The notes beneath the pieces were generated by a model, which saw nothing but the letters and a program-made list of their open reading frames with translations, did no database searches and had not been told where the DNA came from. From NCBI GenBank assembly GCA_946902875.1, contig OX336355.1:7647347-7711346 (forward strand): a stretch of DNA of 64,000 nucleotides, given 5' to 3'. How positions within the stretch are numbered: the stretch's first letter is position 1; every line of letters begins with the position of its first letter. Below are positions 1-64,000 of the stretch, piece after piece. Origin of the DNA: Nematopogon swammerdamellus (lineage: Eukaryota; Arthropoda; Insecta; Lepidoptera; Adelidae). Made by a program: the position numbers and the translations under genes.

Positions 1-93
1 GATCGCCACACAAACACAAGTCTTCGCGTACACTGGCGACAACAACTTTTGGTTTGAATATTATTAAACGACTTATGGTAATAAAATATTTTT

Positions 94-936
94 TTAGGAA
101 GTGTTGTTGGAGCTTTCATTACTGGGAAAAAACTTATCCAGATCTTTTTCGTGCTTAATTATCCAGGCCTTATCTTCCTTGGATTCTGATTTCTTAACAT
201 ACACTTGTCCGTTTTTAGCCCAGGCAAACTTCCAACCGTTTGCTTTAGTGTTTTTTTTCGCAGTTGAAAGGAGTTGTTTTCGCCTCTGAGTCAAAAGGTG
301 ATTTATGAACACCGGCGACTCCGTTTGGTCCTGTAGAGTTAGGTTACTTGATTTGAGATCCCTCTTCCATCTCGCGCTCTTAATGAAGTCTTTGCACTTT
401 TCTTCCGACAAAAATTTTACAATAATAGCTCTGTTTGGTTTCTTTCCATTTTCGCGACTTATAGCCGATATTTGGTCCAATTTAAAGTCAGTTTTTATGG
501 CTTTGGCTACTTTTTCGACGATCTTATTCAGGTCTTCTTCGACGGTGATTGGTATTCCCTTAATCTCCAACGATGTTGAAAGCAATTCTTGCTTGAGATC
601 TTCGTTTTCTATTTGAATATGGCTCAATTTATGTTTTACTTCTTCTCCGATGGATTGCTTTTCCAGTTTCTTTATTTTCGCTGAGTGTTCAGTTATCTGT
701 TTTTCTAGGCTATCATATTTTTCGTTTAAGAAGTCGCATAGTTTTTTGTATTCGACGTAGTTTTTCAGTATTTCCTCTTGTTTTATGAGGATTTTCGAGA
801 TGTCTGCTTGCATTTTAGCAAATGAATCGGCACTCACTATGATTGTCGCAGCTGACTCCTTCGAGACTGAGTTAGGAATAGATTCGGTGGACGTGGTTGG
901 CGTTAGGTTTTTTGCAGCAAGCCTGGAGGCGGCCAT
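94..936 (-). CDS. Transposon ORF with baculovirus FP-like C-terminal domain
   Basis: About 280 residues from the first in-frame ATG (936). The frame stays open upstream to about 1056, but only a GTG (975) and no other ATG lies there, so 936 is my start. The N-terminal part is Ser/Thr-rich. The middle is a heptad-like charged coiled coil (KQEEILKNYVEY, KKLEKQ, ENEDLKQELLS). The C-terminal third (LLTQRRKQLLSTAKK, GWKFAWAKNGQVYVKK) has the layout of the baculovirus FP25K C-terminal domain, which is common in lepidopteran LINE ORF1-like and domesticated proteins. No zinc knuckle or PHD finger is visible. Likely a nucleic-acid-binding ORF1 of a retroposon. No reverse transcriptase lies beside it in the window (the element's 3' side runs off the left edge), so it may be a fragment. 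The family call is by eye. Confidence 0.6.
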   Translation of the reverse strand: MAASRLAAKNLTPTTSTESIPNSVSKESAATIIVSADSFAKMQADISKILIKQEEILKNYVEYKKLCDFLNEKYDSLEKQITEHSAKIKKLEKQSIGEEVKHKLSHIQIENEDLKQELLSTSLEIKGIPITVEEDLNKIVEKVAKAIKTDFKLDQISAISRENGKKPNRAIIVKFLSEEKCKDFIKSARWKRDLKSSNLTLQDQTESPVFINHLLTQRRKQLLSTAKKNTKANGWKFAWAKNGQVYVKKSESKEDKAWIIKHEKDLDKFFPSNESSNNTS

Positions 937-1139
937 TCCTGATCTTGTGAGGGGAAGATCTATCGCCGGAGACACGTTGCCGTCAGGAGTTACGCAACAG
1001 GGTCCCTTGAATTCTGTCCTAGCTTTTTTGTAGCGTAGAATTGTAGAATTGAGCGGCTATAACAATGCAATGTATAAAAGCCGGTGGCGCCGTCTATTTT
1101 TCAATAGTGTGACTAATCGATTTTATTATACGTTTCTTG

Positions 1140-1345
1140 TATGAGGGCCCCCCTTAATTTTTAACATTTTCTTATTTTTCTTATTTGTTGTTTTATCCGC
1201 CATAGTAACGCATATTCTGTGAAAATTTCAACGGGCTACCTATTACGGTTCAAGAGATACAGCCCTCGGACAGACGGACGGACGGACGGACGGACGGCGG
1301 AGGCTTAGTAATAGGCTTCCGTACGGGATACGGAAACCTAAAAAG
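1140..1345 (+). repeat. LINE/SINE 3'-end fragment with GGAC repeat
   Basis: Holds the motif chain common in lepidopteran retroposon tails: TTCAAGAGATACAGCC, then GGAC repeated about six times, then a segment ending TACGGAAACCTAAAAA. A related end (ACTACGGAACCCTAAAAA) lies near 47690. Confidence 0.5.
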
Positions 1346-1449
1346 GAAAAAATATTACCTTAAGATTACCTTAACATTACCATTACATTAAGATAGAGAT
1401 AGAACTATAAAATTCCTGTATACGTATATTGCTATAAACTATTAAAAAG

Positions 1450-1548
1450 GTGGTGATGACAACTATCTAAATGGCGGCTTCAACCCGGGCAAGAGATGCG
1501 TCAACATGTGGGACGAGGGATGTGTCAACGGACAACTCGCAGGCTCCG
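1450..1548 (+). CDS. Neuropeptide exon, paracopy 1
   Basis: 99 bp, phase 1-1. Donor TCCG|GTAAAT. The acceptor is weak (ATTAAAAAG, no pyrimidine tract), so this copy may often be skipped. It reads GCVNGQ where the other copies read GCNNGQ. Confidence 0.7.
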
Positions 1549-3634
1549 GTAAATCTAATATGTCTATGCAAAATTTTATTTATTACTAACTTTCATCCCG
1601 CGGCTTCGCTTGCGTGAGTTTATTTTGAAAAATGTATTAAGCATTCGCTAAGTAGGATCGTCGGGACCTTCATGCAAAATTGCAGATTCAGAGATGGCAC
1701 GGATCTGCCGTTTAAGAGTAACAAGCAAACGAACATACAGACTCCGCCTCTTTTTCTCGACAACAACAGGCAGTGAAGCGGCTCAATAATTGAAGGAGCA
1801 GTCATGAAATGGAGGTCTGAACCTACGTGTCACCTAACTGACACAACACTTGCTTACAGTAAAGGCTGATCGCACGGTGGATAAGTTTAACGAAAAAATT
1901 TTGAAGGTAGGTGCCATACCGATGACTTCACTGGATTACTGGCTATTACTGGACTAGAGCAGAACACAACTGACGCTGCTATGGGGCCATCTTACATACA
2001 GAACGGTGGTATCAACCCAGTCGGCTACAATTTGATTCTTACAGTTTTACACCGGTTCCGATCGTTGAAGCAGCAGGTAAATTTTTAAGGTATGCACGTA
2101 AATTTTTTCGTCAGAAAAAACTTACTGGTGCCGACCGGATTCGAACCTCGGACCTCTCGCATGAGAAGCCGATGCCCAAACCACTCGGCCGCCCGCCGCT
2201 CGGGGATATATTGAGAGCATCGTCGCCGTTTCGCCGTAACCTTTTCACACTTTTCTTCCTCCGTAGGCGGTGATGACAACTACCTGAATGGCGGCTTCAA
2301 CCCTGGCAAGAGATGCGTCAACATGTGGGACGAGGGATGCAACAATGGACAACTTCCAGGCGCTGGTGCGTATATTACTATGCGGTACTTTGAATAAATA
2401 ATCGAACAATTCTAACTAAAACAAAACCAAAATGTACCAATAAAATACTTACTGCAAACGAAGTAGAAAAGGTCCTCAGAACCAGCCGTAGGTTCTATGG
2501 TACCCAAAACGGTCGTTTTGTACTTATAGCATGCTGGTCTTTGGATTTTCTGTTTCTGTGTAATAAATCAATAAATACTTGATCAGGGGGTGACGACAAC
2601 TACTTAAACGGCGGCTTTAACCCGGGCAAGAGATGCGTCAACATGTGGGACGAGGGATGCAACAACGGGCAACTCGCGGGCTCCGGTGAGCATTCAATTT
2701 GACGTACTCGTGACTCGTGAATTTAGGCTGTGCACGCACCAGGGACAAAGGTTGCCTGACTAGGTACTCAACTCTATGCACCTACTGGGTGGTAGGATTT
2801 ATCCCGGCCGGGTTGGTACCACCGCACTGAGCGAAACGTAAATATTTTTATAAAGTAAAGATTTTCGTCCAGTTCAGTGTAGCCGACATGAAATGAAGGG
2901 AAGCAGTGACATGGCACCTAGTTCACCCGGTGTGCACCCGGCTGGCATCACGGATGTTGTAGGTGATGTAGCCAACAGTGTCAGTTTCCATAAAAAAAAA
3001 CCTACGTAGGTACTTATTGGAATTATTTATTTTTGCGTTGCGAGAAGATTTGTTTCCGCTGACCGTACGTGCGTGCTATCCTTGGATGAATTAATTGAAA
3101 TATACCTAAAGGCATTTTCTGCCAGTCATGCCTGGGATTATTGGTAAAGTAGAGGGGTAGTTCGAAATTAAATAAAACAAAATGTAGTAGGTATATACCG
3201 ATTTATTTATTTATCATACAAATCTACACCGTACCGTGAATCAACACAGTGCCCTTTTATTTGAGCTATCGCGAGAATGTTTGGAGACTTTTGCTACGAG
3301 CCCTTATTACATCATATACTTACCCTTACTTATGTGCCCCTAAACCGTGCCCTTTCGGATTCTGAAGGATTTCTTGCCGTGTCCTATTAAGCCTTCCTTC
3401 ACTAGTGATCTCCGAGTGGACTATTTATGTTTATGTGGACTGAAGTTTTTATTTGGACATGGTTCTAAAATGTGCAACTTCGCATAGAACTTTTGTAGGC
3501 ACCACTTATGAAGTCTGATTTTTATTTCAGGCGGAGACAACGACTACTTGAACGGAGGCTTTAACCCCGGCAAGAGATCGCTCGCCGATCTGTTTGCGAA
3601 GCTTCACACGCAGCAACGCACTAACCAACACTGA
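1450..3634 (+). CDS. Multi-copy neuropeptide precursor, 3' exons (calcitonin-type candidate)
   Basis: Four exons can be joined: 1450-1548, 2267-2365, 2587-2685 and 3531-3634. All junctions are GT-AG and phase 1. Each 99-bp exon encodes a Gly-Asp-Asp-Asn-Tyr run, then LNGGFNPGKR (amidation Gly plus dibasic site), then CVNMWDEGC and NNGQLAGSG. Prohormone cleavage at KR would release 30-residue peptides that start at Cys, have Cys 1 and Cys 9, and end in Pro-amide. An N-terminal disulfide ring with a C-terminal Pro-amide is the layout of calcitonin-family peptides. The last exon replaces the Cys part with SLADLFAKLHTQQRTNQH and a stop. The signal-peptide exon is not in the window and must lie to the left. 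Precursor identity is well supported by the repeats; the calcitonin assignment is inference. A secreted peptide acting through a receptor is expected. Confidence 0.78.
1900..2236 (-). repeat. tRNA-headed SINE (family A) inside the neuropeptide intron
   Basis: On the minus strand a tRNA-like head (about 2235-2125) has a box A (GGCCGAGTGG) and a perfect box B (GGTTCGAATCC). A body follows that is shared with copies at 7615-7860 and 55566-55925. It ends 30 bp before exon 2267-2365. Confidence 0.7.
2267..2365 (+). CDS. Neuropeptide exon, paracopy 2
   Basis: 99 bp, phase 1-1, acceptor CCGTAG, donor GCTG|GTGCGT. Same peptide, with the end changed to LPGAG. Confidence 0.78.
2587..2685 (+). CDS. Neuropeptide exon, paracopy 3
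   Basis: 99 bp, phase 1-1, acceptor TGATCAG, donor TCCG|GTGAGC. Differences from copies 1 and 2 are mostly silent third-position changes, which suggests selection on the peptide. Confidence 0.8.
2782..3001 (+). repeat. 5S-headed SINE (family B), 5'-truncated copy
   Basis: Body from TGGTAGGATTTATCCCGGCC through TTCAGTGTAGCCGACATG to TCAGTTTCCAT and a poly(A). The same body recurs about eleven times in this window on both strands. Confidence 0.75.
3531..3634 (+). CDS. Neuropeptide terminal exon
   Basis: Strong acceptor TTTATTTCAG. Encodes GGDNDYLNGGFNPGKR, then an 18-residue non-Cys tail and TGA at 3632-3634. In frame with the phase-1 donors upstream. Confidence 0.8.
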
Positions 3635-3687
3635 AGATATGCGCGAACAATATATTAAGTTCTTGTTCATTTTGTCTCTTCACTACC

Positions 3688-3693
3688 AATAAA
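3688..3693 (+). terminator. Poly(A) signal of the neuropeptide gene
   Basis: AATAAA, 54 bp after the stop codon of the terminal exon. Confidence 0.6.
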
Positions 3694-3699
3694 CGATAA

Positions 3700-4587
3700 A
3701 ACGTGTATCTAAATTCTGCAGTTTTATTTGTCGGTTCATAACAATGATATTTTAGGAAAGATAGTTTATCTATAATGCCACTCACACATGGCACGTCCTT
3801 GAAAAGTTTAGAGGAAGAACTATTAAGTGATGCGCCGACTCGAATAGTCTTATTCCAATTATTAGAATTAGTGCAGAATCTCATTCATTACACACGACGG
3901 CATTTTCGATGTGTTAGAGACTCGTGGTCAGCGGTCCGAACGCGTGCGTAGTTGGTGGGCGACTAACTTCAGACAGGACTGTGGTCTTGTATTTCATGTG
4001 CCGCTTGGGAGCTCAGATAACCTATCTACCTCCTTTTAACTATAATATCATTGGTTCATAAAGTGTAAACAACTTCTGAGCCCGAGGTCACAAACAAAAA
4101 TTTATACCGAATCAAGACGGAAGACAATAGGATATATCCTAGGAGAAAGAAGGAAGATAAAGACGTACCGACTACCGTAGACCTTCCACAAGAATGTTCG
4201 TTCCCCGGCCTCTGTATAGATAGAGAGAGACGAAAATGTTAGGTATTGATTTTGACGTGAAAACATCGTATAAATCGGATTGATATCGCCGGTTTGGAAT
4301 TGAGTGTAACGCAAATGGTACCTAGGTTGAAACCTAATTGAACCTTATTTAGAAAAATAGGTATAACAGACATGGAAAAGCTTTAAAATATAGGTATAAT
4401 AGACCACAGACAAAATTTAATTTTCTGTAAGACAAATAGGCCCTTGTGCGCGAATAGATGTGGGGATGAAATAATCACTCTATTCAAGCGATTTCACAAC
4501 TTTGAAACTTACAATTTCCTGGCTCGATCGCGAGTTTCCAGCCCGGGCCCGAAATCATCAGGTCGAAGCAAATCCGCGTGCTAATCC
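3700..4587. other. No gene recognised
   Basis: AT-rich intergenic DNA. The short frames here have no recognisable domain or codon signature. Confidence 0.6.
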
Positions 4588-4700
4588 TATCAGTCTCGGT
4601 GGCGCTATGATTCAACGTCCAATCATGAAGTTAAGCACATCCGGGCGCGTCAGAACTTGGACCGTTTGACCGCGGTTCGGATTCTACGTAAAGCTCTAAG

Positions 4701-4833
4701 GCCCACTTGCGCCAACACAAATTTAATATATAAACCAGTTTAACTCGTTAAACTAGCACCCGTTGTACGTGTGAACCGCGTTTAAATCCATAACTCGCTA
4801 CTTAACTTTAAACTCGTGTTGGTGCAAGTGAGC
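4701..4833. mobile_element. Palindromic MITE, copy 1
   Basis: Starts GCCCACTTGCGCCAACAC and ends in the inverted form (GTGTTGGTGCAAGTGAGC). Flanked by CTAAG at 4696-4700 and 4834-4838. Confidence 0.75.
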
Positions 4834-4838
4834 CTAAG

Positions 4839-4928
4839 GCCCACTTGCACCAACACAAATTTAATATATAAACCAGTTTAACGAGTTGAACTGGTTTATA
4901 TATTGAACTTGTGTTGGTGCAAGTGGGC
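4839..4928. mobile_element. Palindromic MITE, copy 2
   Basis: A 90-bp near-perfect palindrome from GCCCACTTGCACC to GGTGCAAGTGGGC. Flanked by CTAAG at 4834-4838 and 4929-4933, sharing the middle CTAAG with copy 1. Confidence 0.75.
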
Positions 4929-5156
4929 CTAAGTCCCTATCTTACTAGGTGTTAGAATTTAATTAACCTGTTCGGATTAGTAGGTACCACCGAACTGAGT
5001 GAAAGGCCGGTCGAAGTGACTATGTAATAAATAGTTCGTGTTTTCCATCTAATTCGGTGTAGCCGCCACGACCAAAGGGAATCACTGGCATGGCATATGC
5101 CTAGTTCACCAACGTGTCTGACGTAATGTGTGTAGGTCTGCTCGTCCCATAATAAA

Positions 5157-5994
5157 TTTGGCTTGATGGTACTTATTTATGAATATTGTTTGTCAGTTCT
5201 TCATCGCATTGAATTTAGAACTGGCGGAATTTTCGACATATTCAAGCGTAGGTTACCTACCTATGGATGAAATTATACAATAAATAATAGAGCACAGGTG
5301 AAATAAAACAACGTGTAAGTACCTATTATTAGGTATTGTAACTTTTCTTAAATTTCAAACTATCCTCTTACACTCTTCACATCTTTCCATCGTTTCAGGA
5401 AGACATTTTCACGCAAAAATCCACGGCACACGATCGTCGACTGTGACCCGACGCCCGCCCATACATTTTTTTAACCCAATACTATCGAAATATTTTGCTT
5501 TTACACTTTGAATGAACAATTAAAAATGTTGTTTATACGTAGTTTTTTATATGAAAAACAGTTATCTGAGGAGAAAATTATTACTAGATATTTTATTCCA
5601 AAGGACTAATCGGGAATAGTAGGGAATGCCTTGGTGGAAACAAGTAAAACAAAACACGGCAAATGACCAAAAACATTTATTTTCCATGGGTAGGTACATA
5701 TCGGTTTTACACAAATTATTATGTAGATGCCTTTCGCACTAATTGACTAAGGTAAATAAGATCATTTTTTATTATAAATATTTCTGTGTTAATAGCTCAA
5801 ATGCGATGCAATTCCGAAGCGGTCAGAGCAATTGGATTGCTGCCAAACTTTCAAGTTTCTCAGACTGCCTTCAATTAGTTGTCTACATTTAATTTATAAA
5901 AACCGTTTAATAAGGCATCGAACGGAGCTAATCAATCTATTGTATACAATATGTTCCGACCAAAGAAATAAATACCCAGAAAGTGTAATAACTT
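5157..5994. other. No gene recognised
   Basis: AT-rich DNA with no coding or repeat signature that I can name. Confidence 0.5.
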
Positions 5995-6093
5995 TGCATA
6001 TGGCACCTAGTTCTACAGGAACTAGGGCTCTGTGACGGGATGACATCACTTATTTACCAAGTGCCAAACATGTCAGGTTACATAAAAAAACTT
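5995..6093 (+). repeat. Degenerate 3' part of a family B SINE
   Basis: ATGGCACCTAGTTC, then TGACATCAC, then CATAAAAAAA, in the order of the SINE body's end. Confidence 0.45.
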
Positions 6094-6134
6094 GTGTCGT
6101 GTGAAAGTGCACAAAAACAAATAATATAATTTCT

Positions 6135-6505
6135 GTGTCACACCTTCAGCGGTGCTGAACCACTGCTTTCTGCCGACTTCCTTGATGTCGTCGTCCCACC
6201 TGGCGGGTGGTCTTCTCCACACTCCGTTTTTCTATCCACGGCCGCCAGTGTAGGACACGGTTACTCCAACGGTCGTCGTCTCTTCGGCTGACATGCCCAG
6301 CCCACTGCCACTTGAGCTTAGCCATCCGGTGTGCAATATCGACTACTTTGGTGCGTCGGCGGATTGCCTCATTCATTACGCACGATATCACATAGTGATT
6401 GATATTCCCAGCATGGCTCGCTCCATTGCTCGCTGGGAAACTTTCAACCTTTGGACAACAGCGACCGTTAGAGTACACGTTTCACACCCGTACCGTACGT
6501 CATAA
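6135..6505 (-). pseudogene. LINE remnant, C-terminal part of the polyprotein (frameshifted)
   Basis: On the minus strand IRRRTKVVDIAHRMAKLKWQW, AGHVSRRDDDRWS and WRPW are diagnostic of the C-terminal region of insect non-LTR retrotransposon polyproteins. Upstream, SQRAMERAMLGISI appears in another frame, so at least one frameshift is present. No catalytic part remains. Confidence 0.75.
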
Positions 6506-7614
6506 CTGGGAGGACACACTGGTCATATATAACTACGGGTCTTTAAATTTTTTCGGTTTATCAGACCTCAGGGCGAATTTTAACTTTCCAAAAGCAGCGC
6601 AGACCTTGTCTACCAAGCCGCAGAATATGACCGAGATATACACGTACAAACCTGATCACTTCTTTGTTATTAACTATTTTATCCTCCCGTGCACAAAGAC
6701 AAATAATATATCTGTCACTCCTTGTTCTAAGATGGTAAATATGCAAAATATTGTGATTATGGCAATACATACTATTTCTGGATATGTATTTATTTGGTTT
6801 CGACTAAATTTAAAATCGCCATGCCACATTGCAACAAGCCGATTATGCGTTCACCAAGAGTGGCATGCAATTTATCAGAGCTTGTAGTCGAAACATAGCT
6901 AAAAATCTATTACATAATATATACTGGCTGCTTTTTTACATTTCATGTTTAATGCAAATAAATTCAATGCATTTTTAAAATTCACAAAACTATATTATAT
7001 TTATCTCAATGGATTTCCGAATACATTAATTAAAATTTTGAAATATTTATCTAAGTCCATAATAGCTATATACTAATTACTTTAATCATAAGGGCTGCCG
7101 TCCATTCACATAGGCAAAGACACATTGGGGTGGATGGCATACATGCGGCACACAAATACATAATCTTGACACTGACTTCCTCTATGTAGTTTGATTTCTT
7201 TTGATTTGCCTTTGATTTCTTCATATACAATATCATTGCACAGTTCTGCATTTTACATTTGAATTTGAAACTTAATTAATTGAATTAGAAATTAGAAACA
7301 CTGTGCATTTGAAGATTATTTCGTATTTTTATCTGACATCATTGCGAAAGACCAATATTCCTTGTTGACCGTTTTGCTATACTGAAGCGTTGTTGACTTT
7401 GGACTTCGAACATAAATACTAGTACCTCCCACTAAATAAGGTTCGATAACATCAGTCAATTTCACGAATGCTACAATATGATATGAAAAAAAAATTGAAA
7501 GCATCTAATTTCAATTCGCACTAAGTAACACTTGGCGCAGGATAAGGGAAGCTGGGAGTTAGTGCCGCCGTACAGACGCATGAGCGAGGTACGGCGCGGG
7601 TTTTTTTTTTGTTT
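6506..7614. other. No gene recognised
   Basis: AT-rich; several short frames with no domain signature. Confidence 0.5.
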
Positions 7615-7860
7615 TTTTTTTTATGTAATCCGGTATGGGTGGCTGAGTCAGAGGGGCCAAAGCACATGCTCTGACTTGCCAACATCACCTCCGAGAAGGT
7701 AGGTGCCATACCGGAGACTTCTCTGGATTGCTGGCTATACTGGACTAGAGGAGAACACAACCGAGGTTGCTATGCGGCCATCTTACATCCTGTACGGTGG
7801 TACCAACCCAGTCGGCTACAATTTGAGCCTACCACCTAGTAAGGGGCAAGGGCAAGGGTT
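7615..7860 (-). repeat. tRNA-headed SINE (family A), body
   Basis: Reverse complement matches the 55566-55925 copy: GGTGGCTGAGTCAGAGGGG, the CCATACCGGAGACTTC segment, and the GGTACCAACCCAGTCGGC segment. No tRNA-like head is visible. Confidence 0.65.
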
Positions 7861-8861
7861 ACGGTGGGCAAGGCGACGGCCGGCGCGTCAAGACCATTGG
7901 CCACACTGGCGCACCAAAACGAACCCCCAGGCTTCCCTCACCTGCATCCTCTCCACTCAGGTGTCCGTGTTTGACCCAACTGGCAAGGAGTTTTGGCATA
8001 TTTGATTGATTTCATTAGTAATTTTATGTTAAATGCTTATTTCACTGGATTTAAGTTTAATCAAGTCATACATTGTTTATACATGGCCGATTTCACCACC
8101 TCCTGTTGAATCACATCCAACAGTTAACTGTCGATTAAAACGACATTTCTCATACATTTGACAGGAGTTAACTCACAGCTAGCTACGTTTTAGGCAAAGG
8201 TGGTAAAATCGGCCGTAAGACCTTATATAACTAAAATGCGATAACTTTCAAAATTTTACAAACTCAGACTTACAATTGTTACTTAAGTTAGCATAATTAT
8301 TTTATTTGTAATAAGGACTGCTGTATTCTAGAGTTATACAGTTTGTATTATAGAGTTAAACATGAAATACTTGGTTCAAATTGTTGCAGTTTGCAATGTG
8401 AAAATCAGTAAACAAACACAGTCATTCATTAGTACGTTGTTGTAGGCAGTATACATTTGGCATATATTCGCTAAATTCTCATTGTTGGCACATTCATTAT
8501 TACTTTTACTTCACACAATATATCACTAACTGGATTCTTAGCGTGTACCAAATATGGGATCACGTGGACATGATTTTTAATTTTTACAATATTTTTGTTT
8601 CAAAAAGTTAATATACATAACAATAGATTCAACAATATATTGTTTATTTAGATATGGTTTAAGTAAATAAGCAATAAGTAAATATAAAGAAAAACATTTT
8701 AGGTACTGTATATATTTCAAGACAATATGAATAAGCAAGATGTAGAATGTATACGCAAATTTTATGTTATTATGTAAACAGTATAATAATTTAATAAAGG
8801 ATAATGAAACTAAACGAAGATAATATTTGTGTGCTTCAGATCTTTTAACAAACGAGTACGG
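7861..8861. other. No gene recognised; left flank of the giant element
   Basis: AT-rich DNA. It ends ACGAGTACGG directly before the target duplication. Confidence 0.5.
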
Positions 8862-8865
8862 GACG
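8862..8865. repeat. Target site duplication GACG (left)
   Basis: GACG directly before the TG of the LTR. The same four bases follow the other LTR at 36900-36903. Confidence 0.8.
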
Positions 8866-9457
8866 TGTAATAACCTCTACCCTATACCTATTGTTTTTCC
8901 TTAGATATTAAAGGCAGAATTATCAAAAATCAACTCTTTAGCTCTAGAACAACTAGAATATAAAGAATCGAAATATGGCCAGCGTATAACTTTCAAGTGA
9001 TCTCTAGGTTTGTCAGAAACAGTGTCGCTAATTCGTACACATAATTCCTGTAAAATGGACCCAATTATTACTTCCTTTTCAGGAAGCCGTTGTGTACCGT
9101 AATAACTCAGAGTACTAACTCTCATTTCCTAAATCTATTCTAGTAAATTCTAATATCAACATTAAAGCACTTACCAAACTAATTGCTCATTCATCTATAG
9201 TCATTTAAACCCTTCTGGTTTCCCTCTGTGTTCTATGTGCACGCTTCGACAGCGCGCTCACGTACCTCGCTTGCGAGCTTGTGAGACCCGCCAAAATTCA
9301 AAATGAAAGTGTTCTGATGTTTGTGTTTTTGTTATTATTAAATTATGATCAATGTATTACTTGATAGCTTAATTTTGTTGTGCTGTTCAATAGATGAAAT
9401 CTATTATTTTATATTTTCTTCTAAATTTTAGAACTTCAACAATACAAACTTTTATTG

Positions 9458-9589
9458 ACCCCTTTTGAAGGGGTTTGTGGAACTGGCCCCACTAAATTCG
9501 TATGGACCCTCGGTCCATACGATATTTATCCATCGCCAGTCCCCGTGACTCCCAACGCAGATAAATTTGTACTTAAGCTACAAATTTAT
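9458..9589. repeat. Three consecutive hairpins in the LTR
   Basis: CCCCTTTTGAAGGGG at about 9459; an 11-bp perfect stem TCGTATGGACC at 9498-9508 with 9512-9522 (3-base loop); an 11-bp perfect stem ATAAATTTGTA at 9561-9571 with 9579-9589. Also at +23,115 in the other LTR. Confidence 0.8.
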
Positions 9590-10325
9590 TATTTGTCCCT
9601 AGGAGTCCCCGTTTTCTGATCTGTACAAAATATACATCTTCAGACAGATTTACCAATTTAATCTCGTAGTGTTATGTTGGAGTTCAAAAGATATTCTTTT
9701 GTCCTCCCTAAAGGCATAAGTGTATGCTTTTAATTGTGAGTGTATAGTGTATATGTTATGGTTTATATTTCTGTGGCTATCTATTGATATACCTACAGAA
9801 ATTGTTTTATTCCAAATGATGCGGTCAGGGGTCCACCTTTCACCGAAATCAATTAGGAATATTTTCTTAAGGGTTTATTAAAATGGTGTGCTGGTCATAA
9901 TCTACATAACCTATACAAGTATATTTAAACCTGATTTACGCAATCTCCCTACGTCCTAAAACGTAACTAGCCAGTATGTTGCATATGCATATATATTACA
10001 AAATTTACCTTTGAATTCCACTATCCTAACCGGTCTGACACGATTCACTAAAATCACCTTAAATAAAACACCATTACAAATAGAATAGCGTAAAACAATA
10101 AATTCAAACGAAACCACAACACCCGCCACTGAATCTAATCGCGAAGTTAACACTTAATAAAAATATACTTTTATATCAAAATACGGTAAAACCACTGATT
10201 TTACATATTTAAATTCGACATATTTTTTAATAATTACGCGTGGTTCAAACACTCTTATATACGTATGATTTACGAATTTAAAGATCGGGTTTTGTTTCTT
10301 TTAATCTTCTCTATATTTTAAAATA

Positions 10326-11281
10326 CCTTCCCAATGTACTAGTCCTCATGGCAGGCCAGTTCGGACATAGTGTCATTGTAAAAGTTCTTTGGAAATCCTT
10401 CCATCACCAGTCAAGATTCCAGAATCCAGCTCAACCTTCATCCAGAACTCAAAAGGCTCAAAAAGAACATCCAAAATATAATTCGCAACCTAGTTGAAAA
10501 TTCCTATATCACCCCCAAAATTACAAAATCCAGCTCAACCTTCATTTGCAACTCCGAAAGCTTTACAGAAATTCCCACACTAAAATTCACGAATCAAACA
10601 AACTCTATTCACTGACTTCCTTTATGTACGTGAAATTTATGATCAGGTCACAGTCCATTATATTTTAATATAAAATAAAACCTTCCCAATGTACCTGTCC
10701 TCATGGTAGGCCAGTTCGGACATAGTGTCATTGTAAAAGTTCTTTGGAAGTCCTTCCATCACCAGTCAAGATTCCAGAATCCAGCTCGACCTTCATCCAG
10801 AACTCAAAAGGCTCAAAAAGAACATCCAAAATATTTTCCGTAAAACTAGTTGAAAACCCCTATATCACCCCCAAAATTACAAAATCCAGCTCAACCTTCA
10901 TTTGCAACTCCGAAAGCTTTACAGAAATTCCCACACTAAAATTTACGAAACAAACAAACTTTATTCACCGGTTTTTACAAAATCATTTATGAACTAAGAA
11001 AACCTTCCCAATGTACCAGTCCTCATGGTAGGCCAGTTCGGACATAGTGTCATTGTAAAAGTTCTTTGGAAGTCCTTCCATCACCAGTCAAGATTCCAGA
11101 ATCCAGCTCGACCTTCATCCAGAACTCAAAAGGCTCAAAAAGAACATCCAAAATATTTTCCGTAAAACTAGTTGAAAACCCCTATATCACCCCCAAAATT
11201 ACAAAATCCAGCTCAACCTTCATTTGCAACTCCGAAAGCTTTACAGAAATTCCCACACTAATATTCACGAAATTAAACTAA
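10326..11281 (+). repeat. Three tandem ~320-360 bp repeats in the LTR
   Basis: Units start at 10326, 10681 and 11003, each with CCTTCCCAATGTAC, CCAGTTCGGACATAGTG and CACCCCCAAAATTAC. Units 2 and 3 are nearly identical. The same array lies at 33441-34396. Confidence 0.85.
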
Positions 11282-11323
11282 TTTCAATCACCGGGGTTTT
11301 TTACCAAATTCATTTACTAAGAA

Positions 11324-11460
11324 AACCCAATCAAAAATACACGCGAGCGAAGCCGAGTGAAATTATTCACTAGGAAAACCCAATCGAAAATACACGCGAG
11401 CGAAGCCGAGCGATACTTCTTTCCCGAACTTATTCGAAAACTCACGCGAGCGAAGCCGTA
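11324..11460 (+). repeat. Short CACGCGAGCGAAGCCG repeats in the LTR
   Basis: Three copies of ACACGCGAGCGAAGCCGAG or a close variant. The array also lies at 34439-34575. Confidence 0.75.
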
Positions 11461-11569
11461 CTAACTTTCGTACCTGGGCTCTCGCTAAATACGCACGACC
11501 GTCTCCTTCGACTCCCAAAACAGACTGAACTCCCCACGCTCCCCTCCCTCTCCTTTTATAATCTTTCCT

Positions 11570-11835
11570 CGTGTCACAATCCTGACACGCAGGAACAAAT
11601 CGAACGGTGGCCTCCTAGTATGGCCATGACACGTTCGTGTCACGGAGCGCGATTTTGTATGGAGATTGAATTTCGATTTTTAGTATGGGCTGGACACGTT
11701 TGTGTCACGCAGGAACAAATCGATCGGCTGCCTCGTAGTATGGCCGTGTCACGTTTCTGTCCGGACTCGTAATTTTGTATGGAGGATAATTTTATGTTTT
11801 TAGTATGAACTGGACACGTTTGTGACACGATATAA
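11570..11835 (+). repeat. GTGTC/GACAC repeat array, block 1
   Basis: About 110-bp units with GACACGCAGGAACAAATCGA, AGTATGGCC, TGACACGTTCGTGTCA and TTTTAGTATGGGCTGGACACG. Short inverted CGTGTCA/TGACACG pairs repeat in each unit. Also at 34685-34950. Confidence 0.8.
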
Positions 11836-12699
11836 ATTCGATTTTGGAGGGAAAACAAACCCTCTTCGTACCTTCCACATGGTACCTAAAGCTGTTTCGC
11901 TCGTCAGCGATGCGATTTACCTCTACTTCGGGGGTTTTAACACCACTTCCCCGCACCCATTGTGCATCTCCGCATGCAGAGAACTGTTGCTTTTGTTATA
12001 TAAATTAATTGATGTTATTACATGTGCTCTATTAATAAATCGACTTTTAGCGCCATAACGGAGTGTTTTATTTATATATTTTTGTTTAATATCGTCTATA
12101 TTCTTCGAGTATTTTCATTTAAAATGCTAACGTTCCAAGTTGTTAGTTTTCTTATTGTCTATATATTAATTCCTGTACATGCGTGATACCATCTTCCGTG
12201 TTTGATAATACTTATTCATGTACGGAACCTGGACACGCAGAAACCAATCGAAATCTCCTTACCATCGTCGTGTTTTATTCATGTCAGGACACGAAACCAT
12301 TCCTTCATACTAACACCGCTTAACGAAAACCCCTCCCGCACCGCTTGACAAATTACCTCAGGTCGCTCCGCCTCGCCCCGCGGCCCACGCGCGCCCGCAG
12401 CTCGGTAATACCTCACCCCTTGTCTTGTTTACCTCATACCTCTCTCCGCCCCGCGCGCACGCTCCAACGGATATTTATTTGAATGTTGGCGTCATACTCA
12501 ATGAAACGTTGTTTTGTTTTATTTTATGTTTTTGTTTAATAACTGGTACTTTGTTTATATACTCTTCCCTTTATAAAATGTTTAGTGTATTAGTTTGAAT
12601 CATTAATAAATAATTATTAAAATAATTTTAGACCCTGTGCGATATCTTCACAGAGATCACGAAACTTCAAATTCCCATAAACTCCGTCATGTCCAGATT

Positions 12700-13300
12700 C
12701 CAGACACGCAGGAACAAATAGACCAGCGACCTCATAGTATGGCCGTGTCACATTCGTGTCCTGACACGAATTTAGTATGGAGATTAAATTGAATCATTAG
12801 TATGGACTCGACACGAATCGGACACGCAGGAACAAATCGAACGGCGCCCTCTTAGTATGGCCGTGACACGTTCTTGACACGCAGGAACAAAACGCTCGGT
12901 TGCCTCGTAGTATGGCCGTGACACGTTCGTGTCACAGAGCGAAATTTCGTATGGAGATAGAATTTAATTTTTAGTATGGGCTGGACACGGTTGTGACACG
13001 CTCGAACAAATCGAACGGTGGCCTCGTAGTATGGCCGTGTCACATTCGTGTCCTGATACTATTTTAGTATGGAGATAAAATTAGATTAATTAGTATGTGC
13101 TGGACACGGTTGTGTCATGCAAGAACAAATCGAACGGCGGCCTCGTAGTATGGCCGTGTCACATTCGTGTCCTGACACAAATTTAGTATGGAAATAAAAA
13201 TAAATTATTAGTATGAGCTTGTCACGTTTCTGACACATAGGAACAAAACGTACGGTGTCCCCGCAGTATGAGCGTGTCACGATCGTGTCTTGACAATAAT
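12700..13300 (+). repeat. GTGTC/GACAC repeat array, block 2
   Basis: Five to six diverged units of the block-1 motif (TAGTATGGCCGTGTCACATT, CGTGTCCTGACACGAATTTA). Also at 35815-36415. A GC-rich stretch with CGCGCCCGCAAGACGCGCG follows at 13370-13450. Confidence 0.8.
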
Positions 13301-14396
13301 TCATTCTTTCATACTAACAACTCGCAGCGAAATAATCACTACTCGCGCTCCTTGACTCGCTACCTCAAGCCGCGCTCAAACGGCGTGATGATACCGCGAT
13401 CTCTGACCCCGCGCCCGCAAGACGCGCGCCTTCTTACCTCACCTCTCCGCCGTTTCGTACGCGCCCATGTCTTGTTCCCCTCTCACCGCGTGTCAGGATT
13501 ACCTCATGCTACCTTCCCCGCCTCGGCGCTCTATAGTGTTTTATATGCGAACCAACTGATGTTATTATATTTCTTGTTTGTCTAATTGCGCGTCGTATTG
13601 TAATGGCCGTTCGCGCCATTTTATTTCTTAGTGGAGTGTGCAGTCACGATTGAATTTATTAGGTGATTAGTTAAATTGTAATATAAATTATTTTGTTAAT
13701 GAAACGTTTTAATGTTCTATAATTTAGCTTTGAATTACTATTGGCTATATATTTATCTTTTTTACCTTGTGTGATTCCATCACAGTCGCCCGCATAGAGG
13801 TTCGTAACGAAGCAAAGTCAACGGAACCTCATTCCGTGACGCTTGATCTCGTTAAGAAGCTATATACATTATGATCTTGAAAATTACTTCTTCTTTGTTA
13901 GGGTTTTATTGTTCCCTTCCAAGAAGTTTGTATATATAATTATTTATCACTGTTAGGGTTCAAGTTCCCTTCCAGAGACCCCCTTCTTCTATAATTTTTA
14001 ATTTGTGTGTTTTTTTTTTTTTTTTCCAACACCATCTGTCCACGTGCTTTAGGAAGTTCTTACCCTCCAGCTTAGGATTTATCTCCCTTAGCTTAAAGAG
14101 AAAAGATTTTTAGAATGCATACCACAACCTTACCACCTCCGGCTTAGACCATGTTTGCACTCTTTCCCTTATCTTCCATTTGCAGCTCGTGCCAATACTA
14201 CATTAAACAAATATTTTAGTGTAATTGATTTAGTTTATTATTAATAAATCTAGGAATTTAGGCAAAAGTTATCACCTCAAAGCCTTAGATCCCTATATTC
14301 TGCCTCTAACAGATTTCCCAACAGTGCAGGAACCTCTAGTCTCATCCTTTACCGTATGGGCCGAAACAGAACATCACCGCTTACAGTGCAATACAC

Positions 14397-15510
14397 ACCT
14401 TACCACCTCCGGCTTAGGCTATGCAAGCAGTTCGGCAGGACAGAACTGGTCCGTGAAGAACACATAACACACCTTACCACCTCCGGCTTAGGCTATGCAT
14501 GTATCCTAGCACAACAAGCTTCCATTAAAGGCAGAGTAGTCGGGATACATATTTTCAAAAGACTTCGAAATCGACTCATGCATCATTTTGGATCCTAACT
14601 CACCTATTGACGAATAGACGGACTCGGTATGCTTGTAAACGATTCTACTTTAACTCCTCCAACATTTCTCCGGTTAATGATTTCAAACCAAATACTACAC
14701 TCATTCACTGTAAATAGACCAGAAAATGTCATCCTGAACTTCCAACGCTCCATTTTTTTGTGTTCGGAACGCCTTTAGTAGACGATGTCATAATCCCTCC
14801 CCAGCGTGAGTCAGACTCAGTAAAATGTAAAGTTCTGCACTTAAGGCATTTTCACCTCACCTTTTCTAAGTCCCAAATTGTGTGTTCTTCACACTGAATT
14901 TAATTTAACATTATTTTCGAAGCAATGTATGGGAAAACCAAACGAAGCCAAAGTATCCTGATTCCTTGTAAAGGTCCCTTCAGGTTAGAGCGCTGCTCTC
15001 ATTAGAAGGAAATTTCACTACAGAGTACAGACACTACAATACCCGCAGGTTTACTCGCGTATTTTACACAAACATCCAAAACCATCCACTCAAGTCAACA
15101 AGTCTATTTTAAATTTTTGTTACTTCTTATTTAGAAGTAATTTAGTCTAACTCTCCTCACTGTACAGCATTTTATTTATTTATTTTGTCATATTTGTTTC
15201 CCGTTTTTTTTTTTTTTTTTTTTTTTTTATTTATATTAATTTTATATATTTATAAAATAAATTACCTATATAAAATTTATACAAACAGACATAAACAAAA
15301 GACGGTATTCTCGCCGGCGACGGGAGACGAGAATTATTATTATTATTATTATTTATCGTAAGGACCGATACAGTACATCACTGTTTACAATGCAATACAC
15401 GCCTTACCACTCCTGGCTTAGGCTATGTAAGCAGTTCGGCAGGACAGAACTGGTCCGTGAAGAACACATAACACACCTTACCATCACCGGCTTAGGCTAT
15501 GCAAGTAGTT
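14397..15510 (+). repeat. Dispersed ~79-bp repeats in the element's 3' region
   Basis: CCTTACCACCTCCGGCTTAG followed by GCAGTTCGGCAGGACAGAAC and a GAAGAACACATAACACACC end. Copies at 14397-14530 and 15396-15510; shorter copies near 14050 and 14130. Confidence 0.7.
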
Positions 15511-16179
15511 CATTATTTTTTTTTTCTTTTTATTTTAGAATTAATTAATATATTTATTTATTATTTTTTTTTTTCTTCGCCCGCATGACTTTACTTACTC
15601 TGTGAAATTTAATTTTAATTTTCTAACCCGTATGAATCTATTTATTTTAACAATAATTTAATGAGCACTACTCTAGTGGTTTATTTACAGTATTTATGAG
15701 AATGTAACCCACAACTACGTCTATCAACAATTCAATACGCTCGCTACCGACAAAGTATCCTTAACATGATAAAAGTCACCGATAGATAACGTGATAATAG
15801 AAATTGAAGAAGGTTTTGTATAGTGTAACGATTATGCGTAACAGTAGGTTGTTTCACATAATCAATTTTGACAAGGCGCTTAATAAAATTACATTTTTTT
15901 TTTTTTTTTTTTTAATTTTACTTTATTTTACAAAGTTATTCCATTAGATAAATTTTCTCTGGTTCCTATTTTATCACAATCCTTTTCCTTTGTAGGTTTT
16001 CTTGTAACCTGTAAAATAACACAAAATGTCAATATTTTATATATTTTACAAAAAATTTTTTTTTTTTTTTTTTATAAATATTTACTAACCTGTTTGTAAA
16101 TGCTTAGAAGGATTGTTTTCTTTTTTTTTTTTTTTAAAGAAAAAAAAAATTTTTTTTTTTTTATTATTAAATCATTTTA

Positions 16180-16470
16180 TTAGTCTTCTTCTATAAAATT
16201 AAACATGTTTACATACTGTTAAATTACATAAAATGTATCAAAATCATATTTTCAATCTTCTTAAATAAAATTAAACCTGTTACAACCTGTTGAATTACAT
16301 GAAATGCAACAAAAATCGTTTTATTAACTTTCTTCTATAAAATTAAACCTGTTTACAACCTGTTAAATTACATAAAATGCAACAAAATTTATTTTATTAA
16401 TCTTCTTCTATGAAATTAAACCTGTTTACAAACTGTTAAATTACATAAAATACAACAAAAATCAATCTCC
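16180..16470 (+). repeat. Tandem repeat of ~62-75 bp, four units
   Basis: Each unit has TTCTTCTATAAAATTAAACC, TGTTTACAACCTGTTAAATT and ACATAAAATGCAACAAAA with small changes. Confidence 0.75.
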
Positions 16471-16606
16471 TTAAAATTAAACTTATATTAACAATGTGTA
16501 CTTGTGTTCTTTATTGTAATTTTTATCACAGATGCATCACGCCAGAACTAGCGAGATTTAATTTTAAACCCTATCGAACATGTTAATGTCCTCATATTAT
16601 AATAAA

Positions 16607-16945
16607 GGAATTCTAGCTGGGACGCACAAGAATTAATCTAAAACCCTAACAGAGAATGTTAAGTGACCCCCCTTTTTATAAGGAATTCACGCTGGGACGC
16701 ACGTGAATTAACCTAAAACCCTAACAGAGAACGTTAAGTGACCCCCCTTTTTTATAAGGAATTCACGCTGGGACGCACGTGAATTAACCTAAAACCCTAA
16801 CAGAGAACGTTAAGTGACCCCCCTTTTTTATAAGGAATTCACGCTGGGACGCTCGTGAATTAACCTAAAACCCTAACAGAGAATGTTAAGTGACCCCCCT
16901 TTTTATAAGGAATTCACGCTGGGACGCACGTGAATTAACCCAAAA
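16607..16945 (+). repeat. 75-76 bp tandem repeat, five units
   Basis: Units start GGAATTCACGCTGGGACGCA at about 16607, 16682, 16758, 16834 and 16909, each with AACCCTAACAGAGAACGTTA and a GACCCCCC-T run. GAATTCACG and CGTGAATT inside the unit are inverted. Confidence 0.88.
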
Positions 16946-16946
16946 C

Positions 16947-17140
16947 CTGTATGAAAGGTAAACACCCTGTATGAATGGATGACACCCAGTATGAACGGAA
17001 AACACCCTGTATGTATGGAAAACATCCTGTATGAATAGAAAACACCCTGTATGCATAGAAAACCCCCTGTATGAATGGACACCAGTATGAACGGAAAACA
17101 CCCTGTATGAATAGAAAACCCCCTGTATGAATGGAAAACA
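16947..17140 (+). repeat. ~21-bp minisatellite, about nine units
   Basis: CCCTGTATGAATGGAAAACA and variants repeated head to tail, ending 51 bp before the stop of the last accessory ORF. Confidence 0.85.
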
Positions 17141-17190
17141 AAATAAAATCTTTACTAATGAAATCTGTTTAGATTTAGTTTTTTTTTCTT

Positions 17191-17697
17191 TTAAAACTCC
17201 AATGTGTTAATTATATGGTTAAAATTCTGGTCTATGTAGTCTTCTATAACCGGAATCAAATCTGACTGTGGATTGATGAGGGATCCTTCTCTCTCAGGCC
17301 CGTCTGATTCTTGTTTCTTGCTCTTCTGTTTGGACAACCAATTCATTTCCGTCGTCACAAACTGTGTGATTTGTTGAAGTTGTCCTTCATATTCTGATAT
17401 TAGTTTCTCTCTCCTGACTTTCCTGATATTTGATTTTTTTTTGTGAAGCGTTATGTCTTTCTCCAACCGTTTCTGTCTTCTGTGTAAATCATGTTGAAGT
17501 CTGCTCCCTACTTTTGGCTCCTGTTCCTCCGCTGTTCCTATTGTTTCTTGGTGTTCTTCTTCCATTATTGTTAACATTCTTTTTGTTATGTCCAGTCTGT
17601 AGACTTTTGTTTTTAGTAATTGTTCCTCTTTCTCTTCTTCTTCTTGGAACTGCATTAATTCTTTCCTTTTTGACTCTATTTCCTTCTGATTCATCAT
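17191..17697 (-). CDS. Accessory coiled-coil ORF 2 of the giant element
   Basis: 168 residues with an ATG at 17697 and a second at 17694. Highly charged: Glu-rich start (QFQEEEEKEEQLL), basic helix (RRQKRLEKDITLHKKK), then LISEYEGQLQQITQFV; coiled coil predicted over most of residues 4-125. The acidic C terminus ends NHIINTLEF. No membrane segment, signal peptide or enzyme motif, so it is not an envelope although it sits where env usually lies. A splice-acceptor-like TTTTTGACAG lies 25 nt before the ATG, so a spliced subgenomic RNA is plausible. Function unknown; a particle-assembly or Gag-binding role would only be a guess. Confidence 0.65.
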   Translation of the reverse strand: MMNQKEIESKRKELMQFQEEEEKEEQLLKTKVYRLDITKRMLTIMEEEHQETIGTAEEQEPKVGSRLQHDLHRRQKRLEKDITLHKKKSNIRKVRREKLISEYEGQLQQITQFVTTEMNWLSKQKSKKQESDGPEREGSLINPQSDLIPVIEDYIDQNFNHIINTLEF

Positions 17698-17722
17698 GTC
17701 TCTTTTCTGATCTTCTCAAAAC

Positions 17723-17733
17723 CTGTCAAAAAT
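17723..17733 (-). promoter_or_regulatory. Candidate splice acceptor for accessory ORF 2
   Basis: Minus-strand TTTTTGACAG|GTTTTG, 25 nt upstream of the ATG at 17697. Confidence 0.45.
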
Positions 17734-17900
17734 GTATTTTCATCAAAACTTTTCTTTTCTCTGAAAATAGGTGGTCATAAAATATTTTGTTGCGGGGTTT
17801 TTTTTTTTTTTTTTTTTTTTTTGAAATCCTAATTTTGTATCTATTTATTTTTTTATTTATTTGTTTTGTTTTAAGTGTTATGTAGTTCATTTATGTTTTC

Positions 17901-18290
17901 TTATTTTCCACAATTCTCTTTCCAGGCCAGTCTTAAATTTTGTAATTCTTTATGTATCTTCGCCTTCTCTACCCTGTTATTTTGTTCCAAAAGGATCATT
18001 CTATTTTTTATTTTCCCTAATCTTCTGTAAATGCTCATGCATTTTCTTAACTTATTTTGTTTTTCAAGATGAAATTTTCTTTCTAATTTCATTTCCTTTT
18101 CCAATTGGTCCAACTTTGCTGTGTTTTCCAAAATTTCCTTATAGATGTTGTTGCTAATTTCCTGTTTATTACAAAGGACTTCTTTCCTTATTGTTTTTAT
18201 ATTTATTTCAATGTTGAGTTGTAGTAATTTATATCTTTGTGTTATCATTTCTTCAGTTAGTTGTATTATTACTGATTTTATTTGTTCCAT
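17901..18290 (-). CDS. Accessory coiled-coil ORF 1 of the giant element
   Basis: 129 residues from a true ATG at 18290, starting 47 nt after the pol stop. Lys/Glu/Leu-rich heptads run almost throughout (QLNIEINIKTIRKEV, ILENTAKLDQLEKEMKLERK, RVEKAKIHKELQNL). No transmembrane segment, zinc knuckle or enzyme motif. A splice acceptor (CTGAAAATTTTCAG) lies 20 nt upstream, the same spacing plan as for the next ORF. I do not recognise a family. The two accessory ORFs resemble each other only in composition, so common origin is unproven. Confidence 0.65.
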   Translation of the reverse strand: MEQIKSVIIQLTEEMITQRYKLLQLNIEINIKTIRKEVLCNKQEISNNIYKEILENTAKLDQLEKEMKLERKFHLEKQNKLRKCMSIYRRLGKIKNRMILLEQNNRVEKAKIHKELQNLRLAWKENCGK

Positions 18291-18309
18291 CCGTAGTTTT
18301 GTTTGAACC

Positions 18310-18323
18310 CTGAAAATTTTCAG
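18310..18323 (-). promoter_or_regulatory. Candidate splice acceptor for accessory ORF 1
   Basis: Minus-strand CTGAAAATTTTCAG|GGTTC, 20 nt before the ATG at 18290. Confidence 0.45.
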
Positions 18324-18337
18324 TTTTATTTAAATTT

Positions 18338-21300
18338 TCAACAACAATTTTCCTTAATTTTCTTGTCTTTATAATATTTTTCTAAGTGTATGGTATTAAA
18401 GTTTCCTCTAATTTTACCGGTGTCTGGGTGTACTAGTGTGTAATTATTTTTATAAGGTGTCGCCGCTATGGTATATGGTCCTTCGTAAATTAGTGAGAAT
18501 TTTTTCGTGACTTTCTGCTCTGCTGATGATTTAGGTATTGTTTTTAATTTTACTAATTGTCCTATTTCAAATACCACATTTTGATACTTTTTGTTATACC
18601 TTTTAATTCTTGCTATTGCGTTTAATCGAATATTTTCTGCAGCACGAATTCTATCTTCGGTTAATTTATCTTTGTTAATTTTTATAATATTTGGTAAGAA
18701 TTTCTCTATTGGTGAATGATATGTTTTCCCTGTTAGTAAGTATGTTGGTGCAAAACCTGTACTACAGTGTGTTATTTCATTGTAACAGTCTTCTACTTCC
18801 TTCATTATAAAACCCCATTTAGTATGTCTATCACAACAATATGTTCTAAACAGTCTTCCTAATTCTTTGCATACTCGTTCTACACAATTAGGTCTTGGAT
18901 TGTAAACAGAAGTGTATGTTAATTTAATTCCTAATTCATTTATCAATCTTTTCCATACTATTGATTTGAATTGTGTACCTTGGTCTGTCATAATGATTTC
19001 AGGGAAGATAACTTTCACAAAGTTTTTCAAACATTTCGAAAGAGCCGTGGCGTTAGCTTTCTTTAAAGGATAAATTCTTATAAATTTTGAAAATCCATCC
19101 TGAATGATGAATATGTATTGTATTCCCCCTCTGGATCGTGGTAGTGGTCCATATATGTCAGCCAGTACTATTTCTCCTATGTGATTTGTGATTACTGGGC
19201 TCAATTTTCCCATAGTTCGTACATTATTAACTTTTGCTAATTGGCAGATATGGCAAGTTTTTAGTACTTCCCTAATTCTTTTTGCCATATTTAGCCAATA
19301 ATACTTCTTGCTGAGTACTCCTTTAATTTTTAGAGTGCCGAAATGTCCTAGTTCCTCATGATATCTCCAAATGATGTTATCTATTTCCCCCTCGGGTATT
19401 GCTATTTTTGGTATATTGTCTGCAGTGCGAAAGTGTAATATATTGTTTATCATTTCGTATGTTTTGCTTTTAGGTTTTGAGGGTTTTATTTGGTTTTTTA
19501 TGGTATCGGCGATTTTCTTCATAGCGAAGTCCGTCTGTTGTAGTTCTTTTAAATCCTTTAGTTTATTCTTCAATTCGTTAACTCCTTTTACTCGAAACGC
19601 TGCTAACTCTGGGCATATTTCCTTTAATTCTTGTATTTTCTCTGCTTTATTGGTGTATCTCGATAATACATCTGCGCAAATATTTTCAGTACCTTTTACA
19701 TATTCTACAATGAAGTTAAATTGGTTTAAATACAATAACCATCTGGTTATTCTACTGTTGTGTAATTTCCAAGTTCTTAGGAAAGTTAGGGATTGATGAT
19801 CCGTTCTTATGATGATTGATACTCCCCTTAGATATGTTTCATATTTTCGTAAACAATATATTACTGCCCAGAGTTCTCTTTCGCTCACTGTCCATTTCCT
19901 TTCGGCTGCTGATAATCCTTTGCTGCAAAACCCTACTACTAAGTGATCTCCTTCATCGTTAATTTGATAAAGACATCCGCCAAGAGCATATGCAGAACAA
20001 TCCGTTTGTAAGTAGAATTGCTTTGTTAAATCAGGATGTGTTAGCATAACAGATTTTAAAAATAAACTTTTTACTGTTTCAAATTGAGTTTGTCTGTCGT
20101 TTGTCCAATCCCATTTAGTTCCCTTTTTTAGTAATTCACATAATGGTTGTATTGACGTTCCGTAGTCTTTTATAAATTTCCGATAATAATTACATAAACC
20201 GAGGAACCCTCTGAGGTGTCTTACTTTCTTTGGAACTGGGAAATCATTTATAGCTTCCACTTTCTCGGGATCCATTTCTATGCCCTTTTGTGAAACTATA
20301 TGTCCTAATATTTTGATTTCTTGCTTTAGGAATTGACACTTTTTTAAACGACACGTTAATCCGCCTTCTTCTAATTTATCCAGCACTATGTCTATGTGGT
20401 GAATATGTTCTTCCACGGTGCTTTTTGTAAAAATTATTATGTCGTCCAAATAATTTACACAGAAATCTGTTACGTCTTCTCCTAATATTAAGTACATTGC
20501 ACGGGAAAAAGCTGAAACTGAAGTTTTTAATCCTTGTGGTAAGCGCAGATATACATATGATCTATTCAAGAATGTAAATCCTGTATATTTCACACTGTCA
20601 GGGTGTAACGGGATCTGAAAGTAAGCATTGCTTAAATCTATTGTACTTAGGTACTTTACCCCATGAAATTTTTGCAATATTTCAGATATCAATGGTGGTT
20701 TTTCTATCTCTCCTTCCAATTTGGTGTTTAGAGTTCTTGCATCTAATAATATCCTTACACTTTGATCTTTTTTTATAGTATAAGTTAACGGACTGGAATA
20801 AGGAGTAGCGGCTTTCATTAATATACCTTGGTTCACCATTTCAACCAATTTTTCCGCTACTTTTCCTCTATAAGCATGTGGTACAGGGTATGCATATTTC
20901 ACAAAAGGTATTTCGTCTATTAATTTTAATTTATGTACATATTTTTGCGTACAGCCTGGAATCTCTGAGAATTGTTTTTCATGTTTTATAAGCACATTCT
21001 TAAAATTTTGTTTATCTCGTGTGCTAATAATTTTTATGTTTTCTAAACATTCAAAAATTTCTTGTCTTGTAGTATCCTTTTCTTTAATTGTCATGTTGTT
21101 ATTTAAATATTCTTCCTTCTTATTTACTTTGGACTCATGTAATGGCACTCTTAAATTTACGGTTCCTTTTAACTCTAATGCTGTTGGTGTCTTGCATATT
21201 ATCGTTGCATTATTTTCTTCCAAGAAGTTGTATCCGAGTATGATGGGTCTCACCAATTTCTCTACTATCAAACATGGTACGTTTATTATTATCCCCATTA

Positions 21301-21868
21301 TATTTAAGGGTAACAATACCATTTTACACACTCTCGGTGACTTTTGTCCTGTCGCTCCAATAATATGTAATGCTGAAATTGGTAAGATTGGATAAGTTTT
21401 CCCGCCTTTTGTCAACTCGTCATAGCTAGTTTTGGATATACAAGTTACTTGACTTCCTGTGTCAATCAAACAATTTATTAATTGACCGTCTATTCTGGCT
21501 AGTACCTCCGGTAACTTCGGTAATATGCTGGTTTCATTGTCTTCTTCATAATCTTCGTCTTCGAATACAGAAGTAACCTTTAATTCTGAAATAAATTCGT
21601 TATCAAAGTTCTTCCTATATATTGCCTTTTCTCTTAACAATACTATACAATTGGTTATTTGGTTGATTAAATTATTACAATTTTCTTTCCTTCTTTTGTT
21701 TGATTTGTATCCTAATCCAAAAGAGTTACATTGTGCAACCAAGGTTATCGGGGTTTTCCTACCCTGCTCATTTTTACCCAAACCCCTTCCTGGCATCCAA
21801 CCCATTTTAATTAATAATTTTGGTGGTAAATTAACATTGACCCTCTTGTTCCTTTTAGGTATCGTCAC
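18338..21868 (-). CDS. pol: Pol polyprotein: G-patch, protease, RT, RNase H, integrase
   Basis: 1,176 residues from a GTG codon. No ATG opens this frame, which stays open back into the end of gag, so it is made by -1 frameshifting. Order: G-patch-like motif at residues ~18-55 (KMGWMPGRGLGKNEQGRKTP, FGLGYK); aspartic protease with D136-T-G-S; reverse transcriptase with YLDD at ~473; RNase H (LQTDCSAYALGG at ~620, then SERELWAV, RTDHQSL); integrase zinc finger (His near 833-837, CHIC near 876) and catalytic D near 901 (ADIYGP), D near 960 (TDQGTQF) and E near 995 (NCVERVCKEL, D-D-35-E spacing). The chromodomain-like or basic tail is not obvious. Layout and 4-bp target duplication fit Ty3/gypsy (Metaviridae). 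The frame has no stop, so the copy may be intact. Confidence 0.93.
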   Translation of the reverse strand: MTIPKRNKRVNVNLPPKLLIKMGWMPGRGLGKNEQGRKTPITLVAQCNSFGLGYKSNKRRKENCNNLINQITNCIVLLREKAIYRKNFDNEFISELKVTSVFEDEDYEEDNETSILPKLPEVLARIDGQLINCLIDTGSQVTCISKTSYDELTKGGKTYPILPISALHIIGATGQKSPRVCKMVLLPLNIMGIIINVPCLIVEKLVRPIILGYNFLEENNATIICKTPTALELKGTVNLRVPLHESKVNKKEEYLNNNMTIKEKDTTRQEIFECLENIKIISTRDKQNFKNVLIKHEKQFSEIPGCTQKYVHKLKLIDEIPFVKYAYPVPHAYRGKVAEKLVEMVNQGILMKAATPYSSPLTYTIKKDQSVRILLDARTLNTKLEGEIEKPPLISEILQKFHGVKYLSTIDLSNAYFQIPLHPDSVKYTGFTFLNRSYVYLRLPQGLKTSVSAFSRAMYLILGEDVTDFCVNYLDDIIIFTKSTVEEHIHHIDIVLDKLEEGGLTCRLKKCQFLKQEIKILGHIVSQKGIEMDPEKVEAINDFPVPKKVRHLRGFLGLCNYYRKFIKDYGTSIQPLCELLKKGTKWDWTNDRQTQFETVKSLFLKSVMLTHPDLTKQFYLQTDCSAYALGGCLYQINDEGDHLVVGFCSKGLSAAERKWTVSERELWAVIYCLRKYETYLRGVSIIIRTDHQSLTFLRTWKLHNSRITRWLLYLNQFNFIVEYVKGTENICADVLSRYTNKAEKIQELKEICPELAAFRVKGVNELKNKLKDLKELQQTDFAMKKIADTIKNQIKPSKPKSKTYEMINNILHFRTADNIPKIAIPEGEIDNIIWRYHEELGHFGTLKIKGVLSKKYYWLNMAKRIREVLKTCHICQLAKVNNVRTMGKLSPVITNHIGEIVLADIYGPLPRSRGGIQYIFIIQDGFSKFIRIYPLKKANATALSKCLKNFVKVIFPEIIMTDQGTQFKSIVWKRLINELGIKLTYTSVYNPRPNCVERVCKELGRLFRTYCCDRHTKWGFIMKEVEDCYNEITHCSTGFAPTYLLTGKTYHSPIEKFLPNIIKINKDKLTEDRIRAAENIRLNAIARIKRYNKKYQNVVFEIGQLVKLKTIPKSSAEQKVTKKFSLIYEGPYTIAATPYKNNYTLVHPDTGKIRGNFNTIHLEKYYKDKKIKENCC

Positions 21869-21904
21869 CAGTCGGGTCGTACTGGTAACTTTATTCAGTT
21901 TCCC
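21839..21904 (-). promoter_or_regulatory. -1 ribosomal frameshift site with potential pseudoknot
   Basis: Heptamer GGGAAAC at 21904-21898, in the gag phase G-GGA-AAC, directly before the gag stop TGA. After an 8-nt spacer there is a 9-bp stem (GTTACCAGT 21889-21881 with ACTGGTGAC 21872-21864, one G-U). Loop bases GACCC (21878-21874) can pair with GGGTC (21843-21839), giving an H-type pseudoknot. Slipping back one base leads straight into the pol frame. Confidence 0.85.
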
Positions 21905-22842
21905 ACATGTCCATTTTCTTCACGCTGTTGCTCATACGTTGGATTATTGTTCGATGATTTCTGCCAACCATACTTTGATTCCCAGGTAGAGATGTTGTTT
22001 ACTCGAAGTCCTCTCGCAGGTACATTCTTCTTAACATCTTGTCTTGGTATTAATTGTGATGATTCACGAATTCTCTTGTTTTCTTCTATGCTTCCCATGC
22101 TCCTGAGAAAGGAGATTGCTTCAGGTGCTGTAGATCCGCCACCAGTCATCCATAGCCGCTGGATATCTGCTGGAAACTGGCACATCAATTCTCGTACACA
22201 ATGTTCTTCATCCCCTGCATCCTGCATCCTCTTGTACATTGCGAAGTTCTCAATAAAATGTGTCGCCATCTCAGTTTTATTATTCCATGTTGTTTGTAAA
22301 ATTCCTCTCTTCAATTTCTGTTGTACTGGTTTTCCCCAATATTGTTCAAGAAAATCCCTCTTGAAATCGTCGAGATTCTCCCATCTTTCTTTGTAAATCC
22401 TTGCCCAATTTTTCGTTTCTCCTATGAGACAGTCCGCGATCAAGTCTAACTCTCCGCCACGTCCAGGGTTCGTCTTTGCTATGTATCTGTCCAGTTCTTC
22501 TATAAATTCCACCGGGTGAATTTTCCCTTCCCCGGAAAATTTTGGCTTGAAAGGTGGTGAGGTCAACGTTAATGGTCTTTGCATCCATGCTGTTTCTGGT
22601 TCTTTACGTTGAAAACCATTTTCCTTTTCGCTGTTAGAAGAACGCTCTAATTCTTCCATTCGCCTAGCTATCGGGGTAATACTATCCTTAATTATTTTAG
22701 CGATGGAAGGCCCCATAATTTTCCTCTTTGCTCTTCTGTTAGGTGGTACATTCCCGAATCGCTTATGCACTCTTCCCGTAGCATTTTGTGTACCTCCTTC
22801 TTTGCCCTTCTTTGCTGCTCGTGTTCCATGTGTGTGGTCCAT
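21895..22842 (-). CDS. gag: Gag protein of the giant element
   Basis: 315 residues from an ATG at 22842. The N terminus is basic (KKGKEGG, NRRAKRKIMG). The centre (~residues 95-240) has the helical retrotransposon Gag capsid pattern: PKFSGEGKIHPVEFIEELDR, GELDLIADCLIGETKNWARI, DFKRDFLEQYWGKPVQ, then MATHFIENFAMYKRMQ. No CCHC zinc knuckle is present; the C terminus is short and basic/polar. The gag stop overlaps the frameshift site into pol. It should form the particle core and package the RNA. Confidence 0.85.
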   Translation of the reverse strand: MDHTHGTRAAKKGKEGGTQNATGRVHKRFGNVPPNRRAKRKIMGPSIAKIIKDSITPIARRMEELERSSNSEKENGFQRKEPETAWMQRPLTLTSPPFKPKFSGEGKIHPVEFIEELDRYIAKTNPGRGGELDLIADCLIGETKNWARIYKERWENLDDFKRDFLEQYWGKPVQQKLKRGILQTTWNNKTEMATHFIENFAMYKRMQDAGDEEHCVRELMCQFPADIQRLWMTGGGSTAPEAISFLRSMGSIEENKRIRESSQLIPRQDVKKNVPARGLRVNNISTWESKYGWQKSSNNNPTYEQQREENGHVGN

Positions 22843-25344
22843 GTAGTACTATTTGTAAATTTATGTCTGAATGTTGTATAATGTCTTGTATATGTGTGAA
22901 TTCTTCTTAAATCTGCAAATTTTTTAATTTATAATTAATTTCTAATTATTTGGTTTCAGAACAAAATAGTAATTTAGCATATAATAATATTATTTGTCTA
23001 TGCCATTATAAATTTTTAAGTGTAGAATAATGCTTGTGTTGTCTTTATTTTAACTTAGAATTTTTTTGAATAGAATTTCCTATATGTAGTTTCTTTAAAG
23101 AAACTTGGGAATCCCTGTTTTCTCTTTTTCAATGTGATTAACTTAAAATGTTGTTTGTATTATATGAATTGATTAAGTTTTGTTAGTGTTTAGTAACTTA
23201 TTTTATCAATTTTAACAATTTTACTTTAATTTTATAGCAAAAAATTTTTTTTTTCCGTTTTGGAAATATTATTATTATTTATTCTTTTTTTATTTTACTA
23301 GGATTTCATTTCTTAATTATCACGACCTATTTTCAGGAATTCCTCTTTCTCTTATTTCGCTTTGCTGCAAGCAAATATTCTACTTATAGCATAGACAAAG
23401 AACGCCAAGCATTGCTTAGAAATCGATGCTTCTCATTTTTTTTTTTTTTTTTCCAAATCCGAGACAATATCGATCCCCAAACAAACAGTCTAACTTCTTA
23501 AAGTTAATCAATAAAGCTACAGTAGCGGGGTGGTTTAATTCTTTTAAACTATCATATTAAAGTGATTTTATAATATTTTGTGCCAAAACGCAATTTTATA
23601 CTAACCATTATTCGTATATTCACATATACTTAATATTACTTATTTCAAAACGTCATGCAACATATATTATTATTCAATTGTCACAACTTGTGATTATATT
23701 CCTCGTTCAATTGTTGAACTGGTTCTTGAATTTGCTTTCAAGAATAAACACATCCGCATCTGAAATTCATTCTGTAAATTTGGATAACAGCATGCATCTG
23801 AGTCTCCTCTTCAGACTTAAACCCAAGTTTATCATGCAACGAATGCTTACCTAGTCTAAGTTCTATTGGAATTTGGAAAATTTAAAATTAATAATCGACC
23901 AAAGAATAGCACCAACGTGGCACCACATCCATACTATGCTACGGACAACACCACGGACTCCGCAACCGATGCAATTAACCGGTCTAATTGCACAACTAAC
24001 TCTTAAAATTTCCCTCTTTTTTTTTTTTTAAAATCTACCTCCGTTTTTTTTTTTTTTTCAGCAAGTACCCATCCAATGCCTAATCCCCTAAATCACTCAA
24101 ACCCCGTAATACCCCTTACAATTCCACTTCACAAACTATTCTGTGAGAAATTATCATTTAACCTCGATTCAAACTTTTACCAATTCACACTTTCCGTTAT
24201 GAATTCCTGGAAGTAACGAACTTCAAAAGTTTCAGGCACTGATCATCCCCTCACACATTCATTCGTCCGGAACCGTTCACTCAGAATGCATACCCATTAC
24301 TTCTCTAGTATGCTCGTCCATTGGCAACGCCCAATTACAACAAAAGTTATCCAAACAATCTTACACATACAGATATAAATAAATATCCATAATTTCATTC
24401 CAACAAATGTTGCGCAATCATATGCAGTGTCCGAGCACATTCGTCGTTTATCCGATACTCTGTAGCAGACAGACGCCCGATCGTCGACCACGCCTAAGCA
24501 TAAAATGGAACGCTCCTCCTTCAGTTAAGTGCACCTATAACCCCATAGGTAGGCAAGAGCAGAATAAAATTAAAGTGAAACACCGAGCGAGGTGGGAAAC
24601 CCCTGGAAATGCCCACGTCCAGCAGCAGTCTGACACTGGCCGCTGCCGACTAATACGAACCAAGGTATTTATATAAGACCCCCTACAAAATATATAAACA
24701 CATTCGTGCCGAAACTTTACGCTGTCACTTTACCTTTCAAAATACTCATCAATGAGCAAGTTCAAGATCTTTAGTTATGGTAAACCTTAAATAAATAATA
24801 TAAATTTAAACTAATTCGGATTAATGTAACTCTCATACTTTTAACATTATCATTTAATAGGCTATACACCCAGCAGCCCGACCGTGGTAATTCCACTCGA
24901 TCGACGAGCTCGAGCAAAGTGAACGAGTAGGTATAAATGGCACCGTCGTATCTGTCAAATGTACAAGTGAGTGAGTGCACGAAACGGTCTCGTGGTCTAC
25001 TCGAACTCGAACGTCGTTCCACCACATTTTGACAGTCATTGGCAAAGTTGCACGAAATGTGAACTCGGACTTCGAGTCATCTTGACGTATACGCTCACTC
25101 AAACACTTGATTGATTTTGATCATCCCCTGCGACAGTTTAGAAAGTCTCAAGGTTGATCACATGCCAAATTAATGATTCCCTTCTTTGAATCTAGTGTAG
25201 AGGTATTTAAACATGTATTATTCTATCTACAAGTTGTTCATTCCTTCATTCATTAAGTATTCACTCAAATATTATAGATAAAATACAAGTAGGTACTTAT
25301 GTACCTATCACTAAAATAAAATAAGAATAAAGTCTGTACCTAGG

Positions 25345-25395
25345 CACACACACACACACACAACACACCACACATACCACACATACCACACGCCA
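25345..25395 (+). repeat. CA-rich microsatellite
   Basis: CACACACACACACACA followed by ACACACCACACATACCACAC-type repeats. Confidence 0.8.
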
Positions 25396-28300
25396 CATTC
25401 CGACCATCAACCCGACAACCGGGGCAAGCAGAGCAACCGGTGCCGCGCCACACACACCCAACCACTTCAAGCAGCAAGCAAGCACGAAGACCCACCCCTC
25501 CGCACGACTCGGCGGAAGGACCACGACAATGCGACAGGGGCCAGCCCGCCGCCCCTCAGCACGGCATCATGTTCCCCGCACCCCAGCCGCCTCCTCCTCT
25601 ACACGCACGGGGAGAAACGCAGCGGGGCCACTATCATTAATACCGACCGGCTCACATGCACGGTACCGTTGTTAATGCTAAATAAAGTCTTGTGTTCTAA
25701 GTACACGACTCATATCAATTTGACAGTGCCTATCTAAGTATGTACCTACCTATGTAACTAAATTATAGGTGACCGGTAGTGGAGCTATAGTGTATAACCA
25801 AGTATGATAATAATAGATAGGTACATACAGGAGTTATTTATTTTTAGATAGTTAGGTATCTACAGCTATGTATTACCCGTCGGAATTTCTATATAGGCAT
25901 TATAGGCTAGGCACCTCCTCTCCTCGAATAAATGCGCTTTCCTCCGCACTTCACCGCGGTCTCACCTCGTTAGTACCGTTATCGGGGTATTTTTGTGGCT
26001 AGGTAATATGGCTGGAGGAAAGGCGGAGGGTTGAGGGGAAGAGATTCAAAATGATTGTCATCATCACTCACACAACTGGCTGACCGACCGACAACCAACA
26101 TCACGTGTGTTACCACGATGTAATTTTTACCAATACTAAATAGCTACTCTTAAATATCGAGGTGTTCAATTTATACGCGTTTTCAATTTAGTCAATACTC
26201 TTTTTCCTCTTTTAATTAACATAAAGATTCTGACAAATAGTATACATACTATATTGACCGTTTGATACCTGACAAAATGAGCGCTTTGCATTCTAGGTAG
26301 CATAATACATTTAGTAAAATTTAATAGTGGCAAGATTGGTGGATCGACACTCGCTCGATAATTTCGTCACCTGTACAACATTCGCATGCGCACTCACCCG
26401 TACGCCGGTACCAAAATAATTTGCTTCGTGCGATCGATCGAGTCGAACGCAACCCGAACTCGTCGTGCGAGCGAAACCAGCACGGCAGGGGCCCTGATGT
26501 TTACTTTTGTAAAAGGGAGGAAAAGTTTAATTTGAATTTTAAATATAATTATTTTGTTCCAGCGACACCTATCTCACTATGTATAACAATGCCCAACAAA
26601 ATTTTCTACGTTGTAATGTCAAAACTTCACTAATACACCAATAGATGGCAAGTAAATAGAATACTCCATGTTTCGCAAAACTCACTTCCAAACATAATAC
26701 TAGTATTGTATAAGTATAATTTGCTTCTGCAAAATCATTAAGCATTTTTCATAACCCCTCACTCCCTCCCTGCCTCTTAACCACTTCCTTTCAGATGTCA
26801 CTATGATGTGAACATTGTGAACTGTGGGTATGTTTATTTCCTAATTTTAAATTTTTTTCCTTTTTCCTTCTTTTTCCCATTTTCCCGGGTTCTTGAGTAT
26901 TTGAGTACCCTACCAAATCTTTCTCCATTCGACTTATTTTCTTTCCCCTTTTTTTTCTCCTTTTCGGATTTACTCCGAAATTCACTCCGTAAGGTTGGTA
27001 CTTATTTGTTTTAGTACGCAAGTCTGGTCCCCTTACGCTGTGAAAGCAAAACAAACACTAGCAATGGTTCTTATTGTTCGCGATAAGATCCATATTCCTT
27101 CAAATATTTTTGAACCGGGCGCCCTGAGTCAGTTAATACACAACCACAGCAACGTTACCATTTATATGGAATTATCCATTTTTAAATGATTTTCAAGATA
27201 AAATGTGGAATTAAATATCCGGGCATTTCATACTAGTTTTATCATTTTACAGATTTCCACATAAGAAGATCAGTTTGGAATATGGATTTTCTATAAAGCT
27301 TTTCTATAACATCCACATTTAAATGATTATCCAAACGCATATTGATTCTCAGAAAGCCTAGAACTGAAATGCCGCCACGGTTTTGCATCTTGTGTGAATA
27401 TAATGAATGACCGGCCAATATACGACCTCACTTCTTTCTTTTCAAAATCTAAATCGTATTTAAATTAAATTAATAATCTACTTATAATATCTAAGCTATC
27501 TGCTCTAATAATTTGGCGGAACAGGTTTCACACGAATGCCTACCTACCCCGTTAATGCTGGCCACACTGAACTGAACCAAACTCGAATCAACCATACAGC
27601 CGCATCAATCCTCTATTCAAAATGGTGGCACCAATGTATTATTTCCGGCAACTCTTAGACCCACCCCTTCATTCACGTAATTTTCACAAGCAAACAGCTC
27701 ACATACAACCGACCCATAAAACAGGCAACATCTACTGTCCACCTCCAGTGGCAATGGGCTGAGTACGTCAGGCAAAAAATTTTTTCTGGACAACAGTGTC
27801 TTGCTCCGACATCCGCAGACAGGATACTTAATATAGGAAAACCTCCACTTCCAGTCAATACGTTGACATAAGATAATTAATGGAATCCAATAATACACAT
27901 CTTCAGAATTGAATTTCTACATAGAAAAGTTAATGCATACGTTTTCTATTAGACCGTCATCACATCCATTCAATTTCCCCAACAATGTTAGTGAGACAAG
28001 ATACGACTATCTTATCTTCTAACTCCCAATCACGTTGTAAGAATACATAAATACTAATATATCCATGTACTCGCTTTTATAAAATGAACAAACTCATACA
28101 ACTAGACAAATATTTATGCTTCGTTCCCATACACAAAATATATGACTTCAGTTAACACGGAATCCATATACCTACATTAGCTCAAACATACTTCCTCAAA
28201 TACATACCATCCAACATTTCCAATTCATAACTAAGTTGATAAAATGGATCTACACTGTTTGATAGTGAAATACGCCTTCGACAACACACCGCAACAAACC

Positions 28301-28795
28301 ATCAACTAGTAATTCTATTGCGTGTCGCCTCGGACTAGGCGCTTAATAGCCTTCTTGCTTGATTTTCAACAAACACTTTTAACTTCATCTTTCTGAATCG
28401 TTGTAAAACTGTAGTCCCTTCCATTATCTATATTAATTGGCACAATTATAATGTTCTAATTAGCTGAAACGTTACATCTAATATCAAACTTCTGCTCTAC
28501 AGCCAATTATATACATTACTGCTTGACAAATACATACAATCACAAACTGATATATATATTTTATTCCAACCCACATCTCAAGCAGTGAAATAAACAGCGT
28601 TATACTGCTGACCACACTAACGTATATTCAATTCCACAGATAACCAACACTCCGACATGGCATCCATAAAACCTATCTCCCACACATACCAACATGCTGC
28701 ATCCAGGCAAGTCAACCTTCACATTGCAACAAGATACAGGGTCCTTTTCCCGCACTACCTAACAGTATAACCGTGCCAAGGTGAGAAGTGGCCAG

Positions 28796-29142
28796 TCCGT
28801 CACTCGCCATCCGCAGAGTTTCGCCTCACGCACAGTCACCCCTTTCTACTAGCATAAAACTACTCTCTCTTCACAACATATTACTTGATAAAATTTTAAT
28901 TCTTCAGTAAAAAAATCTCCCGATGCGCCCCAACAAATTCGCAAGAAGCAAAACATCGCAAGTTCGTTTTTTTTTTTTTTTCTTTCCCTACAAAGCGCGA
29001 TTCGTCATCCGCAAAGTTCCGCCTCACTCACAATCACTCCTATATATTATCGTAAAACTATACTCTCTTCTTAACATATTACTTGATAAAAGTTTTTTAA
29101 TTCATCAGTAAAAAAATCTCCCGATGCGCCCCAACAAATTCG
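28796..29142 (+). repeat. ~195-bp direct duplication in the leader
   Basis: CCGCAGAGTTTCGCCTCACG at ~28810 recurs as CCGCAAAGTTCCGCCTCACT at ~29005. Both copies end AAATCTCCCGATGCGCCCCA. Confidence 0.8.
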
Positions 29143-29781
29143 CCTCGCCTGGCGACAATTCCAAATTGTAACCGTCCGGCCTCTCATTTGTTCTTATGAA
29201 ACTGCAAGTTTCTGACGCTGTAGCCGGCATGTTCATATTATTAATGTTTAAGTGGCACTATAGAACCGGACGTAAAACGAACTCATAGCATCCCAATGCT
29301 TTACAATGACACAGCACAACAATAAAACCCTCAATTGCACTCCAGGAGTACTGACAGAAACAAAATCTACATACGCTTATTACAGAACTCCTCATTCCTT
29401 CCGAATTAACTGTCAATTCTAGTAGAACGGACAGACACAACCATTCTACAGAACTCTACATTTACCCTGAAACAAATTTCAACTTTAGTAGAACAGGCAG
29501 ACATACAAGCAGACAGCGTAGGCTCCGCAAAACGATTTCCTCATTCGCTTTTTGTGCACCAACCTGCATCCTACAACTTGTAATATTCTATGCTATGCCG
29601 CTTAATACTATATTAACCGAGGCACAACGCCGATCACTCAACCCATACACATCTCAAGACTTAGTGCATGACAAAATAAATTGTATTTTCTGCGCATTGT
29701 TTTCCCGACGAGATACTTGACACAACAGAAGAACCGTACTACTGTTAACATCGCTAATGGCCTTCCCATTCCTCAATTACT

Positions 29782-29890
29782 TCGCCAACCACGCCGCACC
29801 TCCAACGGCGTGATGGTGTTGCGAACTCTGTCTCCGCGCCCGCAGGACGCGCGCGCGAGCTACGCCCTGCTCGGTCATCAACTCAACAGA
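29782..29890 (+). repeat. LTR-related GC-rich fragment inside the leader
   Basis: AACGGCGTGATGGTGTTGCG with CCGCGCCCGCAGGACGCGCG resembles AACGGCGTGATGATACCGCG and CCGCGCCCGCAAGACGCGCG at 13379-13430 in the LTR. Confidence 0.6.
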
Positions 29891-31980
29891 GTCTCCGCTT
29901 AGTATACTTGAATCATGTTAAAATAGCAACAATCCGTCCAATGAGCGTATGTCCCTGCGTCACAAAAATGATCAAAACGGTCTAGTCAACGTGCGTTGAC
30001 AATCCATCCAGTCAAACCGTACACAAACATTCATACTGGATAAACATGTAATCTTTATCTTCAACAAAACGAAAGACACGTTGTCACAGCTACTCACCCC
30101 TGAGGTGTAGCACGTCGCAAGTACAGTTGCGACACTTTTTCCAGTAACTACGCGCGACGGTACAAAACGCATCCGTCTGTACAACATTCGAGTAAGTCAT
30201 GACAAAACGAGAGGTGGCTAGTCCGTCGTCTTATAGCACAGCAACACATAAAGTCACGAAGTAATAAATCAATATGTATTGATTTATTCTCAATCAAATA
30301 AAACCATTTCATATACAAACATCCACTGTGGTATGATACTCGCACAGTTTATTATGCACACATTTAAAAATACACAAATTACCCAAAAAATTAACAGTAA
30401 AATCTAACATGCATTTACCTACTCATCATTCACTATTCATTTCGTTTACCTAAACATGAAAAAAAAATTTTTTTCTTTCTCGGCACTGCTATTTCATTGC
30501 CTCTGACAATTATATATATACCAATATTCATTCACTCTTTTACCAAAATACACAAACCAGACAAACATCTTTGTATTAGCAATCTGAGCTAAACCACGCG
30601 CTTCTCCATTTTTTTTTTTTGTCTAAATTGAACACCTGCATCGCCACGTGGTTGAATTCTTCAACTTTTGTTAGTCTCGTATATCAATTGTATCTCTCTC
30701 TCTCTCATTCACACCCCACTAGAAGAGCAAGTCTAAAATAGCGCTCTAGTCTACTGTCTCGTTCTAACTCTTACTTGCATTGCATACACTTTATACTAGT
30801 GGGAAAGAGATAAGAATCATTCGTACACTTATGCCAAACGAAACTAATGATCAAACACAAACAGTACAACACGTGCACCCATAAATCAATCTTTCTTGAC
30901 CATGGTTCTCTCCTCATGGGCCTAATCAACACGAAATTTACAAACTTGTGTAGGGTTGCCAAAAATATTCCACCTTCTCACTTCAAATTTCGTGATTGCA
31001 ATTTCCACATAATAACAAAGTAATAGAAATCATACATACATACACACAACACACGCTTCCCCCTCCGACAAACCAGGCAAATAGAGCAACCGGCGCTGCT
31101 CTACAGGGACTTTGGTATCTGTTTGTTTTATTCCAAAACAATTCAATGCATAATGTGACACATACATAAACAACATCTGTATAATACGACTCCGTGCACC
31201 ACATATTATTATTATTTCCTATTTCCCCTTTTTTTTTTTTTTTGAACAATATAATTAAATAAGTCAGATTAAACTTCCCAAACCCTTTAGCACGAATTTC
31301 TCTAAACACACAATGCACCCAAACATGCTTCATCCTTAAAACCAGTCCACACTAGTCTTTCAAAAATTTGGTAGCCCTGCGCCCGCAAGTATTCTGTGGC
31401 CTTGGCCAAGCGCTCATCAATCAATAATTCTCCAGTTCCACTTTTCCATAGAACAAATAATCATTATGCAAGTGACATTAAAATTTCTTTTTATAATAAA
31501 TGGCTAATAACATACTTATGACGATGTAATTGCGTAGGTCATGTAATTCATTTCACAATTACGTACAACATTTTCCCTCTGAAAAGAAACACTTATTTTG
31601 TATCTCGCCGGATAATGGAATAACTCACATTGTTGCTATGGACCAAACCATAGTTAGATGTCATCTGCTGGAAACTGCTCCGATGTTTACTGGCAGTAGA
31701 CTGGGCACGCCTAGACTTACATTACGAATCGTAACCATACAATTCGCTCGCAAATTACGTTTTGGCACAAAATAATAAGATTTCTCGTGTCAGACCATTA
31801 CAAAACGTTTATATATATATATCTACACATTTTAAACTTTCCTAAACCATGGTCACGGGCACACCCGCGATAACTTTCGTACCTGGACCTTAGAATTCCA
31901 TGGATTTATGATAACACTACTATAACTAAAAAAGAACTTATTTTTACATAATTTTTTTATATGCTGGTCACGCGCACTAC

Positions 31981-34900
31981 TGTAATAACCTCTACCCTAT
32001 ACCTATTGTTTTTCCTTAGATATTAAAGGCAGAATTATCAAAAATCAACTCTTTAGCTCTAGAACAACTAGAATATAAAGAATCGAAATATGGCCAGCGT
32101 ATAACTTTCAAGTGATCTCTAGGTTTGTCAGAAACAGTGTCGCTAATTCGTACACATAATTCCTGTAAAATGGACCCAATTATTACTTCCTTTTCAGGAA
32201 GCCGTTGTGTACCGTAATAACTCAGAGTACTAACTCTCATTTCCTAAATCTATTCTAGTAAATTCTAATATCAACATTAAAGCACTTACCAAACTAATTG
32301 CTCATTCATCTATAGTCATTTAAACCCTTCTGGTTTCCCTCTGTGTTCTATGTGCACGCTTCGACAGCGCGCTCACGTACCTCGCTTGCGAGCTTGTGAG
32401 ACCCGCCAAAATTCAAAATGAAAGTGTTCTGATGTTTGTGTTTTTGTTATTATTAAATTATGATCAATGTATTACTTGATAGCTTAATTTTGTTGTGCTG
32501 TTCAATAGATGAAATCTATTATTTTATATTTTCTTCTAAATTTTAGAACTTCAACAATACAAACTTTTATTGACCCCTTTTGAAGGGGTTTGTGGAACTG
32601 GCCCCACTAAATTCGTATGGACCCTCGGTCCATACGATATTTATCCATCGCCAGTCCCCGTGACTCCCAACGCAGATAAATTTGTACTTAAGCTACAAAT
32701 TTATTATTTGTCCCTAGGAGTCCCCGTTTTCTGATCTGTACAAAATATACATCTTCAGACAGATTTACCAATTTAATCTCGTAGTGTTATGTTGGAGTTC
32801 AAAAGATATTCTTTTGTCCTCCCTAAAGGCATAAGTGTATGCTTTTAATTGTGAGTGTATAGTGTATATGTTATGGTTTATATTTCTGTGGCTATCTATT
32901 GATATACCTACAGAAATTGTTTTATTCCAAATGATGCGGTCAGGGGTCCACCTTTCACCGAAATCAATTAGGAATATTTTCTTAAGGGTTTATTAAAATG
33001 GTGTGCTGGTCATAATCTACATAACCTATACAAGTATATTTAAACCTGATTTACGCAATCTCCCTACGTCCTAAAACGTAACTAGCCAGTATGTTGCATA
33101 TGCATATATATTACAAAATTTACCTTTGAATTCCACTATCCTAACCGGTCTGACACGATTCACTAAAATCACCTTAAATAAAACACCATTACAAATAGAA
33201 TAGCGTAAAACAATAAATTCAAACGAAACCACAACACCCGCCACTGAATCTAATCGCGAAGTTAACACTTAATAAAAATATACTTTTATATCAAAATACG
33301 GTAAAACCACTGATTTTACATATTTAAATTCGACATATTTTTTAATAATTACGCGTGGTTCAAACACTCTTATATACGTATGATTTACGAATTTAAAGAT
33401 CGGGTTTTGTTTCTTTTAATCTTCTCTATATTTTAAAATACCTTCCCAATGTACTAGTCCTCATGGCAGGCCAGTTCGGACATAGTGTCATTGTAAAAGT
33501 TCTTTGGAAATCCTTCCATCACCAGTCAAGATTCCAGAATCCAGCTCAACCTTCATCCAGAACTCAAAAGGCTCAAAAAGAACATCCAAAATATAATTCG
33601 CAACCTAGTTGAAAATTCCTATATCACCCCCAAAATTACAAAATCCAGCTCAACCTTCATTTGCAACTCCGAAAGCTTTACAGAAATTCCCACACTAAAA
33701 TTCACGAATCAAACAAACTCTATTCACTGACTTCCTTTATGTACGTGAAATTTATGATCAGGTCACAGTCCATTATATTTTAATATAAAATAAAACCTTC
33801 CCAATGTACCTGTCCTCATGGTAGGCCAGTTCGGACATAGTGTCATTGTAAAAGTTCTTTGGAAGTCCTTCCATCACCAGTCAAGATTCCAGAATCCAGC
33901 TCGACCTTCATCCAGAACTCAAAAGGCTCAAAAAGAACATCCAAAATATTTTCCGTAAAACTAGTTGAAAACCCCTATATCACCCCCAAAATTACAAAAT
34001 CCAGCTCAACCTTCATTTGCAACTCCGAAAGCTTTACAGAAATTCCCACACTAAAATTTACGAAACAAACAAACTTTATTCACCGGTTTTTACAAAATCA
34101 TTTATGAACTAAGAAAACCTTCCCAATGTACCAGTCCTCATGGTAGGCCAGTTCGGACATAGTGTCATTGTAAAAGTTCTTTGGAAGTCCTTCCATCACC
34201 AGTCAAGATTCCAGAATCCAGCTCGACCTTCATCCAGAACTCAAAAGGCTCAAAAAGAACATCCAAAATATTTTCCGTAAAACTAGTTGAAAACCCCTAT
34301 ATCACCCCCAAAATTACAAAATCCAGCTCAACCTTCATTTGCAACTCCGAAAGCTTTACAGAAATTCCCACACTAATATTCACGAAATTAAACTAATTTC
34401 AATCACCGGGGTTTTTTACCAAATTCATTTACTAAGAAAACCCAATCAAAAATACACGCGAGCGAAGCCGAGTGAAATTATTCACTAGGAAAACCCAATC
34501 GAAAATACACGCGAGCGAAGCCGAGCGATACTTCTTTCCCGAACTTATTCGAAAACTCACGCGAGCGAAGCCGTACTAACTTTCGTACCTGGGCTCTCGC
34601 TAAATACGCACGACCGTCTCCTTCGACTCCCAAAACAGACTGAACTCCCCACGCTCCCCTCCCTCTCCTTTTATAATCTTTCCTCGTGTCACAATCCTGA
34701 CACGCAGGAACAAATCGAACGGTGGCCTCCTAGTATGGCCATGACACGTTCGTGTCACGGAGCGCGATTTTGTATGGAGATTGAATTTCGATTTTTAGTA
34801 TGGGCTGGACACGTTTGTGTCACGCAGGAACAAATCGATCGGCTGCCTCGTAGTATGGCCGTGTCACGTTTCTGTCCGGACTCGTAATTTTGTATGGAGG

Positions 34901-36899
34901 ATAATTTTATGTTTTTAGTATGAACTGGACACGTTTGTGACACGATATAAATTCGATTTTGGAGGGAAAACAAACCCTCTTCGTACCTTCCACATGGTAC
35001 CTAAAGCTGTTTCGCTCGTCAGCGATGCGATTTACCTCTACTTCGGGGGTTTTAACACCACTTCCCCGCACCCATTGTGCATCTCCGCATGCAGAGAACT
35101 GTTGCTTTTGTTATATAAATTAATTGATGTTATTACATGTGCTCTATTAATAAATCGACTTTTAGCGCCATAACGGAGTGTTTTATTTATATATTTTTGT
35201 TTAATATCGTCTATATTCTTCGAGTATTTTCATTTAAAATGCTAACGTTCCAAGTTGTTAGTTTTCTTATTGTCTATATATTAATTCCTGTACATGCGTG
35301 ATACCATCTTCCGTGTTTGATAATACTTATTCATGTACGGAACCTGGACACGCAGAAACCAATCGAAATCTCCTTACCATCGTCGTGTTTTATTCATGTC
35401 AGGACACGAAACCATTCCTTCATACTAACACCGCTTAACGAAAACCCCTCCCGCACCGCTTGACAAATTACCTCAGGTCGCTCCGCCTCGCCCCGCGGCC
35501 CACGCGCGCCCGCAGCTCGGTAATACCTCACCCCTTGTCTTGTTTACCTCATACCTCTCTCCGCCCCGCGCGCACGCTCCAACGGATATTTATTTGAATG
35601 TTGGCGTCATACTCAATGAAACGTTGTTTTGTTTTATTTTATGTTTTTGTTTAATAACTGGTACTTTGTTTATATACTCTTCCCTTTATAAAATGTTTAG
35701 TGTATTAGTTTGAATCATTAATAAATAATTATTAAAATAATTTTAGACCCTGTGCGATATCTTCACAGAGATCACGAAACTTCAAATTCCCATAAACTCC
35801 GTCATGTCCAGATTCCAGACACGCAGGAACAAATAGACCAGCGACCTCATAGTATGGCCGTGTCACATTCGTGTCCTGACACGAATTTAGTATGGAGATT
35901 AAATTGAATCATTAGTATGGACTCGACACGAATCGGACACGCAGGAACAAATCGAACGGCGCCCTCTTAGTATGGCCGTGACACGTTCTTGACACGCAGG
36001 AACAAAACGCTCGGTTGCCTCGTAGTATGGCCGTGACACGTTCGTGTCACAGAGCGAAATTTCGTATGGAGATAGAATTTAATTTTTAGTATGGGCTGGA
36101 CACGGTTGTGACACGCTCGAACAAATCGAACGGTGGCCTCGTAGTATGGCCGTGTCACATTCGTGTCCTGATACTATTTTAGTATGGAGATAAAATTAGA
36201 TTAATTAGTATGTGCTGGACACGGTTGTGTCATGCAAGAACAAATCGAACGGCGGCCTCGTAGTATGGCCGTGTCACATTCGTGTCCTGACACAAATTTA
36301 GTATGGAAATAAAAATAAATTATTAGTATGAGCTTGTCACGTTTCTGACACATAGGAACAAAACGTACGGTGTCCCCGCAGTATGAGCGTGTCACGATCG
36401 TGTCTTGACAATAATTCATTCTTTCATACTAACAACTCGCAGCGAAATAATCACTACTCGCGCTCCTTGACTCGCTACCTCAAGCCGCGCTCAAACGGCG
36501 TGATGATACCGCGATCTCTGACCCCGCGCCCGCAAGACGCGCGCCTTCTTACCTCACCTCTCCGCCGTTTCGTACGCGCCCATGTCTTGTTCCCCTCTCA
36601 CCGCGTGTCAGGATTACCTCATGCTACCTTCCCCGCCTCGGCGCTCTATAGTGTTTTATATGCGAACCAACTGATGTTATTATATTTCTTGTTTGTCTAA
36701 TTGCGCGTCGTATTGTAATGGCCGTTCGCGCCATTTTATTTCTTAGTGGAGTGTGCAGTCACGATTGAATTTATTAGGTGATTAGTTAAATTGTAATATA
36801 AATTATTTTGTTAATGAAACGTTTTAATGTTCTATAATTTAGCTTTGAATTACTATTGGCTATATATTTATCTTTTTTACCTTGTGTGATTCCATCACA
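31981..36899 (-). repeat. 5' LTR (element orientation), 4,919 bp
   Basis: Co-linear copy of 8866-13784 at offset 23,115 with no indel; same TG...CA ends. The element promoter should lie here, but its transcription start cannot be placed by eye. Confidence 0.88.
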
Positions 36900-36903
36900 G
36901 ACG
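36900..36903. repeat. Target site duplication GACG (right)
   Basis: GACG directly after ATCACA, matching 8862-8865. Confidence 0.8.
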
Positions 36904-39243
36904 GGTAATAAAAACATGCAGTGGAACACCATTGGTCACACTCATACAGTGCGCCGGCTTGCCGCGCGCAGCTGCCACGCTCAGTTTCATTTTCTGATGT
37001 CGCGCAACGCGACATTTCATGATTTTTTTTTTCTTTTTAAATTCATTTATTAACAGTATTAGACAGTAGAACAAAATCTTTACTAGCTGATGCAGATAGT
37101 ATAATCTATAAACAAAAATATTCATCAATCACAGGATCAACAACATGGTCACCATCGTTTCCCGGCTGAATGGCGCCGGCCCGACGACGGTCCCCGGATT
37201 TAATTAATTTAATAAATTTATTAACAATAAAAAAAAAAAATAATAAAAAAACATTGAAGGCAAATGACAAAAAAAAATTAAAGGTTTTATTAATTAATAA
37301 TGTGAAGGTGCACCTAGCCAGCAGACATAGTATTCGCAGCCCCCGTAAATATCCGAATGCCCGTGGGTGCCGTCGTACGAAACCTCTGCGTTAGTATGGC
37401 GCGCGACATATGTCGTGATTCCCATAAAAAAAAATTATAATATCTATTCTTAAACGAGTAAATTGTAATCAACAGAAAAACACAATTCAATTCAATATTT
37501 TTACATGAAATAGTAAAGACCGTTAGTGATTTGTTTTTTGATGTACAAAAAAAACAATGCGGAACTGACAGAATGACCAGTTTAAATGCGCCTTTACAAA
37601 ATAAAAGTATTAAGCTGCCGGCGATGGGCGGAGTCTAACTATAAACATGTGATAGCAATACTACCAACTCATTTGTTTAATAGTTCTGGAACATACAAAC
37701 TCACCGAAAGAAAGAAACAGAAATAATGTATTAATTATATGCGCTTTATACAATACAAATACTTATTGACCAGTCATAATGACAACATTTATTGTATATT
37801 GTATAATAATTATACATTTATGATGATGATACAAAATATTTCATCCATCCTTAGGTGGGTAGCCTACTCTTGGATACGTATATTATTATGAATGTTCACA
37901 ATCAAACTAAGGCACCATTATTAATATATATTAAGTATCACTTTTAACATTTTTCATGTCCATCATTCATAACAATTTGTTAAAAGCAATATGATTTTAA
38001 CAATGTTCAAAAAATTCAACATTTTTATATGCAAAATGTTAAACTTAAATTATTTTTAATCAATAGCCATTGCCTTTACCAAAATACGTAATATTATTGT
38101 TTTCACAAAGTAACTGAATTAAATATATGCTCTAAAGATATTTTTCATGGTTTTAAATTATTAGTATGGAAGAACTGGAATTTCGACAACCTACTCACTA
38201 TCTGATATAAGCAGATATAAGGTATTGATTGAACTAAACTTTGCGATGGCTTCGCCGAACGGGCCGTTATCTGTGCCGTAGAGGAGGCAATATAGGAGGG
38301 TGTGAATCGAAGTCGGGACTAGCGAGTGGCCACTCTGTGTAGTTATCCAGCATATGTTATGTTTGGGCTCGCAGCAAGCCCTCTTCAGGTAATCTAAGAT
38401 GACTAGGACGCGGAGAACCACCAGTCATGCTCTCTACCTGCCTAAACTATCCATATTCTGTAGAATGCCTCCAGTGGCGCTTTCGAAGCTCTCTTCATAT
38501 ATGAGCTGAGCATATTAGATATTATTTAAGGAGCCGTAGCCGTGAGTCCATAGAGTATGTCTCTTCTCTCTCGAGTGTTGTATGACTATGCACTAGTATA
38601 GGCCGCCGCTCTCACTCTTCTGTATTAACAAGCCATCGAGTGTGCTCCTAAGTAAAAGGTTACAGAAAAAATTGCATTCTTATGGACTGAGGCGATTTCG
38701 CACTCTGCGCACGGAGCACGGTGCAACCGCACGATCGCCGCGCGCACTTGTTATGTGCAAAAAATATTTCAAGATTTTAGAAACTTGTTTAAGTTAAAAA
38801 CTGACTTCAACCCCTGAAGTGCCTCCTTTACAAAATAAAAATCATCGAAATCTGTTGGTGTGCAACAGATTTCGATTAACATACAACAGAATTATAAAGT
38901 AAAGTACAAGAATGTTATATATTCCCATCGTACAGTAATTTAAGATAAACTGTACTGCCTCTGACCCGGTAGGTACTTGAAAAGAATAGGCCCACTGGAT
39001 CTCCCCCCGTGCATGTTGTAAAAGACAATAAGAGATAAGGACAAGATGCCGGAAGGGCGACAGGATAGCGGCACGTCACCTTGGCACGGTTTTTCCAATC
39101 ATACAGTATTATAAAGCATTATAAAGGAAATTAATGTCATTCACATACAATACCAAAGAAATTACATATTAAATGTTTCATGATAAATAAAACATAATCC
39201 TGCACAAAAAAATGCAAAATTAATAAATTAGATTGCAAGTAAA
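36904..39243. other. Right flank of the element; repeats, no gene
   Basis: AT-rich DNA. A repeat (38216-38560) recurs at 53600-53866, and 38950-39050 has a segment (CCCCCCGTGCATGTTGTAAAA) also near 51680. Part of it may be the 3' UTR of the minus-strand gene ending at 39244. Confidence 0.5.
38216..38560 (+). repeat. Dispersed repeat (family C), copy 1
   Basis: Shares GGTCGGGACTAGCGAGT-like, GACTAGGACGCGG and CATATTCTGTAG blocks, in order, with 53600-53866. Confidence 0.65.
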
Positions 39244-40812
39244 CTAGTGGTTCTGAGCGTGCCAATGTTCCTGCATAGCGTAGTGGTGGACGGGCTCTGT
39301 AGGGCTCTTCATGTAGGCCGAGGCGGCGCCGGGAGCGGGCAGCGTGTTGGCGGCCACCTTCTGATTGGCCTGCCGGAACTTGGTAGAGTACTTGTAGAAG
39401 TCGGACATCTCGAAAGGCTTGGTGACCTCACGGTACGGAATCCACTTGCCCTGCTCCACAACTGTGCAGTTGCGCGGGGACTCGAGCGGCACGTCCGCAC
39501 GCGGCGATGCCGGCCCTGCCCCCACAGACATTATCTCGTACGTCTGCGAGTTGCCGAGGCTCGGCGAACGCTTGACGCCGGCACCGCGGCGCGGTAGCGG
39601 CGGCTCTGGCCGCACGGCCCCCGCAGGCGAGTCAAGAGATGTCTCGTACCACTGCTTCTCCTTTGCGCGGTCAGGGTGCGGCGAATAGCGATACGTAGCG
39701 AGCCCCTCTGCAACGCTGTATGAATACGCGGAGCTGGGGCTTAGCGGAGCAGCGCGGCCCGGCTCGTCGGGCGGCGCGCGGCGCTCGCGCGCGTGCAACG
39801 CACTCGGCATCGACGGGGACTTTTCCATCGGCACGTAGACGTGCGGGAAGTAGTCACGTTCAGCGACCGCGTGTGGCTCAGCAGGCGAATGCCGCTGCGG
39901 CGACGGCACCGAGCGCTCCAGGTGGCCTGTATAGTCGCTGTGCGCAGTTAGGTGGTAGGTCTGCGTACGCTGAAGCGTGTTGCGCCGTCCGGGTTCTCCG
40001 CGCCTCTTCGACGCCACCTGGTGATGTGCCAGTCCGCTCAAATGCTGGCTCTGTGCTTTCAGCTGCGACGCGTACTGGTAGAGCAAGGGAGTGGCGCGTG
40101 CTTCGGGCGGCGCAGGCGCCGGCACCAGTTGTGGTGCTTGCACCACGTGCGTGTAGTGTGTTGCGATGTCAGGGTGACTGGAGCTGAAGTGTGTCTCACG
40201 CAAGCGCGCCGAGCCCTGGTGCTCCGGAGCTGCCGTGTAGTACATCTTGTTCGTGTAGTCGTTGGTGAGCGTGTGGTGGCGGTACGAGTGAGGCGCAGGC
40301 GTGACCGGAGGGGCAGGGTCGCGGCGTGGCGCCAGACTCGGGTACGTGTACGAGGAAGGGATAGAGAAGGTATCGGGGGAGGGGAAGTCGGAACGCGCGG
40401 GATCGATGCGGCGCGAAGATCGCGAGTGCGCGCTCCGCACGGACGCGCCGGAGATGGACGGCGTGGAAAGTCGGTGAGCGAGGTTCTTGTGGTCGTGACG
40501 ATCTATCGGGCGGCGGCGGCTTGAGCCGGCATCGGCGCGCACGGAAATAGACTCGGCGTCCCCATCAGAGGCCGTGGCGGCGCTGCGCACGCTGGCGCGG
40601 CGCTCGCGCGGCTCGGCGGGGGCGGAGACGGCGACGGACGGCTCGGGGCTCAACGGCGCCTCCGGCGGCACGACGCCCGTGAGCTGTACCTCTTGCACGC
40701 ACAGAGCGTACAGCTCCTCGTTTTTGGCGGCCAGCAGCGCCTCCAGCTCCGCACGTCGTGCCGCCAGCGCCGCGACCTTCTCCGCGGAGCTCATGTTTAC
40801 ACCGGTGCCCAT
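39244..40812 (-). CDS. CUPID-domain (FRMD4/INAVA-like) protein
   Basis: About 522 residues from the ATG at 40812; a second ATG at 40794 opens MSSAEK. An in-frame stop at about 40877 closes the frame upstream. A helix near the N terminus (AARRAELEALLAAKNEELYA, LCVQEVQLTGVVPPE) matches the start of the CUPID domain of FRMD4A/B and INAVA, adaptors that bind cytohesin Arf exchange factors at cell junctions. The middle is low-complexity, rich in Ser, Pro, His and Arg with many Tyr. The C terminus has WIPYREVTKPFEMSDFYKYS followed by TKFRQ, which I recall as conserved in FRMD4-type proteins. No FERM domain is present and no intron is visible. It may be a short stand-alone member or the last exon of a longer gene (a weak acceptor GGGCTTAG lies just before ATG 40812). 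Confidence 0.7.
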   Translation of the reverse strand: MGTGVNMSSAEKVAALAARRAELEALLAAKNEELYALCVQEVQLTGVVPPEAPLSPEPSVAVSAPAEPRERRASVRSAATASDGDAESISVRADAGSSRRRPIDRHDHKNLAHRLSTPSISGASVRSAHSRSSRRIDPARSDFPSPDTFSIPSSYTYPSLAPRRDPAPPVTPAPHSYRHHTLTNDYTNKMYYTAAPEHQGSARLRETHFSSSHPDIATHYTHVVQAPQLVPAPAPPEARATPLLYQYASQLKAQSQHLSGLAHHQVASKRRGEPGRRNTLQRTQTYHLTAHSDYTGHLERSVPSPQRHSPAEPHAVAERDYFPHVYVPMEKSPSMPSALHARERRAPPDEPGRAAPLSPSSAYSYSVAEGLATYRYSPHPDRAKEKQWYETSLDSPAGAVRPEPPLPRRGAGVKRSPSLGNSQTYEIMSVGAGPASPRADVPLESPRNCTVVEQGKWIPYREVTKPFEMSDFYKYSTKFRQANQKVAANTLPAPGAASAYMKSPTEPVHHYAMQEHWHAQNH

Positions 40813-41078
40813 CCTCTCGTCGCTAAGCCCGCGAATCGCGACACATTTCACATCAAGCGTTACGAACACCACGCGTTAAAACACAACATAGTTTATGTCT
40901 AGAACCATTGCAAGCCACTCTATTTTCAAAACAAACAAAACCAAACAACCAATTCCAACCAAATAGCAGAGATGAGAGAATTATGTATGACCATTATTTA
41001 TTATATTCTTTGCCTCAGACTGTCTGTCAGTCTATTGTATGACTGGACATGGACTGACACTGGCTGGACTCAAAGTAC

Positions 41079-41093
41079 TTTTTTTTTTTTTTT
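41079..41093 (-). repeat. Poly(A) tail of a truncated LINE
   Basis: T run on the plus strand at the 3' side of the LINE fragment 41174-42040. Confidence 0.5.
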
Positions 41094-41173
41094 GGTTGTT
41101 TTATCCCTTTTTTTTTGGAATAGGCAAAGGTATTATACCATGCAGCCTTGTCTGTTGTTATTCTTTAAATTAT

Positions 41174-42040
41174 TTATATATCGCCAATTGTTGAAATAAT
41201 GAAATCGTAAATGGATGGAAAACAGTCTGTGTTGGCAAGTAAATCTTGAGTGACGCGCGGCATATTGTCAGGTGTTTTATAAATTTTCATTAATCTATCT
41301 ATTAACGAAAGACGTTGAAGGTCAAAAGTCGGACATTCAAAAAAGAAGTGATCCAGAGTCTCATTCATAATATCTCCTTGATTTTGTACGTCGACATCAT
41401 TAGAACAGTGTGGGCAGACGGCAGAGTTAATAATATTCATGCGATGAAGATGGGCGCCGAAGCGACAGTGGCCAAATCGAAGACGACATATTATGGTGTA
41501 AAATTTTCTTTTCTTCGGAAGATATTTGGAAAACCAAGTTTTTTCTATAGTGTTGCGGCAAACAGTTGCATACCAGCGTCCAGTTACTGCGTTTCTCCAA
41601 AAATCTGTCCATTCTTGAAAAATTTGTTTTTTAACGACATTAAATATTTCCGAGTGGGACATGGCAACATCGCGAACATCGCCGCTGTCATTTTCAGTTA
41701 TAAATTTCGCCAAATAATCAGCTAATTCATTTCCTCTCACGCCGATATGTGCGGGACTCCAGCACAAATCCACCACAATGTTTTTCTGTAGCAAATTGTA
41801 TAACTTCTCTCTTATCCAATAAATAACGTAATGTGTGTTAGCGTCCAACTTGGCATTCTGTAAGGCTCTTAGAACACTCATACTGTCGGTGACGATAAGA
41901 TATTGCTTATTATTATGTTCTTCATGCAAGCATTCAATATAATCCAAAGCCGTATATATTGCAAAAGCTTCAGCTGTGAAAATAGTGCTCATACTTGTGA
42001 TTTTAACTCCATAACCTTGTCCTTTTGTGCTATACTTCTA
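41174..42040 (-). pseudogene. 5'-truncated LINE: RNase H and C-terminal region
   Basis: The frame reads YGVKITSMSTIFTAEAFAIY, a typical RNase H segment with catalytic Glu, then IVTDSMSVLRAL (Asp) and WSPAHIGVRGNELADYLAK (His, Asp). A Cys/His stretch follows (CPHCSNDVDV...TLDHFFFECP), as at the C terminus of I/Jockey-type polyproteins. The reverse transcriptase and the first RNase H Asp are missing; a stop lies just upstream (~42040). The frame has no stop from there to the end, so the copy is fairly young. Confidence 0.85.
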
Positions 42041-42460
42041 ATGTCTGATGTTTTCTTCTGTCTAATCCTGGCACTACCTACACGGTCAATATTTCTATCA
42101 ATATTGGACTTCAATCAATACATATTTAGTATTGGTGGGAATATTGACGCGACATCCGGATTTTTGGATCGGAGGCATCAGTACGTGGGCGGAGCCCAAA
42201 AGTAGCGGGGATATTGTCAATATGATGACGGGCTTTTTTTGCCGCGTCGTCGTAAATAAAAAGTATATATTTTTGAGATTCTCGCGATACGAGAAGAAAA
42301 CAACAGACATTAGAAGTACAACAGAGAAGGCTGTATACTTTAATTAGTTTTGCCTGTCCCGAAAAGGGCCGAATATTTAAACTACAATATAAAAAAATTA
42401 TTTAAAAAAAATATATAAAAAAACAAATTGATTGACGTTCGTTTGCCGTTTGGTGTACGT

Positions 42461-43001
42461 ACGAGTGTCTCTTTGTAGTAACGTTAACTTTTTTTTTCTA
42501 CGGAAAGTCGAAGATAGTGTGACCGTCTAGCCACAACAACCACAAAACACTGCATTAGAAATGACTTAGCCTGCGGAAATCAAAACTGGGGCCAAAAATA
42601 AAAAAATAAAACTTCACGAAAAGAATTTATTTTCAATAGCGACTTAGGATTGCCTCTTCTCCGGCGCTGCGGGAACTGCAGCCCCGCCGCGCCGCCGTCC
42701 TTGCGTAACACCGCGCAGACACCCATGCTCGCCTCCGCAGCTTCGGCTTTTTGGTCGCCTGGGGCGACCAGCCTCAGCCGCTCCGGCTCACACGGGTGCC
42801 TGCGCTGTGTTACGGCGGACGGGGGCTGTATTCTCGACTTCGTTATAAGCGTTATGCGTGGCAAAGCAAGCGCGTGCGTAGTATGTTAATTTTTGTTCCA
42901 GCAGCGTCAGCCAAAGAATATAATACTAGCTGTCAGGTTTGCTCAAACAAATTAATAATCTGTGTAAAAAAAGTTAACTGTTACTACAAAGAGACACTCG
43001 T
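42461..43001. mobile_element. Non-autonomous TIR element, hAT-like by its flanks
   Basis: ACGAGTGTCTCTTTGTAGTA at the left end is inverted at the right end (42980-43001). TTTGGTGT flanks it at 42449-42456 and 43002-43009, with an extra ACGT on the left. An 8-bp duplication fits the hAT group. The GC-rich middle (42640-42860) has no transposase. Confidence 0.65.
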
Positions 43002-43009
43002 TTTGGTGT

Positions 43010-43875
43010 CAGTTGGTTGAATGAATGTCAGTCAAACCAAATAATTCGAAACGTTCGAAACACAATAACAAACATTCAAAGATAAATAAAGACTATCAGA
43101 AATTACTAAATTGCGTTTATTTAGGCCTATGATTTAAGTACTACATGGTGCATTTGGGTACTTACATATTTTTCTCAAACGTACGGACGGACGCACGGAC
43201 GGGTGAGTTCATTCGGCTTCGTCTGTGTTGGGCTGTGATTCGGCTATTGTTACCCTTTGGCTCCAAACACTTGATATGCTTATTTCCCTTGACTCCCACC
43301 CATGCCACATTCGGCGAGCGAAGATTGGGCGCACATATAACTCCAGGAATAACAAAACACGATTGAAATTTTTCTAACCTATAATTGACAATTCCCCCAT
43401 ACAAATTATACATTATCAATGTGTAAGTAAGTGGGGGGAGGGGGTCGGGAAATGTTCACGTGGATTTTTTTAAAACTCAATGCCGCGAACTAGGCTGTTG
43501 CTAGCCGCTCGCTCGCCTGAGTAGGTACACACAGCTGCACGCTATGTCTCTCAGGCCTTTATTTTATGTTACCCTAAATTTTATTGACATTTTAAATTAA
43601 ATTACAAAAATTGCAATTAGGTACTACTTTGTACGTACTACTAACAGAAATGTCCACGATTGTCACGTCAAATAGTGCCCAAAAAGTATCCACGTGGTAT
43701 GTGAACAGTCCCTCAGGGGTGTGTAGGGTTATTCCCAGTCACATGCAAAGAACACAAAAATTTGTCCGCAACTATCTACGTAGGGAACAGTGTGATTGCA
43801 TGGTGTTCAACGTTTGTTGAAGAAAAAATTGTGTGATTTTTTTTTTGTTATGGATTTTTATGTGATTGCAGTAAA
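43010..43875 (+). other. Upstream region of RBCK1
   Basis: No coding signal. TGTGATTGCAG directly before TAAAATG could be a splice acceptor from an untranslated first exon. Confidence 0.4.
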
Positions 43876-43980
43876 ATGAGTGCAGCAGTCTCGCAGGACG
43901 AGCTGGCTTCGCTCGTGTGGTCCTACCTTCACACTCTGGACCCAAATTTAGCGGCAAACTTCCACAACCTCACTAACGCA
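43876..43980 (+). CDS. RBCK1: RBCK1 exon 1
   Basis: ATG at 43876; 35 codons starting [20 protein letters not shown]; donor GCA|GTAAGT, phase 0. Confidence 0.75.
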
Positions 43981-46900
43981 GTAAGTATACTAAACCTTAA
44001 TCTAGTTCTCAACAAGATATAAGAAATATGTTATTTTTTTTTTCATTTTCATTTCAGCATTACATTTGTATAAACACAAGAAAAATATAGAAGAAGAATA
44101 TGGTTTAAAAAATGTGTACAGGATATTTGTCGTACACTGTAATTGTGTGTACGTGCGTTTATTTCTAGTTATTGTTATTAGATTTTATTTTTTATATTTA
44201 ACTTTTTTTTTGTTCTATTCTTTTTTTTTATGTAATCTTACTGCCCTAACCACGAAGTGTACAAACGTTTAGGAACTATGTCTGTAAATTATAGTAATTT
44301 TTGTATTTTAACATGTTGTGACATATTTCTGTTGTTTGTGCCAAAATAAATAAATAAATAAATATGTTGCAATGACTTCACCTTTACGTCTATACGATTA
44401 GGTACTTACTTTACTTATCAGCGTCGGTAGCTCAGTGGTGCGTGATCGGTTGACTGTCGTTTGTAATCATAAGCGCATCTGGCCACAGTTAGTACTTGGA
44501 TGGGTGATCGCTCAACCGTTGGAGACTGACCGTGGTTCGGCTCTCACGTAAAACTGTAGATCCCTTTTCCCTTCTTATCTTACTAGGCGGGAGGGTTTAA
44601 CAAGCCCGGGTTGATACCACCGCACTGAATGAAAGTTCGGTTGAAATGGCTATGTAAATATTTTTGTTTTCCGTCCAGCTCAGTGTAGCCGGCACGACCG
44701 AAGGGATGCAATGACATGGCACTTAGTTACCAAGGTGTTATGGGCTGACATCACGGATGTAGTATAGATCATGTAGCCAACCGTGTCAGTTTTCATAAAA
44801 AAAAACTCAAAAGTAGTGTAAAAACTTATTTTGATTTTTGTCTTTGTAACTTGTGTTGAATTAGGATTTAATAATATGCATGCGTTAAAATCAAATTTAA
44901 AGTCATGTTTTTTAAAAACATTGAAAATGTGTTGGGAATAGGGTATATGAAGTACTCAGGCTTGGGTTTCTTTAAACAAATGCATTATTAATTGCCGCAA
45001 GGCATTAAACTCGCCTTTTGTAACCTTTTTATACGGTGTACAATAAAGTATATTTTCATTTCATTTCATTTCATTATTCAAATCTTCATACTGCATATTC
45101 TATATTTATGTATATGTAGATCCTTAACTTTTTTATTAATTTTATTTACTATGCTATGATGAGCACAACATTGATAAAAACACAATATTAATAAAACGGC
45201 TACTTCGAGACAGATTAGCATCTAGTGTCGGAGCCAATGTTCAGCATGTGCATGTATGTAATCATTAAATTTCAATTAATTCAGTTACCACCTTCACAGA
45301 AAATGCTTGAAAAACATTCTCCGACGTTGGCAGAAGTATATGACCACTACAAAAAAACCCATCCACCGGTGCCGGGGTAAGTGGGCGAACACACAGTTCA
45401 AACGCTCCATAACACTTTCTGTTTGGCCTTCTGTAGGAACAAGAGTTTCTAAATCCTAGAATATCTTAATAGATAAGTAATTAGTAAGTAAGTAATTAAT
45501 TAGGTATAGTATGTATAATCTTATTCTTTTAAATTTGAGAACCAATCGAATGAGCTATGGTTATCCGCAACTCTCCACTCCACAGATTGCGATACATATT
45601 TATTTATTATTTAACATTTAAAAATGGTTTTGTATATGCAATTGAGTGAATTAATTTTGTGATCGACAATGAATGAAACCTTTAGCCCGTTTTGTGAAAG
45701 AAGTTGAACTTAGTGAGTGATGCATGAGTATAGCAATTTGAAAAGAATTTGTTTGAACAGACCCTCTGGTGCGGGGCCGGTTCAGGCGCCCGACTCAGAC
45801 GCATCCCAGAAAACAGAGATATACACACCGGAGGAGACACCTGATAACACACCTCCTCTTTTCAATGTAAGTCATTGAATGAAGGTTTATCCGTAAAATT
45901 TGCCAGTATGAACAGATTGTGTCCGAAGGGATCGCAGCTAGTTAACTCGGCTTTCAATAACTTCACCGAACACATTCAGGTTCACTGCAAGTAGGAGAAC
46001 TCTGCAATTGACAACTGACGTGACTAGCGAGCGGCCCGTCGTGCTCTCTTATAAAACTCGCAAAAATCCAACCAAACTAGTAGGTATTTATTCAAAAACC
46101 AAGAAGGTACATTCTAACCAAATAGTGGACTCATGGAATAAACTAGCTCAAGAAGTGATAAGTGCTATCTCATTGAACGGTTTTAAAAACCAGTTGTACA
46201 AGAACTTTATTTATATTAAAAAAATAATTATATCTAAAAAAAAAAAACATTTAAAGCAAATAAGTGAAAAAAAAACGATTCAATAAAATAACAAACGTAG
46301 ATAACAAAATGTAATAAAAAATATAAAAAAAAAGTGAGAATGCAGTGCATTCAGCACTTAAATACAAAGTACATGTATAAGCTTCAAGCTGCTAGTAGAC
46401 AAATACTGCATCATTAGACACTCATTTATGCTTCAACCACGTAGTATTGATATCATTATTCCACTTGCCATGTTCACAGAAATAATTATAAAAATAAAAT
46501 GATTGTTTATTTTATAAATGGAGACTACTATTCTATTATATTCTGTATATTTTGAAAGATTTCATTACGTTACAGGGAGGAACACTGAAGCGGCCGGTAG
46601 CAGAGATCATTGACCTTACCGCCATGTCAGATTCTTCGAGCGAGGCGACTCCTCGAAAAAGAAAGCCTAAGCAGAAAGAGGTAAGGCTAGAACCTTCTTA
46701 AGTTACTTTTGTTCTGTTCTAAGTCCTGTTAAGATATCGCACCTCAGGACATTGTGCACTTCTTACAAAAGTGAGGAATTGAGCGTGAAATCTAATCGGG
46801 GAACCGGGAATACCTAAATACGACGCATACGAACAAATCTCCATGGGTGTCGTTAGACAGCTTATGAGTGCGTCGGGGCCACATGTCACGCTTTAAATAA

Positions 46901-49900
46901 AAAAAAACAATCTGAAAAGGTTGCCGTGACGGCGGAACCCGATGCAATGACTTCACCACCAATTAATCCAATTCACCGGGCGCTGACCGCACTCAACCGA
47001 ATGTTGGTCATGTTTCCGGATTTAGACGTCTTCAACTGTAATACTAAAGTATATCAAAAGTATGCAGTGAGATACGTTGAGCTAACTTTGAAATAGATTC
47101 TGATTCTGCATTGTTAAATTTTGGGGCTTGCTCTGTAGTAACAATGTAATATTTAAATAAATAAAGAATTTTCTTAGAGTCCCTCTCTTAAAAAATCTCT
47201 CAAGTAGGTACCAGATGCAAATAGATGGATGGACAGATGCCCATCTATTTGCCACAGTCTTTAGCTCTAGCGCCTTTGAGCTATCTTCTTGAAACTTGGA
47301 ATGTTCATAGATTTTGTAGAGGCAAAAAACTTCAGAGGGTCGGAATCTGCGCTCAGTCCTGGACAATCAGATTGGTTGTGGGTGTTGTTTTCATTGTTTG
47401 ATGGATTGAGTCCAGCGATCAATACGTTCATATTTGGAACACATCTGCTCTCTTCAGCCTCCTAACCTTGCCCGTCATATCCGGCAGACTCACAGTAAGT
47501 GGGTTAGACTGCTTACTCGCAGGTGTTTTTTTATATTTCTGATTGTAGCACTCCAAAACTGTAGGCACAACTAGGTAGGTAATCTAGAAAAAAACCAGAT
47601 GGAAATAAATAAAAAAAAATCAAATAGAATAAAATGGTATCTTAACAAGCCTAAATTACTACTTTAAATTAAATAAGGGGTCCTTGTTGACTACGGAACC
47701 CTAAAAAATTCCTATAATGGCACAGTTGTTATAATAGTAGAGATTTTAGAAAACAATATTTAATACCCATTGATTATTTTGTTAAATTTAAATTAATGAA
47801 GACATAAAATGAGGTTTTTGCAGTTACAGCAGTATCGGGCATGCCACGGCGCACAGCAGGGCGGCGAGCGGGACGTGATGCCGCCGCAGCTCGACAGCAC
47901 GCCACAGTCAGTAGGGAGCGAGTGGCGAGCCAAATAACCTATCATGTTTGAATTCACCGATGTCGCCCCGACGAGCTTTGTCGGCGGGCCCGAACATAGA
48001 CACGCAGGGCCCCTAGGTAGTTAACAGAGTTAGCATCATCTTGTTGGTAATTTAGCAAAAGATAAACTTAATTTTAATGAAAAATTTTTTTTTACATATA
48101 ATATATAATATTGATATGATATTTTTTTCTGTGTTCTCGAACATTGCGGTATGTTTGTTTTGCAGCTCGTCGCCCCGCTCGCCGCACCCCGCAAACCACT
48201 TGCAAACATTTCATTCACATTCCAAACACGTGTTTTGTACTTGATACAAAATAATTCCAAATTCATCAACCTTAGCTCGGTGGCGCTACACTTCCCAATT
48301 GAGTCTAACTTGGTTCAGGTTCTCTTACCTTATTTCTAGGTGGTATAGTTAAGTCTGAACAGATTGGCACCACACTGTATAAAAGTTGGTCGAAACGGCT
48401 ATGAAAGATTAGTCCACGTTTTCGGGCCCGTTCAGTGTAGCCGACGCGACCAAAGGGAAGTACTTAATACTAAAATGGCACTTAGTTCCACCAGGAACAA
48501 TATGTAATGCGCTGACACAGAATTTAGTAAGTCGGTGATAAAGCCAGCCATTTCAGATTTCATTGAAATAAAATGTTTTTTTTTTATTCAGACCTTGGTC
48601 CAGACGAATGGGACTCCGGGGATAGTGGTCCGAGGAATAGGATGTCTGTGTTGCAATCAACAGCCAGGACCCAGCGACAGAGGGTTAGTTACCATCACAC
48701 TATAAAGAAAGAGGGAAAAGTGTTTTCTCTAAGGTGTGGGATAGGGCAAGTGTTCTTAGTTCTAGATGGACATAGTATATGTAAAACTGTCAGCCTTGAT
48801 AGCTCAGTGGTGCAGACAGTCAATTACTGTCGCTATTGAATGTTAAGCAACGCTGGGTGCGGTCAGTAGTTGGATGGGTGACCGCTGACTGTTGGAGGCT
48901 GACCGAGGTTCGGATTCCTCGTAAAACTAGGTCCCTTCCCTCCTAATCTTACTTGGTGGTAGGGTTTAACCCGCCCGGGTTGGTACCACCGCACTGAATG
49001 AAACGTCGGTCGAAACGGCTATGTAAATAGTTTGTGTTTTCCGACCAGTTCAGTGTAGCCGGCACGATCAAAGGGGAAGCACTGACATGGCACCTAGTTC
49101 ACCCGGTGTTATGGGCTGACATCACGGACGTTGTAGGTGATGTAGCCAACCGTGTGAGTTTCCATAAAAAAAAAACATCTATCCAAACTAAAAAAAAACA
49201 GTAAAGTGAATATAAAAAAAATACACTTGAAATTTTAGTCTAGCTTTATTTTGAGGTAATAATAGAGTACAGAATATATGTACTTCATTTTCACACAAAA
49301 AAAAACTGTTGCATCTTTCTCAAGTGTCTTCTTTTAATTTGAAGGTATTTAGCCGCAAAATTAAAAATAAACTAATGAGTCAATCAATTGAATCTATCTA
49401 CATAAATATATTTCTGTTTCCTAGAGAACCTCCAATAGACCCACCACCACTGGCAAATGGTCCGATTTTGCATTTTCCGGAACTTTTGGCACAAACAAAC
49501 CATCCCAATCCTCCAGAAGTGTTGCAGCCTCAACCTCAGCCAATAAGAAGACAAAGGCAAAGGCAAATTAAAATACCAGCGGCAATACGGCGCAGAGAGC
49601 TAACCCAACCGGCTGGTGCACCGACAACTGTACATGCGCAACCAAAAAGGCCTGCGCAAACTAATGCACCTGCACAACTAAATGCACCTGCACAACTAAA
49701 TGCACCTGCGCAACTAAATGCACTTGCACAACTAAATGCACTTGCACAACTACATGCACCTGCGCAACTAAATCCACTTGCACAACTAAATGCACCTGCA
49801 CAACTAAATGCACTTGTACCACTAAATGCACTTTCACCACTAAAGCCACTTGCACAACTAAATGCACTTGTACCACTAAATGCACTTGCACCACTAAAGC

Positions 49901-52900
49901 CACTTGCACAACTAAATGCACCTGCACAACTAAATGCACCTGCGCAACTAAATGCACTTGCACAACTAAATGCACTTGCACAACTACATGCACCTGCGCA
50001 ACTAAATGCACTTGCACAACTAAATGCACCTGCACAACTAAATGCACCTGCGAAACTAAAGGCACCTGCACAACTAAATGCACCTGCACAACTAAATGCA
50101 CCAGCGAAACTAAAGGCACCTGCACAACTAAATGCACCTGCACAACTAAATGCACCTGCACAACTAAATGCACCTGCGAAACTAAATGCACCTGCACAAC
50201 TAAATGCACCTGCGGAACCAAACCGACCTGCATCAGCTCCTTTACATCTACCTGCACAACCAATGCCACCTGCTCCGGATCAGGACAAGCCACCGTTCAA
50301 CCATTATCAACAGATGTTGGAGCTTGAGGCGCAAGTGCTGATACCAAACATAGAAGTGAGTATTATGTGGGTCTGTTTTTAAATTACCATTTTTGTCAAA
50401 CATTATTCAAATGAACAACCGTAAGTGAAGCAGTAAAATTTTTCATAAAAAATTGTCTGTGTCGTCCCTTGTCAACCCGTTAGTCACGACCCCCTGAAAA
50501 GATGAAAAATAAAGTACGAACCTGCATACTTTACTAGGCATCCGCATTTTACTATCCATGCAGCCCAGATTATAAATGTGGTTGGCTAGTGAAGTATGTA
50601 TGTCTTTAAATATCCCTTTATGCCTTAAGTAATCTTAAAGGGTCAAGTGCCTAGTATCCCACGAGCCTGTGTTGTTGTTTTTAGCAGTCGCTTTCTGCCT
50701 GCAAACTAATCCCTCTAGGTTGGGGACCTTCGTTCAAATCCAACTACTCTCCATATACCAGCCAGCCTATATCCTCCATGAGAGCCAAGAGACGTCCATT
50801 GTGGCTGCAGACCTCCACAACGGAAGATAAGGAACGGAGTATCTCCCTTAATTTGTTATAGAATATTATGCACTACACTCTAATAAAAAGTGCGTGGCCG
50901 TTTCATCCTTCAGCGTCACGCTTTCACATGCGGTGTGCATGAAAAACAATGAGTATTTTTTTTTTTATGGAAACTTACACGGTTGGCTACATCACCTACA
51001 ACATCCGTGATGTCAGCCCATAATACCGGGTGAACTAGGTGCCATGTCAGTGCTTCCCCTCGGTCGTGCCGGCTACACTGAACTGGACGGAAAACACAAA
51101 CTATTCACATATAGCCGTTTCGACCGACGTTTCATTCAGTGCTGTGGTATCAACCCGGGCGGGCTGAATTTATGGGCAATTTATTTTTTACGGGCAGTAT
51201 GAGCATAGATAAAATTGTGCTTAGTGTTACCTTATTCAATCTACAGTATGAGCAAGTGGCCTCAATGCCGGGGCACACGAAGATGCCCACCCCTGTTTGT
51301 AGAGACTTGTTTGTTTGTTTGTTTGCTGCCCAGCCTCTTGGGAAGGCGGGTGGGCCATTCTCCGCACTGAGACCTCAAGACGGTCCGTTGTACGTTTGTA
51401 GAGGCGTGTCGTAAGGTTAAGTAATGTGGTGTGCGTGCGGGCAGATGTTCACGTGCGAGGTGTGCCTGTGTGAGTGCGCGGCGGGCGCGGGCGTGGTGCT
51501 GCGCGAGTGTCTACACACATTCTGCCGCGAGTGTCTCGGCGATCTCGTGAGGCACTGCGACGAAGCACGGGTACCACGCTCCACTATCATATCTATCTTA
51601 AGTCTTTTTTATTTATTAATAAGTCTTCGTAGTAGTTGTACTGTGTGGGATCGGTACTTAATAAGAATAGTCCCACTGCATCTCTCCCCGTGCATGTCGT
51701 AAAAGGCGACTAAGGGATAAGCGGCCTGCAGACACCCCGGTCGACTTGTGGCTTCCATGGAAGACATAGGCTGGCTGGGGTAGCTGGAGACTGCGGGGTT
51801 TTGCACGAAGGTCCCCAACCAAGCGGGATTAGTTTGCAGGCCTAGAGCCAACCCCAAACCAAAACAACAACAACAACAAGTCTTCGTAGTCAGAACTCTC
51901 AGCAAAATTGTAAATCTTGCTCTCAAGCTGTGTTTTAGATGGACTATGGGCGGTGTTATTATGTGGCTAGTCACTAAATACTTGTAAAAATATGTTTAAA
52001 AAAATACCCTGCGAAGTTTTTTGTCGGTTCTTCTTCGTGGGTGTAATCGAACCGGATAGAACAAATTGTGACAAGTTCGAGCACAGTCTAACTGCCATAT
52101 GAATGATCAATAAACAATACAACAATACAATCATTTCTTTTTTGCAAAAATTATATTATTGCCGTAGTGATCATCGAAGTGAGTCGTTATGCCTAGACAA
52201 AGGCAGAGACCTATTATAGAACTTTGCAGTGACATAAAAATATTTGTCTTAGGGCAGGCACAATGTTACTTACTGCAACTATTGTCTAGGCAACTAAGCT
52301 AGCGAAGGCTCAATTGATTCTCTTTGGTGTCTTTGTGTTTGTGGTCTGGACTCCATACTCCAAAAGTTTCAACGGCGAAGGCGCAAAACTCGAAATTATT
52401 TTTAATTTGGGAATATATGGAATGTTTTAACTTTGTAGAACATGTATTTATTGTGTGCTGCAGGTAATGTGCCCGTACCGCGATGGCAGCGGATCTCGCT
52501 GCACGGCCGCCCTTTCGGACCGCGAGATCCGCGCTCTCGTCTCGCCCGGCGACTACGATGCCCGCCTCGCCAAGACCATCCGCCTTGCCGAGACGGCCAT
52601 GCAGGATGCCTTCCATTGCCGCACGCCCGACTGCCAGGGCTGGTGCGTGCATGAACCCAACGTGCTCCAGTTCCCATGCGAGCTGTGCGGCGTCATCAAC
52701 TGTCTGGCCTGCAAGGTGAGCGCTCTGCAGGCGCGTCCCACTGCCGCACGCCCGACTGACTGCCCGGGCTGGTGCGTGCACGACCCCAACGCGCTCCAGA
52801 TCTCATGCTAACCGTGCGGCGCCATGAACTGTCTGGCCTGCAAGGTGGGCTCTCTGCAGACGCGTCCCACTGCCGCACGCCCGACTGACTGTCCGGGCTG

Positions 52901-55900
52901 GTGCTTGCACAACACCAGCGCGCTCCAGATCTTATGCGAGCTGTGCGGCGCCATGAACTGTCTGGCGTGCAAGGTGGGCTCTCTGCAGACGCGTCCCACT
53001 GCCGCACACCCGACTGCCAGGGCTGGTGCAAGCACAAACCCAACGCTCGCCAATTCTCGTGTGTGCTGTGCGGCGTCATCAACTGTCTGGCGTGCAAGGT
53101 GGGCTCTCTGCAGACGCGTCCCACTGCCGCACGTCCGACTGCCATGGCTGGTGCAAGCACAAACCCAACGCTCGCCAATTCTCGTGTGTGCTGTGCGGCG
53201 TCATCAACTGTCTGGCGTGCAAGGTGAGCGCTCTGCAGACGCGTCCCACTGCCGCACGTCCGACTGCCATGGCTGGTGCAAGCAGAAACCCAACGCTCGC
53301 CAATTCTCGTGTGTGCTGTGCGGCGTCATCAACTGTCTGGCGTGCAAGGTGAGCGCTCTGCAGACGCGTCCCACTGCCGCACGTCCGACCGCCAGGGCTG
53401 GTGTAAACACAAACCCAACGCTCGCCAATTCCCTTGCGAGCTGTGCGGCGCCATCAACTGTCTGGCCTAACCACAGACTAGGGTTTTCCCTAGTCTGTGG
53501 GCCTAACCATGTCAGTATGGTAATAGGCTATTCGCCATTTAAAATCGAAATTTAGCATATTATTCAACTCGCACGCTATACAATAAAGTATAGGAAAGAA
53601 GGTGTGGAACTAAGCTTGCAATGGCTTCACCGAACATATCCAGGCCCATCGGCAGTAGAGGAGGGTGTTAATCAAGGTCGGGACTAGCGAGTAGCCACTC
53701 TAAATTTCCCGCATGCTTCGCGTTTCGGCTCGCATCAAGCCCTCGTCAGCTAGTCTGCGTTGACTAGGACGCGGGGAAACTACCAATCCCGCTCTCGACC
53801 TCCCTCTCTCTACCTATTCATATTCTGTAGGATGCTTCCAGTGACGTATTCGAAGCTCTCTCCATGTTTTTTTTTTTTTTTTTTTTTTTTATGGAACCTG
53901 ACACGGTTGGCTACATCACCTACAACATCCGTGATGTCAGCCCATAACACAGGGTGAACTAGGTGCCATGTCAGTGCTTCCCTTCATTTCATGTCGGCTA
54001 CACTAAACTGGACGGAAAACACGAACTATTTACATAGCCGTTTCGACCGACGTTTCGTTCAGTGCGGTGGTACCAACCCGGCCGGGATAAACCCTACCAC
54101 CTAGTAAGGTAAGAAGGGAAGTATGAGCTTAGCGTCAATTTTGGCAGCCCTAGATTCTTGAAGAGACTGTAGAGCGACTTCGCTGGTAGTCCTCTTGCTC
54201 CTACTGCCACAGCGAAGAGATCAGTCTTGAATCCGTTTCTCACAATCCGGTCTACTAAGTTGCAGTAATTGTTAAGTTTACACTATACACGCTACGCTAT
54301 ACACTATATTACGCTATACAATAAAGTATACTTAGTATGATAGGAATTTGGCCGTGTTTGCAGGCAATTCACACTGGGGAGACTTGCGTGCAGTACCGGG
54401 AGCGTATGCTGCGCGAGGCAGAGTTCGAGGGCGGCGGTGTAAGCGGCGCCAAGACACAGCAGGCCATCGAGAAGATGCTAGAGAAGGGGGACGCGATGCA
54501 TTGCCCGCGCTGCCGCATCGTCGTCATGAAGGACAAGGGCTCCTGCGACTGGGTTTGTACCTTTTTTTTTTTTTATTGAAAGCGCGACATTTGGCGCCGA
54601 GTCCATAAGGCGTCTAACGACGCCCATTCGGTCGTATGCGGGGGTTGCGAATGACATGCCGGCCTGACAGGTGCCCATTCACGCCCCTCTTGAAGAACCC
54701 GAGACTGTACTTGGGGGGAAATATATGAGCAGGGAGAGCGTTCCAGAGTTCAGAGTACCGGTTCTGTAGAGGAAAGATCTGCAGATTCTGTACCTTCGCC
54801 AATGTCAAACTCCTACAATTAGCTCAACACCCAGAGTTTCATGTATTTAGCTACGTGGACATACCATCACGCTGAACCCCGACATCAGGATAGGCAGAGT
54901 GGTGTAAACAGAAGAATAGAATAAAAGAAATATTATTATTATTATTATTATTATTTATTTATATACACTAGCAGCTTGCAGCTGATGCGTGTACTTCACG
55001 TGTTGAGTGCACTGTTTTATAATAGATCTTATTTATATTTTTTATTGTTTTTTTTTTTTTTTTTACTTTTTTATTATTAATTTTTTTTATTATATTATTA
55101 GTGTTTTTTTTTATTTTTGTTTATATTTAGCAAATGTTTGTCAAGTAGATTTTTAAAACCATTCACCGAGATAGCACTTATCACTTCTTGTGGTAGCTTG
55201 TTCCAAGAGTCCACTACTCGGTTAGTTAGAAAGTACTTTCTTGGATTGGAGTTGGAAGTGTTTCGGTTTAATTTTAAAGAATGGCCAAAAGAATGAAATA
55301 GAAAAATATTTTTTTTTAATTTAAAATGTGACGTGACGCCTAGCCACCCATAAGGTGTATAGCGATGCCCATGGACATTTGAGCCATTTGTTGCCTGTGG
55401 TCCACCTTCGTAGTCTACCCAGGTGGACCATGGGAAATTATTGTTTTCCGTAGTCCACCCAGGTGGCCCATGAGAAATTATTTTTTCCTATTTTTAGTAG
55501 TTTACCCAGATGACGTATGTGGGGTTGCGAATGGCATGCCGCCATTTCACCAAGAAAGATATATTTAAACATTGAGGGACGGGTGGTCGGCGCGGTCTTG
55601 GCATCGGACTCTTGATCTCAAGGTTTGTGGTTCGAATCCGGCCGATGTGCACTAATCAGTTTTTCTGATTGAAAAATTTACATGCCTACCTACACCGTTC
55701 GGAACCAGTGTAAAACTGTAGGTCCCTTCCCTTGCTTCTTACTAGGTGATGTTGGTACCACTGGACGAAGGATGTCCACATAGCATCCTTGGCTGTGTCC
55801 TGTTCTAATCTAGTATGGCCAACAGTCCAAGGGAAAGCCTCCGATATGGCAGCTTCTCGGAGTTCGGTGCATTAGCTCTGACCCCTCTGACTCAGCCACC

Positions 55901-56158
55901 CATACCAATAAAAGAAACATGAACCTAAAAAAACAATATAACCAGAATTTAGAAGCTATTTATTTATTTTAGGCACCTGTCTAAAATAAAAATCTACTTG
56001 CTTGCACGCAGGTGCAGTGCGCCGTATGCAAGCTGGAGATCTGCTGGGCGACGCGCGGGCCGCGCTGGGGCCCCGCCGGCAACGGCGACATCTCCGGAGG
56101 GTGCCGCTGCCGCGTCGGCGGTCGGAGATGCCATCCCAAGTGCAAGAACTGCCACTGA
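43876..56158 (+). CDS. RBCK1: RBR E3 ubiquitin ligase, RBCK1/HOIL-1 type
   Basis: Eleven exons join in frame to 743 codons: 43876-43980, 45285-45376, 45761-45866, 46576-46680, 47824-47910, 48592-48683, 49425-50355, 51445-51570, 52464-52715, 54364-54552, 56012-56158. All are GT-AG and every phase matches. RING1: [46 protein letters not shown]2: [19 protein letters not shown] with a presumed catalytic Cys in EICW, then [18 protein letters not shown] and CHPKCKNCH*, a C terminus diagnostic of HOIL-1. HOIL-1 is a ligase of the linear-ubiquitin machinery and ubiquitinates Ser/Thr. The N terminus has no visible UBL or NZF domain; exon 7 carries a hexapeptide repeat. Exons 2-6 are short and less certain than 7-11. 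Confidence 0.88.
44420..44805 (+). repeat. 5S-headed SINE (family B), full length, RBCK1 intron 1
   Basis: Head GGTAGCTCAGTGGTGCG with TTAGTACTTGGATGGGTGAT, which resembles the 3' half of 5S rRNA; the standard body and poly(A) follow. Confidence 0.75.
45285..45376 (+). CDS. RBCK1: RBCK1 exon 2
   Basis: Acceptor AATTCAG, donor [29 protein letters not shown] then [11 protein letters not shown]; ends in phase 2. Confidence 0.7.
45761..45866 (+). CDS. RBCK1: RBCK1 exon 3
   Basis: Acceptor TTTGAACAG, donor AAT|GTAAGTC. The first base completes a Gly codon, matching phase 2 of exon 2. Acidic and Pro-rich. Confidence 0.7.
45995..46290 (+). repeat. LINE 3'-end fragment in RBCK1 intron 3
   Basis: The frame ends [20 protein letters not shown] and KNQL, the C terminus of a LINE ORF2, then an A-rich tail. 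The same family lies at 55020-55330 on the other strand. Confidence 0.75.
46576..46680 (+). CDS. RBCK1: RBCK1 exon 4
   Basis: Acceptor CGTTACAG, donor GAG|GTAAGG; 35 codons; includes the basic stretch [10 protein letters not shown], a possible nuclear signal. Confidence 0.7.
47824..47910 (+). CDS. RBCK1: RBCK1 exon 5
   Basis: Acceptor TTTTTGCAG, donor TCA|GTAGGG; 29 codons ([20 protein letters not shown]...). Weak family support, but the phase fits. Confidence 0.6.
48262..48571 (+). repeat. Family B SINE, diverged, RBCK1 intron 5
   Basis: CCTTAGCTCGGTGGCGCTAC head and a diverged body (TTCAGTGTAGCCGACGCGAC). Ends about 20 bp before exon 6. Confidence 0.65.
48592..48683 (+). CDS. RBCK1: RBCK1 exon 6
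   Basis: Acceptor TTTTATTCAG, donor [28 protein letters not shown] then [11 protein letters not shown]; phase 2, matching exon 7. Confidence 0.6.
48788..49173 (+). repeat. 5S-headed SINE (family B), best full-length copy
   Basis: Head CTTGATAGCTCAGTGGTGCA, then GTTAAGCAACGCTGGGTGCG and AGTTGGATGGGTGACCGC (5S rRNA-like internal region), body, poly(A). In RBCK1 intron 6. Confidence 0.8.
49425..50355 (+). CDS. RBCK1: RBCK1 exon 7 with hexapeptide repeat
   Basis: Acceptor TTTCCTAG, donor GAA|GTGAGT. Starts [20 protein letters not shown]. From about 49662 to 50213 an 18-bp unit encoding AQLNAP (variants AQLNAL, AKLKAP, VPLNAL) repeats about 30 times. Then [19 protein letters not shown] leads into RING1. 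Likely a flexible spacer. Confidence 0.8.
49662..50213 (+). repeat. 18-bp coding minisatellite
   Basis: GCACCTGCACAACTAAAT repeated head to tail about 30 times; all variants preserve the reading frame. Confidence 0.9.
50670..50840 (-). repeat. Dispersed repeat (family E), minus copy
   Basis: CAAACTAATCCCTCTAGGTT and AGACCTCCACAACGG blocks are the reverse of part of 51640-51884. Confidence 0.45.
50960..51172 (-). repeat. Family B SINE, RBCK1 intron 7
   Basis: Reverse complement of the body: TTTTTATGGAAACTTACACG through CATTCAGTGCTGTGGTATCA. Confidence 0.75.
51445..51570 (+). CDS. RBCK1: RBCK1 exon 8 (RING1)
   Basis: Acceptor CGGGCAG, donor CGG|GTACCA; 42 codons with [20 protein letters not shown] and [18 protein letters not shown]. 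Confidence 0.88.
51640..51884 (+). repeat. Dispersed repeat (family E)
   Basis: CCCCGTGCATGTCGTAAAAG, GGCCTGCAGACACCCC and a CAACAACAACAACAAG tail; partial copies near 38950 and 50670. Confidence 0.55.
51958..52133 (+). repeat. LINE 3' end (family D)
   Basis: GTCGGTTCTTCTTCGTGGGT, ACTGCCATATGAATGATCAA, tail AATACAACAATACAATC. Reverse copy at 58547-58735. Confidence 0.65.
52464..52715 (+). CDS. RBCK1: RBCK1 exon 9 (end of RING1, start of IBR)
   Basis: Acceptor GTGCTGCAG, donor [22 protein letters not shown], helical [39 protein letters not shown]. This is the parent of the tandem array that follows. Confidence 0.88.
52716..53474 (+). repeat. Tandem array of IBR-module copies in RBCK1 intron 9
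   Basis: Six further copies of the 3' part of exon 9 plus its first ~10 intron bases. Units are 129, 129, 125, 125, 125 and 125 bp (by the PNxR position: 52782, 52911, 53036, 53161, 53286, 53411). Copies 2 and 3 carry a 4-bp GACT insertion that makes a stop after RTPD. Copies 4-7 keep [21 protein letters not shown] and [11 protein letters not shown]. 125 is not a multiple of 3, so direct read-through changes frame. The last copy ends NCLA then TAA and has no splice donor. Confidence 0.85.
53471..53500. repeat. Perfect 13-bp hairpin closing the IBR array
   Basis: CCACAGACTAGGG, TTTT, CCCTAGTCTGTGG. The flanking GGCCTAA and GGCCTAAC are direct repeats. Confidence 0.85.
53600..53866 (+). repeat. 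Dispersed repeat (family C), copy 2
   Basis: GGTCGGGACTAGCGAGTAGC, TTGACTAGGACGCGGGG and CATATTCTGTAGGATG, in the order seen at 38216-38560. Confidence 0.65.
53870..54122 (-). repeat. Family B SINE, RBCK1 intron 9
   Basis: Poly(T) then the reverse complement of the body to GGTACCAACCCGGCCGGGAT. Confidence 0.78.
54364..54552 (+). CDS. RBCK1: RBCK1 exon 10 (end of IBR, start of RING2)
   Basis: Acceptor GTTTGCAG, donor TGG|GTTTGT (weak); [40 protein letters not shown] and [13 protein letters not shown]. Confidence 0.88.
54585..54810 (-). repeat. LINE 3' coding remnant
   Basis: Minus strand [20 protein letters not shown] and [12 protein letters not shown], the usual C-terminal motif of insect LINE ORF2. 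In RBCK1 intron 10. Confidence 0.7.
55020..55330 (-). repeat. LINE 3' end, same family as 45995-46290
   Basis: Minus strand [19 protein letters not shown], then [20 protein letters not shown], then poly(A). Confidence 0.75.
55566..55925 (+). repeat. tRNA-headed SINE (family A), full length
   Basis: tRNA-like head with GTGGTTCGAATCCGGCC (box B), body, and end CTGACTCAGCCACCCATACC. In RBCK1 intron 10. Confidence 0.78.
56012..56158 (+). CDS. RBCK1: RBCK1 exon 11 (catalytic end of RING2)
   Basis: Acceptor [58 protein letters not shown] and TGA at 56156-56158. Confidence 0.92.
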
Positions 56159-56231
56159 TTCACTGAACAATATAGTACCTACTACCTCGCCGCAACTCTG
56201 TGACCCTGGCGGCAGAAACTATCACTGATTC

Positions 56232-56237
56232 AATAAA
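56232..56237 (+). terminator. Poly(A) signal of RBCK1
   Basis: AATAAA 74 bp after the stop codon. Confidence 0.6.
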
Positions 56238-56295
56238 CAATACAAGGCTGCTAATATGTTGCTAACCAAAATATACCCGGGAGACGTCATATACA

Positions 56296-56325
56296 ATACT
56301 AGATAGATAGATAGATAGATAGAAA
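56296..56325 (+). repeat. GATA microsatellite
   Basis: TAGATAGATAGATAGATAGA before a LINE-like AATACTTTATTGC. Confidence 0.8.
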
Positions 56326-56544
56326 TACTTTATTGCTCCAAAAAACATTTAACATAAACACACAATAAGAAATTTACATGAGGGACAAAGGCGGACTTAT
56401 CCCTTACAGGGATTTCTCCCAGTCAACCTTTGGATGTTTGAGAGTCGTATGTTGCGAGATATAAGTAGGTAGTAGCAAAAGACTTGAGTGTGGGAATGTA
56501 ATGTAGTATACTAGCTGGGAATGTAGTATACTAGTATGGGAATG

Positions 56545-56755
56545 TAGTATACTAGCTGTGCCCGCGGCTCCGCCCGCTCTCATATTTCAGTTCACTGCTA
56601 ACCTCGTAAGCCATTTAGCGTGATAGTAAGTAGCCTATAGTTGATGGGAAGAATCAAGCTATCCGTAGAATTTTGTTTTATTAAAATCGGTTTAGTGGTT
56701 CTCGAGTTATAAGCGGACAGACAGACACTCAGACAGACAGAAAGCAGACGTTGGA
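56545..56755 (+). repeat. LINE 3'-end fragment
   Basis: AGCTGTGCCCGCGGCTCCGC, TGGTTCTCGAGTTATAAGCG and ACAGACAGACA-type repeats, a common lepidopteran tail. Short relatives near 1600, 59780 and 63430. Confidence 0.55.
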
Positions 56756-57138
56756 TTTTATTATATGTAAGGATGACAATATTGCACAGAGCATCGAATA
56801 CAGCGCACGCCTCTCTAGAGGCGAAAGTAATAATAATTTTTTAAACCCAATAACAGCACGCAACGCTGCTAGCTCTGTGTATGTGTTTGTGTGTGCTAGT
56901 ATCGACACTACACACAAAGAGGAGGAAGTAAGGCTCACGCACAAAAGAAATGCACACGCACAACACACATATATGTAAGTCATAGGCCACGTCCACAGGC
57001 TTCAACGGCGTTGTAGGGAAATCGCGCTCGGGGCGTCTCTAGGAGGGGGCGCGCGCGGTATTCAATGCTCTGTGCAATATTGCAAAAATAGAAACTGTTA
57101 ATAATAATGTAAATATACTCGACGCTTGCGATTTGGCC

Positions 57139-57455
57139 TTTTTTATGGGACCTGTCCTGGTTACGATTCCTACTACACCCCTGATGTCGGCCCGTAGCAC
57201 CTTGGTGAACTAGGTGCCATTCGGCTACACCGAATTGGTTGGAAAATATAAACTATTTACATAGCCACTTCGACTGACCTTCATTCAGTGCGGTGATACC
57301 AATCCGGACGCATTAAATCCTACCTCCTAGTAAGGTAAGAGGAGGACCTACAGTTTTTAAGTGGAATCCGAACCACCTCAAACAGTCTCAACGGTCGAAC
57401 GGACACCTATCCAGTTCCGACCGCACCCGGACGCACGTCCATCCATAACACCACA
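57139..57455 (-). repeat. Family B SINE, near full length
   Basis: Reverse complement of body and head (GGTCGAACGGACACCTATCC, CCGACCGCACCCGGACG). Confidence 0.7.
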
Positions 57456-57984
57456 AAGCTAAGCTGAGAAAACATTTCAGAAATTTTCCGAAATCTTACC
57501 TTTTTCTCAATCTTACAATGTTTAAAATGTTTAAATTTTTCAAAGTACTACACAATTATTCATCCAGACTTTGAAACAAAAATAAATTATTTGAACTTCA
57601 CAGAAATGTTCACAATAATTCGGAATCGGCCGGAATCGCACGCGTCGAGTGTGCTCTTAAAGAATCTTAACTGCTCAGCTGTTGTCTTGTTGGCTTTGAC
57701 CGTTTGACCGACATCTGTGTATTGCTTTTAAGACTTAAATTAAGTGGTAGGTTGTTATGGACCCACGCATACATCATAATTAATTACTTAGGCTTGCAAG
57801 CGTCATTCAAACACCATAGAACTTACGTCTAGTTATTCATGAAAGAGCAAGGCTAGCGGATCATGCTAGGAAAACAATTACACAATAAACTAATGCAATG
57901 TCTAATAAAGTTTTAAATTTACACTTTTCAGCTATGTTTCACACAATTTTGAAAAGAGGTGTAGACGTCGCCTGGATGTCTGGA

Positions 57985-58220
57985 ATCTTACTTGGTGGTA
58001 GGGTTTAACCCGCCCAGGTTGGTACCACCGCACTGAATGAAACGTCGGTCAAAACGGCTATGTAAATAGTTTGTGTTTTCCGACCAGTTCAGTGTAGCCG
58101 GCACGATCAAAGGGGGAAGCACTGACATGGCACCTAGTTCACCCGGTGTTATGGGCTGACATCACGGACGTTGTAGGTGATGTAGCCAACCGTGTCAGTT
58201 TCCATTAAAAAAAAAAAATG
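57985..58220 (+). repeat. Family B SINE, 5'-truncated
   Basis: CTTACTTGGTGGTAGGGTTT to TCAGTTTCCATT and poly(A). Almost the same as the 48788-49173 copy. Confidence 0.78.
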
Positions 58221-58368
58221 TAGGTGCCACCTGCGCAGCAAGGTGGCGCCATATTGGAACATTTGACAGACCGGTTGAGCGGATAAAGAATGTGCTCTGA
58301 GAGCACGGCTCCTATGGCCAGAGTTGGTACAAAATAAATTATACAGTTGTAAGTTACTTTTTATTAAC

Positions 58369-59381
58369 CTCTTGGCTTCAGGAAGGGCCGGCCGGCCCCC
58401 AAATCGCGTACATCCGTTGATATCAGGAAGGGTCGGCCGGCCCCATAAAAAAAATTATCGAAAAATATCGCTAATTGCGAGTTCTATGAATGTTTCTTAG
58501 GACAATGAATGAGAAGGACTGTCTGTACGGATAAACATCTTTGCCATTCTATATTGTATTGTATTGTTTATTGATCATTCATATGGCAGTTAGACTGCAC
58601 TCGAACTTGTCACAATTTGTTCTATCTAGTTCGAATACACCCAAGAAGAAGAACCGGTAAGAAACTTCGATGGGTATTTTTATTTTTATACATATTATTA
58701 CAAGTATTTTAGTGACTAGCCATATAATAACATCGCTTACAATCTATCGAAAACACAGACAAAAATTTTAATCGATAGATATGGTATAGCGCTTAAGAGA
58801 TCGTCACCGATTAGACATAACGGTGTGTGACTTCATGTACAGTAGTCATCATCACGCACACTTTCACACCGCTGCGTCTGATGCGATGTACGGCCCTTTT
58901 ATTGGTGGCATTGCTGTAGTGTTAGACTATGCCATATCTATCCATTTAAATCTTTGATAACACACATTAAAAATATACCCAGGTCTTGAGTAAAGAATTA
59001 TTTTGACAGCTGTAAATGTTTTTATACCTACGTAATCTCTGGTAGGATGATATACTGTTATTTAGAATATGTTATTTGCAAAGACATTAAATTTGAATAG
59101 TTTAATTTATAATCTACATACATGTCAATATATGATTGGAAAAGGATAATTCAGGAATTGTAAGTAGAAAAATGCGGAAAACAATTTGGGCGTGTTTTGC
59201 GTAAATCATGGAGTTCAAATAATCCATCTGTGCTTCTATATAAGTGAATCCACACTTGTATACCGTTTTGTGGGGAACTTCATTAGATGAACAAGAGCCC
59301 ATAGAGGTTAATGCACTGACTTCATTAGTTTACGAAATATTTGAGTTTATGTTGGCAGAAAATGTCAGGCAAGCCAAGAGG
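58369..59381. mobile_element. TTAA-flanked TIR element, 1,013 bp (piggyBac-like, non-autonomous)
   Basis: TTAA at 58365-58368 and 59382-59385; ends CCTCTTGGCTT and AAGCCAAGAGG. No transposase. The left end has a 20-bp internal repeat (CAGGAAGGGCCGGCCGGCCC, then CAGGAAGGGTCGGCCGGCCC). A LINE 3' end (family D) is nested at 58547-58735. Confidence 0.7.
58547..58735 (-). repeat. LINE 3' end (family D), nested
   Basis: Reverse complement of 51958-52133: TTATTGATCATTCATATGGC and GAAGAAGAACCGGTAAGAA. Confidence 0.65.
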
Positions 59382-60057
59382 TTAAACTTATTCGAAAATA
59401 TTTAAACATTATCAGATTGAATTTTTTTTTGGGGCAATAAAATATTTCTAAAATTCTAAAACATTTTATTTATTACCAAAGTAGTGGCCGACGGTGAAAC
59501 GGTTCAAATATTATATGAATCCATTTTATTTAGCAGTTACCACCCTTTATTTTTTATTGCTAATGATTGGCTTGGCCTTTAAGTATGTTATATTATTAAT
59601 GTTAATATTGATGGTTAGATAGATTAGAAATAGCAATGATTTCAATAAAAGTACTTATATATTATAATGTTTAAAAATAATACGGAATTTTTATATTATA
59701 AAATAAAAAAGGTAGAAAGAAGATTGCCTGTATTAATGTGATATTCTTATTATATAATGTTGTTTATAGTATAGCAGAACTGGCTTTTGCCCACAGCTCC
59801 GCTCGCAACATTGTCGAGTTTGAACGAAAGTTTCTGAACTACGTTTGACCGTAGCAGATTCACATTCGCAAACTTTTAAAAAAACATTAAAACATAGGAA
59901 AAGTAAAAAACAAAGCAAAATTTACATCTCTAAGTATACGAATGAAGAAAAAAAGAAACAAGAATGAAAACCGCATGTAAATCGGTTGAGTCGTTATCGA
60001 GTTTATAACGACTCGTTACGACTTGATTCGTTGACTGTATGTTGAAGTAGAGCAAGA

Positions 60058-60318
60058 TATACAGGGTGTTTGATGACTATATGTCAACAAGCAAACCAGG
60101 TACTCCTGAGCCTATTTGGAGCAAAAAAGTTAGATGACGTTGTGCTCTACGGTGAACTTTTTTTTTCTATACAAAACTAAATATTTTTATTTAGTTTTGT
60201 ATGGGGGAAAAAAAAAAAGTTCACCGTAGAGCAAAATGTCATGTAACTTTTTTGCTCCAAATAGGCTCAGGAGTTCCTGGTTTGCTTGTTGACCTATAGT
60301 CATCAAACACCCTGTATA
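60058..60318. mobile_element. Fold-back (palindromic) MITE, ~260 bp
   Basis: TATACAGGGTGTTTGATGAC at the left is inverted at the right (ATCAAACACCCTGTATA). Arms of about 120 bp (AGCAAACCAGG, GGCTCAGGAGT, TTCACCGTAGAGC) nearly match; short loop. Confidence 0.85.
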
Positions 60319-60734
60319 TTGTCATACTATGTTTAAATATTTTTATTTAAATTATACAGGGCTAATTTGTAAGTAAGTTAGATTATTTTGTATGAATAGG
60401 TCATAATCAGGGTACCGCAATAGACATATACAATAACTCTATACTAATAAATAATAATACCTATTATTCAAATTCACAAATGAAGCCACTATTTAAGTAG
60501 TGGGCTAAAATTTGGGTGCAATTTGCACCCTCGACAATTGTTTATTACCAAAGTTTCAGGTCTTATTTCACTATGCATTGTCTTTTTTTTTATTATTTGG
60601 TAGAAAAATGCAAAATTTTTAGTGACATTTAATTTTGTAGGACTCATCGAGCAATAGAGCACACCACTTGCTATTAAGATTGGACCTTTTAAAACTGAGT
60701 CACCGCTCCCCTCCCCGCTCAACCCCAGCAGTAG

Positions 60735-60940
60735 GTTCAATTACAAAAGGTCCAATCTTAATGAGAGAGTAGAGCAGCACAAATTGTTTCTTTGTCGCAC
60801 CGCTAGGGTGTGGAACAGTCTTCCGGCGAGTGTGTTTACCGAATCCTTTAACCTGGGTCTCTTCAAATGTTGCATTAACAGCCTAGACAACCTAGTCCGC
60901 AAATCTGCTGGCATGGCACCTAACTGAGAGTGGTTTCGCG
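60735..60940 (-). repeat. LINE 3' coding remnant
   Basis: Minus strand CRTARVWNSLPASVFTESFN, LGLFKCCINSLDNLV, MAPN stop. Typical C terminus of a LINE ORF2. Confidence 0.7.
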
Positions 60941-61124
60941 AGGAGAGGTGATTTTGGCTCTGTCGGCTGCACCATTGGCCTCCCGGCACAGCCACCCATG
61001 TTCGTTTACATAAAATAAATGAAATAATCTTTATAGCAACGCAACCAGGTTATATTTGTGCGCCTGTCACGTGGGTGGTCCCAAAAATATCGAACCTAAC
61101 AGAGAAAAAAAATGTTTTTTTAAT

Positions 61125-62148
61125 TTTTCACTTCTCGACATATTGTCGGCGATGTTCGATAGCTTCGATACCCTGTTTATAGTGAGAACCGTTGAGCTTC
61201 TCAAAATAGCCATCAATCGCCTACTCTACCTGTTCACTGTTGGCAAATATTTTATCCCTGAGCCATTATTTCAAGTTTGTAAAGAGGAAATAATCCGAGG
61301 GGGCCAAATCTGACGAATATGGTGCGTAAGGAATAAATTCGAACTTTAACTCATAGATTTTAGCCATCGCAATTACGGTTGTGTGAACTGGTGCATTGTC
61401 TTGATGAAACAAAATATTATTTTTTTCCAAATGCGGCCGCTTTTTCTTGATTTCATCATTCAAACGCAGCTATAAGTTCGCATAATACCTACTCGCCGTT
61501 CATTGTTTTGCCTTTTTGAAAATAATGAAAATTATCCCACGCGCATCCCGAAAAACTGATACCATGACCTTGCCAGCAGATAGAACTGTCTTTCTTAGCC
61601 TTCTTTGGAGCCGGTTCTCCCCTTTGAGTCCTTTGATTTAACTGTTATTTCGTCTCACGTGTGAAATGATGAACCCATGTCTCGTCCATTGTTACGAATC
61701 GATGCAAAAATGTGGCTTTATTATTGTGAAAAATCGCCAAACACCCGACTGAAACATCCTCACGCCGCTGTTTTCGTTCCATTGTGAGCAAATGCGGCAC
61801 CCATTTTGCGCACAGCTTTCTTATGTCCAAATTTTTATGCTCAGCAATTCTTGAAATACCTACCATATCTGATAGCTCGCGCACTTTCAGCCGACTGTCA
61901 TCCAATACTATTTTATGGATTTTCTTAACCATTTCTGGCGTGGTCACTTCATTTGGTCGACCACTGTGATGGTCGTCTTGGCAGCTCGTACAACCTTTGT
62001 TTACACTCTACCACCCAATATTTTACTGTCGTAAAGAATGGAGCAGACCAGACTCCCCGAGTTTAATCCAGCTCGGCTTTAATATTTGTTGGAGGTTTAC
62101 CTCTCAGGTAAAGTATTAAATCACATAAAGGTGACCAATTTTATCCAT
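61125..62148 (-). pseudogene. mariner-type transposase, broken
   Basis: The reading passes from an ATG at 62148 (MDKIGHL) through SGRPNEVTTPEMVKKIHKIV, MDETWVHHF (first Asp), HQDNAPVHT (second Asp) and YSSDLAPSDYF (third Asp, D34D type) to YVEK and a stop near 61125. Several frameshifts and stops interrupt it. Terminal inverted repeats were not confidently located. Confidence 0.85.
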
Positions 62149-62214
62149 GTTTAAAACTTCACCGAGAGTTCACAGTTTTATGCCTGACACAAAAAGAGCC
62201 TCGATCCTCGAGCC

Positions 62215-62433
62215 ACAAATGTTTATCCCGGCCGAGTTGATACCACCGCATGAATGAAACGTCGGTCAAAACGGCTATGTAAATAGTTCGGGTTTTCCGT
62301 CCAGTTCAGTGTAGCCGACATGAAATGAAGGGAAGCACTGACATGCACCTAGTTCACCCGGTGTTATGGGCTGACATCACGGATGTTGTAGGTGATAGAG
62401 CCAACCGTGTCAGTTTCCATAAAAAAAACGAAA
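62215..62433 (+). repeat. Family B SINE, 5'-truncated
   Basis: TATCCCGGCCGAGTTGATAC to TCAGTTTCCATAAAAAAA. Confidence 0.75.
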
Positions 62434-62439
62434 AAGAAA

Positions 62440-63560
62440 ATAGCGTAGCATATCCAAACGTAGCGCATTCTTTTTTTTTATTTAAATATATTTTATTTGT
62501 ACTTTCGAACGCAGTTTCTTCAAACAAGAACCGCCATTTATACGTCAGTTTGCGTCAGGGATGTTAGGTGCATGAGAATTCTCACGCACTTGTGAGAATT
62601 ACGCCTCCGACATGAGCTATGAGGCAGATGGTAGAAAGCATGAGAATTTCACGGACTGTGGTTCTGGTATCACAACACTTATGAATACCTACCAGAGGGC
62701 TCCAAAGAACTAGAATCCAGATTCCAGAGCCGTCAAAATCTCATTATAAGAAGGAGTTTCGCACGCAGGTCCGTTTTATCATGCATGTTATTTGCACTAA
62801 ACTGTAAAAATAATTTAAACAAATCTATTTTCATGCAATATTAGGATTATTTCTGACAGAACAAATCCGCATGAGAAGATTTTATCAGATATGAGAATTT
62901 TGGAACATCCGTACGAGAATTCATTATTAGCTGTCTAACATCCCTGGTTTGGGTACTTCTGGGACCACCCTGGTAGTTTACTAAAGATTTTTTCGCATAC
63001 GGAAATGTCAACAGCTTTCTCGATTGATACTCACCAATATATAATTGTATTTTGGTCTTATGATGGAATGAATGTACTTAGAAATGTTGCTCTGATTATT
63101 ATGGTCACCGATCAGCCTCAAAGCTATAAAGACACAAGTGCACAAGCAGCTCACGTCCACTCCACTTAAAATATTATAAAGAAGAAGCAGCATAAAATGT
63201 TTTTACTCTGTTAAATCGGCCCCTGATAGTGGTAAGTTTTATAAAAGAAAAATGTTTCATGACGTTGTGAAGCTGATCCAATTGAGTTTTTGTGTAAATT
63301 TGTGTGGTGCATAAAAACAATTGTACATATCCAACAATTTAATGATGTTTTATTTATTTTCCCCTCTCCTCCTCCTCCATTTTGAAATTTACAGCAATGT
63401 TCAGAATAGTTATGCTATAATATGTAATAGCTAGCTGTCCCCCTCAGCTTCGGTCGCGCTCGCTCGCACTGAGCGACACATATCCGTACTATAACCATCC
63501 GTTGGTGGTGATCAAACCGATCAGCTGGTGATCTAGCGTACGTCCTTCACCTTTGGGAGG
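62440..63560. other. No gene recognised
   Basis: AT-rich DNA; repeated TGAGAATT words at 62570-62940 suggest an old repeat. Confidence 0.4.
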
Positions 63561-63571
63561 AACCGCTTGAA

Positions 63572-64000
63572 GGGTACGGTGAATCCTTGGCAATTGGACT
63601 CGATATTGCTAAGTCATTTGACCGGGTCTGGCATAAAGCGCTTCTGGGCAAGCTGCCGGCGTACGAAATCCCCTCTGGCCTTGGTGACTGGGTCACAGAC
63701 TTCCTACATGGGCGTAGCATTCAGGTCCTCGTGGACGGCTGCTCGTCGGACGCCATGTCAGTGAATGCCGGTGTACCACAGGGTTCTGTTTTGTCTCCCA
63801 CGCTGTTTGTTCTGCATATCAATGATATGCTGCCACTCGGCAATATACATTGTTATGCAGACGACAGTACCTACGGCATACGGATCCTACATCAGTCACC
63901 CTTCAGCCGGACGGAACGTTGTGGACGAGAAGAGGCTAGCACTTGTGTCTGACTGAACTCGAGCAAACACTCCAGTCTATTGCCGAATGGGGCCGGAGCA
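63572..64000 (+). pseudogene. LINE reverse transcriptase fragment, runs off the window
   Basis: LDIAKSFDRVWHKALLGKLP, VNAGVPQGSVLSPTLFVLHI and CYADDS are RT motifs of the Jockey type, with the YADD catalytic pair. After YADDSTYG the match moves to another frame (AGRNVVDEKRLALVSD), so there is at least one frameshift. The 5' part is truncated at about 63570. Confidence 0.85.

Follow-up and report, generated by a model that had tools for sequence, protein, structure and literature searches.

In the literature, the giant LTR retrotransposons found to be known were Ogre of plants and Burro of planarians, and none were found for insects. In PMC6431247, Ogre is described as a giant with LTRs of 1.9–6.5 kb, Burro as a gypsy-like element of more than 30 kb in an animal (planarian) host, and LARD-type derivatives as LTR-bounded elements without gag-pol that are moved in trans. 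A 28 kb element from the moth Nematopogon swammerdamellus resembles Ogre in its giant size and multi-kb LTRs. However, Ogre elements belong to plants, measure 16–25 kb with an interior of 11–13 kb and carry one or two extra frames, including one upstream of gag, whereas the moth element has a lepidopteran host, an interior between the LTRs of 18.2 kb and, from gag to the 5' LTR, no frame of at least 150 aa (the longest one that begins with ATG has 116 aa). Burro has a polyprotein of about 4,900–5,100 aa that includes host-like domains and homology to env, whereas the moth element has a gag of 317 aa and a pol of 1193 aa, that is, a normal-sized gag-pol, and its bulk is non-coding. A giant LTR element of this kind is now placed in an insect.

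The window, a stretch of 64,000 nucleotides (assembly GCA_946902875.1, contig OX336355.1, positions 7,647,347 to 7,711,346), contained one Ty3/gypsy-type LTR retrotransposon of 28,034 bp at 8866–36899 on the minus strand. Its features, in window coordinates, were as follows.

8862–8865, target-site duplication GACG, left copy
8866–13784, minus strand, 3' LTR, 4,919 bp, containing tandem repeats of 53-, 119/120- and 174-bp units
13785–13799, minus strand, putative plus-strand primer place immediately 5' of the 3' LTR, sense CTCTATGCGGGCGAC, G-rich
14393–15511, minus strand, repeated-motif region, sense CCTAAGCCGGAGGTGGTAAGGTGTG or near-identical, near 14393–14433, 14467–14499, 15397–15437 and 15471–15511
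14595–15112, minus strand, conserved non-coding block of the 3' region, 79 % identical over 509 aligned bases to a sister family
17191–17715, minus strand, 174-aa open frame (stop to stop) 3' of pol, by eye a charged, coiled-coil-like sequence
18338–21919, minus strand, pol frame, 1193 aa, with G-patch, protease, RT, RNase H, zinc-binding domain, integrase and a weak SH3-like end
21864–21889, minus strand, hairpin with a 9-bp outer stem, 8 nt past the heptamer (z −4.37; 0 of 200 shuffles equally stable)
21895–22848, minus strand, gag frame, 317 aa from one stop to the next, whose Retrotrans_gag match is weak and under the curated cutoff
21898–21904, minus strand, GGGAAAC heptamer directly 5' of the gag stop, candidate −1 frameshift site
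22849–31980, minus strand, non-coding 5' leader, 9.1 kb; deletions in short copies stop short of about 24.67–31.98 kb
31961–31980, minus strand, primer-binding site, altered form A of a tRNA-His site by comparison of copies with tRNA-His, sense GTAGTGCGCGTGACCAGCAT
31981–36899, minus strand, 5' LTR, 4,919 bp, same sequence as the 3' LTR
36900–36903, target-site duplication GACG, right copy

Self-comparison of the window gave no mismatch between the two LTRs, and the plus-strand termini were TGTAAT...ATCACA. An earlier note, made from the sequence alone, had described two co-linear 4,919-bp repeats with TG...CA ends, a GACG duplication and one gag-pol between them; its coordinates were exact, and a single gag frame and a single pol frame were present. 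As both lie on the minus strand, the right-hand repeat is the 5' LTR. The TG..CA termini, the target duplication within 4–6 bp and the domain order PR-RT-RNaseH-IN (domain search, with motifs read by eye) are those of Ty3/gypsy elements (Metaviridae). Gag-pol makes up 16 % of the length and 84 % is non-coding. The opposite orientation was rejected: on that strand the 30 bases adjoining the inner edges contain neither TGG nor a purine tract, and the relative orientation of LTR and pol was unchanged in all seven other long copies sampled.

The gag and pol frames overlap at the GGGAAAC site, and this heptamer probably directs −1 frameshifting into pol. A wider fold of 171 nt at the site was no better than shuffles (z 0.32) and did not single out the hairpin. 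No CCHC knuckle was seen in the 317-aa gag frame. In a tree of search hits only, the window pol and 33 lepidopteran database rows formed one clade with 100 % SH-aLRT support. These Ty3/gypsy-type pols (Heliothis, Helicoverpa and Plutella among those named) were mostly about 1130–1220 aa long and 40–53 % identical, had the same domain order as the window pol and in many cases carried a G-patch at the start; they were compared as proteins, and the contigs listed for the unnamed ones are mostly 3–12 kb. No relatives were found in viral and prokaryote contigs. A G-patch within the pro-pol region recalls betaretroviruses, in which it lies C-terminal to the protease according to PMC1224870, whereas in the window pol it is N-terminal to the protease.

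A scan of the 699-Mb host assembly located the LTR end at 271 places, while the reversed end pattern, used as a control, gave no match. Each of the 17 further copies whose two ends could be read had its own perfect 4-bp duplication, of 15 different kinds in all; together with the control, this excludes a chance origin. The LTR pairs numbered 44, 14 of them as long as the window copy and 30 shorter, and 12 of 100 LTR ends among the matches listed had no partner, which makes them candidates for the solo LTRs that the earlier note had suggested looking for. In all 18 pairs read, the two LTRs differed by 0–2 bases (by 1–2 in seven), and pol was open in all 39 genome copies scored, although youth and intactness are biased upward because only the best-scoring copies were sampled (40 of 567 LTR candidates and 39 of 2,680 pol candidates). 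Among the sampled long pairs, to which the assignment of pol to these LTRs applies rather than to every pol copy, the same pol piece was present and open in seven of seven others. With same-LTR copies on many contigs, the host search that the earlier note had called for supports its proposal of a giant, mostly non-coding family.

These results point to a giant Ty3/gypsy-type family of a lepidopteran that was very recently, and probably still is, active (probability about 0.92). In its predicted cycle, the right-hand LTR would drive transcription of the 28 kb autonomous form, and the RNA would be translated into Gag and, via −1 frameshifting, into Gag-Pol. A tRNA-His would prime reverse transcription of the element RNA, and the element integrase would insert copies with 4-bp target duplications. 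The autonomous Gag-Pol would also mobilise copies without gag-pol.

The gag-pol-less copies were internally deleted and measured about 20–22 kb and 23–24 kb. Of 11 short copies that were sampled, nine showed the gag-pol deletion junction, and several breakpoints occurred among them; the junctions varied between copies, and flanking element sequence had been removed as well as gag-pol. The deletions in these nine all spared about 7.3 kb of the leader and the 3' block. Judged by structure and recent insertion, the short copies are a swarm of non-autonomous derivatives that may belong to a LARD-like class, with mobilisation in trans as the presumed route; they differ from LARD-type derivatives in that they arose recently, by internal deletion, from an autonomous giant that shares their genome.

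A sister family of 19.6 kb was found, with LTRs of 2.56 kb, a pol identity of 74 % and the same layout. Its LTRs were almost unrelated to those of the 28 kb element, and BLAST of the two leaders upstream of gag gave no similarity beyond 24-base matches. In both families, each of the three sense frames of the conserved block is interrupted by stops, and the fourfold sites of pol are 31.6 % identical between them, that is, saturated. Identity of 79 % despite this saturation points either to an RNA element under constraint or to exchange at a later time; the comparison is of two sequences, and exchange could account for the likeness.

Because about 7.3 kb of the leader escapes the deletions and the sister family conserves a 3' block beyond synonymous saturation, part of the non-coding bulk may well act in cis, in RNA packaging, export or dimerisation, a reading we favour slightly. 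A bolder version is tentative and rather unlikely: the genome would be mainly functional non-coding RNA, with leader and 3' block needed in cis, and the altered tRNA-His site would start reverse transcription without ever being rewritten by its primer. A requirement for leader and 3' block in cis would keep the autonomous form giant, and likewise the parasites that lack gag-pol. A competitor, to which we give somewhat less than even odds, is that the bulk is inert, made of tandem repeats and filler captured in a master copy, and that derivatives keep the leader through recency. The copies are young and have had little time to lose unneeded sequence, the LTR holds tandem arrays, and the leaders of the two families are dissimilar, all as expected of inert sequence. 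The several breakpoints that all spare the inner leader and 3' block, and the likeness of that block between families, argue instead for a role in cis. With the near-identical copies, open frames and natural deletion mutants, the purpose of such large non-coding regions becomes a testable question: the derivatives outline which parts may be required in cis, and the block common to both families is a first candidate signal.

Insertion of an ordinary gag-pol element into a large non-coding LTR element could explain why gag-pol is only 16 % of the length and why copies without it exist. Such a composite is very improbable. The earlier note had named short LTRs around gag-pol as a sign against a giant element; self-comparison of the interior (22 matches) revealed no inner direct-repeat pair. 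The sense strand has a G excess of +0.10 to +0.25 over the LTRs, leader, coding and 3' regions, whereas the flanks range from −0.04 to +0.03, and this uniformity indicates that the interval is one unit. The varied junctions, with flanking element sequence lost too, fit deletions and not an empty site, and a sister family shares the layout with almost unrelated LTRs. An errantivirus-like endogenous retrovirus with an env gene would be in keeping with the Ty3/gypsy-type pol and the additional frame 3' of pol, but is similarly improbable. Between pol and the 3' LTR there is no env-sized frame, the longest being the 174-aa frame, which had no Pfam match and no homologue among 111 candidates; an env gene, if present, might be spliced or very diverged. 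Besides gag and pol, only two extra frames, of 174 and 129 aa, occurred in sense direction in the 3' region, and a 174-aa open frame was also present in a gag-pol-less copy (C7). LTR identity of 100 % over 4.9 kb might suggest an assembly artefact, which can practically be dismissed, as 17 of 17 other pairs have the same ends and perfect duplications of 15 kinds, and the 1–2 base differences in seven of 18 pairs show that both LTRs were assembled separately.

For the active giant family, the primer is probably tRNA-His, with an altered form as the commonest site. The host genome carries tRNA-His genes, and a site complementary to a host tRNA lies beside the 5' LTR at the level of the family but is altered in the window copy, where the first 80 nt contained no TGG. 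Forms A and B, with mismatches and one extra base relative to tRNA-His, accounted for 18 of 19 copies read, and the exact 18-nt site was present in one (pair 7). In the host assembly the junctions numbered 141 and 27, the latter of canonical type and eight of these without mismatch; these 27 weaken a one-off copy-back from the tRNA as the origin of form C. In the textbook cycle the tRNA primer should rewrite its binding site, so the mismatches and extra base of forms A and B run against expectation, and this altered yet propagated site is a second testable oddity. Tf1-like self-priming was rejected, as the LTR has no complement of at least 11 bases to the sequence following it and only one 8-mer.

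At the other end of the interior, the 60 nt before the 3' LTR were identical in every one of the 19 further copies that could be read at this point (17 pairs and two singles). At this junction GCGGGCGAC, which is not all purine, was conserved in the 19 copies and in the sister family, where the matching sequence is CTCTAGGCGGGCGAC. The stretch preceding the 3' LTR is no classical purine tract, which, like the missing TGG, is a point against the reading as an active giant Ty3/gypsy-type family. The window gave no Rfam match at the gathering threshold. Beyond the element, the neighbouring gene at 39244–40875 is sstn, nearest to moth and butterfly sequences.

The 28,034 bp giant element in the window was borne out in every structural part described by the earlier note. 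The two direct repeats of 4,919 bp (8866-13784 and 31981-36899) had 0 differences, with TG...CA ends that read TGTAATAACCTC and GATTCCATCACA on the plus strand, and a GACG duplication adjoined both repeats on the outside (8862-8865 and 36900-36903). One gag-pol lies between the repeats.

18338-21919, minus strand: pol, 1193 aa, stop to stop
21895-22848, minus strand: gag, 317 aa, stop to stop

Both genes are on the minus strand, which makes the right-hand repeat the 5' LTR. The gag-pol region comprised 4,511 bp, 16% of the length, in agreement with the claim that the element is mostly non-coding. Sense-strand G excess was +0.18 in both the LTRs and the 3' region, +0.25 in the non-coding leader between the 5' LTR and gag, and +0.10 in gag-pol, compared to -0.04 to +0.03 in five stretches of the flanks. 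This difference in strand composition indicates that the element interval is one unit. Giant LTR elements are already known, with Ogre and Burro described in PMC6431247. Among the open-licence papers (preprints excluded) listed for giant or long and for lepidopteran LTR elements, none on an insect giant LTR element was found.

Pol contained G-patch, retroviral protease, RT, RNase H, H2C2 and integrase core domains and a weakly matching SH3-like end; by eye it also had the protease DTG, the RT YLDD and the D, D and E of integrase. No description of an insect Ty3/gypsy element was among the matches listed for the G-patch literature. In betaretroviruses the G-patch follows the protease on its C-terminal side (PMC1224870), whereas here it is N-terminal to it. 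Gag matched Retrotrans_gag weakly (16 bits, under the curated cutoff). It ends in GTG GGA AAC TGA, with pol occupying the -1 frame over the heptamer GGGAAAC. Beginning 8 nt past this heptamer is a hairpin (z -4.37, 0 of 200 shuffles equally stable); a wider 171-nt fold around the site (z 0.32) did not single it out. Relatives of pol comprised 237 proteins at E <= 0.001 (7,988 candidates scored), of which the best 120 were listed. The top 57 had 40-53% identity and included Heliothis, Helicoverpa, Parnassius and Plutella, while those beyond had <= 37%, one Parnassius fragment excepted. In a tree of 54 rows selected from the search matches, reconstructed by a quick method with no bootstrap, a 34-row core including the window pol formed one side of a branch (SH-aLRT 100%).

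The earlier note had proposed that the element represents a giant family, and this held across the host assembly (699 Mb, 39 contigs), in which the window lies at C24:7647347-7711346. A search with the first 1,001 bases of the LTR gave 567 first-look candidates, and the best 40, which were scored, were all reported at 100%. All 39 scored places for pol, the best among 2,680 first-look candidates of any kind, were open over 1193 aa with 99-100% identity. The 28-base LTR-end pattern (<= 2 mismatches) occurred at 271 genome places versus 0 for the control. Junctions of the LTR with an altered primer-binding site (PBS) outnumbered those of canonical tRNA-His type, with 141 places (<= 2 mismatches, hence forms A and B together) against 27, 8 of them exact. 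Because the junction patterns contain less LTR, more diverged copies are also caught, and the junction and LTR-end numbers do not amount to a solo-LTR count. Solo LTRs do not look frequent; 12 of the 100 LTR ends listed from the 271 were partnerless, with none within 30 kb on the list.

Fetched stretches (n=38) provided 18 LTR pairs and two singles. Perfect 4-bp duplications, of 15 kinds, were present in 17 of the 17 pairs readable at both ends; the LTR of pair 9 extends past its stretch, so its ends could not be read. The LTRs of a pair differed by 0-2 bases (18 pairs, pair 9 over the first 4,919 bases only) and 11 pairs were free of mismatches, one with a 1-base gap. Mismatches summed to 10 in ~88 kb. 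At a lepidopteran mutation rate of ~2.9e-9 per site per generation, this suggests an age on the scale of 20,000 generations for these copies, which were chosen as most window-like. One copy (C2:13864495; stretches L049 and L015/L016) had ~500 bp extra in both LTRs, identical across the 4,919 bases compared, indicating that the longer LTR itself propagated.

Same-strand LTR pairs numbered 44 among the first 100 listed ends, with spacings of 22.9-24.2 kb (14), 17.9-19.1 kb (7), 15.1-16.7 kb (22) and 9.6 kb (1). Pol was present in 7/7 long pairs sampled besides that of the window (1.2-kb piece, 99.75-100%, open). Two short copies were read through: that on contig C7 was without window 17725-22791 and that on C4 without ~16134-24043 and ~64 bases near 31.85 kb. 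Their remaining sequence was 97.6-99.7% identical to the window, except for 127 bases at 91% at the PBS end of the C4 copy. Nine more were read across 2.6-3.1 kb each, and seven had a junction removing gag-pol; for pairs 9 and 10, whose stretches end before the junction, gag-pol loss is inferred from spacing. Breakpoints were mostly different, with pair 3 similar to pair 18 and pair 16 near C4. In all nine junction-read copies, the C7 and C4 copies among them, the gag-pol deletions did not reach into the leader past 24.67 kb or into the 3' region below ~15.87 kb. The differing junctions indicate that several gag-pol-less derivatives have spread, probably with independent origins. Pairs 3 and 18 (L043 and L051), on different contigs with alike breakpoints, carried ~715 bp without window match at the deletion.

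Three PBS forms were found in 19 copies (the 18 pairs and the window): A, GTAGTGCGCGTGACCAGCAT (14/19); B, GTGCTGCGCGTGACCAGCAT (4/19, each a short copy: L003, L016, L025 and L036, in contrast to L012); and C, GTGGTGCCGTGACCAGGAT (1/19). Past one spacer base, form C is perfectly complementary to the final 18 nt of host tRNA-His, CCA included. This end occurred at ten host places, with tRNA-His detected by ARAGORN in three of four fetched. Forms A and B have an additional G, a single mismatch close to the primer end and one other change. An A-like end following the T-loop sequence used had no host match, though the search pattern would accept one. Form C is probably the old form, since junctions of its type were present at 27 places, several of them close to open pol copies. 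Reverse transcription should rewrite the PBS from the tRNA, and the dominance of altered sites runs counter to this. One stretch (L061, C6:7520664-7520683) had a tRNA-His 3' arm with CCA encoded, yet ARAGORN called no tRNA gene there; it may be a primer site belonging to another retroelement.

A sister family was detected with Plutella pol as genome query, with open frames at 41/41 scored places, including 1188 aa and 1200 aa. The 1200-aa copy on C30 was flanked by direct repeats of 2,559 bp (100% identity) in an element of 19.6 kb. The repeat takes in two bases (AC) in front of its TG end, and AAAC and AAAT, the four bases outside the TG..CA ends, do not make up a perfect duplication. Its PBS side starts G-TGGTGCC, and its 3' junction, CTCTAGGCGGGCGAC then TGTGATG, matches CTCTATGCGGGCGAC then TGTGATG in the window. 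Pol identity between the families was 74% in protein (843/1,146) and 68.9% in DNA; only 31.6% of fourfold sites were identical (n=275), indicating saturation. LTR similarity was confined to 158 bp at 73%, and the leaders upstream of gag had no similarity above 24-base matches. A 3'-region block (window 14595-15112) had 79% identity across 509 aligned bases, and in both families each of its three sense frames is interrupted by stops. The simplest reading is that this block would be a non-coding RNA element under purifying selection; its likeness may instead come from later exchange between the families. In a two-sequence fold 7 of 130 pairs had changed on both sides, too few for a structure claim.

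Other features of the window were as follows.

94-1056, minus strand, and 41174-42037, minus strand: open frames with Baculo_FP_2nd domain and RNase H domain
39244-40875, minus strand: sstn (stepping stone) homologue, 543-aa open frame
49626-50273: 18-bp tandem array, ~31 copies, overlapping a long open frame
52600-53466: 125-bp array, ~7 copies, overlapping a long open frame
2783-3000, 48935-49175, 50956-51163, 53871-54108, 57984-58218 and 62221-62440: dispersed 200-240 bp repeat

None of the 70 best self-comparison rows placed a copy of the dispersed repeat in the giant element; the repeat is SINE-like in length, with 79-98% identity between copies. The two domain-bearing frames are probably LINE remnants. 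The sstn frame had 39-49% identity to named moth and butterfly relatives, mostly over most of its length, while in named relatives from other insects mainly 8-24% of the length was matched; this places the host within Lepidoptera. It was roughly equidistant from many moth and butterfly families, and the host lineage may be early-branching.
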